64,000 bases of DNA from contig OX637402.1 in the NCBI GenBank assembly GCA_951799425.1, positions 260,501-324,500 of the forward strand. Direction: 5' to 3'. The DNA is from Ilex aquifolium. Taxonomy: Eukaryota > Streptophyta > Magnoliopsida > Aquifoliales > Aquifoliaceae. The notes beneath the pieces are model-generated. The model did no database searches. It had not been told where the DNA came from and saw only the letters and a list, made by a program, of their open reading frames with translations. Within the stretch, counting starts at the first letter, position 1, and every line of letters begins with the position of its first letter. The position numbers and the translations under genes are program-made. Below, in pieces: positions 1 through 64,000 of the stretch.

Positions 1-1724
1 GGTGAGACCTTTGGCACAACGGTCTTATCAATTTGTTTGCCACTTCAAAGGGTGGTGACCGCCTTGAGTTGCTCACAACTCTCTTTGGTGGGCTCGGACG
101 ACTCAATCACATGGTGGCCCTTAGGGTTCTCTTGGGGTTGAGCAGGGAATTTTCCCTTCTCTTGTTGTGATAGCCCTATGTGATTGGTAATTTTTGTGAG
201 TTGAGCCCTAATGTCATTAAAAGTTGTGGCACTTTGATTATTGATGGTGGTTTGGATTTGAATGAAGGAATGAACCACATCCTCCAAACTCCTTTTGTGA
301 GGAGGTTGGTATGTGGATGAATTGGATGGTCCTTGTTGATTAAAATTTTGTGGAGGTGGACCTTGGGAGAAATTCTGTGGAGGGGGGTTTTGTGAATACC
401 CTTGCGGATTAGACCGGGGGTATAGAGAGCTAGACGCTTTCCCTTGACCTTGGTAATGACCTTGCTTAGGAGCACGGAGGGTGTATAGGCATTAGACCCA
501 TGAGGAGTGTGATTCTCATTTCTCCAACTAAAATTCGGGTGATTACTCCAACCTGGATTATAAGTGTTTGAGTGCGGAGAGAATGATTGCCTTGTTTGGT
601 TAAAGGCATTAACTTGTTCGTGATACACTTCCTTAAGTGCCGGAATGTTGGGGCACTCCGATATGGAATGCTCCACACTCTCACAAATTGAGCAAAACTC
701 CTAGGTCCTTGAAACATTCGACACCTCGTGTCTCCTGTTGACCTCAAGACTCTCAACTTTCCTATACAACTTGGAAATTTTGGAAAGCAAGTCTTCCTGG
801 TCCCTCAAGTCATACATCCCTCCCCCTTGTGGTTGATTACGACCCGGGGACGACCTTGGTACATCGGTGGGATCCGTAATGTCCCATGATTGTGCATTTT
901 GGGCCAATGTACTGAAGTAGTCTAGGCCTCATCAGGGTCTTTGTTTAAGAATTCATCATTACACATCATGTCAATGAATTGTCTATGGCCCGGTGTGATT
1001 CTTTCATAGAAGAAACTTACCAATTGCCATGATTCAAAACCATGATGTGGTATGGATTGAAGCAATTCCTTGTAGCGATCCCAATAGTGATAGAATTGCT
1101 CATTGGGTTTTTCTGAAAAGTTTTGAATTTCCTTTTTTAAAGAGGTGGTTCCATGCACTGGGAAAAATTTATTCAAAAACTCTGAAAGCATTTGGGCCCA
1201 AGAGGTGATGGATTGAGGTCGCAAGGCATTCAACCATGTTTTGACTTTGTCCTTGAGGGAAAAGGGAAACAATTTCAACCGAGCTATGTCCTCCATAGCA
1301 TAGTTAGCATTGAAGGTTGCAACTATATCCTCAAATTCTTTGATGTGCAAATAAGGGTTCTCCTTTTCAATCCCGTAGAATGTAGGAGTAGTTGCAACAT
1401 CTCAGGCTTAACTAGGAAGAGACGAGCTTGGACCAGTAAGAGGATGCATGACGGTGTGGTGCTACGGGTTGGTTGAAGGAAATCCCTCATTGACCTCGCC
1501 GGAGGATCAATATGGATGTTATTCCCTTCATTCACAGGAAGGGGAAATTGCACTCATGGATTAGGCATTATAGGTTCTTGCACACCCCCACCCCTGTGCA
1601 TGTTCGGATTGGCACCTACATTCTCAAAATTATCACCCGCATCCTCGGGTAGGTATTGGTCAATGTTCATGTTGGGGGCGAATGGTTGTCTAGCAAATCG
1701 GTTTTGTTCGTCTCGTCCCCACAT
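1..1724 (-). pseudogene. E1 Athila-type gag, broken, runs off the window
   Basis: Ty3/Athila Gag, the capsid and nucleocapsid precursor. I place the start at the ATG at 1724 (reads MWGRDEQNRF) because E3 has the same start at 10010. Reading down the minus strand, the conserved stretch RSMRDFLQPT lies near 1490, the Retrotrans_gag core (FPFSLKDKVKTWLNAL) at about 1250-1350, and a CX2CX4HX4C knuckle (CSICESVEHSISEC) near 650-690. The linker towards protease (TTL then SGKQIDKT) lies at the window edge. It is broken by an in-frame TGA near 1560, a stop and frameshift near 920, a TAG just before the knuckle, a frame change near 400-470, and TGA for the expected Arg codon near position 50. Protease and pol would lie left of the window. 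Family assignment is sure; the copy cannot make full-length Gag. Confidence 0.9.
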
Positions 1725-1859
1725 GCAACAAACTACCTAAAAATAAAAATGTAAACAACAAAAGTATATACAATGAACAACGTACCTCAGCCCATGATGA
1801 ACATCACGGGACTTACCTCCATTGTCCAAAAATCAACTTCTAGATTCAGCACTTGCCTT

Positions 1860-1876
1860 CCCTAGCAATGGCGCCA
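1860..1876 (-). other. E1 primer binding site
   Basis: Minus-strand TGGCGCCATTGCTAGGG lies four bases inside the 5' LTR end. It is a mutated form of TGGCGCCGTTGCCGGGG, the primer site usual for Athila elements (complementary to tRNA-Asp by family knowledge). It fixes the LTR boundary and the minus orientation. Confidence 0.85.
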
Positions 1877-1880
1877 AAAA

Positions 1881-3517
1881 TGCTTGATGGTTTCCATTGT
1901 ATTCCCTAATCTCCAGACATCATCCCTCAATATGTGTATGACTTATAGGGATGGGGGAGTGTCACTCTCCCTCGAAATGATGCAAGAATGGGGAAATGGA
2001 ATAATGGTGGGTGAATGAAATTGCGTGTGTGTGAACAAAAGTGCTCCCTAAGCACAGGGAGTCTTTTGAGTGTCGTGTTTTACTTGGAAATCGTATTCCA
2101 AGGTCGTCTCCTCAGGGAATGAGGTGAATCGTGTTAAAGGTGATTTTGGTAAAAAGGGTAAAGTGTAAAAATCTTTTGTTGTTTGAAGTTTGGTTTGTGA
2201 TGTGTATCTTGATAAAAAATGAAATGAGAAACGTGTTGGCTAATCCGAAGGGTTCATTCCAATGGGAATGCCCCCTCAACTCGAGACCTTCTCTCAATGG
2301 TGTTTAGATGTTTGATTGATTCGTGGGAAGCTCGGGACTAATGTGGAGGTGAGGATTCAAGCATACCCCGTGACAATGCCTATCAAGAGCTCACAACCAC
2401 GTCCACGCTCAACTCAGTCAAACCGAACCAACGTACACTGCGAGGGGGAAAGAAAATGAGTTGAAATGGCATACCCAATAGGAGGTCTCCCTTGGATTAG
2501 CCAACCTAAAAGCTTAGCTACTATACTTAAAGCAAATACAATCATAGAATGGAAAGACATTGTAAAGGAATGAAGATTTGAGCTAAGTTGATGCAAGAAA
2601 ACGTACACTACGAGAAAATGCATTTAAGACCCATCTTAAAGCTTGAAAATGAAGAACTTCAATGCATTAATGGTGAAATCCAAAGTACAAGACTAAACTT
2701 TAAATGTGCTTGTACTAAATGACATTAAAGACACTAAACAAAGCTTAAACAAGTGTTACAACAGATTACAAGGCAATGTATGGAATAAAATGCAAAAATA
2801 TTTACTTCTCTCTCTAGCACTATTCATCTTCTTCCTTGGACTCCCTCTCTCTATCTTACAATCCCTCTCTTTCTAGTAATGAATATTGGTTAAAAAAATG
2901 AGCTTGCCAAAAAAATGTCCATGGAGCCTCCCTAGCTTGTGTGATGTGATCCCAATCAATCGGGGCTGCACACCCAACATCTTTTATCTCTTCTCTCCTC
3001 ATTAATGTCCAACACTCCAAAAGTCCAAGCATGAGTGTATGAGGGGATGTCTGTTTGTAAGGCATGTCAAGGATGAGTGGGAGAGTGCTTGGTAGGACCG
3101 CCAAAGTTGCAGAGCTTGAGATGCAGAAATTGTCCTGGCTCAGTAAAACCTACAGGTAGGTCGATGAAAACCTACTGGTAGATTTCACTCCAGTGAGCAA
3201 AACCTATCGGTAGGTTTGCGGTCGGTGCAGGACCAATAGCTAAAACCTACCGGTATATCCTACTGGTAGGTTTTTCCTTGTTTTGCAAAAATCTTGGTTT
3301 CTCCACCTTTCAAGCAAACATCAAGCCACCACCTCATCTCCAATCAACTCAAGCATCATGATAGGGCCTAATAAGCATCATTTGAACCCCTTTTCCTGTA
3401 AACACATCAAAACACCATTATATGTCTGGACAGTGCAATTCCGCTCATTTAAACCACAAAATCAAATGTAAAAGGGATATAAATGCACATAAAATATGCA
3501 ATGTTTTGTGCTAATCA
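1881..3517 (-). repeat. E1 5' LTR (Athila, TGATTAGC subfamily)
   Basis: 1637-bp LTR. In sense orientation it begins TGATTAGCACAAAACATTGC at 3517 and ends CCATCAAGCA at 1881, directly before the primer site. Conserved blocks shared with the other Athila LTRs here include the GGTTTGACTGAGTTGAGCG region (near 2410-2430) and GGATTAGCCAACACG (near 2238-2252). The right edge (3517/3518) opens into the gag of E2, so E1 is nested in E2. Its second LTR and the partner target duplication lie outside the window. Confidence 0.88.
3145..3275. promoter_or_regulatory. E1 LTR palindromic box cluster (AAACCTACCGGTAGGTTT type)
   Basis: Five near-palindromic boxes: 3145-3161, 3167-3185, 3199-3217, 3242-3260 and 3259-3275. 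Each is a variant of AAACCTACCGGTAGGTTT. In sense direction the cluster is followed by GCCAGGACAATTTCTGCATC, the degenerate counterpart of the word that follows the boxes in other Athila LTRs. Function unknown; a binding site for a dimeric protein is inferred from the symmetry. Confidence 0.7.
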
Positions 3518-4702
3518 CTGCCCACACCATGCTTTTGAAAATTGGACTTTGGTAGGATTTTTCTATGATTCTTTGCCCACTAGACTACGTCAGCTTGTTG
3601 AAATAGTGGCTCAAGGAGAGTTAATGGGAAAAATTCTAGAGGAGGCATTCAATTTTTTTGACACCATATACGAAAGTTCTCAGATGTGGGACTTAGCCTC
3701 TCCTACCATTGTTGAAGCCAAACAATCTACTTCCTAAGGGGGTAAGTATGTATTGAAAGAAGATGATGACCTGAGAGAGAAAATGACTACCTTGTCTCGA
3801 AAGCTTGAAGCTCTAGAGATGAAGAAGGTAAATCAAGTTGATGTTGGTCCTCCCATAGAACAAGTGTGTGAGATCTATGCGCTGATGGGACACCCTACTG
3901 GGGAGTGTCCTACCATTCCGGCATTCAAAGAAGTCTTGTTGGAACAAACAAATGAAATTTTCAAATTTAACAAGCCTTATTCCAACCCTGGTGGAATCAC
4001 ACAAATTTCAGTTGGAGGAACACACAACCAACTCCAATGAATCCACAACAAGGTTCATAACCACCACCTCAAAGACCTCTTGCATATCAACCATACCAAC
4101 CACCACACGAGAAAAGTCTTTAGGACACATTGAATCAGTTCATGCAAAGCCAAATGAACTACAACAATCATTCCACTCAGGCTTTCAATGACTTCAAAAC
4201 CCAGACCACTTAGTCCTTTGAAGATCTCAAAAGTCATATTCAAAAGCTGACCTAGTCAATGACCACACATGAGAAGGGCAAGTTTCCTGCTCAACCAAAA
4301 CAATTACATTGTCAATATCATATGGGAAATCCTTCAACCCTGGAAACCCCACAAGAACAAGCTCAAACTATCACTACACTGAGAAGTGGCAGGGTAATTG
4401 ACAAAACCATTAGAGACATGTTAATTCCAAAGCCAAAACCTAAGTCAATCCGATTCAATGAACCAGTTGAGCCTAAACTTGTGATTGAAAAGGAATCAGT
4501 TCGTGTCCTATTCCTGCTCCTTTTCCTCAAAGACTCAAGAAAGCACAAAAGTTGAATAACCATGCAGAAATGTACGATCTCTTTAAGCAAGTCAAAATCA
4601 ATATTCCATTTCTGGATGCAATCAAACAGGTTCCTTCTTATGCCAAGTTTCTAAAAGACTTGTGCACAATCAAAAGAAGCCAAAATGTTCAGAAATGAGC
4701 CT
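3518..4702 (+). pseudogene. E2 Athila-type gag, C-terminal part, broken
   Basis: The 5' half of this Gag is missing because E1 is inserted at 3517/3518. The reading opens mid-capsid (CPHHAFENWTLVGFFYDSL), continues to a coiled-coil-like stretch at about 3765-3830, then a knuckle-like motif CEIYALMGHPTGEC at about 3870-3912 in which the second Cys is Tyr. The linker TITTLRSGRVIDKT lies near 4370-4410. A TAA at 3735, two frame changes (near 3990 and 4200) and a TGA near 4697 break it. It leads directly into the E2 protease. Confidence 0.85.
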
Positions 4703-4704
4703 TC

Positions 4705-5292
4705 TTGATAGAACAAGCCAGTGCCATACTCCAACACAAAAACCCTCCAAAATATAAGGATCCAAGGTGTCCAACTGTGTCATGTGTCATTGGGAATTTC
4801 ATAATAGAACAAGCACTGCTGGATCTTGGAACCAATGCCAATTTGCTTCCATTTTCGGTCTACGAACAACTAGGTTTGGGTGAACTCAAACCCACTTGTA
4901 CCAAACTCCAGTTGGCAGATAGGTCTATCAAAGTTCTGAGGGGCATTGTTGAGGATGTTCTTGTTCAAGTGGACAACTTCTTCTTTCTTGTTGACTTCAT
5001 TGTCTTGGATACTTAGTCAACAATACATCCAGGGAATCAAATTCCCGTCATTCTTGGTCTACCTTTCCTAGCAACTTCAAATGAATTAATCAGTTGCAGG
5101 AATATGACTCTTGTGCTTAACATTTTCAACATTGCCAAGCAACCAGGAGAGGAAAAGGAAGTGAGAGAAGTTAATCTCATTGAGTCTTTGGCACATGAAC
5201 ATTTGAATGATGTATTTTGTGAAAATTTTGTTGAATCTTGTCTGTTGGAGTCTATCATATCTGAGTTAACAGATGATGAACAAAGTCTATAG
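4705..5292 (+). pseudogene. E2 retroviral-type aspartic protease
   Basis: Protease domain of the Athila polyprotein, which would mature Gag and Pol. The active-site loop is ALLDLGTNANLLPFSVY, with DLG in place of the more common DTG or DSG, as also in E3. The flap-side stretch LADRSIKVLRGIVEDVLVQV follows. An in-frame TAG near 5014 interrupts the domain before the conserved PVILGLPFLATSNELI. The frame then stays open to 5292. Position between gag and reverse transcriptase is standard. Confidence 0.88.
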
Positions 5293-6501
5293 AGTTGCCC
5301 CTCTCATGCTGTAGGGACATGGCTACCCAAATTTGAAGAATTGGACCCAAGTTGTACAAAGCCACTCTCATCTAGTATCAAGCCACCAAAGCCTGAATTG
5401 AAACCTCTCCCATCTGACCTAAAATATGCATTTTTAGGGGAGGACGAGTTATACCCAATGGTCATTTCATCCAAGCTTGTAGGAGGATGCCATTGGGTGG
5501 ACCATTACTGATTTGAAAGGTATAAGCCCATTAATTTACAATCATGCTATATACCTTGAGGAGGATGCAAAACCCTCTTGTCAAATGTAACAACGGTTGA
5601 ACCCCCACTTGAAGGAGGTTGTACAGACTAAGGTGCTCAAACTATTGGACGCAGGAATAATCTTTCTCATCTCTGATAGTAAATGGGTTAGCCCAACCCA
5701 ATTTGTGCCTAAGAAGTCTGGGGTTACAGTGATTAAAAATGATGCCAATGAACTGGTACCAACTCGAGTTGTCACGGGATGGCGAATATGTATAGACTAT
5801 CAAAAAATTAATTTGGTGACCAGGAAGGATCATTTTCCTCTGCCCTTTATTGATCAAGTCTTAGAAAGAATTGCAGGTCTTGCGTTCTACTGTTTCCTAG
5901 ATGGGTATTATGGATATAATCAAATTGAGATAACACTTGATGATGAAGAGAAAACAACATTCACATGCCTCTTTGGCACCTGTGCATTCAAATGGATGTC
6001 GTTTGGACTTTGTAACGCTCCAGCAACATTTCAAAGGTGCATGTTGAGTTTGTTTAGTAACATGGTTGAAAGATTTTTGGAAGTGTTCATAGATGATTTT
6101 TCTGTGTATGGTGATTCATTTGAGTTGTGCCTAACAAACCTAAAAAAAGTGTTGATAAGATGTAAGGAAACCAATCTGGTGCTTAATTGGGAGAAATGTC
6201 ATTTCATGGTAACAATGCCTTAGATCACATTGTGTCGTCTGAAGGCATAAAAGTTGACAAAACAAAAATAGATCTGATTGAAAATTTGCCTGCACCTAGA
6301 ACTGTTAAAGATGTACGATCATTTCTAGGGCATGCATGGTTCTATAGGATATTCATCAAAGACTTCAGTACCATATCAAAACCAATGTGTTATCTCCTAA
6401 GTCAGGAGGTAACCTTTGAATGGAATGGAGCATGCCAACAAGATTTTGATAAGCTCGAGGGTATGTTGATTTCTGCCCCAATAATACAACTTCCTGACTA
6501 G
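5293..6501 (+). pseudogene. E2 reverse transcriptase
   Basis: Ty3-type reverse transcriptase. The open part starts at 5597, but homology to E3 shows the domain begins about 250 bases earlier (the stretch LKPLPSDLKYAFLGEDELYP is readable near 5400-5455). Motifs in order: SKWVSPTQFVPKKSG, VVTGWRICIDYQKIN, FPLPFIDQVLERIAG, the first catalytic Asp in FLDGYYGYNQIEI, FGLCNAPATFQRCM, and the intact catalytic box FIDDFSVYG near 6085-6111. A frameshift near 6200 moves the thumb region (VRSFLGHAWFYRIFIKDFS) to another frame, which stops at 6499. Catalytic residues are kept but the frame is broken. Confidence 0.92.
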
Positions 6502-7154
6502 ACTCTACCATTTGAATTGATGTGTGATTCAAGTGACTATGCAGTGGGAGCAGTATTGGGTTAAAGAAAGGAGAAAAAACCTTATGTGATTTACTATGCA
6601 AGCAAAACTTTGAATGATGCTCAAATGAATTATTCCACAACTAAAAAAGAGTTGCTTGCTGTGGTTTTTGCCCTAGAGAAATTTCGTTCTTACCTTGTTG
6701 GTTCATCTGTTATTGTGTTTACTGATCATGTAGCATTGAAGTTCTTGCTCACAAAGAAAGATGTCAACCACGACTCTTGAGATAGATACTCTTATTACAA
6801 GAGTTTGATATGATCATTAAGGACAAGAAAGGTATCGATAATGTAGTGGCAGATCATCTATCCAAGCTGACATATGAATTCCATGAGGATGGGCTACAAA
6901 TCAATGAAAATTTCCCTAATGAACAACTGTTCACAATCGTAGAAACACCATGGTATGCTGATATTACTAATTTCCTTGCCACTGGTACATTTCCTCCTTC
7001 CTTTACCATGATGGATAAGAAGAAATTTTTTAGGGAGGTTCGTAATTTCTTTTGGGAGGATCCATACATATTTAAATACTGTAAGGATCAAATCATAAGG
7101 CGTTGCATCCCCAATCAAGAGATCAAACAGGGTAATATCTTTTTATCATTATGA
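6502..7154 (+). pseudogene. E2 RNase H and pol linker
   Basis: Ty3 RNase H that would degrade RNA in the RNA-DNA hybrid. [15 protein letters not shown] is followed by an in-frame TAA (near 6562), then [35 protein letters not shown] and FTDHVALKFLL. A deletion or frameshift at about 6770-6810 disturbs the region that reads [19 protein letters not shown] in E7. The downstream part (VVADHLSKLTYEF, then PWYADITNFLATG) leads to integrase. Confidence 0.88.
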
Positions 7155-8127
7155 AGCATGTGGTGGCCATTTTTCATCTAAAAAATCGCTGCGAAAATCT
7201 TGCAGTGTGGATTTTATTGACCCACACTTTTTAAAGATGTTCATGCCTTCTATCTAACCTGTGATAGATGCCAAAGGTTGGGGAGAATTTCTAAAAGAAA
7301 CATGATGCTCTTGAACGCCATTATGGTAATTGAAATTTGTGATTACTGGGGCATCGATTTCATGGGGCCATTTCCCCCCTTCCTTTGATTATCTATATAT
7401 TTTAGTGGCTGTTGATTATGTGTCCAAATGGTTGAAGCAATTCTATGCCGAAATAATGATCACCAAACAGTGATCAAATTTTTAAAAGAAAATATTTTGT
7501 CCATGTTTGAAATTCCTAAATTCATTATAAATTCCTAAATTCATTATAAGCGATGGGGGTGCTTAGTTTTGCAATCGTCATTTTTGAAATTTGATGGAAA
7601 AAGTACTTAATTTCTCATAAAATTGCAACCCCTTATCATCCACATACTAGTGGGTAGGATGAATTGGCTAATTGCGAGATCAAAATGATTTTATAAAAAA
7701 TGGTAAACCCGGACAACAAAGATTGGTCGTTAAGACTAACTTATGCACTCTGGGCATATCGCACTGCCTTTAAAATAATTTTGGACATGTCTCCTTATCG
7801 ATTAGTTTATAGCAAACCTTGTCGCCTACATGTTGAATTGGAACACAAAGCATACTGGGCCATTAAAATCATGAACTTTGACCTAGACAAGGCTAGAATT
7901 TCAAGAAAAATTCAAATCAATGAGTTAGAAGAGTTGAGGAATGAGGCATATGACAATGCTAAAATAGCAAAGAAAAGGATGAAAGTATTTCATGGCAAAG
8001 AGAAAATCCTTTGCCCCTTCACATAAAGTCTTCCTATTCAATTCAAGGCTCCGCCTGGTTCCTGGTAAGTTGAAATCAAAATGGACTGGGCCTTACATTG
8101 TAAGGCGAGTATTTGGACATGGAGTAG
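7155..8127 (+). pseudogene. E2 integrase, truncated by E3
   Basis: Integrase domain, broken throughout. The zinc-binding region (EACGGHFSSK, later CDRCQRLG) is frame-shifted. The first catalytic Asp region reads YWGIDFMGPF near 7350. An imperfect tandem duplication of about 19 bp (ATTCCTAAATTCATTATAA, about 7510-7550) disrupts the stretch that reads ISDGGFHFCN in E7. [19 protein letters not shown] and the C-terminal KWTGPYIVRRVFGHG are readable at 7700-8120. The sequence ends at GGAGTAG where the E3 LTR starts; E7 shows that the uninterrupted gene continues GGAAGTGGAGAATCC. Confidence 0.88.
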
Positions 8128-9851
8128 TGATTAGCACAAAATATTGCATAGTTTATATGCTTTTTATGCCCTTTTATACTTGTTTTTGTTGTGAATTTGG
8201 GGAGAAATGTGTTTAATCTACTCTTTAATGAAATCTTGTGTGAATGTAGGTGAAGAATTGCAAATGGCTTGAGTTAAGCCCCTATTGAAGTGCTTAAAGA
8301 CAATGGAGTTGAAGGAATAGATTAAAGGAAGGATTGGAAGGTGAAGAAACCAAGATAAAGGCAAATTTGATGAAAACCTTTCGGAAGGTTGGGTCATAAA
8401 CCTTCCAGAAGGTCTGCACTTTGAACTGCCTAATGCCCTACCAAAACCTTCTAAAAGGTTTTGCCTTCTGGAATAAACATTTCGGAAGGTTTGGTCCACT
8501 AGACAACTTTCTTCTCTGTTCCTGAATAAACCTTCCGGAAGGTTTCCATCGACCTTCCGGAAGGTTTTACCCAGAATTGCCTGACAGCCTACAACTCAAG
8601 CTCTGCCACTTGGGGGTCCCACCTAACATTCTCCCACTTTTTCCCTGACATTCCTTACACATCTACATGCCTTCCTACACCTAGGCTTGTACTTTGGAGG
8701 CTCAAGCATTAATGAGGGAAGCCTCGGAAGTGCAGGGTAGGCCTGTCCTAGCTTGCCAAAAGCCATCAGCTCAACCTCCTATGGATGGGAGGCTTTTCAC
8801 ACACCTAGGGGAACCTCCATGGACAAAAATGCATGCATACATTACAGATAATTCAGCATTGTAGGGGGATATAGAGAGAGAAGCTAAAGGAGGAAGACAT
8901 AATTTTAGAGAGAGAAATTAGATTTTTAGCATTTCTTCTACCCATTTCACTTATAGTCTTCTGTAAGAGTCTTGTAAGCTTCATTTATTGCACTTAATGT
9001 CATTTATTTCAAGTGTATTACAATTTTAGTTAGGTATCTTTCAATCTACCATTGTTACATTCAAGTTTTACATTTCATGCTTTTTAGTTGGGTATTAAAT
9101 GCACTTGTTTTTGTAGGTTTCACTTCTCGTCACTTCAATACAAGTTTAACTTCCATTTCAATACCATGTCTCTTTACTTCGTGTATGTTCTTGCATTAAA
9201 TATGAGTAGCTAAGCTTTAAGTTGGCTAATCCAAGGGAGAATTCTTCTTGGGTATGCTAAATCAACTCTTTTTCATTCCCCCTCGTAATGTAAGACAATT
9301 TGGTTTGACTAGGTTGAGTGTGGACGTGGTTGTGAGTTCTTGATACACCGTAGACTTGTCACCGGGTATGCTTGAATTCTCACCTCCATTTTGGTCCTGC
9401 GCTTCCTACGAATCAATCGAACGTCTAGGCACCATTGAAAGAATGTCTTGAGTTAATTTGACATTCCTATTGGAATGACCTTTTTGGATTAGCCAACACT
9501 TGTTTCCATTGCATTTTCTACCATAAACTTCACTCACCAAAACAATATATTCAAAATATTTTTACACTTTTCCTTTTTTTACCAAAATCACCTTCAAAAC
9601 AATTCATCTTCCTTCTCTGAGGAGATGACCTTGGAATATGAATTCCAAGTAAAACACGACACTCAAAAGTCTCTCTGCGTTTGGGGAGTACTTTTGTTCA
9701 CACACACACACACACACATTTCATCCCACACACATGTTTACCCCATTTCTTGCATCATTCCGAGGGAGAGTGACACTCACCTATCCGTATAAGCCATACA
9801 CATATTACGGGATGATGTTTGGAGATTAGTGTCGACGGAATAAGTCTAGCA
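8128..9851 (+). repeat. E3 5' LTR (Athila, TGATTAGC subfamily)
   Basis: 1724 bp, from TGATTAGCACAAAATATTGC to AAGTCTAGCA. It holds six palindromic boxes, a TATA-like GGATATAGAGAG near 8869, a 13-bp inverted repeat (TTGGCTAATCCAA at 9222-9234 against TTGGATTAGCCAA at 9484-9496), and a CA run at about 9700-9718. Sequence between 9600 and 9850 matches the 3' parts of the E1 and E6 LTRs. The last bases before AGCA (AAGTCT) differ from CCATCA in E1 and E6, a sign of mutation at the terminus. Confidence 0.88.
8373..8568. promoter_or_regulatory. E3 LTR palindromic box cluster (AAACCTTCCGGAAGGTTT type)
   Basis: Six boxes: 8373-8390, 8398-8414, 8443-8462, 8475-8492, 8528-8545 and 8551-8568. The fifth is a perfect 18-bp palindrome. 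The cluster is followed by ACCCAGAATTGCCTGACAGC, and by GGGTCCCACC about 50 bases on. The same box type recurs upstream of the E3 ORF3 (17112-17206). The role is inferred only. Confidence 0.75.
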
Positions 9852-9855
9852 TTTT

Positions 9856-9873
9856 TGGTGCCGCTGCCGGGGA
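9856..9873 (+). other. E3 primer binding site
   Basis: TGGTGCCGCTGCCGGGGA lies four bases after the LTR end and matches the Athila tRNA-Asp-type primer site with two changes. It confirms plus orientation. Confidence 0.88.
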
Positions 9874-10009
9874 AGACAAAGCGTTGAATTAAGAAGGTAA
9901 TTTTCGGACAACGGAGGTAAGTCCCATGAATTCTCATCATGGGCTCAGGTACGTTGCTCCTTGTATATACTTTTGTTTGCTTATTTTTCAATTGTAGATA
10001 TTGTTTTGT

Positions 10010-11784
10010 ATGTGGGGATGGGATGACCAAAATAGATTGGTTAGGTGACCCTTAGGCCCTAACATGAATATTGACCAAGTCCCACCCGAGATTATCGGTG
10101 ACAACTTTGAGGATTTAGGTGCCAATCCTAATGCCCCACGGGGAAGAGGAGTGCAAGACCCTAGAATTCCAAACCCTAGAATGCATTTCCCTCCTAGGAA
10201 TGACGGGAACAATATCCCCATTGATCCTCTGACGAGGTCAATGCGGGATTATCTCCAACCCACACATAGCACCACTACCTCATGCATTCTCTTAGCGGTT
10301 TAAGCTTATGCCTTCCTAGTTAAGTCGGGAATGTTGCAACTACTTCCTCAATTCCACGAAATTGCAAGAGAGAATCCTTATTTGCATATTCAGGAATTCG
10401 ATGATATAGTTGCAACATTCCTCACTAATCATGCTATGGAAGACATAGCTCGTTTGAAATTATTTTTCTTTTCCCTTAAGGACAAGGCCAAAACTTGGCT
10501 GAATTCCTTGAGGCCTGGATTCATAACCTATTGGGCACAAATGCTTTCCGAGTTTTTGAACAAATTTTTTTCGGTGCCTAAAACCACCGCTCTTAAAAAG
10601 AAAATCCAAAACTTTTTGGAAAAGCCCAATAAGTAATTTTATCATTTTTGGGATCGCTACAAGGAATTGCTACAATCCATTCCACATCATGATTTTGAAT
10701 CATGATTTTGAGTTTCTTCTACGAAGGGATTGCACCGGGCCATCGGCAATTCATTGACATGATGTGAAATGGGGAGTTCTTAAACAAGGATCCCGATGAG
10801 GCCCTAGAATACTTTAGTACATTGGCACAAAATGCACAATCTTGGGATATTACGGATCCCACCGATGTACCGAGGTCTTCTCTGGGTAGTAGTCAACCAA
10901 GCAGGGGAGAGATGTATGATTTAAGGGATCAGGAAGATTTACTTTCCAAAATCGCCAAGTTATCTCAGAAAGTGGAGAGTCTTGAGGTCAATAGGAGACA
11001 TGAGGTGTCCAATGTCTTAAAGACCGAGGAGTTTTGCTCTATCTGTGAGAGTGTTGAGCATTCCATATCGGAGTGCTCTAACATTCCGGCACTTAAAGAA
11101 GTTTACCATGAGCAAGTCAATGCCTTCAACCAAAGTATGCAATCATTCTCCTAGCATTCTAACACTTACAATCCGGGTTGGAGTAATCACCCGAACTTTA
11201 GTTGGAAGAATGAGAACCCCACTCCTCACAGTTCTAACACATATTCATCTCCCATGCCTCCTAAGCAAAATCAATACCAAGGTCAAGGTCAATCGTCTAG
11301 CTCTCAATACCCCCGGTCTAATCCGCAAGGGTATTCACAAAAACCCGCCTCCATAAAATTTTTCCCAAGGTCCACCTCCACAAAATTTTGGTCAACAAGG
11401 ACCATCCAACCCATCCATATACCAACCTTCCCATAAGAGGAATTTGGAGGATATGGTTCATTCATTCATCCAAAGCCAAACCACCATCAACAACCAAATC
11501 GCCGCAGCTTTCAGTGACATTCGGATCCAAATCACTAAATTGACAAATGCCATGGGGACATCACAACAAGAGAAGGGGAAATTCCCCGCTCAACCCTAAG
11601 AAAACCCTAGAGGCCAACATGTCATTGAGTCATCCGAACCCACTAAAGAGAGTTGTGAGCAACTCAAGGCGGTCACCACCCTTCGGAGTGGCAAACAAAT
11701 AGACAAAACCATTGTGCCAAAAGTCTCACCCAAAGCCACATTGCCAAAAGAGAAAGAGACTAAGGGTGACTTCGAGGGGGTGAG
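10010..11784 (+). pseudogene. E3 Athila-type gag
   Basis: Capsid and nucleocapsid precursor. ATG at 10010 (MWGWDDQNRL) aligns with the E1 start; a TGA follows after 12 codons. The conserved NMNIDQVPPEIIGDNFEDLG (from 10064) and SMRDYLQPTHSTT follow. The Retrotrans_gag core (IARLKLFFFSLKDKAKTWL) is at about 10450-10500. There is a stop at 10634 and a small deletion-duplication near 10690-10710. The knuckle CSICESVEHSISEC is at about 11037-11078, followed by an Asn/Pro/Gln-rich tail. The linker TTLRSGKQIDKTIVPKVS is at about 11680-11730. At least four stops or frame changes. Confidence 0.9.
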
Positions 11785-12410
11785 GTGAGTGAAAAAGAAA
11801 AAAATGTTGATGATTTGAATGTGCATGCATGTCCCATTCTGGCCCCTTTTCCCAATCATTTGAAGCCACCCATGAAGGTGGCTAACTATTCTAATATCAT
11901 TGAGATGTTCAAGCAGTTTAAAATCAACATCCCACTCCTTGATGTCATAATGAAAATTCCGTCATGTGCCAAGATCTTGAAGGACTTGTGCACAGTGAAG
12001 AGGAAATTGAATGTTCACAAGAAGACATTCCTCATCGAGCAAGTGAGCTCAATCTTGAAGACAAACACACCACCAAAGTTCAAAGACCCTAGCTGCCTTA
12101 CCATTGCCATTACAATAGGGAATTGCCGGGTGGAGCAAGCACTTCTCGATTTGGGGGCAAGTATCAACCTCCTATCCTACTCGGTGTACCAACAACTCTA
12201 ACTTGAAGAGTTGAAGCCAACCCCAATCACTCTTCAATTGGCAGACCGAAGCATTAGAACATCAAGGGGAGTAGTTGAGGATGTTTTAGTCCAAGTTGAT
12301 AATTTTTATTTTCCTATTGATTTTATTGTGCTTGAAACTCATCCGGTTTATGGAGGATCACTTGGAGCTAATGAGCACCTTAAAGTTGGGGGAGGAGGAG
12401 ATTGTTGATA
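11785..12410 (+). pseudogene. E3 aspartic protease, C-terminus deleted
   Basis: Protease region with PSCAKILKDLCTVKRKL, then the active-site loop ALLDLGASINLLSYSVY (DLG). TAA after YQQL at 12199. The domain continues as LADRSIRTSRGVVEDVLVQV and FPIDFIVLET, but PV then runs into an unrelated-looking YGGSLGANEHLKVGGGG. The ILGLPFLATSNALI core seen in E2 is missing, so the C-terminal third is deleted. Confidence 0.87.
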
Positions 12411-12436
12411 TAGAGGAGGTTGATGATCAATAGGAA

Positions 12437-13633
12437 TTGGGGAGCTTGAAAGGGGTAGAAAAATGGACCCCTACATTTGAGAAGCTTCCACATCAAGACA
12501 AGAAGATCTTTCCATTAAATAAGCAAAAACCCATCTTAGAGTTGAAGCCGTTATCATCCAACCTCAAATATTCATTTTTGGGGGAGCATGAGACATTCCC
12601 GGTGGTAATTAGCTCAACTTTGGAGGCAAGCCAAGAGGAGGAGTTGCTATGTCTATTGAGGAGGCACAAAGGAGCCATCGGGTGGACCATAGCCGACATT
12701 AAGGGGATAATCCCCCTCATTTGCACTCATAGGATTTACTTGGAGGAAGATGCAAAGCCATCCCGACAACCACAACGGAGGTTGAACCCAATTATGAAAG
12801 ACGTAGTGAGGGATGAGGTGCTAAAGCTACTTGACGTGGACATCATTTTTTTGATTGCCGATAGTAAGTGGGTTAGCCCCACGCAAGTAGTACCCACGAA
12901 ATCGGGAGTCACTATTGTTGCAAATGAGAAGAATAAGTTAATTCCAACAAGGGTGGTGACCGGATGGAGAGTGTGTATTGATTACCGAAAGCTCAACTCG
13001 TGCACAAGGAAAAACCATTTTCCATTGCCATTCCTCGACCAAGTATTGGAAAGAGTAGCCGAACACCTGTTCTATTGCTTCTTGGATGGATACTCCGGCT
13101 ACAACCAAATTGAGATTGCATTGGAAGATCAATAGAAGACCACTTTCACTTGTCACTTCGGTACCTTTGCCTATCGACGCATGCCTTTCAGGTTGTGTAA
13201 TGCCCCATGGACTTTCCAACGTTGCATGATGGGGATTTTTAGTGACATGGTGAAGAAGATAGTGGAAGTTTTTATGGATGATTTCTCAGTGTTCGGGGAT
13301 TCCTTCAGTGGTTGTTTGGAGAACTTGGAGAGAGTTCTTGAAAGATGTGAGGAGAAAAATTTGGTCCTCAACGGGGAGAAGTGCCACTTTATGGTGACAC
13401 AAGGGATAGTGCTCAGGCACATTATTTCGGCAAAAGGGATCGAAGTCATCAAAGATATCAGGTCATTTCTTGGTCATGCCGACTTTTATAGTCGTTTTAT
13501 TAAGGACTTTAGTACATTAGCCCGACCTTTGACCAATTTGCTTTCAAAAGATGTCCCATTTGTGTGGTTAGATAATTGTGAGGCATTTTTAAAAAAAACA
13601 AAAAGCATGCTCACTACACCTCCAATTATGTGA
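12437..13633 (+). pseudogene. E3 reverse transcriptase, nearly full length
   Basis: Open in one frame from 12437 to 13135, then again to 13633 in the same frame after a single stop (GAAGATCAATAG, near 13131). Motifs: LKPLSSNLKYSFLGE, RRHKGAIGWTIADIKGI, SKWVSPTQVVPTKSG, VVTGWRVCIDYRKLN, FPLPFLDQVLERVAE, FLDGYSGYNQIEI, FRLCNAPWTFQRCM and the catalytic box FMDDFSVFG at about 13272-13298. Around 13440 the text jumps from SAKGIEV to IKDIRSFLGHADFY: about 15 residues present in E2 are missing, in frame. The catalytic residues are intact. Confidence 0.93.
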
Positions 13634-14154
13634 CCACCCAAGTGGGACTCACCATTTGAGCTTATGTGCGACGTGAGAGATTACGCGGTCGGCGCAGTGC
13701 TCGGTAAAAAAGAGAGGACTAGAGACCTTATTTAATATACTACGCTAGCAAAACACTTAATGAAGCTCAAATGAACTATACCACCGCATAAAAGGAGTTG
13801 CTAGCAGTAGTATTTGCATTGGATAAATTCCGGTCTTACATCATTGGTTCATCGATAGTAATCTATACCGATCACTCCGCTTTGAAGTATTTTTTGTCTA
13901 AGGAGGATGCCAAATCGAGACTCAACAGGTGGATCCTCCTACTCCAAGAGTTCAACTTGACAATCAAAGACAAGAAGGGAGTGAAGAACGTGGTGGCGGA
14001 CCATTTGTCCCGACTTGTGGTGCAAGATGCCGATGAGCATATTCCTATCCCTGACTCTTTTCCTGATGAACATTTACTTCCGATTCATTCTTTTTGTCCC
14101 TGGTATGCTGACATATGTAATTATCTTGCTACAGGACAAATACCATCGCACTGA
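13634..14154 (+). pseudogene. E3 RNase H
   Basis: RNase H follows reverse transcriptase. FELMCDVRDYAVGAVLGKK (Asp in CDVRDY) comes first. A local insertion or frame change then gives a TAA near 13733. [17 protein letters not shown] is followed by a TAA in place of the codon before KELLAVV, then KFRSYIIGSSIVIYTDHSAL. The frame is then clean through [20 protein letters not shown] and [12 protein letters not shown] to a TGA at 14152. Confidence 0.9.
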
Positions 14155-15032
14155 GCCCGGAGGATAGACGGAGATTTATGGCGGATGTGAAGTAATTTTA
14201 CTTCAATAACCCGTACTTATTCAAGTACTGCCCTGACCAAGTCATGAGGAGGTGCGTTCCTAAGAATGAACAGCGGGAAGTCCTTGCATTTTTCCATTCG
14301 GAAGCGTGCGTTGGCCACTTCTTTTCTAAGAAGACTTCGACAAAGATTCTACAGTCATGTTTTTATTGGCCCTCTTTGATAAAAGATTGTGTCTCTTTCT
14401 GTAAAGAATGTGATAGGTGCCAGAGATTGGGCAGTGTGACCCATAGGAATATGATGCCCTTATCCCCTATGTTAGTAATTGAGATATTTGACTGTTCGGG
14501 CATCGACTTCATGGGTCCCTTCCCTATGTCATTTGGCTACCAGTACATTCTGTTGGCAGTAGTCTATGGCAAGGCTTGCCATTTCCCAGTTAAAATGGAG
14601 CACAAAGCCTATTGGGCCATCAAGACCTTCAATTTCAACTTGAGGATGGTCGGAGAGAATATGAAGCTTGAAATGAATGAATTGGAAGAGATTCGAAGAG
14701 ATGCGTATGAGAGCTCTAAAATTTCAAAAGAAAGGGCTAAGATCTTTCATAACAAATCCATTGTAAGGAAATCATTTGACCCCGGATAAAAAGTTCTCTT
14801 ATACAATTATCGTCCCTCGATCTTTCAAGGGAAACTCCGATCCCGTTGGGATGGCCCCTATCTTGTCAAGGTGGCCTACTCCAGTGGAGCTGTGGAAGTC
14901 ACAAACCCCGAAGATGGAAGGACATTCAAGGTCAATGACCAAAGACTTAAGCCATTCTTTGAGGGGTTTGAAGGTCAAGGGGTGGAGGAAGAATTGGTGG
15001 ATCATGTCTACTCGGACTTGTTGGAGGATTAA
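14155..15032 (+). pseudogene. E3 integrase with the catalytic core deleted
   Basis: The zinc-binding domain is readable: His in FFHSEACVGHFFSK, then Cys in CKECDRCQRLG. The first catalytic Asp lies in GIDFMGPFPMSFGYQYILLA. The text then jumps straight to VYGKACHFPVKMEHKAYW, which in E2 and E7 lies over 100 residues further on. The second Asp and the Glu of the DDE triad (ISDGGFHFCN and [10 protein letters not shown] in E7) are therefore gone. After a frameshift near 14790 the C-terminal domain reads RWDGPYLVKVAYSSGAVEV and ends at TAA 15030. The copy cannot integrate by itself. Confidence 0.9.
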
Positions 15033-15249
15033 CTGTTCATATAGTCTTTAGTGTACAGTTGTTTTCACTTGTTTTAATTCTTTATGTTTACTTACTTTAA
15101 TTTTTCATATAGTGTTGTCTTTCTTAGTTGCAGATATTGGTATTTTTGTCAAAGCTCAAGTGCGAGGTGTTCTCTAACCCTACTCATCTTTTTACAGTCC
15201 TTCATTGCATAGCATATCTTTTTTTGTTGCATTTAGGACAATGCATGAA

Positions 15250-15270
15250 TCAAGTTGGGGGGGGTGAGGT
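15250..15270 (+). other. E3 internal polypurine tract
   Basis: TCAAGTTGGGGGGGGTGAGG lies about 220 bp after pol. It copies the tract seen next to Athila 3' LTRs here (AAGTTGGGGGGTG at 43838-43850 and, on the minus strand, at 23539-23554). E5 and E7 have the same internal copy. It may prime a second plus strand; that role is inferred. Confidence 0.6.
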
Positions 15271-17090
15271 GCACCATTTGTATGATACACCAATATTTGT
15301 AAAAAAATTTATTGATAATACCAATTTTTATGGTGAAAATTCACCTTTCACATATCATACAGATTTTTGTTTACAATAGTTGCAAATTATGTGAAATTTT
15401 TGAAATTTTTTGTGAAAATATCTGAATGTTGATCTTTATTCCCTTATTAAGAGTGTTATGAGTTTGTTGATATGTTGATCTTTGTGTTGAACCTTGAATA
15501 CATCAGTGCATTATAGAAGTTCATCATATGCTTGAGTATCACATATGTGATTTGCTTTTAAACTCAACTTTAAGTGCACCTTAAATGTGTAATTTTTACA
15601 ATTTACGGATTGAGTTCACATTTTAGTGCTTGACATGAATAGTGGAGATGAGTAAGGACCCATGAGAGCTTTAGTGCCAATTCTTATTGGAGGGAACTTA
15701 CATTTACTCAAGGAACAATTTTTCAAATTCCAAATGTGTTTAATAATGTCATTATGCTTGTTTTGGTTAGGTGCATTTGGGTAGTTGATTGACTTTGTCT
15801 TGATATGTACAATGCTCTCCCATGCCTATCTAGAAATGATCTTAGGCCATCTTTGAATTGCTTTGAGCCTTAGCCTTTTTCTTGTGAAAAGTTTATCCCT
15901 GGTGCCGTGATTGAGCCTTAATTGTAAATTCATTTCTATGCCACACATTTGACCAAGCCAGTGCAAAATGATAAAATCTATCTCACCTTGGTTGTTCCTA
16001 GAGCTGAGTATGAATGATCATAAAAGAGAAGGAAGTATGGCGGAAACTCAACAAAAGGGATGAATGAAGTTGAATTCAAAGAGTTAAACGGAAAAGCAGG
16101 AAAATCCATGAAAAGGAGAAAAAGGCAGTGAAAAGAAGAAAAGAATGACAAAAGAAAAGGAAAATGTTAAGGAAAAGAAAGAAAATAAACAGAGAGTGTG
16201 GTGATGATGTTAGACTGAATCCCATGAAAAGGGAGATGTTTTTGAAATAAAATTCATTCACTCAGAACAACCCTATTTGTTATCCTCTATCCTTCGTTCA
16301 TTTACCTAGATATCACCCCAATGCCTCATTACAACCCGTGAAAGTCCTAAATGATCTAGAGAAGCATGGGGGATGCATACTTTTAAAGAAAAAGAGAAGT
16401 TGGTTTTGCTATCTAATGCCCTAGCATTCCTTTCATGAGATTATGCCAAGGTTGTTTCATTTTCATGCATGAACTTCATTTTTGGATTATAAGTGAGCAT
16501 ACTCCGTTTTGTGCACAAGATTCTATCTCACATATATACATGGAGAGCATACTAGGATAACTATAGTGTGATTCATTGTTGAGAGACACCCTTAGTGAGA
16601 TTGTATCGAAGCTTAATTTGGATAGCCAAAATGAATGTGAACTCTGTTGTGTAAATGCTTCAATTACATGTCCATTTCACACACACATGAGTTTGAAAGT
16701 GATTGTGAATGTGCATACTCTAGAATAGTATTTAAAGCCATGATAAAGCTCATGTGTGCTTGGTTCGGGCATTTGAGCAATGTGTTTCGTAGCCCTATTG
16801 CTCAACTTTCGATATTTGAAAGATTTAGTAATGCCCTTATTATTTGAATTTATATTTTACATTTTGGGTATTCATTTTGGTAGTTAAAATTAGAAATCCA
16901 TGTCTTGCATTTTGAAAACATAAAAAATTTTAAATCATGTTGCAATTTCAAAAATGACTTTGGGCATGATCAATCAATTGTGGTTCATATATGTGGTTCA
17001 AGTTTTTGGTAGGTTAGATGTCATAGATAGGGTGTTAAAATGTTTTGGAGTTGAAAAAAGTTGGGTTGAATGTGAGTTTTGGAGCAAATG
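15271..17090 (+). other. E3 non-coding Athila block between pol and ORF3
   Basis: No convincing ORF. The stretch is homologous to E5 internal DNA on the minus strand (about 23555-25254). For example, the words around CTTAGGCCATCTTTGAATTG (near 15840) and the purine-rich AAAAGGAGAAAAAGGCAG (near 16110) recur there. Part of it is also homologous to E7 42660-43560, where it lies after ORF3 instead of before. Conservation without coding suggests a cis-acting role or shared ancestry only. Confidence 0.7.
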
Positions 17091-17111
17091 AATGGTTTTG
17101 CAGCAAAATGC

Positions 17112-17206
17112 AAAACCTTCTGGAATGTTTTCATTACTAGACAGTGGTGCCCCAGTAGTAAGCAAAACCTTCCAGAAGGTTTTGATCGACCTTCTGGAAG
17201 GTTTTG
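17112..17206. promoter_or_regulatory. E3 pre-ORF3 palindromic boxes, same type as its LTR
   Basis: Three boxes: 17112-17131, 17164-17183 and 17188-17206, all variants of AAAACCTTCCGGAAGGTTTT. They end in GGTTTTGCCCAGAATGC, close to the words after the LTR boxes (GGTTTTACCCAGAATTGC in E3, GGTTTTGCCCGAATTGC in E6). They lie about 290 bp before the ORF3 start. A pyrimidine-rich leader (about 17280-17365) follows, but no clear TATA box. Confidence 0.7.
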
Positions 17207-17492
17207 CCCAGAATGCTAAAAACGAGGGTTTTAAGTTAGAATTTTTCGAGAAACCCTTCACATTTCCCCCAAATCTCAAGCTCCCAAGCTCTCTCCTCTC
17301 TTTCTACTCTTTTCCAATCTTCAAAACACTTCACCCAAGCTCCAAATTCTTATTTTTCTCTTGATTAGGGTTGAGTATTGAGTTGATTTTGCCGAAAATC
17401 TTGGCGTTCTCACAAAACCCTAGTTTCCCAAGTTCTTCCCCCAATTTCAAATCTCTCATAGGGTTTCTCCAAAACCTTGACATTCCATTGCT

Positions 17493-18780
17493 ATGGCTCG
17501 TGAAGCAAAGACCTCTCTCGACACGTTTGAGCCCACTGAATGGGTTGTGATGTGGGTTTTGACTATCCTTGGTGTTGGGGCACTACTGGCCCTCATGGCC
17601 CGCACCAAGAGAACGGGTACGGAGTCCCCACCACCCGCGGGCACTAGCTCCCGGAAAAGGAATGTGGAGGGCCCAAGTAGCCAAGACTGGGATGAGAGAA
17701 GAACGAAAGCTAGACACGACGCTCGGAGACAAATGATAGATGAGAAAAGCGTCACGTGTGAGATGTATGTGGACAAGATCTCTCTTGGGCCAAATGATGA
17801 AGTCGTGAGGGTGATCGAAGGAGATGGATTAGGTATTTGGTTTGAGGAGGTGAAAGGCTAGAATTTGGGGTTGTGTAAAGAGTTTTAAAAGAAATTGTCG
17901 GTGTTTGGCGAGGAGGGTAGTAGGCTAAGGACCAATGTATGGCGGAAGACATTTGAGGTGACCCCTGAGTTGATTTCCAAGGTGATGAAGTATGAGAGGC
18001 CTCCCTCTACTACCCCCGTCTACCTACATAATGTTGAAGGGGGTAGGACTCTAGCTGACTATGTGAGGCTCACCTACGAGGACCCGACCACTTTCAAAGG
18101 GACAACTTTGGTCAGGGGCCTCAAGCATTCCTATGGGGTGATGAACAAGGTGCTTCACTGCAATCTGATGCCTCGGGGCTCGGAGAAGAGCCTGAATATC
18201 CAGAAGCTTGCCCTCCTCCACGCGTTCATGACGAGGAAAGACGATCGATGTGGCGTTATTGATATGGGAGGAGATGAGGGAGTTCGCCAAGCCTGCAAAG
18301 CCGAAGGCAAACCTTCCCTTTGGAAATCTTATCATGCGAATGTGATCCCACAACAATGTGAAGGCATACGCACATGACATGCTGCTACCTCCGGAGACTG
18401 GTGCCATCAAAAAATTGAGCAGTGGTAAGAGGGTTGCCAGGACAGGGGGTGAAAGAGCCAAGGCATCAGGACCGGGGACATCATCCTCTGAGCTTGCCAC
18501 ATCTGACCCAACCCGCACTGTGCTGTAGCGTCTGGACGCCCTGGAGGCCACTATGCATGGGCTTTCACTGATGGTGACGAGACTGTTCCAGTACACTTTC
18601 CCAGGCGAGCCCATCCCCGGTGGGCCTCTGCAGCCTCCAACTGGACCATCGACCTCAGCTCTTATACCTTTTACGGCTGCTGAGGTGGGAGAGACTGATG
18701 ATGATGAGGAGGGGACTGAGGATGACATTGAGGAGGAGGATGCTAGAGAGGACGATGATGGAGACAAGGGTGATGACTAG
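17493..18780 (+). pseudogene. E3 ORF3 (Athila third ORF, plant transposon protein type)
   Basis: Third ORF at the position where Athila elements carry their so-called env-like gene. It starts MAREAKTSLDTFEP and has a hydrophobic stretch near residues 20-35 (WVVMWVLTILGVGALLALM), a possible membrane segment. A basic region follows, two in-frame stops (17859, 17889), then a long open part (KTFEVTPELISKVMKYERP, LHNVEGGRTLADYVRLTY). A frameshift near 18270 shifts EMREFAKPAKPKANLPFGNL to another frame. The end is strongly acidic (DDDEEGTEDDIEEEDARED). NLPFGNL matches SLPFGTL in E7 ORF3. Function of the family is not established. Confidence 0.75.
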
Positions 18781-19050
18781 ATGATGGGATGTTTTTTTTT
18801 TTTTTTTCAGATTGTACACAGTAGGGTTAGTTTTGTCGGCCCAGTAGAAGCGTCTTTAGGATTTTGGGCCGTTTTGTTTTGAACTCTAACCTTTTGTATT
18901 GAACTTTTGAAATGATTAATGAAAAAAAAATGCCACAGTAGTTCGTTCCATCTTGCCCAAGTTCATTTCATTAATTGCATTGTGATTTTTATATTTTGAA
19001 TGTTTTTTTATTTACTTGTATGAATGAGTTGTGTTAGCTTATATCTTATT
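18781..19050 (+). other. E3 3' UTR remnant
   Basis: Non-coding, beginning with a T run (18793-18807). TTGTCGGCCCAGTAGAAGCG and the following 200 bases match 32300-32540, which in E6 runs straight into a polypurine tract and 3' LTR. Here the match ends near 19050, so the tract and LTR are missing. Confidence 0.75.
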
Positions 19051-20983
19051 TGTGGTCTGAAAACGCTTCGAACTGCTCACCATATAGATAGTGACGCCAA
19101 GCCTTCAAGGCAAAGACAATGGCCGCCAACTCCATGTCATGTGTGGGATAGTTCTGCTCGTGGTTCTTTAATTGTCGAGAACCATAAGCCACCACCCTCC
19201 CGGACTGCATCAAAACGCAACCAAGTCCTTCCTTCGAGGCATCACAAAACACCGTGTACCTCTGTCCCCTTTCTGGGACTATTAGAATAGGAGCTGAAGT
19301 AAGCCTCCTCTTCAACTCCTGGAATGTCTTCTCACACGAGTCATTCCACTCAAACTTGACCTCTTTCCGGGTCAATTTGGTCATAGGTGTGGCTAGTCGA
19401 GAGAAGTCCTCAATGAACCTCCGGTAGTACCCTGCCAACCCCAAGAAACTAGGTATCTCGAAGACTGACTTCGGCCTCTCCCAATTCATGACTGCCTCAA
19501 CCTTCTCCGGATCCACGGATACACCCGAAGCCGACACCACGTGTCCCAAAAACTTCACCTCCGTAAGCTAAAATTCACATTTGCTGAACTTGGCGTACAA
19601 CTGGTGGTCTCTCAAGGTCTGGAGAACAATCCTCAAGTGACCCTCATGCTTCTCCTCAGACGTGGAGTAGATCAAGATGTCGTCAACAAAGACTACGACA
19701 AACTGATCTAAGTAGGGTTGGAACACCCTATGCATGAGATCCATGAATGCCGTCGGGGCATTCGTCAACCCAAAAGGCATGACGGTAAACTCGAAATGCC
19801 CATATCACGTCCTAAACGCAGTCTTAGGGATATCCGCCTCCCTAACCCTCAACTGATGGTAACTGGTACGGAGATCTATCTTGGAGTAGACCCGCGCCCC
19901 TCTCAATTGATCAAACAGGTCATCAATCCTCGGGAGAGGGTACCTATTCTTAATAGTAACCCTGTTCAACTGTTGGTAGTCTATGCATAGTCGAAGGGTC
20001 TTGTCCTTCTTCTTGGCAAACAGCACCAGAGCGCCCCAAGGTGAAGTGCTCGGTCTAATAAAGCCCCTGTCCAACAACTCTTGCAATTGGACCTTGAGTT
20101 CTTGCAACTCAGCTGGAGCCATTCTATGTGGAGTCATAGAAATAGGCGATGTACTAGGGTGCAACTCAATGGTGAAGTCTACATCCCTATGTGGAGGTAA
20201 TCCCGGTAATTCATCCAGAAAAACATCCTCATACTCACAAACCACCCGAGGTAGACCCAACTCCTGTCTCGTCTCGTCCTCCAGGGTGAGGCTTGCTAGC
20301 CAACCCATCAACTGTCCATGCCATCGAGAGTCATACACGGCTTGGGGCAAAGCACCATGCTTTTCCCCTTGGAACTTGAAACAAACATCCTCCGGTGTGT
20401 TGGCAGTGACCCTCTTACGATCACAATCAATGACGACTCGATGTGCCGTCAACCAATCCATCCCAAGAATGACATCAAACTCCGACATGTCCATGACCCT
20501 AAGGTCCACGGTGAGTAGAATTCCCGAGATCTCTAACTCACAACCCCGACATATCTGATCAATACTTACCCTAGCTCCTAGGGGAGAACTCACATGCAAT
20601 GGCTCTTTCAATGTCTCAACCTCTAAGCCCAAATCTCTAACACATGATGCAGTAATAAAAGAATGAGATGCACCAGAGTCAAATAACACCCTTGCCCATA
20701 AGCGAGAGAGTAGAAATGTACCCAGAATGACTGACTGATCCACTGGCTCAGTCTGAGGTGTAATGGCGTAGACACACCCCTGGGTCCCCGAAGTCCCGGC
20801 CTGCATGCCCTGTCCTCGGCCTCGACCCATGCCCTGGCCCATCTGGCCTGATAGCAGAGTCCCTGCTCCTGAAGTAGTAGGGGCCTGGGTAGTGCCCTGA
20901 GACTGGAAATGACTTCCCTGGCCCATGGTGGGGTAGGGATGAACAAAATGCGTCTGTGCATGTCCCACCGAAGACTGGTCCAT
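19046..20983 (-). pseudogene. E4 pol: protease, reverse transcriptase, partial RNase H
   Basis: One minus-strand frame from 20983 down to 19046 with only two stops. Protease: [13 protein letters not shown] (DSG) and [20 protein letters not shown]. Reverse transcriptase: [67 protein letters not shown], catalytic [24 protein letters not shown]. RNase [41 protein letters not shown]. The stops are a TGA near 19803 where FRTRYGH is expected and a TAG near 19570 where CEFWL is expected; each is one C-to-T or G-to-A change. Catalytic residues are intact. Confidence 0.94.
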
Positions 20984-21574
20984 AGCTCTGAGATCCCTGT
21001 CGCTGAGGAAAATCCCGCTTCAGATGCCCCGGTTGGTGACAATGAAAACAAGTCCTTTGCCCTGCCTGGTAGGAAGGCCTCTGATTTCTCCCGCCTTGGG
21101 AGGATTGACCCTGGCCTTGGCCTTGGCCTTGATAGCCACGGCCCTGTGGAGTCGAAGTCCTTTGCTTCTTCCCCGAACTTGAAGAAAAAGATTGGCCCTC
21201 CTTCTTCTTATCTTTACCACCCGCTTCTCGGATGTTCCGTGCGTCGTCCATCTCTCTCTCAATGGCCATAGATGTCTCGACCATCAAGTCCAAGTCTTGC
21301 AGGAGAAGTCCCACAATTTTACCCCACATGGACAATTTCAGACCATCCTGAAACTTTCTCACCTTGGCCATATTTGTGGCCACATAATCGTTGGCGAAAC
21401 GTGCTAATTCCGTGAACTTAGCCATGTATTCCAACACTGTCATTATCCCTTATTTCAAATCTAAGAATTCCCGAGCCTTAGCTTGCCGGACAGACGCCGG
21501 AAAGTATTTGCCCATGAAAAGCTCTTTAAACTCCTCCCACGTCATCACCTCCAAATTCTTAGAGGCCTTTGCCC
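20984..21574 (-). pseudogene. E4 gag, C-terminal part
   Basis: Continues the gag interrupted by E5. WEEFKELFMGKYFPASVRQA is followed by a TAA (near 21450), then MTVLEYMAKFTELARFANDY, a Gly/Gln-rich linker, and the knuckle [14 protein letters not shown], in which the last Cys is Phe. A frameshift near 20990 separates it from the pol frame. Chromovirus gag and pol are normally one ORF, so this shift is a lesion. Confidence 0.9.
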
Positions 21575-21579
21575 AATCC
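21575..21579 (+). repeat. Target site duplication of E5, left copy
   Basis: AATCC, matched by AATCC at 28607-28611. Removing 21580-28606 and one copy restores the E4 gag reading frame across the junction, which confirms the element ends. Confidence 0.92.
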
Positions 21580-23538
21580 TGATTGATGAAAAACCTTGTT
21601 GTTTCCAACCCCTAAACATCACCATTTGACATGTGTATATGGCTTATGTGTGAAAGAGAGTGTCACTCTCCCTCGGGGTGATGCAAGAGATTAGACAACA
21701 ACGGATTGGTAGAAAATGGAATGAACAAAATGTGAAATGAAATGCAGGTGTGTGAACAAAAGTGCTCCCCAATCGCAAAGAGTCTTTTGTGTGTCGGTGT
21801 TTTACTTGGAAAAGTATTTCAAGGTCGTCCCCTCAGGGAAGGAAAATTCAAGTTGTGTGAAGGTGATTTTGCAAAAGGTAAAGAAAGTGAAAAATCTTTT
21901 GTTTGTGTTTTGTGAGTGAAGTTTTTGAACGAAAATGCAATGAAAAAAAATGTTGGCTAATCCAAAGTGGTCATTCCAATGGGAATCCCATCTCAACTCC
22001 AAACCTTCCTCCAATGGTGCTTAAATGAACGATTGATTCGTGGGAAGCTAGGGACAAGATGGAGGTGAGGGTTCAAGCATACACCGTGACAATGCCTACG
22101 GTGTATCAAGAACTCACAACCAAATGGAGGTGAGGATCCAAGCATAACCCGTGACAAGGCCTACGGGATATCAAGGACTCACAACCACGTTCACTCTCAA
22201 CACAGTCAAACCGAACCACCGTACACTGAGTGGAGGAAAAAAGAAGAGTTGAAATGGAACACCCAAGAGGAAATCTCCCTTGGATTAACCAACTTAAAAT
22301 CTAGCTATTCATGTTTAAAGTAAAAGCATTTATAATGTAAAGAGACAAGTAAAGGAAATGAAAATGAAAATGAGATGAAAATGAAACTTAGAACTTGTAT
22401 TAATGCTAGGAAATGGTAAACTACAAAGAGAAGTTCATTTAACACTAAAATGGAAATGTTGCAGAGAAGACATTTGAAAACCAGCAAAGATTATGGAAAT
22501 GCAAGAACATTGAATTAAACTTGGTTACACTAGAATTAAAAGAGATTACAATGCAAGAAATAAAGATTACAAGAGAACTACAACTTACTGCAATGAAAAG
22601 GGTGAAGAAAATGCAAAAACATAAATTTTATCTTCCTAGCACTATTCATCATCTTGTTCACCAAAACTACTCATAAGCTTTGGTAGCCACCCCCTCTATA
22701 CCATGTGTAAATGCTGAATATAATGGAGAGTTAGCCTTCAATTTTCGTGCATGATGGTACCCCCTTAGCTGTGTGCAGGCCTCCCATCAATAGGAGGCTG
22801 AATGGATGGGTGTTGCAGGCTAGGACAAGCCTCCCCCAGGCTACCCCTTCTCTCTCTCGTCCCCCTTAATGCCCAAGCCTTCAAAGTCTTCAAGTAGGGT
22901 GTAGGAGGCATGGTTGTAGGGATAAAATGTCGGGCTAGGTGTGGGAGAAGTGTAGGTGGGACCCCCCAAGCAAGTGGAGCATGATTGCAGGCGATTCTAG
23001 GCTGTCAGGAGATAGTACCGGTACTGTACCATACCGGTACTTCGAACGCCAGTAGCTTCGGTGTACTGATACCGGTACGGTTTCTCTACTCCGGACCAGT
23101 CTTCGTAGAATTGGAGTAACTCTTGATCTAACCATCCGATTGAGCTGCAATTTTGACACAATACATAAGAGATCCAGATCTACAACTTTCATGTTTTAAA
23201 CTTTTTCAGATTCTAAGTGGATAATGGTAAAAATGGAGGAATACCGAGGCTCTATTTCTAGATGGTGTGGCTGCTGGTGCTTTTGTTCCCAAACTCCAAT
23301 ACCTCCTTGATTTCTTCACTTTTAAGCCTTCAAATCTTCATGTAATGTGTCCATGCCCTCACCACACATCCATCATAGTTGCAAGGTCCTAAAATCAATC
23401 ATTTAAGCTATAAAAACTTGCAACATTGAAAATTCAACATTATTCATAAAATTGACTAACACTACGTACTTATATGAAAATGTTGAGTTAAAATGAATGT
23501 AATGAGGCCTTCAAATATACAATATTTTGTGCTCATCA
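21580..23538 (-). repeat. E5 3' LTR (Athila, TGATGAGC subfamily)
   Basis: 1959 bp; sense orientation begins TGATGAGCACAAAATATTG at 23538. It is preceded on the sense side by the polypurine tract. It contains a tandem duplication of about 65 bp (about 22060-22195), each unit with a small hairpin (CACCGTGACAATGCCTACGG and CCCGTGACAAGGCCTACGGG). It differs from the 5' LTR mainly in the palindromic boxes and a few point changes. Confidence 0.93.
23014..23080. promoter_or_regulatory. E5 3' LTR palindromic boxes (AGTACCGGTACT type)
   Basis: AGTACCGGTACT at 23014-23025, ATACCGGTAC at 23031-23040 and ATACCGGTACGG at 23069-23080, with a single TTCGAACGCC at 23041-23050. In sense direction they are followed by GCCTAGAATCGCCTGCAAT. 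The cluster differs from that in the 5' LTR of the same element (28061-28147), which has extra boxes. Confidence 0.7.
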
Positions 23539-23554
23539 CACCCCCCAACTTAAG
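23539..23554 (-). other. E5 terminal polypurine tract
   Basis: Minus-strand CTTAAGTTGGGGGGTG directly abuts the 3' LTR. It is the expected plus-strand primer of Athila elements. Confidence 0.9.
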
Positions 23555-25256
23555 TTTTGCTAGTCCCTAGCAAACAAAATGTAAAAAGCATGCAAACAAA
23601 ATAAAACATATACTAATTCCGCAATTGCATTTAGCACATGCAACAAGCCTTTAAACCCCTAGGTGATCCCTAGTGGACGAGTTTTGTCTCGTGAAGGTTT
23701 CCAGTGAAGGTACCTACAAACTTCTTTTCCTTGTATCCAATATTTAAAATATATTCCCTTATCTTAATTAGCAATGGGATGTCAACAATAACTTGATCCG
23801 AACACCCGAACCAATCACACATGAAACACATCATAGCTTAAATGCTATTCTAGAGTATCCACATACACATTCATTTTCAAACTCATGTATGTGTGAAATG
23901 CACATGTAATTTAAACATTTACATAATAGAATTCACATTCACTTTGGCTATCCAAATTAAGCTTCGATGCAAAAACTCACCAAGGGTTTCTCTCAACAAA
24001 GAATAACTCAATGATTATCCGAGCATGCACTCCATGTGTATATGTGAGATAGAATATTGTGCTCAAAATGAAATAAGCTCACATATAATCCAAAAATGAA
24101 GTATGCATAAAAATGAAACAACCTTGGCATAATCTCATGAGAGGAATGCTAGGGCATTAGATAGCAAAATCAACTCCTCTTTTTCTTTAAAAGTGTGCCT
24201 CCCCCATGTTTCTCTAGATCATTTAGGACTTTTACGGGTTATAACTAGGCCTTGGGGTGATATTGAGGTAAGGGAAACGAAGGATATAGGATAACAAAGA
24301 GGGTTGTTCCAAGTGAATGACATTTATTTCAAAAAGATCTCCCTTTTATGGGATTTCTAGGCTAACACCATCACTTCACTCTTTGTTTCTTTTCTTGCTT
24401 CTTTTCCTTAACATTTTTCTTTTCTTTTTCTTCTTCCACCCCTTTTTCTCATTTTCTTGGATTTTCATTCTTTTTCGTTCAACTCTTTGAGTTTCAACTT
24501 CATTCATCCCTTTTGGTTGAGTTTCCACACCATACTTCCTTCTCTTTTATGATCACTCATACTCAGCACTAGGAACAACCAAGGTAAGGTAGATATTTAT
24601 TATTTTCATTGGCTTGGTCAAATGTGTGGCATGGAAACGAATTTACAATTAAGGCTCAATCACGGCACTAGGGATAAATTTTTCACAAGAAAAAGGCAAA
24701 GGCTCAAAGCATTTCAAAGATGGCCTAAGATCATTTATAGATAGGCATGGGAGGAGCATTTTGCGTTTCAAGACAAAGTCAATCAACTACCCAAAAGCAC
24801 CTAACCAAAACAAGCATAATGAGATTATTGAACAAATTTGGAATTTGAAAAATTGTTCCTTGAGTAAATGTAAGTTCCCTCCAAACAAGGATTGACATTA
24901 AAGCTCACATAGGTTCTTACTCATCTCCACTATTCATGTCAAGCACTCAAATGTGAACTCAATCCGTAAATTGCCAAAATTACAAGTTCATGGTGCACTT
25001 ATGGTTGAGTTCAAAAGCAAACAAGTATGTGATACTCTTAGCAATAGGATAAACTTCAATAATGTGCTCATGTATTCAAGGTTCAAAATGAAGATCAAGC
25101 AATCACAAATCCCATAACCATTAAGATAGGGGAATATAGTTCAATATTGGAACCAAAATTTTCAAAATTTTCACATTTTCCATTATTCTATACAAAAAGT
25201 GGTGGAACATGTGAATGGTTCTATACAAAAAGTGGTGGAACATGTGAATGGTGCAC
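23555..25256 (-). other. E5 conserved non-coding Athila block
   Basis: No supported ORF. Homologous to E3 15271-17090, and in part to E7 42660-43850; for example the minus-strand words CCTAGGGGTTTAAAGGCTTG (near 23655) and the purine-rich stretch at about 24360-24440. A perfect 33-bp tandem duplication lies at 25186-25251. Confidence 0.7.
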
Positions 25257-25275
25257 CTCACCCCCCAACTTAAAC
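25257..25275 (-). other. E5 internal polypurine tract
   Basis: Minus-strand GGTTTAAGTTGGGGGGTGAG corresponds to the E3 tract at 15250. A second similar run (GTTTAAGTTGGGGGGGTGT on the minus strand) lies at 25438-25455, next to a poly-pyrimidine stretch at about 25352-25397. Confidence 0.6.
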
Positions 25276-25721
25276 CATGCATTGTCCTCAATGCACAAGG
25301 AATCACGCAATGAGAAAAATGAAAGTAACTTGGGAAATGAAATACCCCCTCTTTCTTTTTTTTTTTCTTTTTCTTCTTTTTTTTTTTTTTCTTTTTGATA
25401 TAAACATTAAAGGAAAAAAAAAAAATAAGTTTATTTACACCCCCCCAACTTAAACTCACACATGATATTGAATGAGATTTTCTACTATGATGCTCAAAAT
25501 GAAATGAGTCCAAATTATGGAGAGGTAAACAACTTCTACACTACAACATTAAGAAAATAAAAATATAACAATACTCACCACTATACTACAACATTAAGAA
25601 AAGGAAAATATGATAATTAAAAGAAATCTAACTATTACGTACATGGAAACAAAATAAAAAGGGCTCATGTCAATCCGGCTGCAATTCAGATATGCGCTTG
25701 CGCCCATTGATTTTTTTGATT

Positions 25722-26495
25722 TTAAAATTTTTTTGTTGTATAAATGCCCTTTCTATCCAAACATAGAAAGGATGTTGATTCAAAATTCTCAACCGAACGG
25801 GGGTGTAAGACAAGTTTATGCAATTCCAACAATAGAGTATAAAATTTATCTTTACAAGTTTCTCCACTCAACTCCATTTCAATGCCCTCCCCAAGTTGAA
25901 AATTGTGAACCTCAACACCACTCTTAGATGGCAAAATGATCTTGGGCTCATTAGCCTCATGTGAGATAATATCTTCTTCAAATTTTTCAAAATCTAGAGT
26001 GGTGGGAGATTCAACATCAATATGCATTCCATTGAGATGATCATCCTCAATACATTGACTATGCTCAAGATGTTGTTCTTCATGCATAGAAATTATAGCA
26101 TTAGTCAATGTATTAATTTGTTGGGTTATTTGGGCATTGAATTCCATTTTGTATTGCATAAAATCACACCAAATATTTTCCAATTCTTCTTCGGTTGAGT
26201 CCTCATATGTTGGATAGTGGCAAAATTCATTTGGTGGTGTGAGATTGGATGAAAAATTATAAGGTTCATTCTCCCAACCATCACTCGGATAACTCGATGT
26301 AACATAATGGTCGGGATAAAAAATTTCGGAGGCCAAAATTGAATTTGAACCTTCGCATGCAAAGTCTTGAACCGGATAATTTATTGGGCACTCACTAGTG
26401 ATGTGCCCATACTCATCAAAAATCTCACACCCATTTTCAAAATAAGGGGCATTATACACATTATCATAAAAAATATAAGACATTACATAAAACAA
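25722..26495 (-). CDS. E5 single ORF, Gag-derived
   Basis: 257 codons, intact from ATG 26495 to the stop at 25722, the longest clean ORF of any Athila element here. Near residue 20 is a knuckle-like motif CEIFDEYGHITSEC, which matches the Athila Gag knuckle except that the second Cys is Phe; E2 Gag has Tyr there. An Asn/Pro/Tyr-rich middle follows, then a helical stretch (MQYKMEFNAQITQQINTLTN) at the place of the Gag C-terminal helix. The end has KIILPSKSGVEV and is otherwise unrecognised. It may be a Gag C-terminal relic kept by chance, or a real product of the non-autonomous element. Confidence 0.6.
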   Translation of the reverse strand: MFYVMSYIFYDNVYNAPYFENGCEIFDEYGHITSECPINYPVQDFACEGSNSILASEIFYPDHYVTSSYPSDGWENEPYNFSSNLTPPNEFCHYPTYEDSTEEELENIWCDFMQYKMEFNAQITQQINTLTNAIISMHEEQHLEHSQCIEDDHLNGMHIDVESPTTLDFEKFEEDIISHEANEPKIILPSKSGVEVHNFQLGEGIEMELSGETCKDKFYTLLLELHKLVLHPRSVENFESTSFLCLDRKGIYTTKKF

Positions 26496-26606
26496 AAGCT
26501 ATCTACAAACTATTTACAAAAGACACGGCATACCTTGGCCCGTGATGAAAATCACGAGACTTACCTATGCCGCCCAAAATCACCTTTGAACTCGACGCTT
26601 AACCTT

Positions 26607-26623
26607 CCCCGGCAACGGCGCCA
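26607..26623 (-). other. E5 primer binding site
   Basis: Minus-strand TGGCGCCGTTGCCGGGG, the unmutated Athila primer site, four bases inside the 5' LTR. Confidence 0.93.
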
Positions 26624-26627
26624 AAAA

Positions 26628-28606
26628 TGATTGATGAAAAACCTTGTTGTTTCCAACCCCTAAACATCACCATTTGACATGTGTATATGGCTTATGTGTG
26701 AAAGGGAGTGTCACTCTCCCTCGGGGTGATCCAAGAGATTAGGTAACAACAGATTGGTGGAAAATGGAATGAACAAAATGTGAAATGAAATCCGGGTGTG
26801 TGAACAAAAGTGCTCCCCAATCGCAAAGAGTCTTTTATGTGTAGGTGTTTCACTTGGAAAAGTATTCCAAGGTCGTCTCCTCAGGGAAGGAAAATTTAAG
26901 TTGTGTGAAGGTGATTTTGCAAAAGGTAAAGAAAGTGAAAAATCTTTTGTTTGTGTTTTGTGAGTGAAGTTTTTGAATGAAAATGCAATGAAAACAAATG
27001 TTGGCTAATCCAAAGTGGTCATTCCAATGGGAATCCCATCTCAATTCCAAACCTTCCTCCAATGGTGCTTAAATGAACGATTGATTCGTGGGAAGCTAGG
27101 GACAAGATGGAGGTGAGGGTTCAAGCATACACCGTGACAATGCCTACGGTGTATCAAGAACTCACAACCAAATGGAGGTGAGGATCCAAGCATAACCCGT
27201 GACCAGGCCTACGGGATATCAAGGACTCACAACCACGTCCACTCTCAACCCAGTCAAACCGAACCACCGTACACCGAGTGGATGAAAAAAGAAGAGTTGA
27301 AATGGAACACCCAAGAGGAAATCTCCCTTGGATTAACCAACTTAAAATCTAGCTATTCATGTTTAAAGTAAAAGCATTTATAATGTAAAGAGACAAGTAA
27401 AGGAAATGAAAATGAAAATGAGATGAAAATGAAACTTAGAACTTGTATTAATGCTAGGAAATGGTAAACTACAAAGAAAAGTTCATTTAACACTAAAATG
27501 GAAAAGTTGCAGAGAAGACATTTGAAAACTAGCAAAGATTATGGAAATGCAAGAACATTGAATTAAACTTGGTTACACTAGAATTAAAAGAGATTACAAT
27601 GCAAGAAATAAAGATTACAAGAGAACTACAACTTACTGCAATGAAAAGGGTGAAGAAAATGCAAAAACATAAATTTTATCTTCCTAGCACTATTCATCAT
27701 CCTCTTCACCAAAACTACTCCCAAGCTTAGGTAGCCACCCCCTCTATACCATGTGTAAATGCTGAATATAATGGAGAGTTAGCCTTCAATTTTCGTGCAT
27801 GGTGGTACCCCCTAGTTGTGTGCAGGCCTCCCATCAATAGGAGGCTGAATGGATGGGTGTTGTAGGCTAGGGCAAGCCTCCCCCAGGCTACCCCTTCTCT
27901 CTGTCGTCCCCCTTAATGCCCAAGCCTTCAAAGTCTTCAAGTAGGGTGTAGGAGGCATGGTTGTAGGGATAAAATGTCGGGCTAGGTGTGGGAGAAGTGT
28001 AGGTGGGACCCCCCAAGCAAGTGGAGCATGATTGCAGGCGATTCTGGGCTGTCAGGAGACAGTACCGGTACTGAGTACCGGTACTTCGAACACCAGTAGC
28101 TTCGGCGTACCGGTACGGTACAGTACCAGTACTGCATACCGGTACGGTTTCTCTGCTCCGGACCAGTCTTCGTAGAATTGGTGTAACTTTTGATCTAACC
28201 GTCCGATTGAGCTGAAATTTTGACACAATACATAAGACGTCCATATCTACAACTTTCATGTTTTGAAATTTTTCAGATTCGAAGTGGACCATGGTCAAAA
28301 TGGAGGAATACCGAGGCTCTGTTTCCAGATGGTGTTGCTGCTGGTGCTTTTGTTCCCAAACACCAATACCTCCTTGATTTCTTCACTTTTAAGCCTCCAA
28401 AATCTTCATGTAATGTGTTCATGCCCTCACCCCACATCCATCATAGTTGCAAGGTCCTAAAATCAATCATTTAAGCTATAAAAACTTGCAACATTGAAAA
28501 TTCAACATTATTCATAAAATTGACTAACACTAAGTACTTATATGAAAAAGTTGAGTTAAAATGAATGTAATGAGGCCTTCAAATATACAATATTTTGTGC
28601 TCATCA
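26628..28606 (-). repeat. E5 5' LTR (Athila, TGATGAGC subfamily)
   Basis: 1979 bp, near-identical to 21580-23538. Sense orientation runs from TGATGAGCACAAAATATTG to TTTTTCATCAATCA. Close identity of the two LTRs means a recent insertion relative to other elements in the window. Most of the length difference lies in the palindromic box cluster. Confidence 0.93.
28061..28147. promoter_or_regulatory. E5 5' LTR palindromic boxes (AGTACCGGTACT type)
   Basis: Boxes AGTACCGGTACTG at 28061-28073, GAGTACCGGTACTTCG (28073-28088), CGTACCGGTACGG (28107-28119), AGTACCAGTACTG (28122-28134) and CATACCGGTACGG (28135-28147). That is two more boxes than in the sister LTR, so the cluster has gained or lost boxes since or during insertion. 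Confidence 0.7.
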
Positions 28607-28611
28607 AATCC
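28607..28611 (+). repeat. Target site duplication of E5, right copy
   Basis: AATCC, partner of 21575-21579. Confidence 0.92.
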
Positions 28612-28970
28612 CACCACACTTGGGATTCTCCCTCTACCTGGAAAGTAGCTAGCATTACCTTAGTGGCATCGGAGGTGATCTCCATAGCCCCTAAGATCTT
28701 GTCGATTTGTCAGAACCAATGGTCGGCCATCATCGGATCCACCCCTCCCACAAAGGTCGGAGGCTTGTGTGCCTTAAACCTCTGGAGATTACTAGAGCCT
28801 CCTTGGCCCACATTTGCACTAGCTTGTGCAATAGTAGCAGCAGCTGCACTGGCCTGTGCAATGGTAGCAGCCGCAGCACCAATAGCCTCCACAAAGGCTT
28901 GTTGGTCAAAGGCCGGTGGTGGTTGGTTATTGGTCCGTCCACCCCGACGTCCCCTTCCTCTAGTTGCCAT
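28612..28970 (-). pseudogene. E4 gag, N-terminal part
   Basis: Starts MATRGRGRRGGRTNN at 28970, the typical basic Tekay-like Gag start, followed by an Ala/Gln-rich repeat (about residues 25-50, including a duplicated AAAATIAQAS unit) and RFKAHKPPTFVGGVDPMMA. A TGA lies near 28710 after ADHWF. The text continues QIDKILGAMEITSDATKVML to VWWD, where E5 is inserted. The rest is at 20984-21574. Confidence 0.9.
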
Positions 28971-29307
28971 CTACACACACATAAGATAGAAATAGAGCCT
29001 CACAAAGCATCCCAAGATAGGGACCAAAATTAAAACGTTGAGAATTCTCTCATCGTCTCACTAGTAATGCGTATGCCACTTACTACTAGACATTCACATA
29101 TTGAACTATCCCGTTCATTCCTTTTTCCGAACCCAAGGTTATATTTTCTAACCCTAGTGTTTCTCTTTCCATATACATTATACCCTGCATATAATTCATA
29201 TAACACATAGCACATAACATGTAGCAAGTTAAACACATAACATGAAATGCACCATGAATGCAATGGTCTAGACCCAATGCCCATCAAGCCCTATGTAAAT
29301 CATATAC
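28971..29307 (-). other. E4 leader
   Basis: Untranslated leader between the primer site and gag ATG. No ORF of note; AT-rich, with repeated short ATAACATG-like words near 29200-29240. Confidence 0.6.
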
Positions 29308-29324
29308 CTATGCTCTGATACCAA
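29308..29324 (-). other. E4 primer binding site
   Basis: Minus-strand TGGTATCAGAGCATAGG, the tRNA-iMet primer site usual for chromoviruses, two bases inside the LTR. Confidence 0.93.
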
Positions 29325-29326
29325 CC

Positions 29327-31785
29327 TGTGACACCCCAAGATCCGGGGGTCCGTTGATCAACCCATGATTATCCATCAACCCGCGAAAATATCCGTGGAT
29401 ATCGCTTAACCCGACACCACATCACCACATTCCCTTTATCGGGATTTATAAAAAAAAATATAAGTCCAATTACTTTTGGTTGGTTGACCCATCCGAGGTC
29501 AAATATACCACCATTGGTATCCTATTATTGTCCATTTATAACATTGGAAGGAAGGAAAACTTAGCCCAAAGACCTGGCAAAAGAATAAAAAAAAATTCTG
29601 AGTTTTGGAGAGTGTACCGGTACGCGTACCGGTACTGTGGGTTCACTGGTCCTGGCCGTACCGGTACGTATACCGGTACGCTCTACCTTCTGGACAGCTC
29701 TGTATCGGTACGCGTATCGGTACGCTCTGTCCACCTTTGCCCATTTCACCTGTTTTCTGACTCCAATTCATTTAAAATCTCACCAAAACCATTCCCAACT
29801 TATACAACTTGGATTTATACATAAAAACATGATTGGTATAAGTTCTATCACAATCCTTTGTACACATTTACATGTCAAAAACTAATTTTTCATAATCAGT
29901 TTACAAAAACTCAAAGTAAAGCCACATGCGGCCTCCCTTCATCCTTGGGGTCCCGAATGAGCATCATCCACCGGTGTGTATCTCCCACCTGAAATGTTTT
30001 CCCGTATAGGGTGAACTACGCTCAATAGAGTATCCCCTACAGAGGCTACTCCCCTCCTAGATGCACATGGAGTGTACACATGCAACAATCAACAATCCAT
30101 AACATTCCAAGCAAGAATATGCATTCAATGTTGGAATTTGTCATGTCATGCCATGAAATGAGATGAACTCACTCATGCAACCTTAACCCGAGTCCTCACC
30201 GACTTCACTCATGCACTTGTGAAGTAAAATCGTCTTTTGACGAAAATCCATCCAACAATTGTTTTAAACAAAACTCATTTGTTAACAAATCAAATCATTA
30301 TTGGATGACACTCATTGGATGAGTATTTTATAAAACAAAACCATGTGTCTTTATTGGGCAACGGATCTTTGGAATCGCATCATCGGCTCCGTACGCCGTT
30401 ACACTTTTTTTGGACTTGCACCGACGGAAGTGTATAAACCAATAGCCGGGATTTGCACCCGAGGGAGTGTCTAGCCCTTCTTGTCATACCCGACACAAGT
30501 TTTCCCATGCAACTCAGCCGGATCTTCGATCCAACTTTCCCGAGTTCACATATCAACCAACAAATATGGTGCTTGATCACATGCATACCCACACACCCAC
30601 ACCCATGACTAATGCTCATGAATGTGATGTCAATGCTATGCCCAAATTGCAATGCATGCCAGGTGAGCAATTTCCACATGTCAACATATACCATGGCAAT
30701 TTATATCATATGCATATAATTTCCATGAACTATCACCATGCTAACATATCTTAAAACATACGTCCACATGTCAACAACAATGTCTAAACATGTTACTTTA
30801 ATTGCATCAAAACAACAATTTCAAATCACTCAAGGCATTTTATCAAACACCTTCAAGGCAACAATCATGTTAAACACATATCATGCCCAAAATTTCACCA
30901 AGTTACAAGGAATTACACAAGTAACTTTCATGCATCAAAATCAAGCTAGAAGTTAGCCTAAGCCATTTCTATACCCATTTTCTCATTTCCATAACAATAG
31001 GCAAGTGATATATATATAACCACCTACACCTAACCATCCCTTATGGACATTCTAGGTTAGAAATGAACCCGAGTAGGAGGGAACCCTACATCTTGAAGCG
31101 TAAATCAAAGATTAGAACCTCCAAGAACACCCACCAAGCCCAAAACTTGATTTCCCCAAATCTCCTCCCTTGGATCTTTGGTGAAATCCCCCGTTCTTGG
31201 TGTGGTTGCGTAGCCCTAGTCGAGAAGATCGACTTTAACTCTTGGCTCGACGGATTCCGACCGACGGGAACTCCGTGAATCGAAGGAAGAAAATTTGATT
31301 TTCTCTCTTTCTCTCCCTCTTTCTCTCCAACGTTGAAGACCAGCTGATTTCAGCAGATATTTGTGCCAAAATATCTAATTTTAGTCATATTTATAATTTC
31401 CAAGGCTTGGCTCAGATCGTGCCACACGCCACCCACTTGTTCGGGTCCGTTTTCGGCCCGAAACGATTTATTTGATCCCGGTTTAAGTTCAAATTAATTT
31501 TATTTGAACTTTAATTCAATTATAAGGAAAATTTATATTTTCCATTTCTGGGGACCTTTATGAGGTCATTCGACACACAGTCGTCTCGTAAAATGTGAAA
31601 AATCCGACTATCTCGGAATTCGACGAAATTAGTCTGGGTGACTCGATTTTGCGATACGAATCCAACGGCGAAGTCCATTGTGTCATACAAGCTCTAGAAA
31701 CATGAGTATTTTAAATACGCATTATAGTGGCAAATTATCGTTTTGCCCTCTTTCAGAAAAAATTCAAATTTACCCGGGTTTTACA
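29327..31785 (-). repeat. E4 5' LTR (chromovirus)
   Basis: 2459 bp; sense orientation begins TGTAAAACCCGGGTAAATTT at 31785 and ends CTTGGGGTGTCACA at 29327. Homologous to the solo LTR at 52050-55023, for example around CCCGTATAGGGTGAAC (30003) and the telobox-free 5' part near 31700. It differs by holding a cluster of GTACCGGTAC boxes that the solo LTR lacks. Confidence 0.9.
29614..29724. promoter_or_regulatory. E4 chromovirus LTR palindromic boxes (GTACCGGTAC type)
   Basis: Paired boxes: two GTACCGGTAC separated by GC at 29614-29635, CGTACCGGTACG at 29657-29668, TATACCGGTACG next to it, and two GTATCGGTACG units at 29702-29724. Spacers contain CACTGGTCC and TTCTGGACAG, resembling words between boxes in Athila LTRs. 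The cluster is about 290 bp before the LTR 3' end. Confidence 0.7.
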
Positions 31786-32285
31786 TGTTTCCTAAACACT
31801 TCTCTTTTATAGGTATGTACTCTATGCAAAAATAAAATATTGTTACATTGGTATTCGAAAATTCCTATGTAGTAAGAATAATCATTCTAACGACAAGAAT
31901 TATTATATAACAAATATTCTTCTTTACAACCTTCCATGGATAGCTTTGACTTCACAAACCTCTCTTAGAATGCTCTGAGCAAAAAATTTCCTCCGATTAT
32001 AGTGAATTTTCTCTCAAGAGACATGTGATCAGAAGAAGGTTATTCGTAAATTACCATGCACAAAAAAATACCGGGAAAGAGGAGTTCAAAATGGGTTATC
32101 CAATTTGGTTATACTTATGCACATTCTCTCCTCCTTTTCTTCATCTTGTCTTCGGGAGAATCATTCGTGCTTTTCATTTCATTCCCTTTCTCTTTCAAAT
32201 CACAATTCTTTGGCTAGATTGATTTCTTTTGTATTCTCATTATTTGCTCATCTCATTATGCCCTTTTGGTTGCACTTTTGTATTT
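31786..32285 (-). repeat. Inverted Athila 3' region fragment
   Basis: This stretch is the reverse complement of E7 DNA at about 42878-43570. The match includes TCACAATTCTTTGGCTAGAT here against ATCTAGCCAAAGAATTGTGA near 42940, and CCTTCCATGGATAGCTTTGA against its complement near 43420. It is a minus-strand Athila fragment into which E4 inserted, or which was joined during a deletion. The short ORFs in it are not genes. Confidence 0.8.
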
Positions 32286-32571
32286 TGTTTTAAATTTTGG
32301 TTGTACATAGCTAGGGTAACTTGTGTCGGCCAGTAGAAGCATCTTTTGGTTTTGGCCGTTTTGTTTTGGAACTCAAACCCATTGTAAAGAAATTTTGAAA
32401 ATGATCAATGAAATACCACAGTTGTTTTATCTAATCATTGCCCAAAGCTATTTATTTAATTGCAGTATGATGTTTGAATTTTGAGTGTTTGGATGTTTAC
32501 TTGTATGAATGGATTTTGTTTTAATGTATAGCTTGTTGTTTGAAATAATGTTTGCTAGGGACTAGCAAAGC
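32286..32571 (+). other. E6 Athila 3' UTR
   Basis: Non-coding. Matches E3 18822-19050 (TTGTACATAGCTAGGGTAAC, then GTCGGCCAGTAGAAGC) and continues with TTTGCTAGGGACTAGCAAAG to the polypurine tract. The strand changes at about 32285, where the inverted fragment ends. Confidence 0.75.
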
Positions 32572-32586
32572 TCAAGTTGGGCGGTG
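32572..32586 (+). other. E6 terminal polypurine tract
   Basis: TCAAGTTGGGCGGTG, a mutated AAGTTGGGGGGTG, directly before the LTR start. It shows that the LTR to the right is a 3' LTR rather than a solo LTR. Confidence 0.82.
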
Positions 32587-34278
32587 TGATTAGCACAAAA
32601 TATTGCATATTTTGTACATTAATATGCCCTTTTATACTTGCTTTTGTTGTGACTTTGGGGAGAAATGTGCTTTATCTTCTCTTTATCGGAGTTTTGCGTA
32701 AATGCATGTAAAATGATGTAAATGATTCAAGTTAAGCCCCCATTGAAGTGTTTGAAGTCAATGAAGATGAGGGGATAGCTTGGAGGTGAAAAAACCAAGA
32801 AAAATGCAGTTTGGGTGAAAACCTTCCGGAAGGTTTTGCGTTTGTCTTCCTATTCACTGCCAAAACCTTCCAGAAGGTTTTGTCTACTGGAATAAACCAT
32901 TCAGAAGGTTTGCAAAACCTTCCGGAATGTTTTGCTTACTGGTTTGTCATTCTAACTATTTCTGCACAAACCTTCCGGAAGGTTTTGCCCGAATTGCCCA
33001 GACAGCCTACAACTCAAGCTCTGCCATTTCGGGGTCCCACCTATACTTTTCCCACTTGTCCCCTGACATCTCTTAGACATCTATAGCCCTCCCATCACGC
33101 ATGCTTGGACTTTGAAGGCTTGGGCATTTATGAGGAGGAGAGAGAAGATGAATAGCTGGGAGATGCAGGCTAGGCATGTCCTAGCTTGCCAAATGCATCC
33201 AATCAGCCCCCTTTTGGTGTAAGGTCTTCCACACACCTATAGAGATCTCTATGGATGAAAATGTATCATTCATTGTGTATTATTCAGCTATATTGCATTG
33301 TAGATAGAGAAACTCTAGGTAGAAGACATAGTTAGAGAGAGAAAGCTTAGATTTCTTGCATTTCTTCCATCCATTTCACTTGTAATCCTCTGTAAGACTT
33401 GTGTAAGCTTAATTTAATGCCCTTAGTGTCATTTATTACAAGTACATTGCAAGTTTAGTTCTCCATTTTGGTTTTCGCCATTGTTGCAGGTAGTTTTCTT
33501 CATTTCAAGTTTTAAAATGGGTATTGAATATTTGTAGTCTTAGTTTAAATTTTCTTGCATTAAACTAAACTCCAAACTTCATTTCTTTACAATGTCTCTT
33601 CATTGCATTTATGTTCTTGCTTTAAATATGAGTAGCTAAGCTTATAGTTGGCTAATCCAAGAGAGAATTCCTCTTGGGTATGTTATTTCAACTTATTTTC
33701 ATTCCTCCTCGTAGTGTACGTTGATTCGGTTTGATTGGGTAGAGTGTGGGTGTGGTTGTGAGTCTTTGATATCCCGTAGACTTGTCTCGGAGTATGCTTG
33801 GATCCTCACCTCCATCGTAGTCCCTCGCTTCCCACGAATCAATCGAACATCTAGACACCATTGGAGGAAGGTCTAGAGTTGATTTGGCATTCCCATTGGA
33901 ATGACCTCTTTGGATTAGCCAACACTTATTCCATTTCATTTTCTATCACAAACACAAATTATCAAACTCAAACTCAAAGATTTTTACACTTTTCATTTTT
34001 CACCCAAAATCACCTTCAAAACGATTCACCTCCTTCCCTGAGGAGACGACATTGAAATACGATTTCCAAGTAAAACACGGCATTCGAAAGTCTCCCTGCT
34101 CTTGGGGAGCACTTTTGTTCACACACATACACACACATTTCAGTCATCCACCATTATTCCGTTTCCCCATTTCTTGCATCATTCCGAGTGAGAGTGACAC
34201 TCCCCTATCCCTATAAGCCATACACACATTGAGGGATGATGTCCGGAGATTAGGGAATACAACGGAAACCATCAAGCA
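32587..34278 (+). repeat. E6 3' LTR (Athila, TGATTAGC subfamily)
   Basis: 1692 bp from TGATTAGCACAAAATATTGC to CCATCAAGCA. It is close to the E3 LTR and carries the same box type, the 13-bp inverted repeat (TTGGCTAATCCAA near 33650, TTGGATTAGCCAA near 33910) and a CA-rich 3' part. The next bases (CACAC) do not match the E3 flank AGTAG, so this is not the missing 3' LTR of E3. Confidence 0.88.
32818..32986. promoter_or_regulatory. E6 LTR palindromic boxes (AAACCTTCCGGAAGGTTT type)
   Basis: Boxes at 32818-32837 (a perfect 20-bp palindrome, AAAACCTTCCGGAAGGTTTT), 32862-32881, 32894-32911, 32914-32933 and 32968-32986. They are followed by GCCCGAATTGCCCAGACAGC, the conserved word after Athila LTR boxes. 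Confidence 0.75.
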
Positions 34279-34555
34279 CACACATCACCCAAAAACATAA
34301 AATTTGTATATATGTCAATCTTTTTGTTGTGGCTCTCTAATATGATCTACCAAGAGTCTAACTTGGAATTGTGCTAATAGTATAGTTATACCACTCAATA
34401 TCCTATGTACCCCAAATCAATCTCAAATCAACAAAATTACTCACTTGGGTACACTCCAACACAGACTTCTTAATAATTTTCTGCTCAGTGCATCAACCCC
34501 AACATTTTATTCCTGTATGATATTATACAGTATAGTTATAGTACTTAATTATTTT
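34279..34555. other. AT-rich spacer, nothing recognised
   Basis: No ORF or repeat that I recognise. It may be the worn RNase H/integrase junction of the chromovirus relic to the right. Confidence 0.4.
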
Positions 34556-35720
34556 CATTCATCTTCTATGCATCAAATTCAAATCCTTTTGAGTTAATAG
34601 ATATTTTAAACTTCGGTGATCTGTATAAATCTCACATGTCTCACAATATAAATAATGTCTCCAAAGTTTTAAAGAAAAAACAATAACAACCGACTCCAAA
34701 TCATGAGTAGTATAATTCCTTTCATGGTTCTTTAGTTGTCTGGAGGCATAGGTAATTATCTTATGTTGCATTAAAACACAACCTAGACCCCAATGAGAAA
34801 CATCACTATGTATCACAAATCCACTACTACCCAGAGGTATATTCAATATTGGGGCTGAAATTAATTTCTTCAACGAATACTTGGAAACTCTTTTCACAAG
34901 CTTCATTCCATTCAAACCTTACATCTTTCCGAACAAGACAATGGTGTTGGTAATACTAAACATTTTTTGCGCAAACCTGTGATAGTATCAAACTAGACCA
35001 AGAAATTGCGAATCTCTATCACTGTAGTTGGTCTTTGCCACTTTTTCACTGTCTCGACTTTCTTACGACCAACAAAAATACAATCACCAAAAAGTAAATT
35101 TCCCAACAAATACAATTCAATCTAGCCAAAATTCATGCTTACTCACCCTAGTTGGTAAATTTTTCCTCATAGAGTCTGTTGGACAATTCTCAAATGATGT
35201 TTATATTCTTCCTTACTACGAGAATACATAGGCATAACATCAATGAATCTAGATAAGGATGAAATTCCCGATTTAATCAATTCATAAAAACAACTGTAGC
35301 ATTTGTAAACCTCAACAACATCACAAAAAATATAAGGTGACCATCCCAGTTTGACAAACTATTTTCAGAATATCACATCTTTTTTTTTTTTTTTAACTAT
35401 GGATAACACCAACCTAAGATCAATCTTACTAAATAGTCTACCCCCTCACAACTGATCAAATAAATCCTTAATTGGAAGTAAAAGATATTTACTACTTGTT
35501 GTGACCTCATTCAACTGGTGGTAATCAATGTACAATTTCACAATCTCATCATTTTCTTTACAAACACAACAAGAGCACCCCATGGCAATTTACTATGTTG
35601 AACAAATCATTGGTTCAATATTTTCAAATAAATTCCCAATTCCTCTCGTTCAGGGAAAACCATGAGATATGGAGAAATAAATATAGGTGAAGTACTCAAG
35701 AACTACTAAAACGTAAACTC
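34556..35720 (-). pseudogene. Old chromovirus RNase H and reverse transcriptase relic
   Basis: Minus-strand RNase H is readable at 34559-34915: [78 protein letters not shown]. Further right, fragments of reverse transcriptase can be followed only in pieces (a KIDL-like stretch near 35420, and a YIDYHQLNEV-like stretch near 35510). A T run at 35380-35394 interrupts it. Far more decayed and AT-rich than E4, so much older. Confidence 0.8.
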
Positions 35721-36788
35721 TACCTCTATCTAATGGTAGTACATGCAAGTCTATTGGAATACATTTGAAAATTCCTAAACTACATAAATATATATCAACT
35801 ATATCCTTCCTTCTTTAGTGTCCACTACATAAGCTAGGTACCCCAGCTTACCTTTGCAAGAGTACACTAAGCATTTGAAATTCCTTTTTTGATCACAAAA
35901 AAATTTATACTATTTCATTTGGTAGCTAAAATATCATCTCATTTATGAAAAATCTATAATAGCATGATATTTCAATAATCATTTCATCTCAAGAATCATA
36001 TTAACGTCTCAAATATCTAGAGACATAAAATAAACACATAAATCTCTAACTCCCACATTCAACACAACCTCTATATATAGTGTCTACTAGTTCTATTACT
36101 TCTACTAAAGTAGCAACAAATAAATTTGTGTATTACAATGTAAATGATCAATCCAATTGTATGTTATACAACGACTATGTGAATCTTGGGTATATTAAAA
36201 CTCTTGCAATCTCAACCAGAATTGGAAAGTGTACTCGTGACAACCTTAATAATAACTTGAATATCCTATCAAGTCATAGTAAATATGCTACATACAATAG
36301 TATGGGTAGTTTCTCTCCCAAAGCTAAGGTTATCGAAAATAATACCAACACTAGTATTTGCACTATCCATTAAACATGTAAATAAATCAAGATAATCATC
36401 AACACAAAGGGGCTATATATCTTAGGTTACAATAATTCAAACACGCATAACCTTAATCTTATTGAGGAAAATCATGTATTAAATGATACAACGCCCCTAC
36501 ACCAATTACACGTATGATGTCAAACTTTGGTTTTTCGTCAAATCCTATAGGTTCCACAGTAGTCTTGCATGTTCCATTCTTAAATTAAACTTGCCTCCTT
36601 GATGGTTTGTAGCTTTGACAGGTTGCTTCACTTGCTTTCCGCACAAAAACCCTGAAATTTCAGATATTACACACATAAAACCCTGATTTACGCACTTACA
36701 CTAATTTATAGTTTTTAACTATTATATCTTACAAAATTTGCTTATTTAATTATTTTAATTTACATAATAATTAGGGTTAATCAATAAT
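35721..36788. other. AT-rich relic, probably worn chromovirus 5' pol or gag
   Basis: No convincing ORF. The stretch continues the relic to the left and probably holds its protease and gag region, but I cannot align residues with confidence. The open frame at 36080-36373 on the plus strand has the composition of chance reading. Confidence 0.35.
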
Positions 36789-37757
36789 CAAATTTAGATA
36801 GCACTTGATGACCAAGAGAAAACAACATTCACATGCCCTTTTGGCACCTTTGCATTCAAAAGGATGTTGTTTGGACTTTGTAACTCTCCTGCAACATTTC
36901 AAAGGTGCATGTTGAGTTTGTTTAGTGACATGGTTGAAAGATTTTTGGAAATGTTCATGGACTATTTTTCTGTATATGGTGATTCTTTTGAGTTGTGTCT
37001 AACAAACCTGGAGAAAGTGTTGATAAGATGTAAGGAAACCAATCTGGTGCTCAATTGGGAGAAATGCCATTTCATGGTAACACAAGGCATTGTCTTGGGT
37101 CACATTGTGTCGTCTGAAGGCATAAAAGTTGATCTGATTGGAAATTTGCTTGCACCCAGGACTGTTAAAGATGTCTGATCATTTCAAGGACATGCAGGGT
37201 TCTATAGGAGATTCATAAAAGACTTTAGTACCATATCAAAACCCATGTGTCATCTCCTAAGTCAGGATCTAACCTTTGAATGGAATGGAGCATGCCAACA
37301 GGCTTTTGATACATTCATGGGTATGTTGATTTCTGTCCCAATAATGCAACCTTATGACTGGACTCTACTGTTTGAATTGATGTGTGATGCAAGTGACTAC
37401 GCTGTTGGAGCAGTGTTCGGTCAAAGAAAGGAGAAAAAACAATATGTGATTTACTATGCAAGCAAAACTTTGAATGATGCTCAAATGAATTATTCCACAA
37501 TTGCAAAAGAATTGTTTGCTGTGTTTTTTGCTCTCGAGAAATTTCATTCTTATCTTGTTGGTTCATCTGTCATTGTGTTTAATGATCATGCAACATTAAA
37601 ATTCTTACTCACAAAGAAAGATGCCAAGCTGCGGCTCTTGAGATGGATACTCTTATTACAAGAGTTTGATCTGATCATTAAGGATAAGAAAGGTGTCGAG
37701 AGTGTGGTGGCAGATCATCTATCCAGACTAACATATGAAAATTTCCTTGATGAATAA
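36789..37757 (+). pseudogene. E7 reverse transcriptase (3' half) and RNase H
   Basis: One frame with few stops. Reverse transcriptase: TTFTCPFGTFAFKRMLFGLC, then the catalytic box FMDYFSVYG near 36957-36983, in which the second Asp of the usual DD is Tyr, so polymerisation would be lost. A TGA lies at 37177 in the VRSFLGH motif (CGA to TGA). RNase [48 protein letters not shown] (the TDH motif has become NDH), [19 protein letters not shown] and [12 protein letters not shown]. It ends at TAA 37755. Confidence 0.9.
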
Positions 37758-39065
37758 CTGTTCACAATCTTGGAAACACCATGGTATGATGATATTGCTA
37801 ACTTCCTTGCTACTGGTACGTTTCCTCCTACCTTTACAATGATGGATAAAAAGAAATTTCAGAGGGAGGTTCGTAATTTCTTTTGGGAGGATCCATTCGT
37901 GTTTAAGTAGTGTAAGGATCAAATCATAAGGCATTGTATCCCCAATCATGAGAGCAGACTAGTAATATCTTTTTGTCATTCTGAAGCATGTGGTGGCCAT
38001 TTTTCATCTAAAACAACCGCTGTGAAAATCTTGCAGCGCGGATTCTATTGGCCCACACTTTTTAAATTTGTCCATGCCTTCTGTCTAATATGTGAGAGAT
38101 GCCAAAGGTTGGGAATCATTTCTAAAAGAAACATGATGCCCTTGAAACCCATTCTGGTAATTGAAATTTTTGATTGTTGGGGCATCAATTTCATGAGACC
38201 ATTTCCCCATTCCTTTGGGTATCTATATATTTTAGTGGCTGTTAATTATGTGTCCAAGTGGGTTGAAGCAATTCCATGCCGAAATAATGATCACCAAATA
38301 GTGATCAAATTTTTAAAAGAAAACATTTTGCCCAGGTTTGAAATTCCTAAATCCATTATAAGTGATGGGGGTTTTCATTTTTGCAATCGTCCTTTTTGGA
38401 ATTTGATGAAAAAATACTTAATTTCTCATAAAATTGCAACCACTTATCATCCATAGACTATTGGACAGGCTGAATTGGCTAATCGAGAGATCAAAATAAT
38501 TTTAGAAAAAATGGTAAACCCGGACCGCAAAGATTGGTCGTTAAGACTAACTAATGCACTCTGGGCATATCACATTGCCTTTAAAATAATTTTGGGCATG
38601 TCTCCTTATCGATTAGTTTATGGCAAGCCTTGTCACCTACCTTTGGAATTGGAACACATAGCATACTGGGCCATTAAAACAATGAACTTTGACCTAGAAA
38701 AGACTGGAATCTCAAGAAAACTTCAGATAAATGATTTAGAAGAGTTAAGGAATGAGGCATATGCCAATGCTAAAATTGCAAAGGAAATGATGAAATTTTT
38801 TCATGACAAAAAAATACTGAGAAAATCCTTTGCCCCTTAATAGAAAGTCTTCCTATTCAATTCAAGGCTCCACCGATTTCCTCGTAAGTTAAGATCAAAA
38901 TGGACTGGACCTTACATTGTAAGGCGAGTGTTTCGACATGGAGTAGTGGAAGTGGAGAATCCTTCAAATGGTAATATTTTTACTGTCAATGGTCAACGTT
39001 TTAAACCATTTTTCAAAGAGTTTGTTAATGATGTGGAAACCATTTTTTTAATGGATCTAGAATAG
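37758..39065 (+). pseudogene. E7 integrase
   Basis: Continues the same frame as reverse transcriptase. Zinc domain: FCHSEACGGHFSSK and CLICERCQRLG. The catalytic region reads WGINFMRPF, so the first Asp is Asn (GAT to AAT). The second Asp is present in SIISDGGFHFCN and the Glu in [11 protein letters not shown]. In-frame stops lie near 37908, at 38454 (YHP then stop, Gln expected) and at 38838-38843 (two stops). The C-terminal domain KWTGPYIVRRVFRHGVVEVE ends at TAG 39063. The core is complete in length, unlike E3. Confidence 0.92.
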
Positions 39066-39070
39066 TCTGC

Positions 39071-39436
39071 AGAGATTCGCATCTGCCGACACAAAAAGGG
39101 TCGGGTCAGGAAAAATTCGACCCAACTCGACCCGAACGAACGCATTTATAAGGCCTCCAAACCCTAATCCATTTTTCCAAATCTGTCGTTCGTCTTCTTC
39201 TTCTTCTTCCCTTTTCTCTTCAAATGATCCACTCTCTGCAGCTCCATGGCCACACACTCCATAGACACAATCCTTTGTTTCATGTTCTGCATTTTATGTC
39301 TGTATTTGCTCATAGGTTTCCTTCTTCTGTTTGCACTTACGAGAAAGGGTTTCCAGGTTAACTGAAACCCTAATTTTTGTAAAGATAATTAAATTGTATA
39401 TTTTGTTTGTAGGCGTCGGCAGATGAACAAATCTCT
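39071..39436 (+). other. Probable captured gene 5' end (promoter, exon, intron) between short inverted repeats
   Basis: Starts right after the integrase stop. Inverted repeats flank it: AGAGATTCGCATCTGCCGAC at 39071-39090 against GTCGGCAGATGAACAAATCT at 39415-39434 (AGAGATT, a few odd bases, CATCTGCCGAC). Inside are TTTATAAGG (near 39146), the telobox word AAACCCTAA (near 39167), a CTT repeat (39198-39212), an ATG at about 39223 with some 40 open codons, and an intron-like GTTAACTG to TTTGTTTGTAG (about 39356-39411). None of this occurs in E2 or E3. Gene identity unknown. Confidence 0.45.
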
Positions 39437-39502
39437 ACTTTGAACCCTAACTACACTTTTGTGTATACTGGTAAATTCGAAACATTGAGAGCAATGTTGA
39501 TC

Positions 39503-39520
39503 TTAAGTTGGGGGGTGAGA
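39503..39520 (+). other. E7 internal polypurine tract
   Basis: TTAAGTTGGGGGGTGAGA, the counterpart of E3 15250 and E5 25257-25275, about 440 bp after pol. Confidence 0.6.
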
Positions 39521-40420
39521 ACTATAGTTCATATTAAAATTTTTTTTTGATCGTATTGCGTATTTTGTCTTGTATTTCATATTTATACAGTCTTTATAGT
39601 ATATAAAAAAAGAAAAAAATAAAAAGAAAAAGAAAAAAAATGATGATCATGTTTTTAAGGTAGCTTCAATCGTCTATGTGACTGACAGACATTAAAGAAC
39701 TAGATAGAGTGTCTTAAGATTAGCAAGCATGGATGGTAAGATTTTTTTGGTACAGTTTAGACGTTTTACGCACATTCCCATCTGATGTGCATGTTGTGAT
39801 AATGAGAAAAGCAAAATTAGTGAGAAAAACTGAAATCCGAGAAGAGCAAGCAAAACCACTGTGTGGCAGAAGCACTTTTCCTAAACGTCATCATGCCAAA
39901 CAACTGGGTGCCTGTAAACAGTATGGCATGATCTTTCACATGAAGGAATACAATTAGTGTTCTGAACCAATTTCCGATCGCGCACTCGATCGATTAGACT
40001 GGATAGTGTATGGGCAGAGTAAGGATTTTCCTGAGACGTCATACTATACCAGTCCGGTACTTACACATTATGGGCGACAAGAAGTTGGAAGAGTCATTGA
40101 TAGTCCAACTGACATGGAGACAAGCCAAGGCTTGAATTAGAATTTCTTGACAAAACTATAAAAAAACATGTTTTTAGGATGAAAGCCAAAGGTCCGAACT
40201 CTTTTGTAAAAAGTGTAAATACCTTTTTATTAGATGTACAAAGTATTTTTGTTAAAATAAAGATGATGGGCTAAGTAAGGAATGTCCTAAAATACCAACG
40301 AAGTTGTAGCGTGGGTAGGGACTTATCCTGAGACGTCATGATTTTCCAAGTCCAATTTGTGCACGTAGTCTTGTTTTAATATGTGTATATAAATGTGTAT
40401 AAAATTTTGATTTTTATTTT
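39521..40420 (+). other. E7 spacer before the ORF3 promoter region
   Basis: No supported ORF. The word CCTGAGACGTCAT occurs twice (near 40030 and 40330) and an A-rich run lies at 39605-39640. The open frame at 39733-39957 has no recognisable motif and no counterpart in E3. Confidence 0.5.
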
Positions 40421-40694
40421 GGCGTTCGAACGCCAGTTAACATTCGAACGCCAGGAGCTCACAGTACTTTGACCTCTGCAAGACATCAAAAGTACTGAGA
40501 GCACCTTTCTTTCGAAGGACAGATGAACGTTCGAACTAGGACCCCACGTTCGAACGCCATTTTCACGTTCGAACTAGAAAAGCTTACAGTACTTTGATCT
40601 CTGCTGGACATCAAAAGTATTGGGAGCAACTTTCATTCGAACGAAAGTTTCGAACCTTCTTTTAAAATTCCTCCTATCCCCGTTCGAACGCCAG
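40421..40694. promoter_or_regulatory. E7 pre-ORF3 palindromic boxes (GGCGTTCGAACGCC type)
   Basis: GGCGTTCGAACGCC (perfect, 40421-40434), CATTCGAACGCC (40441-40452), GAACGTTCGAAC (40525-40536), CACGTTCGAACGCC (40546-40559), CACGTTCGAAC (40564-40574), TTTCATTCGAACGAAAG (40631-40647) and CGTTCGAACGCC (40681-40692). A second repeated unit lies between: AGTACTTTGA with its inverted partner TCAAAAGTACT, at about 40465-40498 and again at about 40581-40621 (partner degenerate). The E7 LTR uses the same TTCGAACG boxes. Confidence 0.75.
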
Positions 40695-40720
40695 TCACGT
40701 TTGAATGATGGTTGTCTGGG

Positions 40721-40728
40721 TATAAATA
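40721..40728 (+). promoter_or_regulatory. TATA box of a putative internal ORF3 promoter
   Basis: TATAAATA, reading on as TATAAATACCT, lies 29 bp after the last box and 211 bp before the ORF3 ATG. The E7 LTR has the same TATAAATACCT at 44488 after its boxes. The following leader is CT/CA-rich, like a plant 5' UTR. Confidence 0.6.
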
Positions 40729-40938
40729 CCTGGTTCGTCTTCCCCACTTCAAAAACACCCAAAACCCTTCAAGTTCTTCAAACCCTAGATCACCCCTTCA
40801 TTACCCAAGCCTCCAAACCCAATTTTTTCTCCATTTCTACCCAAAATCAAGCATCCAAACCACATTCCCATCTCATTTCTCACATTTTAACAAAAAAATC
40901 TCAATTTTTTCTTGCCCTCAAAACCCCAAAATCAGAAA

Positions 40939-42060
40939 ATGCCCCCAAGGATGAAAATGCCCGCTAGGCGAAAGGCGGCCAACCAAGAACCCAACTTTGA
41001 GGAGGAGGTGATCGAGCAAAGGGAGGGAAGGCCACCATTGGTCCGAAGATACGATCGCACTCGCTTCCCCAGTGCTCTCAAGGCCAATAGGTACGAAAAT
41101 TTCTTTCAAAACCAAGTCATTATTTGTGAACGTACTTGAGTTGTCAAATTTTGCGAACTTAGGTAATTTGGCCAACATGGAGGCCAGGGGTTGGAGTATG
41201 TATTTGAGGAATGGTAGTGACGCTGTGCAAGAATTGGTGAGGAAATTTTATTCCAATACCGAGATTGTGAACGGGCTATCAAGACATATGTGAGGGGGGC
41301 TCACATCAACGTAGACGAGGATTATATTTTGGAGTTGAGGGCCGTACCACGAGTACCAAGGCCTAGCTACCCCCCGAGGAAGAATGTGGAGTTGGACGTG
41401 GTGGGAGTAGAGTTGACGGGATTTTCGACATTTACATGGGGAGGAATGCGGTTCTTTAGGCAAGGGGAGTTAATGGACAAATAAAAGATGCTCAATTTGA
41501 TTGTCGTCTCGAACTTTGCCCCCATTGGACGCAAGAACGAGATCTTCTTGGAGATGGCTCAATTATTATACGCGATAGGAAGGAACCAATGCATAGACCT
41601 CCCATCCTTGATACTGACTGAGATGATGAAGGGATGTGATGTAAAGAGGAATTCACTCCCCTTCGGCACGCTAGTGACAGAGATATGCTTGGATTGGGGA
41701 GTGCAGGTCAGGAGAGAGATGGAGGTGCTCAAGCCGATGGGATTCTTGAACAAAGTGTCATTCTGAAGGAGCCAATGTCATAGCAGAGGGCCAGCAGTAA
41801 GGCAAGACGAGCCACCAGCCCAACACACCAATGAAGTTCAAGATGCCTTGGACGCTGAGGAGGAGAAAGAGGCTGAGCAAGCCCATGCAGAGACCAGTGA
41901 CCGACGAACACTACTAGAGATCATGCTTGGCATCGACGCCAAGAAGATGAGATTCTTCGTTAGCAAGAGGAGATTCTCCATCTATTGCGAGGTGGAGCTG
42001 GAGGACCTTCAGGCTCTGGAGAGGCGAGAGAGTGAGAGTGATTTTTTCACTTGGGATTGA
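40939..42060 (+). pseudogene. E7 ORF3 (plant transposon protein type)
   Basis: ATG at 40939 (MPPRMKMPARRKAANQEPNF), a basic start with a following acidic patch. About 370 codons in all. Conserved-looking parts: RRYDRTRFPSALKANRYENF, then after a frameshift (near 41130, corrected near 41290) NMEARGWSMYLRNGSDAVQE and LVRKFYSNTEIV; then VELTGFSTFTWGGMRFF, MAQLLYAIGRNQCIDLPSLI and SLPFGTLVTEICLDWGVQV. Stops at 41482 and 41764. The C-terminus is Glu-rich. It resembles the PF20167-type protein of Athila and SIRE elements by motif memory; E8 and E12 carry related proteins. Molecular role unknown. Confidence 0.75.
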
Positions 42061-43836
42061 TGACTGTTTGTTTTTTTTTTTTTTGGATAATCTGAGTCTT
42101 TTTGTTGTGAACTATGATATTTTGTGAAATGAATGATTTAGTTTTATTATATTTATATTTTTAGACGCATGTGTTAGATTTAGCATTACATTGTTATTTA
42201 TTAACGATTGATGCAACAGATGTAAATATTGAGATTGTTTGCTAAAATGACTAAGCACGTGATTGATTTGACACCTCACCTAACAATCCAGATTTAAAAC
42301 CACATTTCCTTGAAAAATGGTATTTACTCAATGCTTAAATGTCAAATGTACATTGGTATTTGTTATTCTTAAAGTGTAGAATAACCAGGCTTGAAAATGG
42401 AATTGATATATAACCGACATTCTTTGAAAACCTGACATAACCAGTGGAGATAATGAAGAATACTATGGTAAGTTTTTGAGCCTTGCGATACTTCTGAGAA
42501 AAAATCAACACTTACTAAAGTAAGGTTTTTCACCTTCTATCATTGAATAATCTCATTAAAATTGTTTTGATTGACGCGAATAGAGCAGTCTATTGATGTA
42601 TCCCACAAAGAATTTGTTCATACGAAAAATACATGTGCACATGCTTGAGAAAGGATTTTAGGCCATCTGTTGAATTTTTTGAGCTTTATCTATTTCTTTT
42701 GATACATAATCCCTTGCCAGCCATGATTGAGCCTCAAAATGATAATTCTTTTCGGTACAACCATGACTTTGACTAAGCCAAAAGAATTCTGAATCCCTAC
42801 CTGGTTTATCTAATTTTACTGCACGTTTTCTAATAGGCGTGCTTCCTAGGTATGAAAAAAAAGAGAAGAAAGGATAATAAGGGCAAACAAAAGGGCTGAA
42901 TGAGATAAACAAAGAAAAAAAATGCAAAAGAAGTCAATCTAGCCAAAGAATTGTGATTTGAAAGAAAAAGGGAATGAAATGAAAAGAGAACAAAGAGAGA
43001 AGCACGAGTGATTTTTCCGAAGAAAAGATGAAGAAAAGAATAAGAGAATGTGCAAAACTATAACCAAATTGGATAACCCATCTTGAACTCCTCTTATCCG
43101 TCATTTCGTTAACCACTGACCCCTGGCCATATTACAACCTGGAAAAAGCCCTAATTGATCTCAAGTATGATGCATGTGTGGGTCATCAAACAAAAAGTTT
43201 GGGGTATGTTAATAGTATTACATTATTTGGAGCAATATTCTTCCATGAGATTATGCCAAACATGATTAGTCCGTTTCCTTGGATTTCTCTCCCGTAATTG
43301 AGGAGCATGTGATTTTACAATTAACCTTCTTCTGATCACATGACCTTTGAGAGAAAAGTCACTATAATCGGAGGGAATTTTTGTTGAGAGCATTCTAAGA
43401 GAGGTTTGTGAAATCAAAGCTATCCATGGAAGGTTATAAAGAAGAATGTTTGTTATATAATAATTCTTGTCGCTAGAATGATTATTCTTGTCACATAAGA
43501 AATTTTAAATACCAATGTAGCAATTGTTTAATTTTGCATAGAGTACGTTCCTATGAAAGAGAAGTGGTTGGGAAACAAGTCAAAATTGAGGGTTCAGTGT
43601 CTCAACAATCATAGTGCTAACTCACTCTGATAAGAAATCTCATACACATCGACTCAATTAAAGTTTGTGGGTAGCTTCACTGGAAACCCTCACTAGACGA
43701 CACTCGTCTGCTAGGGGAAGCCTAGGGGTTTAACGGCTTGTTGCATATGCTAAATTCAGTCGGATGACCTATGAAAATGGCATTATATATATATTTTCAT
43801 TCAGAAAGTTTTGTATTAATAGGGACTAGCAATATT
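42061..43836 (+). other. E7 3' non-coding block
   Basis: No ORF. A T run follows ORF3 (42071-42084). About 42660-43850 is homologous to the E3 block at 15840-17000 and to E5, but here it lies after ORF3. About 42878-43570 is also present inverted at 31786-32285. The CCTAGGGGTTTAACGGCTTG word near 43720 recurs in E5. Confidence 0.7.
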
Positions 43837-43850
43837 TAGGTTGGGGGGTG
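43837..43850 (+). other. E7 terminal polypurine tract
   Basis: TAGGTTGGGGGGTG, directly before the LTR start TGATGCATAG. Confidence 0.88.
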
Positions 43851-44032
43851 TGATGCATAGTTAAAATTAACATTTCACTATGCACTTATAAGACTAATTA
43901 TGCTTTGATGGAGTTTAAATGGTGACATTTCAGGACAAAGTTGAACAAAGGACTAAAGTCAATGAATACCAAACTTTCAAGAAACACCCACGTGTTATGG
44001 AAGAGAATTGGAGAAGGAGGAAGCAAAGCATC

Positions 44033-44372
44033 AACGTTCGAACGCCAATACACGTTCAAACGCCATCTTGATATAATTGAGGGCCCCCAGGACATTGCTA
44101 GGGTGATGGCACGTGGCATGTTGTAGCTACTCCCTGAGAAGAACAAGGGCTACTTGAGTACAACGTCCGAACACCACTCTACGTTCGAACACCATCTTGA
44201 ATTATTTGAGGACCTCCAGAAGACTGCTAGGGTGATGAGACGTGGCTTGTTGCAGCTATCTACTGTGGGTGACAAAAGCCACTTAAATACCACGTTCAAA
44301 CTCTAGCAGCGTTCGAGCGCCCATCAAAGAAGACAGTCTTCAATGTTCGAACGCCAATAACGTTCGAACGTT
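44033..44372. promoter_or_regulatory. E7 LTR palindromic boxes (TTCGAACG type)
   Basis: AACGTTCGAACGCC (44033-44046), CACGTTCAAACGCC (44052-44065), AACGTCCGAACACC (44162-44175), TACGTTCGAACACC (44180-44193), AGCGTTCGAGCGCC (44309-44322), AATGTTCGAACGCC (44342-44355) and AACGTTCGAACGTT (44359-44372, perfect). Degenerate copies recur in the inverted arm at about 45028-45190. Confidence 0.75.
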
Positions 44373-45205
44373 GTTCCCAGACAGGCAACTGGAAGACTAG
44401 ATCTCCATCCAGATTTTTGCGCATTCACTTGGAATTTCAGCACCTAGAACTATTCTTTTACTCTCCTTTTACCCCCTCCTCCTTGCCTATAAATACCTTC
44501 CATTGGAGCTTGTTACGAAAAAATATTTGGAAGATGAAGAAACCCTCCTAATGTAACTAGCTTTCTTTTACTTTCATTATTAGTTTCATTAGCTTCCATT
44601 TTAAAATTTTATTTCTTCACTTAGAAGAGTGAAACTCTCTCACATTTCTAGCTCTCTTGTAGCCTTGAAGGGTGGGTACTGATTCACTCATTCTTCATTG
44701 AAGATAAGCTTATTGTGTAGTGTATTTTTATCTTGTAAGTCCTCTACTTGGAGGGATGAGGATCACTCACTTTTCTAGCTTTCTAAAGGCCATGAAGAGT
44801 GAGTAGTTTCTCGTTCACTCTTTAGTAAGAGGTGATGGACATGTATAAATCATTGGTAAGTTATTTTTGTGCATTTCATTTATGCTTAATGCTTTATCTT
44901 TTGATTGCTTATTGAATGATTGAATGCATCTAGCAAAGCTAAGGTACTTTGTACAATCATGAGTCCTTTCTAAGACAAGATGACTCTTGGCATAGGAGGA
45001 TTCATTGATTCATTGGTTCTTTGATGGGCGTTTGAATGCTGTTGGAGTTTGAACGTGGTACCCAAGTTATTTTTTTCACCCACAGTAGATAGCTACAACA
45101 ATCCACGTCTCATCACCCTAGCAGTCTTCTGGAGGTCCTCAAATAATTCAAGATGGGGTTCGAACGTGGATTGGCGTTCGAACGTTGTGCTCAAGTAGCT
45201 CCTCC
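44147..45205. repeat. Inverted repeat inside the E7 LTR
   Basis: Arm 44147-44333 and arm 45018-45205 are reverse complements with scattered mismatches. For example CTTGAATTATTTGAGGACCT (from 44197) answers AGGTCCTCAAATAATTCAAG (from 45133), and CTATCTACTGTGGGTGA (from 44256) answers TCACCCACAGTAGATAG. The loop is about 680 bp and includes the TATA box. A transcript through both arms could fold into a long hairpin. Confidence 0.85.
44488..44495 (+). promoter_or_regulatory. E7 LTR TATA box
   Basis: TATAAATA in the context CCTATAAATACCTTCC, 116 bp after the last LTR box. It shares TATAAATACCT with the putative ORF3 promoter at 40721. Confidence 0.65.
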
Positions 45206-45750
45206 AGCTAGATCTTCATGAATACATTTCAATCTTCACTATTACTATGCTTCAACTAAGAATGGAATAATATCACAGTGGTTGGATGACTTATAGAATT
45301 ACTTGTTTGTTTGTAGACGGGTTGAGTCCCAGCACTGAAAATTCTTGTAAATCTCTACAAAGACATCGGAACAGTGCTCTTAATTCTCACAGTCCATCTT
45401 TATTCTCCAATTAATTTGTTATTGACATAGGGGCTAATTGAGTTCTCAAGCACAAATATAACAACCGGATGATTGACTACATGTCCAGATCCTCGAGTTA
45501 AAGGGTGACTCTTTCATTTGAGAGAATCTTATATTCTGTCCAGAAATTCCAAGAAAATATTATATTTTGTCTAGAAAATCCCATAAACATCATAACTTCA
45601 AATCTCAAGGGTTTCAATCACTTTGGTCTCTGTCACTATTTACTCCAAAACACCAACAAAAGTTCCCTATGGATTCGACTCCGAACTTAACCGGAGTATA
45701 ACTACAACTTGACCGCCAGCACTTGGGTGTACACATTTCAGATCAAGTCA

Positions 45751-45924
45751 ACAAACACACATCTAATCCACAAATTACATAATGTTTAGATGTTTATCAT
45801 TATCAAAATAATGCTTAATCGAACATTGGGTCAACATTCTCTCCATTTTTTATGATTACAAAAATCTCAAATGAATACTGAATGAAAACCATAAACATTT
45901 AACCCAACAATGCTCCCCCTGAGC
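45751..45924 (-). repeat. LTR fragment with polypurine tract, interrupted by E7
   Basis: On the minus strand GCTCAGGGGGAGCAT precedes TGTTGGGTTAAATGTTTATG, the layout of a polypurine tract and 3' LTR start. Only about 160 bp of that LTR remains before the E7 LTR. The element type is not certain; copia is possible. Confidence 0.45.
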
Positions 45925-46385
45925 ATAAGCATGTGTTTTAGTAGCAATTTTTTTTTCATAAAATAAGGCTCCCCCTTAATTTTTTCACATATCAAACATG
46001 CTACAAGGACGAACTTGTTTTTAGAATTGTAATTTTTGGTGGGTTTCTATATGTATGTGTGTATTTTCTTTGAATGCTTGAAATTTGTGTTATAAACATA
46101 CATATATTTCTTCCCCTTTGGCATCATCAAAATATGTAACACATATCAATCACTTGCCAAAAGTAGGAGGAGACAACATTCACATGCATAGTACATCAAT
46201 AATTAGGTTTTATCATAAGCATGCATGTTTTTAAGAAAGAGAACCATTCATTCACAACATTTATTTTGAAATTTCCACATTATCATTCATTTGTGTTTCG
46301 AGGCATAAGGCAAAATTACAAAAAAGTGGGCAAACAAAAGCACCCAACACTTAAAGAGCGATAAACATTAAATAAAAATCTAAAA
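45925..46385. other. AT-rich spacer, nothing coding
   Basis: A second GGGGGAG run (minus strand, near 45967-45978) and otherwise AT-rich sequence. It is probably the 3' UTR of the element that carries E8 ORF3. Confidence 0.4.
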
Positions 46386-46389
46386 TTGC

Positions 46390-47480
46390 ATCAATGCATC
46401 ATCATCTTGAGGGTCTTGTGGTTGGTACACAAATGGTGGAGTAGGAGAAGGAGGTGTGCCAAACTTGCCTCAAAGAAGTCCATGACACTATCCACTTTGG
46501 TGTGAAGACTCTCCATGCTTGTGGTGAGCCCTTCCACAAACCTACGAACTTAGTCCAACTCATCTATTGTGGCATATCTTGGCCTTGAGGTTCCTTCTTC
46601 TCCCATATCTTGCTCATTAACATTCAACTCTCAAGTGTGAGGGATTTTCTTCTTTTCCTCCTCCACCACCAACAAACATAGGCCTTGATGTTCCATCTTC
46701 TCCCATATCTTCTCATGTTGCTCTCTTCTTCCCCATTTTAATGATCTCCTCCATGGTTTCCATTCCCATCATTTTAAGCGATGTGCTTCCAAATAAGGTT
46801 TTTCCGGGAACACTCTCTTGATGGTTAAGGTCAATGTGAAAGCCATGCCATAAGGAAGTCGTGCACTCCGCCTTTCCACTTGTTGCATGTACTTCATCAT
46901 GATATAAGAAAATTTTAATTTACTAACAATCATGATGCATATAATGACAAAAAATTAAAATTAGGTGACTTCATTGTAGTGCCATTGGTTTTCTTCATAA
47001 TTTTCTCCAAACACCACATTCATACTCCCACTCACATCGGTTACATAGTCTTGCATGCTCCCCCTTTCCTAAAAGAAAATTTCTTCACCCTCATCTTGTA
47101 AGCCTAGGATTTGTGCAAGTTTCCTTTGGGAGAATTTGATAGCTATTCCTTTTACCATGGACTTTATTGTGCCCGATTTGTCCACGTGAAGATTGGCATA
47201 GAAATGATGTACAAGTGCCGGGTAATAGGATTCATCTAAACCCATCAAGGGCATCGAACCCATTTCACTTATCATGGTGTCTATACTTAAATGGTAAAGT
47301 TAGCGAGGGATAAGAGGTTGACTATCCACAAAAGCCCTATTCTCGTATCTTGGCCATCTTTCTCTACACTCTTCATTGAGAAAGGAGAGATCTAGATTCT
47401 TCTTCATTCTTCTCTCTTCCGTTCCACCCGTAGTTCCCCTTTCTTTTTCCTTACCTCCTCTTGTCTTTGGTAGATCCATT
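46390..47480 (-). pseudogene. E8 ORF3 relic (plant transposon protein type)
   Basis: ATG at 47480 (MDLPKTRGGKEKERGTTGGT), then LDLSFLNEECRERWPRYENR, a single in-frame TAA near 47302, and on in the same frame YYPALVHHFYANLHVDKSGT, VKGIAIKFSQRKLAQILGLQ to a stop at 47069. After an AT-rich break the C-terminal part resumes near 46900 (RSARLPYGMAFTLTLTI). A helical tail follows near 46470-46550. YANLH with an IKFS motif and ILGLQ is typical of plant PF20167-type proteins, by recollection. This copy has a TATA-like TATTTAAAC about 105 bp upstream. Confidence 0.7.
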
Positions 47481-47684
47481 TGAAGAGTTTTGGGAAGAAG
47501 GTGAATAGTACACAGGGTTAGGGTTTTTAAGAGAAATAGAAGATACTGGTTTGTAATGATGAGAAATGGGTAGGGAAGAGGTTTAAATAGAGATGAATCT
47601 TTAGGTGAGAAGTTTATGAAGAGTTATGAAGGTGGATTTACATTTTTATTCTTGAAAATCGTGAATTTTGAGTTTTGTTGAGGC

Positions 47685-47762
47685 AAATCGGTATACTGGT
47701 TTGTTATTGTGGTATACCGATTTGGCTTTCCGGTATATCGGATAGGAAAATCGATTTGCCGG
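47685..47762. promoter_or_regulatory. E8 pre-ORF3 palindromic boxes (AAATCGGTATACCGATTT type)
   Basis: AAATCGGTATACTGGTTT (47685-47702), TGGTATACCGATTTGG (47710-47725), TTCCGGTATATCGGAT (47728-47743) and AAAATCGATTTGCCGG (47747-47762). They lie about 205 bp upstream of the E8 ORF3 ATG, the same layout as E3 and E7 with yet another box sequence. The LTR of this element is not present to compare. Confidence 0.6.
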
Positions 47763-47821
47763 ATGGGCTACAGATTTATATTTTTGTTCTCCCAGCCCTC
47801 TGTGTTCATCATTTTTGGCCT

Positions 47822-48728
47822 CTATGGTTCTTCTACAATGGATCTATGAATATCAGAATAATTAGCAATCTTAGCAGGTGCCCTCAATCGTTGGGGATAG
47901 GGGGTCGGGATAGGACAATCATTCACAATCAAATCAACAATCTTATGCTTCTCAATTTGTTCACCCTCTCTTGATTTAGCCTTGATCTCTTTTTCATTTT
48001 TCAAAGTAGCTTTGGGTGAGACTTTAGGTAAAATGTTTTTTCAATTTCCTTCCCACTCCTAAGAGTGGTGATATCCTTGAGTTACTTAAAATTCTCTTTA
48101 GTGACCTTGGATGACTCAATCACATGTTGACCCTTGGGGTTCTCTTGGGGTTGTGTGGGAAATTTCCCTTTTTCTTGTTGAAATGACCCTATAGCATTAG
48201 TCAACTTAGTGATATATGTCCGAATGTCATTAAAAGCCGTGGCATTTTGATTATTGATTGTGGTTTCATTTTGGATGAATTAATGCATGATGCCTTCCAA
48301 ATTTCTCTTGTGAGGAGGTTGACATGTGGGCGGATTGGGTGGTACTTGTTGATCAAACCCTTGTTGAGGTGGGTTTTGAGAAAACCCTTGTGGATTGGAC
48401 CTTTGATATTGAGAGCTTGATGATGGACCATGACCATAAAATGATTGGTTTTGCTTTGGTGGGATGGGAGGTGGAAATGAAGTGGATCCATGGGGTATAA
48501 GGTTGTTATTCTTCCAACTAAAGTTCGGGTGCGAGTTCCAGCCCGGATTGTACGTGTTAGACTGTGGAGAATATGACTGCCTACTTTGATTGAATGCATT
48601 TACCTGCTCATGGTACATTTTCTTGAGTCCCAGAATGTTTGGACACTCTGAGATGGAGTGCTCAACACTCTCACAAATTGAGCAAGATTCCTCGGTCTTA
48701 GTCACATTCGACACTTCATGGATGCAAT
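47822..48728 (-). pseudogene. E9 Athila gag C-terminus and start of the protease linker
   Basis: Minus-strand SNVTKTEESCSICESVEHSI begins near 48714, with an intact CX2CX4HX4C knuckle, then AFNQSRQSYSPQSNTYNPGW and a Pro/Gln-rich tail. The linker (GKFPTQPQENPKGQHVIES) is near 48120-48170. The protease-side stretch YPQRLRAPAKIANYSDI is near 47860-47910. Upstream gag is missing from 48728. It could belong to one deleted Athila element together with E8 (same strand, right order, pol lost), but I cannot prove the join. Confidence 0.82.
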
Positions 48729-49167
48729 GAGGTTGTTAAATGTGCAATGTTCCACACTCATCACATTTGCGTTAAATTCGATTGTAGAAATTTTTGTCAA
48801 ATTATTTAGATGCACTATGCATTTTAACAGTTGCAAAAAAAATTAAAAAATGAAGAGTAGAATTAATTGTGTTAGCTTGAAAAAAAATTAAAAAAGTGTC
48901 AGTATAGACAAAAGACGTTAGACGGGCTGACGTCTTTAACACAAAAGGCGTCAGTCAGACTGACGTTTTTATGTTAAAGATGTCAGTACGACTAACCTTT
49001 TTCCACCAAAAACATTACTTGAACTTAACTACTCTAGCTAAAAAAATCAGTCCAACTGATGTTTTTAAACTAGAGACGTTAATTGGACTGACATTTTTAA
49101 AACTGCATGGAATGGTAAATATTTTGAAATTCATTTAGAATTTTTTTTCCCAAACCACTCTGTATGG
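48729..49167. repeat. Short-repeat patch like CACTA subterminal repeats
   Basis: No ORF. Between about 48900 and 49110 the words ACTGACGTTTTT, GACGTCTTTAA and TCAGTCAGACTGACG recur in both orientations at least seven times with degeneracy. Clusters of short inverted ACGTC words are typical of CACTA DNA transposon ends by family knowledge. No terminal CACTA motif or target duplication was found, so the call is tentative. Confidence 0.35.
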
Positions 49168-49965
49168 TAAAAAGCTCAGAAGATAAGATTTCTCTCTCAA
49201 AATACTCACAAGAGCCTTACACTAGGTGTAGGAAAGACTTTCCCTATTTTGTAGGTCCAGAATAAGGGCAATCTTGATCAACAAAAAAACTTAGATTTGC
49301 GATCGACCGCTTAAGAAGTAGGAGGGCGACCATAGGACAGTGGTCACTGAAATGAAAAATAAATTCCAAATCAATCTAGGAGAGCAGTACCGTTCGAGCG
49401 ACCAGGGGACCGCTCTAGCAACCTCTGAGACCGCTCAAGAGAACACTGAGAGGGACCCCTAATATTCTCCATTTAGCCTTTGCCCGATATTTTTCTAAGT
49501 CATGAAGAGACTGCTCTAGCAAAGGCTAAGGAGCATATGACAGTCCCTCCTGGTTTTTTAAGCCTAAAACAAAGTAAAAAACTTGTCCTCTTGAACACTA
49601 AAGGGTGTTGCTCAAGAGGCATCTGATGATGGTTCAATTTTGTGTTTTTAAAACACATAAAAGGTTTAGAAAAATTTTTCTTTGAAGAACACGTAGGAGT
49701 TCTTCTCGGATCTTATACCAATTCCATTTTAACATTAATCCTCCTAAGCCTATTAAACCAAGCGGTTATATTAGGTTTTTAGGTCATTACCTTGTCCTAA
49801 GCAAGAAGGTGCATGCAGAGTATTTTTTATGTAGCTTTGACACATGATCTCCTACCTCCAAGTAATGCTTTAGGATCTTCATCATTGTAGCATCATGACC
49901 ATGAAATAGGTTGAGATTTACAAAGGACTCCATGAAATTAGCCAATTACAAAACATGATCTAACA
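49168..49965 (-). repeat. E12 3' LTR, partial (copia)
   Basis: Sense orientation begins TGTTAGATCATGTTTTGTAA at 49965, after a polypurine tract. About 49168-49800 matches the E12 5' LTR (62665-63230), for example AAGATAAGATTTCTC and CTCCTAAGCCTATTA. The U5 end is missing, replaced by the repeat patch to the left. It holds degenerate GACCGCTCGAGCGGTC-like words at 49389-49445. Confidence 0.75.
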
Positions 49966-49980
49966 ATCTCCTCCTTTGAC
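49966..49980 (-). other. E12 polypurine tract
   Basis: Minus-strand GTCAAAGGAGGAGAT directly before the LTR start TGTTAGATC, the common copia layout. Confidence 0.75.
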
Positions 49981-50325
49981 AATTTCGTGACAAAATACAT
50001 AATAAGAAATTAAGATTACAACACTCAAACCATTGAACAAAAAGAGTTGTAAAAAGATCTCAACACTTGTGTCTACGTCCCTAATCTCAAAGTACAAGAA
50101 CTACTTATTTGAATGTAGCTTGAAGATCAAAGTCCTGCACATCACCACTAAGCCAATACCATATGAAAAGCATAATATGTATGAAATATATAACATAATT
50201 ATAGGTATGGAAATCACCAAGATAAGCATAGGGCATATTCATGTTAATATTATGCAAGTGCAAACATGTAACATATGTAAGAACTACCTTACCCAATATG
50301 CTTGAGTACCATTAGATATACCATG
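49981..50325 (-). other. E12 3' internal non-coding DNA
   Basis: AT-rich, no supported gene. It continues past the E10 solo LTR at 51952-52044. Confidence 0.5.
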
Positions 50326-50330
50326 ATAAT

Positions 50331-51946
50331 TGATTTGCACAAAACATTGCATATTTCATGTGCCAATACATTCCTTTTTCACTTGCTTGTGGGGATTAAA
50401 TGATTAGAATTGTGCTACTTAAGCTATTAACGAAGATTTGTGGTGTTTGCAGAAAAAAGGTGATAATTGGTGCTTCTTAAAGCCTTCTCAAATTGTTTGA
50501 GGTGAATGAGGATGAAAGGATGGCTTGAAGATAGCTCAGGAGGTGAGGAAACCAAAGAATCAGCAAAAACAGGAAAAAACATGCCGGTAGGCCATACCGG
50601 TATGTTTCAGCTACTGGAGTTCGACATACCGGTAGGCCATATCGGTATGTTATGCTGAAACAGCCCAGATTCTGCATATCAGGCTCTGTCATTTTGAGGG
50701 TCCCACCAAACATTCTCCTACCTGCCCCTACCACTCCCAACACCATGGACATCCCTCTTGCACCTTATCTTGGACTTTTGGAGCCTTGGTGATCAATGGA
50801 GAGAGAGAAGAGGAGAGATACTGGGTGTGCAGACAAGTTCTGCACCTACCCTATCCAGCCCACTCTTTTGCAGCCCTATGGATGGAGATCACATCACCTA
50901 GCAAGGAAATCACTCCATGGACGTTTTTGAGGCTTCTAAGAAGAATATACACACAGATGGGAATATACATTGTAATATATAGAGAGAGAGTCCAGTAAGA
51001 AGATGAATAGTGTTAGAGAGAGAAGTTGAGATTTTTGCATTTTCTTCCACACATTGTCTTGTAATTTCATGTAAGATCTTTCTAAGCTTTGTTTAAAGTC
51101 TTTAATGCCATTTATTTCAAGTTGTTTCAAGTTTAATCTTCCATTAAAGCTTTCACCATTAATGCTTCTATGCTCTTCAATTTCTTAGCTGTAAATGGGT
51201 ATTGAATGCTTTCTCTTTTAGTTTATGTTTTCTTGCATTATCCTAGCTAAAATCTTCAATTGCTTTAGAATGTCTTTCATTTACATTGTTGTCTTTTCTT
51301 TAATCATGAGTAGCTAAATCTTTAAGTTGGCTAATCCAAGGGAGACCTCCCCTCGGGTATGCTATTTCAACTCATCTTTTTTCCTCCCCTCGGTGTACAG
51401 TGGTTCGGTTTGACTGGGTTGAGTGTGGACATGGTTGTGAGTCTTTGATATTTTGTAGACTTGTCACGGTTTATGCTTAGATCCTCACTTCCATCTCGTC
51501 CCGAGCTTCCCACGAATCAATCGTTCATCTATGCATCATTGGAGGAAGGCTTCGAGTTGAATTGGCATTCCCATTGGAGTGAACCTTTGGGATTAGTCAA
51601 CACTTGTTTCCCATTCAATTTCATCATAACACAAATCACAAACCAACCTCAACCATCAAAATATTTTACACTTTCTTTTACCAAAATCGCCTTCTACACG
51701 ATTCACATCATTCCCCGAGGAAATGACCTTGGAATACCTCCAAGTAAAACACGACCCGCAAAAGTCTTCTTGCTCTTGGGAAGCATTTTTGTACACACAC
51801 ACACACACTTTCACACATTTCATTTTGCACCATTCTCTTGCCCTTTCTTTTGACATCATTCCAAGTGAGAGTGACACTCCCCCCTTTCACACACATTGAG
51901 GGATGATGTTAGGAAGATAGGATACTACAAGGGATTTTTTCAAGCA
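50331..51946 (+). repeat. E10 solo LTR (Athila)
   Basis: 1616 bp from TGATTTGCACAAAACATTGC to TTCAAGCA, flanked by ATAAT at 50326-50330 and 51947-51951. No primer site or polypurine tract adjoins it, so it is a solo LTR left by recombination between two LTRs. It keeps the conserved blocks (TTGGCTAATCCAAGGGAGAC near 51328, GGTTTGACTGGGTTGAGTG near 51407). Confidence 0.92.
50579..50651. promoter_or_regulatory. E10 LTR palindromic boxes (CATACCGGTATG type)
   Basis: ACATGCCGGTAGG (50579-50591), CCATACCGGTATGTT (50592-50606), CGACATACCGGTAGG (50622-50636) and CCATATCGGTATGTT (50637-50651). The pair is duplicated as GGTAGGCCATA..GGTATGTT. It is followed by GCCCAGATTCTGCATATC, the conserved word after Athila LTR boxes. 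Confidence 0.72.
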
Positions 51947-52689
51947 ATAATGCACAACTAGATCTCTTCCTTAGTTGGTGCTCATAAGTAAAATAAACAA
52001 TGTAAAATAGGTGACTTCATGCCAAGTTTGTAAATGTACTCCCCCTTAGTGTGACACCCCAAAATCCGGGGGTCCGTTGATTACCCATCAACCCGCGGAA
52101 TACCTGTAAATACCTAGTATCTCGATATCACACTGTTATGCCCCATTTACCGGGGTCCATAACTTAACGAAATTTGGGCAGAGTCTCCATTGTATGGGGA
52201 GCTCTACCCAATACCCAACCTGTGCAATACACAATTACCAGACCCATCCGAGGTCAAATATAAAGCAATGGCCGCACCGGGTCCATGTATAAGTAAACAT
52301 TGGCCACACTGGGTCCAATTAACCATACTTAAATCAAAACATGAAAGGCTAATCTAACAATAGTCTTTATAAGTTCTATTACAATTATTTTACGCATTAC
52401 ATACCCCAAAATATAGTTTCTAACATGTAATTACACAAAACATTAAGTAAAGCCACATGCGGCTTTCTTCAAGCATGAGGGTCCAAAATGGAGCCATCCG
52501 CCGGTGTATCTCTCCCACCTGAAATGTGTTCCCGTATAGGGTGAGCCAACGCCCAGTAGAGTATTTCCTACAGAGGCTACTCCTCAACCTATATGCATAT
52601 GAAATGTTCACATGCAACATTCATAAATCCGTAACCATTCCATCAAATAATATACAATTAAATGATGTAATGCTATAATGTCATGCCAT

Positions 52690-53040
52690 GAATGAGGTGA
52701 GACCCACCCATGTGCACTCAACCCGAGTCCACCACGACTCCCTTTACATGCTATTGCCATGTATGCAAAACCGGGCTACCTAAGCCCCATGAATGAGATG
52801 TAACTCATGTACTCAACCCGAGCCCTCCCTGGCTCCTCAACACAATGCTAATGCCAACGTGTTTGATGTATCATGAAATGAGATGTGACTCATTTATGCA
52901 CTCACCCCGAGCCCTTCCCGGCTCGACAACACAATGTAAATGCCAATGTGTACGACATGCCATGAGTGAGATGAGACTCAATCATGTAACACACCCCGAG
53001 CCTCCCCGGCTCCCACACACACAATGAAATGTCAATGTGT
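52690..53040. repeat. Tandem repeat array in the chromovirus solo LTR
   Basis: About four degenerate units of 75-95 bp, each with an ATGAATGAGATG-like word, CTCAACCCGAGCCC and CCCGGCTC. The E4 LTR has the corresponding text once (about 30145-30225). Confidence 0.8.
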
Positions 53041-53451
53041 CGTAAAATTCGCCGTTGATGTTATCCACTCAACGACCATTGATAAATCAAAACCCTTGTG
53101 TCTTTGTTGGGCAACGGATTTTGGTATCTCAACCGCCGGTTCCGTAAACCATGGCACTTTTCTGGAATTTCACCGCCGGACAAATGCCTGAACCATGTAA
53201 CCGGGTCTTGCACCCGAGGGGGGGATCTATCCCTTCTTGCTATACCCAGACACAAGTTTTTCCTTTATGCATGTAACCGGGCAACTCAAATGAATATTCA
53301 ATCTATCTTTCCCGAGCCCACCATCAAACACCTAGTATGGTGTTGATTAATGCAAACATACCACCACACTCATGAATGACTCCCATGAATGTGACACAAC
53401 ATTATGCCCAATATGCTATGACCGCCAATGAGCAACTCTTTTCATGTCCAT

Positions 53452-53615
53452 ATGCATTTAATACCACATAGATTGTGGTACAATACCCATGCACAAACAC
53501 ACCCACACCCATGCTAACATCCCATGAATGTGATGCCCATGTCCACATACATTTAATACCACATAGATTGTGGTATAAACACCCATGCACAACATCCCTA
53601 TGACACAATGTCCAT
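53452..53615. repeat. Tandem duplication in the solo LTR
   Basis: The words CATTTAATACCACATAGATT and GTGGTA, followed by ACCCATGCACAA, occur at about 53454-53505 and again at about 53549-53600. Confidence 0.8.
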
Positions 53616-54246
53616 GTATGCGATGTTCCCGTGCATATGCAATGCAATGGACAATTGTCACTTGTATATCATGTTCATATATAATGAATGTCATATGAAC
53701 TAATCTCACACAATCTATTCCATTCCATGTCAATTTACATCATAACCATATAAATTCCATACTTCATCTCAACTTTGATACATCAAAACCATATATCAAT
53801 AATTCATAATTTCAACATAAATCATATCGTACACATATGATTTTCATTCTCCACCTAAGGCATAACATGTTATTTATCATATAACAATTTCAATCCATTT
53901 AGGTATTTTGTCAAACACCTTCAAGGCAAACAACATGGTAACACATATCATGCCCAATTTCCACATAATTCAAGAAATTCCAATAGGCAATTTCTACATA
54001 TCCATTTAGGATAAAATTATTTTACCTAAATTCCACCAATAGGCAACTGTAATTTTCTAACAACCTACCCACCATCTTCATTATTCCATAACCATATACA
54101 TATAAATATATGTATACATAGGTCAATATATATATATATATATCCAGCCCATTTATCATAGGCATTTCTAGGTAAGAAATCAACCCAAGTAGGAGAACCC
54201 CTACCTCTTGTAGCGTGAGAATCCCGTAGGAAGCTCCCAAGACACG

Positions 54247-54500
54247 AAAACCCAACTCGAAGCTTGATTTTCCCAACTCCCGAAATTTCACCTTCGGTGA
54301 AATTCGTCATTTTTGGTACCCACGCGTAGCCCTCGTCGACGTGATCACTTCTCCCTTCTAGCTTGACGGAATCCGAGCAAAGAAATACAACTCGAATCTT
54401 GATTTTCGTACACCCCCACCCGTTCACCTTCGGTGAAACTTGTTGTTTTTGGTACCCACGCGTAGCCCTCGTCGCGTAGATGAACTTTGCCTTTTGAATC
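54247..54500. repeat. Second tandem duplication in the solo LTR
   Basis: Two units of about 135 bp share GATTTTC, TTCACCTTCGGTGAAA and GGTACCCACGCGTAGCCCTC (copies near 54290-54335 and 54424-54474). The TTCACC/GGTGAA pair forms a tiny hairpin in each unit. Confidence 0.8.
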
Positions 54501-55479
54501 GACGAATTCCGACGGACGGAACTCCCGGAATCGGAGAAACAAGTTTGGATTTTTCACTTTTTTTCTCTCCTCCTCACCCACGTTTTCTCACTGGTTTTCA
54601 GCTCAAAAAAATCTGAAGAAAATCAGATTTTTACCGGTATTTATAGGCAAAAATGTGGGGTCCACATCGCACCGCATATTTTCGACTTCCGGGTCCGTTT
54701 TTCGTCCCGAAACGATTCATTAAGTCCAAATTAATTTTATTGGAACTTTAATCCAATTATAAGGAAATTTTATAAAATCCATTATTGGGGACCTTTAAAA
54801 TTACATTCGCCACGCAGTCGCCTCGAACGACGTGCAAAAATCCGACTATCTCGGAATTCGACGAAATTTCTAGTGATTACTAGATTTCGCGTTGCGAATC
54901 CAATGGCACACTCTGTTTCCTCATCCAAGGTCTAGAACATGATTATTTCACATACGCATAAGGGTGGAGAATTACCATTTTGCCCTTTTTCAGAAAAAGT
55001 TCAATTTTTTCCCGGGTTTTACACTTAGTATTAGAACAAACTCCCCCTTACTCAATTCACATGCAACTTAAGCTAATCAAGAGAATATCTCCCTGAATTC
55101 TCCCATATGTACCCAAAATATTCTTTCCCTTTTTATCACATAATAACAAACCAATGACATATCATAAAAATCCTAGTACATAATCAAGCTATCCCAACAT
55201 ATTTTTTTCCAATTTGTCGCAAATGTCACTCGGGACAAATCATATCAAACGATGTAGAATCATGGTATAAAAAGAAGATATAAATACAGACCAACTAGAT
55301 GAAATAGGCATTTAAAGTAAACAAATGACAAACAAGGGAAATAACTCAATGTCTAACTAAATAAGCATCAAATAACAAGGACTAAGAGTATGTCATGACA
55401 AACGAAAAATAACAAAACAAATAAGAGTCAACAAAAAGAAAAAGTTAACACAAAAAAGATACATTACTTTAAGTACATA

Positions 55480-56705
55480 CCATTAATGAATAAAAAATTC
55501 AGACTCCCATATAATCCTATACTAAAGACACATATACAACTCCAGTGGCATCATCTCCACGATCTGCACTATCTCCTTCCTGTGGTTGTGTCTTGGCTCA
55601 TCATCCTCATCGATAAGTCTGGCATTGTAAATCATCTGTTTGAGACATCGTACCTCCCTATGAATATCCCTCTAATCTCTCTCAATCCTAAACACTATTT
55701 CATCAAGAGAATCCAGTCTGTGAGTTGTGGGAATATGATGTTCATCAATGCTACTCTATAAATGACCTAGAGCATCAGTAATAGTAGTCCATTGATCAAG
55801 TGAGGCAGTAGGAGGGGTCTTAGGGGGTGGTGCACATGAGGTGCTAGCTCATGCGTGCCTCGGTGGTGGTGCACGACTTGATGGTCTAGGGGTAGTAGTA
55901 GCGTGAATCTTAGCCTCCATCTCATTGACCTCTACCTTTACCTTTGTTGGGTCATATGTATAACTTGTATGAGTCTCACTCTATCTCAGCGACTCATTCT
56001 CCAGAGGTCTCCTTAGTCTTAGTATTTAATTAGTCTCTAAAGCATCAACACCCTTATCCCAACAAATATGGGTGATAGGAGAACCAATCAACAGAGTATC
56101 ACTAATCCTACCCTTATCAAAAACTCTCCGAATGACTCTAAAAATCACACGTGACATAAAAATCTCCACACTCATCACAATAGCATGTAAAGTAAGCTCG
56201 TGGTGTAGAGAATGTAGATATGTGAGTCTTCGGGTTGATGTGGTAATTGATTATCACATTAATCAAACGATACTCCCACGCTAGATCATTTTGGTACTAG
56301 CACTGTCAGTTCCACCCATCGGGATATGAAGCTCCATAAAGCATAGTTGCAACATCATGGAGTCTGGGTATGGAACTATCGGGTCTAAAGTAATAGGCAT
56401 CAAATGCTACCCGGGGTAGGTGTAGAGTGGTGGAAATTAGGTCAGTCGAAAACTCAAACAACATACCTCAAACATATGTCCGAAAATGACTACAAATAGC
56501 TCACTCCACCCTCTTGACTCGAAATTCAAAGGGACAATAGTATTACTTACCCTAATGAAATTCACAATGAGCTCAACCAACACAGGCCTAGAAGTAAACT
56601 ATGTCCAATACAACTCATGATACTGTGGGGTCTAAAAGAGGTTTCTCTCATTGGATGCAAGTACCCTTGCCCATTTTTCAGCTCTCGATGGCATTTTTCT
56701 AAAAT
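55480..56705 (-). pseudogene. E12 ORF3 relic
   Basis: ATG near 56693 (MPSRAEKWARVLASNERNLF), then many stops. Readable parts: RPVLVELIVNFIRVSNTIVP, LNFESRGWSELFVVIFGHMF, DAYYFRPDSSIPRLHDVATM, IVMSVEIFMSRVIFRVIRRV and LLIGSPITHICWDKGVDALE. The last aligns by eye with LPFGTLVTEICLDWGVQVR of E7 ORF3. A Pro/Arg-rich linker and a helical tail follow. It lies between gag and the 3' LTR, where SIRE-type copia elements carry their env-like ORF. Function unknown. Confidence 0.6.
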
Positions 56706-57880
56706 CAATCGGTGAAATAGTGTAAATATGGATGATAATCATAGATCTAACAATGAAATGCATTAAAACTCACTCAAGATTATGTTAAAGCTCAAATCAT
56801 TAATAAGCTCCAAATGAAATCCTAATGCATCATATAAGTGAATAGATGACCAGTTAGTGAGTGTCCTAATCATTTTTCTTTTTAGACAACTTCCCCTGTC
56901 TTTTATTCCTTCGTCTCTTCTGGCTTCAATTAGCACGATTGTGAATTCTATACTTTATACATATGCTTCTAAACATGTTTAGCATGAGTTCTTTGAGCTT
57001 TACAAATGAGCAATGAATATTAAGCATAAGTACTCTCAACAATTCAAGTGCAATTGTTGTGAGCCATTTATTTATGCCTCACCTTTTTAAGATTGGCCAC
57101 ATTGGTCTCTTTTCTCCTATTTGGCTCTTTGGAATCTTTTAAGGAATTGGGGATTTACTAACCTTTAATCATGTGGTCACATATCACCAACACTTAGAGT
57201 CATGTAAGATCATCAATCCTTTAAACTAACAAGGCTCCTAAGTATGAAGCTGAATGGTTGACGTGTACTTGGTTTATAAATTTTTCAAAGGTAAACACTA
57301 TCCAAGCACACTAGGATGAAAGAGACTTTGACTCATGGATCATGCACTAAGATTTATGCCACTACATTCTCAATCCCCTAATATGACTCATAGCAATACA
57401 TATTTTAACTTTAATTTAAAGAGGGATTCATTATAAAGCAAACCAAAGTATGAATTATCATGATCAATAATAAAGAAAAACATCAAAATAAAATCTTTTT
57501 GGCTTTTTTATTTTTTCACTTTTAAAAAAAGAATTTAAATAAACATATTAAAAAAAATATGCATAAGTATGCAATAAATGAAGGAAAAATAAATCAATTA
57601 ACTATAAATCCTAAAAATAATATCAAACTTGACCTCAAAACTCTTTTGTTTTTTGGTTTTCAATTTCTTTTGTTTTTGGGTTTTCATTTAAGAAAATAAA
57701 TCAAAAATAAACGAAGAAGAAATATATACAAAGTATGACCCTAGGGTATTTAATGCAATGAATGAATGATCACCTAGGTTCATACTATCTCACCTCACCT
57801 ACATCTTAGTTATCCATGACCTTATTGGAAGCACTGTGGCAACTAAGTTGGTTGAGATGGTTAGTTTCTTAAAGTCCTCC
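56706..57880. other. AT-rich gap where pol would be expected
   Basis: Between E12 gag and E12 ORF3. I find no protease, integrase, reverse transcriptase or RNase H motif in any frame. Several A/T runs (57510-57560) and TTTTGTTTTTGG-type repeats (57645-57690) are present. Confidence 0.6.
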
Positions 57881-59867
57881 CTAGGTACCCATACTTATTT
57901 TTCCTTCCAAAGGTTGAGGTTTGGTCGGGGAATGGGTGGAGGACAAATCTCTTCTATATGGAAGCATGTAGATCAATCTTGACCTTTGGAGTAGGATCTT
58001 TGAGCATTCTAGCATGTGGATTGTTAGATGATAATGCATGATTATGCTTTGACTCAGTTGACCTATCCAAAAGCTCAAAAAAATTCAACACCTGATTGTT
58101 TAGACTCTTGGATTGGTTAGCTAGATGCATGAGCTTCTTATTTAAGATATCCCTATCTTTCATGCAATGTATAGTATGATGACCATGTTCCCCTCAAGTG
58201 AAATTAAAATCATGATTGGCTTGGGTTTATTAAAAATGAGCTTCTTTAATTCCTACCCTTACCTTTTTTAAGTCTTTGATGGGCTAGTGTTCACTCGTGG
58301 GGGTAATGGGTTGGGATTACTCATTACAAACACGGTCTTGGAAGAAGTGTTGGTGGTGTGTAGCCTAAACCACACTTGTCATCCACACTTTTTCCCATAG
58401 ATAGCATTTTATCAAGCTTTTCAGTACTTAGGGATAGTGTTTTAGAGAGTTCACTTGATTCATGAAGATCTTTATCATATTTGACACATTTAGACCCAAG
58501 ATTTTTCTTCGACTTAGCAAGCTCGTGACACTCTCTCTCAGTGAAGCTCACTTTATCAAGAAGAGATTTCTTCTCTTCTTCAATCCCACACATTTGAGGA
58601 CTTCAGTAAGTCCACATGTAGTGCTTTTCTATCTTCTTCACCTGAGTTCACCCAACCACTCAAGGCAAGTATTTTCTTTTGTTGTTTAAGGAATTGTTCA
58701 TATGCATCATTTATATCCTCAAAACTCTCATCATCCTCCACATATGTGGAGATTTCTTCTTCCAAGTCTTCTACCATCGTGGTAGGACTTGCTTCAACTT
58801 CAGTAGTCAAAGTTTATCTAGGAGGAGAGGAGTGTGAGTCATCATGAGAAGAGGAGTCATCATCCGAGGTTGACTCACTTTTACTATCGCTCCAATTGGC
58901 CTTTATAGCTCTCCTATTTTTTGATTCAAAGAATATCTTTTTGTTCAATTTGGGCATTACACAGCCATGTATCCGAAACTTTGACCCTCAAAGCATTGGA
59001 AGCCTTGCCCCTTTATCTAAACCTCTTGTCGAGAGCTTCTTCCACCTTTCTCCCTTCCCTCCTTAGGAGTATTAGGTCTACTAGGCTTTCCTTTCAACCT
59101 TGAGGACTCTTCATTACTAGCCTTGAAGTACTTTTTGAACTTTCTCGCAATGAAGGCTAGGTCCTCTTCTCTTACTCGGATTTACCCCTTCTTCATTTTT
59201 AGAACTCAATGCCACACCTTTCATCTTTTTGGGTGGAAAAATGTTAATCTCGAAAGCCAATATACTCCCAACTAGGTCTTCTACTAACACCGACTTCATG
59301 TTGACGCTTGTCTCTAACGATGTCACCTTTTTATGAAACCTCTCTAGAAAAGATCTCAAGATTTTTCATTTAATGAATGCGTCATCAACCTTGCTACCTA
59401 ATACAAAAGATGAATTTCAATGTCACACAATTTAGCGTAAAAACTCACTAAATGTTTCATCTTCTTGCATCCTTAAAGTCTCGAACTGAGATGTGTACCT
59501 TTGGAGTCTGGACATCTTCACCATAGTTGTCCCTTAATGGGAAACTACCAAGATATCTCATGCTTCTTTGGAGGTCTCACAATTTGTAGTCCTCTAGAAC
59601 CCATTAGGTGTCACAGCATTGAATATTGCATTCAATCCTTTTCAGTTCCACCCCACATGCTCGATTTCAGTTTTCATCCAAGTCTTCGGATATTTTTTCT
59701 TCAACCACCGCTTCACCACCTGCAACTATTGTGGTGGCGATGAGAAGGCTCCAACACTCTTGCACACTTTCCCAAACTCTCTCATTTATCGATTTTAGAA
59801 ATGCTCTAATGTGAGCTTTCCAATATAACAAATTATACCCGTCAAAGAGAGGTGATCGTTCAATTGA
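57881..59867 (-). pseudogene. E12 gag (SIRE-like copia)
   Basis: Copia-type Gag. Near the start: SIERSPLFDGYNLLYWKAHI then RAFLKSINERVWESVQ, the typical copia Gag N-terminus (family UBN2). Then LNAIFNAVTPNGF and CETSKEA near 59570-59640, SFLERFHKKVTSLETSVNM with LVGSILAFEIN near 59240-59350, an acidic and Ser-rich part (about 58800-58880), and long helical segments (DESFEDINDAYEQFLKQQKK; FTERECHELAKSKKNLGSKC; NKKLMHLANQSKSLNNQVLN). Many frameshifts and stops. The 5' end is split by the E11 solo LTR at 59872. Confidence 0.85.
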
Positions 59868-59872
59868 ACCAC

Positions 59873-61726
59873 TGCTTGATGGTTTCCGTTGTGTTCCCAA
59901 TTCTCTGTCAATAAACCCTCAATGTGTAAGACTTATATGTGTGGGTGAGTGTCACTCTTACTCGGATTCAATGCAAGAAATGAGAAACGAAATGTGTGGA
60001 ATGAATGAAAATGAGATGTACAAAATGTGTGAGTGTGAACAAAAGTGCTCCCTAAGCATTGAGAGACTTTTGAGTGTCATGTTTTACTTGGAAAAGTATT
60101 CCAAGGTCGTCTCCTCATGGAATGAAGGGAATTGTGTGAAGGTGATTTTGTAAAAATGAAAAGTGTAAAATCTTGTAGTTGGTTTTGGTGAGTTTTGTTC
60201 TTAATGAAAATGCAAGAAAATAAGTGTTGGCTAATCCGAAGAGGTCATTCCAATGGGGATGCCAAATTAACTCGAAACCTTCCTCCAATGGTGCCTAGAT
60301 GCTCGATTGATTCGTGGGAAGCTCGAGACGAGATGGAAGAGAGGATCCAAGCATAACCCGTGACAAGTCGACGGGATATCAAAGACTCACAACCTTGTCC
60401 ACACCCCAACCCAGTCAAATCGAACCATCATACACTGAGAGGGGGAAAGAAAATGAGTTGAGATAGCACACTCAAGAGGAAATCTCCCTTGGATTAGCCA
60501 ACTAAAAATTCAGCTACTCATGAAAGTAAGAAAGAATTGCATAATGTAAAGAGACATACTAAAGGAAAGAAGATTAGAACTTAGTTTAATGCAAGAAAAC
60601 AAAAACTATGAAGTGAAATATGTTATACCCATTTTAAGCTAAAAAATGAAGATAACTTGCTGCAACAATGGTGAAATCTAAAATGTAGCATTAAACTTGA
60701 AATGTACTTTAAGTAAATGACATTAAAGATAATAAATGAAGTTTACACATGTCTTACAATAAACTATAAGTGAAAGGATGGAAGAAAATGCAAAAATCTA
60801 AGCTTTCTAACTACTATTCATCTTCTTCCTCCTTGGACCTTTCTATGCTTAGGTAACCACCCCTTCAATGGCTTGTGAATGCTGAATATATGGAGAAGAG
60901 ATGATGTATTTTCGTCCATGAGGCACCCCTAGCCTGTGTGCAGGCCTCCCATAAATGGGAGGTGAGTTGATTGGCTTTTGACAGGCTAGGAAAAGCATAG
61001 CCGGCACCCATCATGGCTGCCCCCTTCTCTCCCATCCTCATTAATGCCATTGCCTCCAAAGTCCAAGCATGTGTGTTGGGAGGCATGTAGATGTGTAAGG
61101 GATGTCAGGGGACAAGTGGGAGAGTTAATGGTGGGACCCACAAGCAAGTGGAGCATGAGTTGCAGGCGTTCTGGGCATTATGGGCAAAACCTACTGGTAG
61201 GTTTTCATCATTCTACCGGTAGGTTTTGGCTACTAGAGTAAAAACTACCGATAGGTCTTTCCGGTAGGTTGCCTGATCTGGACCAGTTTTCATAGAATTG
61301 TCATAACTTTTGATCCAACTGTCTGATTGAGCTGAAATTCTGACAAAATATAGAGGAAATCCAGATCTACAACTTTCATGTTTTTCACTTTTTCAGATTC
61401 AAAGTGGATCATGGTCAAAAATGAGGAAAACCGAGGTACTGCCACCAAATGGTGCGGGTGCTGGTGCCTATGTTACCAAGTATCGATACCTCCTTGATTT
61501 CTTTCACTTTTAAGCCTCCAAATCCCCATGTAATGTGTCCACATCTTCACCACTCCTCCATACTTAGTTGAAATTTTCCAAAATACATGATTTACGCTAT
61601 AATTACCTGCAACATCGAAATTTCAACATTATTCATAATTTCGGCTAACTCTAAGTACTTAAATGCAAAGCTAAGTTAAAATGCATGTAATGAGGCCTTT
61701 AAATATGCAATATTTTGTGCTCATCA
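59873..61726 (-). repeat. E11 solo LTR (Athila, TGATGAGC subfamily)
   Basis: 1854 bp. Sense orientation runs from TGATGAGCACAAAATATTGC at 61726 to AACCATCAAGCA at 59873. Flanked by ACCAC at 59868-59872 and 61727-61731. No primer site or polypurine tract adjoins it. It sits at the start of E12 gag. Close to the E5 LTRs over most of its length, but with a different box type. Confidence 0.93.
61186..61270. promoter_or_regulatory. E11 LTR palindromic boxes (AAACCTACCGGTAGGTTT type)
   Basis: AAAACCTACTGGTAGGTTTT (61186-61205), TTCTACCGGTAGGTTTT (61211-61227), AAAAACTACCGATAGGTC (61240-61257) and TTTCCGGTAGGTT (61258-61270). In sense direction they are followed by TTTTGCCCATAATGCCCAGA. The box type equals that of E1, not of the more closely related E5 LTR. 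Confidence 0.74.
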
Positions 61727-61731
61727 ACCAC

Positions 61732-61854
61732 CTTATTTTTTAGACTTCATTGGAAACTACCTAGTAGTAACAATAGATCTATAGAGGCAAACACCTAGGT
61801 ATGTAAGAAAAAATCAAATATGTATACAATGAGTCTAGTGCAACTCAGGACAAC
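61732..61854 (-). other. E12 leader
   Basis: Untranslated sequence between the primer site and the interrupted gag. Nothing coding. Confidence 0.6.
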
Positions 61855-61871
61855 GACGCTCTAATACCAAT
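61855..61871 (-). other. E12 primer binding site
   Basis: Minus-strand ATTGGTATTAGAGCGTC, one change from the tRNA-iMet site TTGGTATCAGAGC, just inside the LTR. Confidence 0.8.
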
Positions 61872-61874
61872 AGT

Positions 61875-63266
61875 TGTTCTGGGAGGGGGAGCTGTATACA
61901 CGAAAATCATGTATAATTTTTTTTTAGGTGGTCATGCAATTAGTTCCCAATATATTCTTATCTTATTTGCTCTAAAGGCCAACCTACCTATTACTACTGC
62001 AATTATCTAATCTCATAAAGATTAATTAATTAATAGCAAGAACCCCCTTTTAACTACCACAACCCAAAATACCATGTAAATTGATGTATTGATTTTATCA
62101 AATTGTTAATTAATACTCAATCTCACATGGTGATCCCAAATCCCAAAGACCCAAACCCAAGTATGCTACTATGGATGATGTAGGTATTCAATCAATCATT
62201 TATACAAATACATAGTCTGCATGTATGCATCAAATCACAAGTGTATATCAAAAGCAATAAATAACACAAGTGATTTGTTGACGTAGAAACCCTCTTTGGG
62301 AAAAACCACCGGGAACCACTCTAGGGTTCACCAATGCCTAATCCACTACCCCAATGTCAGCTTAGAAGTACTTGAGTCTTATACCTCAATCAATACTATG
62401 ATTAGACACTTCTTTTCCTTCAATAAGCCTCTCTATCAAAGTGCCTCTTCGATGTCTTGGGTATTTTCACTAGGATTCTCCACAGCAATGGATCCTCTAC
62501 GCCTTGGGCATTCACATGATGCAACCACAAACCTCAGTATGAACATACCAATGGGTTTGGTCTTCAACCAGTCAATATCTTCTTCTCCAAGTTGTGAGGT
62601 TGGATGAGAATCACTAGATGGTGGCCTTGGGTTTAGGGATCTAGGGTTGTGGTAAAAGCTCCAAGGTAAAAGATAAGATTTCTCACTCAAAATACTCATA
62701 AGAGGCTTACCCTAGGTATAGAAAAGGTTTTCCCTATTTATAGGTCCGGAATAAGGCTAATCTTGATCAAGAAGAAAACTCAGATTTGTGAATGATTTCT
62801 CGAGCAGTGGGAGGACAGTCATAGGGTAGTGGTTACTGGAATAAAAAATTAATTCCAAAACAACCAAGGAGAGTAGTACTGACCGCTCGAGTGACCTCTA
62901 AGGGTAACCCCTGTTGTCGTCAATTTATCCTTTGCCAAATATTTCTCTATGTCATGAAGAGATCGTCTAGCGAAGGCTAGCGAGCATAGGGGGGTCCCTA
63001 TTGGTTTATTAAGCCTAAAACCAATCAAAAAAAAATTTCTCTTGATCACTAAAGGGTGTTGCTCAAGAGGGATCTGATGATTGCTCAATTCTATATTTTC
63101 AAAACCCACAAAAGGTTTAGAAAAAAATTTCTTTTAAGAACATCTAGGAGTCATTCTCAGATCTAATACCGATTCCATTTTAACACTAATCCTCCTAAGT
63201 CTATTACACCAAGGGATCATCTTAGGTTTTGTGCGCAATAATTCTAGCATAATAAACAAATTAACA
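61875..63266 (-). repeat. E12 5' LTR (copia)
   Basis: About 1392 bp. Sense orientation begins TGTTAATTTGTTTATTATGC at 63266 and ends CCCAGAACA at 61875, giving a TGTT/AACA terminal inverted repeat. The word GACGTAGAAACCC near 62280, on the plus strand, is typical of copia LTRs. The U3 half matches the partial 3' LTR at 49168-49800. The short plus-strand ORF at 62296-62607 is chance. Confidence 0.75.
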
Positions 63267-64000
63267 GATCTCTCCCCTGGTGAACTTGAGTTTGTCTAAA
63301 AAGTCGGAAGTCCCACATCAAGTGGATATTGAGAAGTCATAATGGATGGTGAAGAAATTCCATTACAAATTACCTCTTAGGAGCTAATCATTGCGGACAG
63401 CTGGGTCCCATGGAGGGAAGGCTCCTTATTGGCTCACTTTTGAAGGCAACCTGTGGTGAATAGTCCTTTGAGTAGAGTACCTTCCTTTTCACGCGATAGA
63501 AGCTTCTGGATTTAATACTCGGATCTTCGGGCATTTAATGTTCACCTTTCTGACCTTGCTGAGCAATAAATATGTCTAATCATTCGGTGGGGGTCATTTA
63601 ATGTGCCCTGATTGTGGTTATACATGCGTAGGGGCACTTTCATCCACTCCCCCCCCCCAATGGGTCAATATTTCAATACTTTGTACTTCGTATGACCTTG
63701 CTATTGGTTACTGAACTGTCCCCCCTGCCATTCTGACTGCCTTGGAAAGGATAATCGATGATTGATAGCCAATTCTGCTTCCAAGTGATGATGCTATTTT
63801 TGACCTGGATCACTGGCATGCTTGCATCAGCTAACTTTTTTTTTTCTCTTTAGGAACTTAGCCATTTGGCAAGGGCTAATCAACAAGAAAATTGTCCACA
63901 TTTCACCGACGTGGAAGGCTTAATGCCGAGAACACATATCAAGCAGATAATGCTCCAGAGACCTAGGTGTCGAGGACATGTGTCAAACAGAGAATGCTTC
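63267..64000. other. Unassigned end of the window
   Basis: No ORF. AAGTCCCACATCAAGTGG at 63309-63326 resembles a word common in plant LTR U3 regions, and a C run at 63645-63657 could be a minus-strand polypurine tract before TGGATGAAAGTGCCCC. Another LTR is likely, but I cannot set its limits. A T run lies at 63837-63844. Confidence 0.4.

Follow-up and report, generated by a model that had tools for sequence, protein, structure and literature searches.

Matched palindromic box arrays in the LTRs and linkers of Athila-type elements of Ilex aquifolium

Athila-type elements in a 64,000-nucleotide stretch of Ilex aquifolium DNA (the window) carry arrays of short palindromic boxes at two places, namely in the LTR and in the linker between pol and the 3′ LTR, there mostly upstream of an extra ORF of the PF20167 type. 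Both places in one element carry the same box type, two of the types are related by symmetric substitution, and between LTRs with colinear flanks the box block differs as a cassette. The reading that we prefer, held at slightly better than even confidence, is that the arrays are binding sites for a dimeric factor, probably of host origin, at two promoters, and that they are exchangeable as a cassette.

The LTRs are recognized as follows. The start pattern TGAT[G/T][A/T]GCACAAAA[C/T]ATTG, with up to 3 mismatches, has seven matches in the window and none in 100 shuffles. A primer-binding site of the form TGGCGCC(A/G)TTGCCGGGGA, which we take to be that of Athila, is found at 0–2 mismatches behind LTRs A, B, and D and not behind the other LTRs of the window. 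Reverse transcriptase pieces match RVT_1 (PF00078) and no copia-type reverse transcriptase family, a distinction presumed here to separate the superfamilies; at locus L018, reverse transcriptase precedes integrase, which is the gypsy order. Viral contigs scanned for the primer-binding site gave six loci, none similar to the window, and scanning them with the window's reverse transcriptase gave no match.

The E names of an earlier, sequence-only reading of this DNA were presumptively mapped onto LTRs A–G and E7. LTR A (E1; 1877–3517, minus strand), with a primer-binding-like site at 1859–1876 next in the sense direction, has a type II cluster at 3147–3272 (minus), in which four near palindromes have the form ACCTACC..GGTAGGT and a further ACCGGT lies at 3249–3254. 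LTR B (E3; 8128–9855, plus), which has the start pattern and the primer-binding site, carries six type I boxes of the AAACCTTCCGGAAGGTTT kind at 8375–8566 (plus), and its conserved flank follows at 8569–8623 (plus), with ACCCAGAATTGC at 8569–8580 and GGGTCCCACC at 8614–8623. LTRs C and D are the 3′ and 5′ LTRs of E5 (21573–23538 and 26624–28606, both minus); their type III boxes (GTACCGGTAC) lie at about 23012–23078 and about 28059–28143, and the primer-binding site of D is at 26606–26623. LTR E (E6; 32587–34278, plus) has the start pattern and type I palindromes at 32818–32985 (plus). LTR F (E10; 50331–51946, plus) has CATACCGGTATG-like boxes at 50591–50638 and GGGTCCCACC at 50698–50707, and LTR G (E11; 59873–61726, minus) has type II boxes at 61188–61225 and GGGTCCCACC at 61130–61139. 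The 3′ LTR of E7 (plus) starts at 43851, next to a polypurine tract at 43841–43850, and has type IV boxes at 44036–44373 and a TATA box at 44488–44495. The boxes at 40420–40705, first assigned to the LTR of E7, lie in its linker.

In these eight LTRs, the clusters lie in U3, about 185–550 bp into the LTR, and start at about 185–500 bp (about 200 bp in locus L054). Each of the eight has about two to eight exact or near palindromes. The sequence-only reading had ascribed such palindromes to all Athila-type LTRs complete enough to judge; outside the window some LTRs are exceptions, for example those at L020 (position 6573) and C12 (position 19632), which have few or mixed boxes. It had also described a conserved word and then GGGTCCCACC behind the cluster. 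The succession of boxes, GCCCAGA-like word, and GGGTCCCACC is present in LTRs A–G, the GGGTCCCACC copy of E1 being degenerate, and inspection of E7's LTR found no GGGTCCCACC. GGGTCCCACC contains GGTCCCAC, which we take to fit the TCP consensus GGNCCCAC.

The palindrome arrays are non-random and more extensive than first stated. Clusters of at least three like palindromes number five in the window and six in an adjacent 50-kb stretch (L031–L035), against none in each of 30 shuffles of either; both stretches were picked without regard to boxes. Tested singly, LTRs B and E exceed their own shuffles and D does so on two of three measures, while A, C, F, and G show no clear excess of palindromes. 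In the 800-Mb source genome, AAACCTTCCGGAAGGTTT has 3382 exact copies and AAACCTACCGGTAGGTTT has 1543, and the reversed words of both have none. AAACCTACCGGTAGGTTT, which had been reported for E1 and E11, does not occur in exact form in the window, where it is a composite of the imperfect copies in those two elements. Copy number ranges from 14 LTR and 9 linker boxes in L018 to only 2–3 in LTR F. Three clusters had been overlooked: the linker clusters at 17113–17204 and 40420–40705, and one in a chromovirus-type LTR at about 29612–29730. The proposal of a fixed position, one type per element, and different types between families is upheld by the arrays and the genome counts.

The symmetry of the boxes is seen between types I and II. 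At the distinguishing pair, A/T is one-sided in only 73 of 4998 boxes (1.5%), where about 2161 would be expected if the sides were independent. Types I and II are thus related by symmetric substitution, which suits a dyad site for a dimer. Within families the expectation of symmetric substitution fails, in that eight of nine varying pairs are one-sided and one is symmetric. The core is CCGG in types I, II, III, and VIII and TCGA in type IV, and in all five the centre is palindromic. Type VII boxes, with AGCGC half sites, are imperfect dyads whose centre varies and is non-palindromic in many copies. Most of the variation that had been noticed at the box centre reflects CCGG decaying by C-to-T or G-to-A changes: 94 of 243 boxes have other cores, and 64 of the 94 are CCAG (23), CTGG (17), TCGG (17), or CCGA (7).

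Spacing is regular within types. In types I and II, 162 of 167 gaps (36 distinct vectors) measure 21–24, 30–32, 43–46, 50–55, or 74–75 bp, with a best period of 10.3 bp (R 0.75), the vectors being related by descent and the longer gaps possibly sums of 22 and 31. Type III gaps are 13/16 bp and type IV gaps 17–18 bp. Helical phasing as a general rule was rejected, since types III and IV are off the period and the long gaps may be sums.

The second cluster lies in the linker. In element B, three type I boxes at 17113–17204 (plus) are followed by GCCCAGAATGC at 17206–17216 and, about 290 bp downstream, by a broken PF20167-type ORF at 17493–18456 (plus), which is 58–63% identical to the intact ORF of L018; its first 126-aa piece has no Pfam match. 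The L018 ORF matches PF20167 with E 6e-23 and 82.1 bits (curated cut-off 45), the family Transposase_32, a putative plant transposon protein. In E7, a type IV cluster (CGTTCGAACG) at 40420–40705 (plus) precedes a TATA box at 40721–40728 and a PF20167-type ORF in pieces at 40939–42060 (plus), of which 41485–41766 matches with E 9e-9 and 35.9 bits, below the cut-off of 45. An extra polypurine-tract-like TTGGGGGGTG, identified by eye at 39508–39517 (plus), lies between pol and these boxes. Of 16 PF20167 loci sampled without regard to boxes, 7 had fewer than two boxes within the 1 kb that was inspected. Among plant lineages, Athila and Sirevirus are the two chiefly known for carrying an additional ORF behind pol.

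LTR and linker boxes are of the same type in all 12 elements compared (eight type I, one II, two IV, and one VIII; exact P 1.7e-4). Three of the 12 (the type II, one type IV, and the type VIII element) were fetched as tests after the prediction had been made. By coordinates alone, the first 100 type VIII matches on C1 include five triplets on one strand at LTR-linker-LTR distances. Between elements, colinear LTRs share their flanks while the box block differs as a cassette, and when 20 LTRs are placed on a tree by their sequence outside the boxes, at least five changes of box type are required.

Matched types could arise by copying. That is, tandem duplication and gene conversion might have left the boxes behind as by-products that have no binding function, with symmetry and matching both due to copying. 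Clusters in linker and LTR do share stretches (in element B, 90% identity over 50 bp with the cluster of LTR B), a GCCCAGAA-like word stands behind the boxes in 4 of 11 linkers, as it does in LTRs, and spacings of 22, 31, and 53 bp recur. However, copying would not create new palindromes in each family, nor does it fit the rarity of one-sided boxes. Of 11 linkers, only 2 (L025 and L037) match the LTR of their own element better than any other LTR, and recent copying between linker and own LTR was rejected on this ground. Conservation also falls steeply beyond the 18-bp box, in units that were themselves chosen by the box; identity over 28 LTR pairs is 0.891 for boxes and 0.843 for spacers, a weak estimate that is likewise box-selected. 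We regard the by-product explanation as very improbable.

If the boxes are binding sites, the factor could be made by the element or by the host. An element-made factor, for example the PF20167 protein, might recognize the boxes of its element in LTR and linker alike, with a specificity that has changed along with them, as in the VANC proteins of Arabidopsis VANDAL elements. The uniformity of type over LTR and linker and its difference between families would suit such a factor, an array ahead of the PF20167 ORF would suit autoregulation, and the VANC motifs are likewise repeated and co-evolving (PMC5735166). Against this stands an array outside Athila. A chromovirus-type LTR, assigned by eye, has GTACCGGTACGCGTACCGGTAC and variants at 29612–29730 (minus), a TATA box at 29533–29540, and a tRNA-Met-type primer-binding site at 29311–29323. 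The GTACCGGTAC type (III), with its 13/16-bp gaps, is common to Athila LTRs and a chromovirus, and no PF20167 similarity was found in the chromovirus stretch. One box type and spacing shared by Athila and chromovirus make a host factor likelier than an element product. The PF20167 protein of the one type II element seen, moreover, is 57% identical to that of L018 (type I), inside the 51–71% range of other type I copies (the near-copy L019 being left out of the comparison), and L011 has both clusters though no reverse transcriptase, integrase, or PF20167 similarity was found there. A PDB sequence search gave no relative, only one chance match (E 0.2). We consider an element-made factor rather unlikely. 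As to the claim that a dimer site co-evolves with a fast-changing protein, the dyad fit and the matched types speak for the dimer site. The sharing of type III with a chromovirus counts against strict co-evolution with the element's own protein, as does the PF20167 identity of the one type II element.

The arrays may instead act in RNA, either as hairpins that feed small-RNA pathways or as boxes whose change lets the elements evade small RNAs, a proposal made for maize Sireviruses. In all eight box regions tested, folding is far stronger than in shuffled sequence, with z from −3.8 to −10.6, compared with +0.4 and −1.5 in two control pieces. PMC10760457, which cites Bousios et al. 2016 on this point, describes palindromic Sirevirus LTR regions as small-RNA hotspots. 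Strong folding is to be expected of any array of palindromes, however, so it does not discriminate, and a hairpin loop needs no palindromic centre, yet five of the box types have one (many type VII copies do not). The surroundings of the arrays bear on both sides. Among the type I/II LTRs of the window, a clear TATA box was found in F alone, and type I linker arrays had none noted behind them, which suits a role in RNA. In contrast, type IV arrays lie just upstream of a TATA box at both places: they end 91–115 bp before it at six places (L020, L021, L023, L024, L028, and E7's LTR; of these, only L021 and E7 have a located LTR start), and the linker arrays of E7 and L036 end within about 20 bp of one. 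In the chromovirus, the distance from array end to TATA is 51 bp in each of the two LTRs. An RNA role is, in our judgement, unlikely.

In the reading that we prefer, the boxes would bind a dimeric DNA-binding factor at two promoters. The LTR array would be the upstream part of the LTR promoter driving gag-pol, and the linker array the upstream part of an internal promoter driving the PF20167 ORF. The array would be swapped as a cassette, so that one type occupies both places and different cassettes sit on related LTR backbones. The factor may be one of several host factors more readily than an element product; literature searches on LOB/LBD gave nothing usable among the papers listed toward a host factor, and of the 155 papers matching six box words, none of the 20 titles listed bears on plant elements.

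Other plant LTR promoters, those of Tnt1 and Tto1, also have short regulatory boxes that recur in U3 ahead of the TATA box. To our knowledge, those boxes are not dyads with family-specific exchange, nor are they repeated in a linker.

The closest known counterpart is the repeated motif (RM) boxes of Sireviruses (Ty1/copia), a palindromic motif repeated within each LTR, as here (Bousios et al. 2010, PMC2829016). The RM boxes are element-specific, form clusters that begin 200–400 bp into the LTR and precede TATA, and recur in the linker ahead of the ENV gene. Here the clusters start at about 185–500 bp, only type IV and chromovirus arrays are clearly followed by a TATA box, and the linker copies stand in the analogous place ahead of the PF20167 ORF. 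Sireviruses have at least eight copies per element, a number reached here in L018; LTR F has 2–3. Their core is a CGG-CCG signature, with Tnd-1 as the one exception, whereas our boxes are mostly CCGG or TCGA dyads, with AGCGC half sites in type VII, and show no such signature. The carriers also differ: in place of Ty1/copia elements, they are Athila-type elements of the Ty3/gypsy superfamily together with a chromovirus, all in one genome, and the cassette differences in colinear LTRs and the sharing of boxes across lineages are features seen here. A second likeness is to the VANC/VANDAL system of Arabidopsis, also a short, repeated, noncoding, family-specific motif evolving together (PMC5735166). 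The VANC21 motif YAGTATTAY forms same-orientation arrays and has a proven binding protein, whereas our boxes are dyads with a putative factor. The sequence-only reading knew of no such module in Athila LTRs, and the literature searched, as far as its texts were accessible, describes none. For Sireviruses, however, this layout is already on record (PMC2829016).

A bolder proposal, which we regard as doubtful, is that the dyad cassette serves as an interchangeable address, read by a cognate factor at both promoters, by which families would be switched on separately and which would be swapped as a unit when elements of the same or of different lineages recombine. The boldest version would have the element itself encode the factor, whose specificity would shift together with the cassette. 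That Athila and Sirevirus, although of unrelated superfamilies, have the two-place palindrome layout in common suggests a shared regulatory need, namely separate control of the late ORF. Different cassettes on similar LTR backbones within one genome form a natural series of promoter specificities, and which factor reads these LTRs, or switches the families on separately, is testable with a few oligonucleotides.

Seven Athila-type LTRs in the window, LTRs A to G, begin with TGAT[G/T][A/T]GCACAAAA[C/T]ATTG, a start found in none of 100 shuffles. The window also has three PBS-like sites, TGGCGCC(A/G)TTGCCGGGGA, and encodes RT and integrase domains. Read in the sense direction, the aligned LTRs have in common a U5-side block, GGGTCCCACC (a word that is degenerate in LTR A) and, before it, a GCCCAGA-like word. 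The palindromes of the aligned LTRs lie between the LTR start and GGGTCCCACC, confirming the fixed position proposed in the sequence-only reading. The LTR of element E7 is of another type: it starts at 43851 (plus strand) behind a polypurine tract and carries TTCGAACG boxes without GGGTCCCACC. Element E5 (21573–28606), whose LTRs C (3′) and D (5′) are 95% identical, sits within the gag of a minus-strand chromovirus-type element (region 18000–29800); GGATT, seen by eye on either flank, is a likely 5-bp target duplication. At 52805–53040, 89-bp units are repeated in tandem (2.7 copies).

Exact palindromes of at least 12 bases number 40 in the window, and because many are unrelated to the boxes, the better measure is how often three or more like palindromes cluster together. 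Five such clusters (17 boxes) are found in the window and six (32 boxes) in an adjoining 50-kb stretch, L031–L035, picked without regard to boxes; no cluster arose in any of the 30 shuffles, dinucleotide-based and local, made of each stretch. For single LTRs, the excess over shuffled sequence is clear in B and E and holds on two of three measures in D; none of A, C, F and G stands out on its own. Across the 800 Mb source genome, the type I word AAACCTTCCGGAAGGTTT occurs 3382 times and the type II word AAACCTACCGGTAGGTTT 1543 times; the reversed box word has no copy there. In an agnostic test, which took the most repeated 10-mer of each of 32 U3 stretches and of five shuffles of each, the top word was palindromic at 5 or 6 of 6 pairs in 13 stretches, against at most 4 in the shuffles. 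Several top words of the remaining stretches are off-centre box pieces, and in some stretches no box was seen.

A second box site is the linker, downstream of pol and ahead of the 3′ LTR, where the boxes mostly precede an extra ORF of the PF20167 family. The intact copy at locus L018 scores 82.1 bits (cut-off 45); by eye, this protein (L018:5367–6644) has a hydrophobic stretch and a basic region at its start and a proline–glutamine run near its end. It is similarity to L018 that links the ORFs of E7 and of element B, the bearer of LTR B, to the family: the E7 pieces, searched separately, gave one PF20167 match, below cut-off, and the first piece of the element B ORF had no Pfam match. In the element B linker, three type I boxes are followed by GCCCAGAATGC, about 290 bp upstream of the ORF, and in that of E7, type IV boxes (CGTTCGAACG; 40420–40705) stop just before a TATA box and the ORF.

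A genome search for PF20167 yielded 150 scored matches, listed as over the cut-off, from 6661 first-look candidates. Sixteen of these 150 loci, spread down the list, with the domain start present and chosen without regard to boxes, were read for 1 kb upstream. Two or more boxes of a single dyad type precede PF20167 in 9 of the 16, a descriptive figure since these same loci served to define types VII and VIII. Type VII (CAGCGCCTAGGCGCTG-like, imperfect, with a varying centre) is found at L038, L039, L042, L044, L045, L046 and L047; L051 has seven type VIII boxes and L052 two ACCGTCCGGACGG boxes. L040 has one box in this 1 kb; L041, L043, L048, L049, L050 and L053 have no accepted boxes there, two GATCGATC palindromes in L050 not being accepted as such.

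In every element compared, the two sites carry the same type of box. Among elements with both assignable, in stretches set by hand from maps, LTR and linker types were identical in 11 of 11: eight of type I (element B, with its 5′ LTR, L011, L014, L018, the second element of L022, L025, L026 and L028), one of type II (L037 with L022) and two of type IV (E7, and L036 with L021). L036 and L037 were retrieved as tests of the match, and both agreed. With the twelfth case described below included, the exact probability of full agreement given the margins is 1.7e-4, for rows that are not fully independent, those of type I being related and from one anchored sample. One of the 14 L018 LTR boxes scored as type II. 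The inner cluster of L011, which has gag on one side and the 3′ LTR on the other, was treated as a linker cluster; no PF20167 match was found at L011. Left out were L019 (a near-copy of L018), L017 (LTR not assignable to the ORF) and a PF20167 remnant that opens L028 and showed just two weak type IV-like sites. A twelfth case is type VIII (GCGTCCGGACGC): the LTR type was predicted from the L051 linker before the 3′ LTR was retrieved, and that LTR carries four type VIII boxes about 200–320 bp into it. By coordinates alone, the first 100 type VIII matches on contig C1 include five same-strand triplets (starting at 3221682, 8846272, 9549381, 10510036 and 16822097). Their outer clusters lie about 3.4 and 7 kb away from the inner cluster, and each triplet has at least one outer pair 80–81 bp apart; we infer that the outer clusters are LTRs. 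Elsewhere on this contig (G000 C1:18701487–18724974), type VIII two-box and five-box clusters are arrayed head to tail at a regular period of 6689 bp. The linker does not behave as a simple recent copy of its own LTR, which was the best match for just 2 of 11 linkers.

Between colinear LTRs, the boxes change while their surroundings persist. In the LTRs of L011 (type I), L020 and L028 (type III) and window LTR G (type II), the flanks agree on both sides and the box block differs, bearing out the claim of different box sequences on conserved flanks. A tree of 20 LTRs, built outside the boxes (29 starts had enough sequence; 9 were dropped for missing anchors), implies five or more switches among four box types, three being the fewest possible, some type calls being close, with types I and II scored permissively and C12_19632m a tie. 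Box types cluster strongly on this tree (shuffled mean 8.9 changes). At L013:9414–9707, the 22/30/52-bp spacing seen in types I and II recurs with a different box, which makes up a further dyad type (TAGGTACCGGTACCTA-like, 7 boxes).

Genome-wide, the pattern AAACCTWCCGGWAGGTTT, with A or T at the pair that distinguishes types I and II, was matched 4998 times (count repeated); only 73 of these boxes are one-sided, against about 2161 expected if the sides were independent. In 243 boxes with at most five mismatches, from the window and 19 loci (near-copy L019 dropped), the distinguishing pair is complementary 233 times, where its margins predict 169; type frequencies at L011–L030 are biased, since an exact type I box on C1 served as the anchor for each of these loci. 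The other eight pairs of these boxes show no clear excess of complementary change, and their changes, chiefly C-to-T or G-to-A, resemble decay of one side. Thus, types I and II differ by a symmetric change, as had been predicted, but within a family the copies decay.

That no such module had been described holds for Athila in the literature searched, but the layout is published for Sireviruses, of Ty1/copia. According to Bousios et al. 2010 (PMC2829016), the repeated motifs of Sirevirus LTRs are palindromic, vary from element to element and lie upstream of TATA; further copies precede ENV. Here the layout is in Athila elements and a chromovirus and, compared with that account, has other cores, differing cassettes (the box block of one LTR) on similar LTRs, and sharing across lineages. 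A search covering few subscription papers returned no description of the layout in Athila or chromoviruses, of these cores, of differing cassettes on similar LTRs or of cross-lineage box sharing; the literature consulted also took in PMC10760457, PMC7264820 and PMC5735166.

The fixed upstream place in the LTR, the same dyads before the second ORF and the matching types are consistent with sites bound by a dimeric factor that, judging from sequence, would act at two promoters of one element. TATA boxes come after the type IV arrays, in both places, and after the chromovirus arrays. The type I and II arrays of the window have no clear TATA box, that of F excepted, and for this reason their promoter role is less certain. 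The word GGGTCCCACC contains GGTCCCAC, which fits the TCP consensus, GGNCCCAC. The arrays may alternatively act in RNA, since folding was strong in 8 of 8 box regions tested and weak in two controls. For dimeric-factor sites, control by an element-encoded factor is possible but not favoured.

Type III bears on the source of such a factor. The L031 element, in which a tRNA-Met-type PBS, a gypsy-like pol and a chromodomain-like end were read by eye, has type III arrays (GTACCGGTAC, gaps 13, 16 and 31) in both LTRs, 51 bp upstream of TATA, and a chromovirus-type LTR of the window has a similar array at 29612–29730. The Athila LTRs D, L020 and L027 also carry type III boxes, at gaps of 13, 16 or 29–32, and LTR C has a degenerate set. 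By eye, half sites resembling TCCAGAAGGTTT or AACCTTCTGGA, half of a type I box, recur within type III arrays (L031:2260–2540, L015:2140–2380, L027:8330–8500). The presence of type III in both Athila and chromovirus-type LTRs points to a factor that several lineages can draw on, or to capture of the module.
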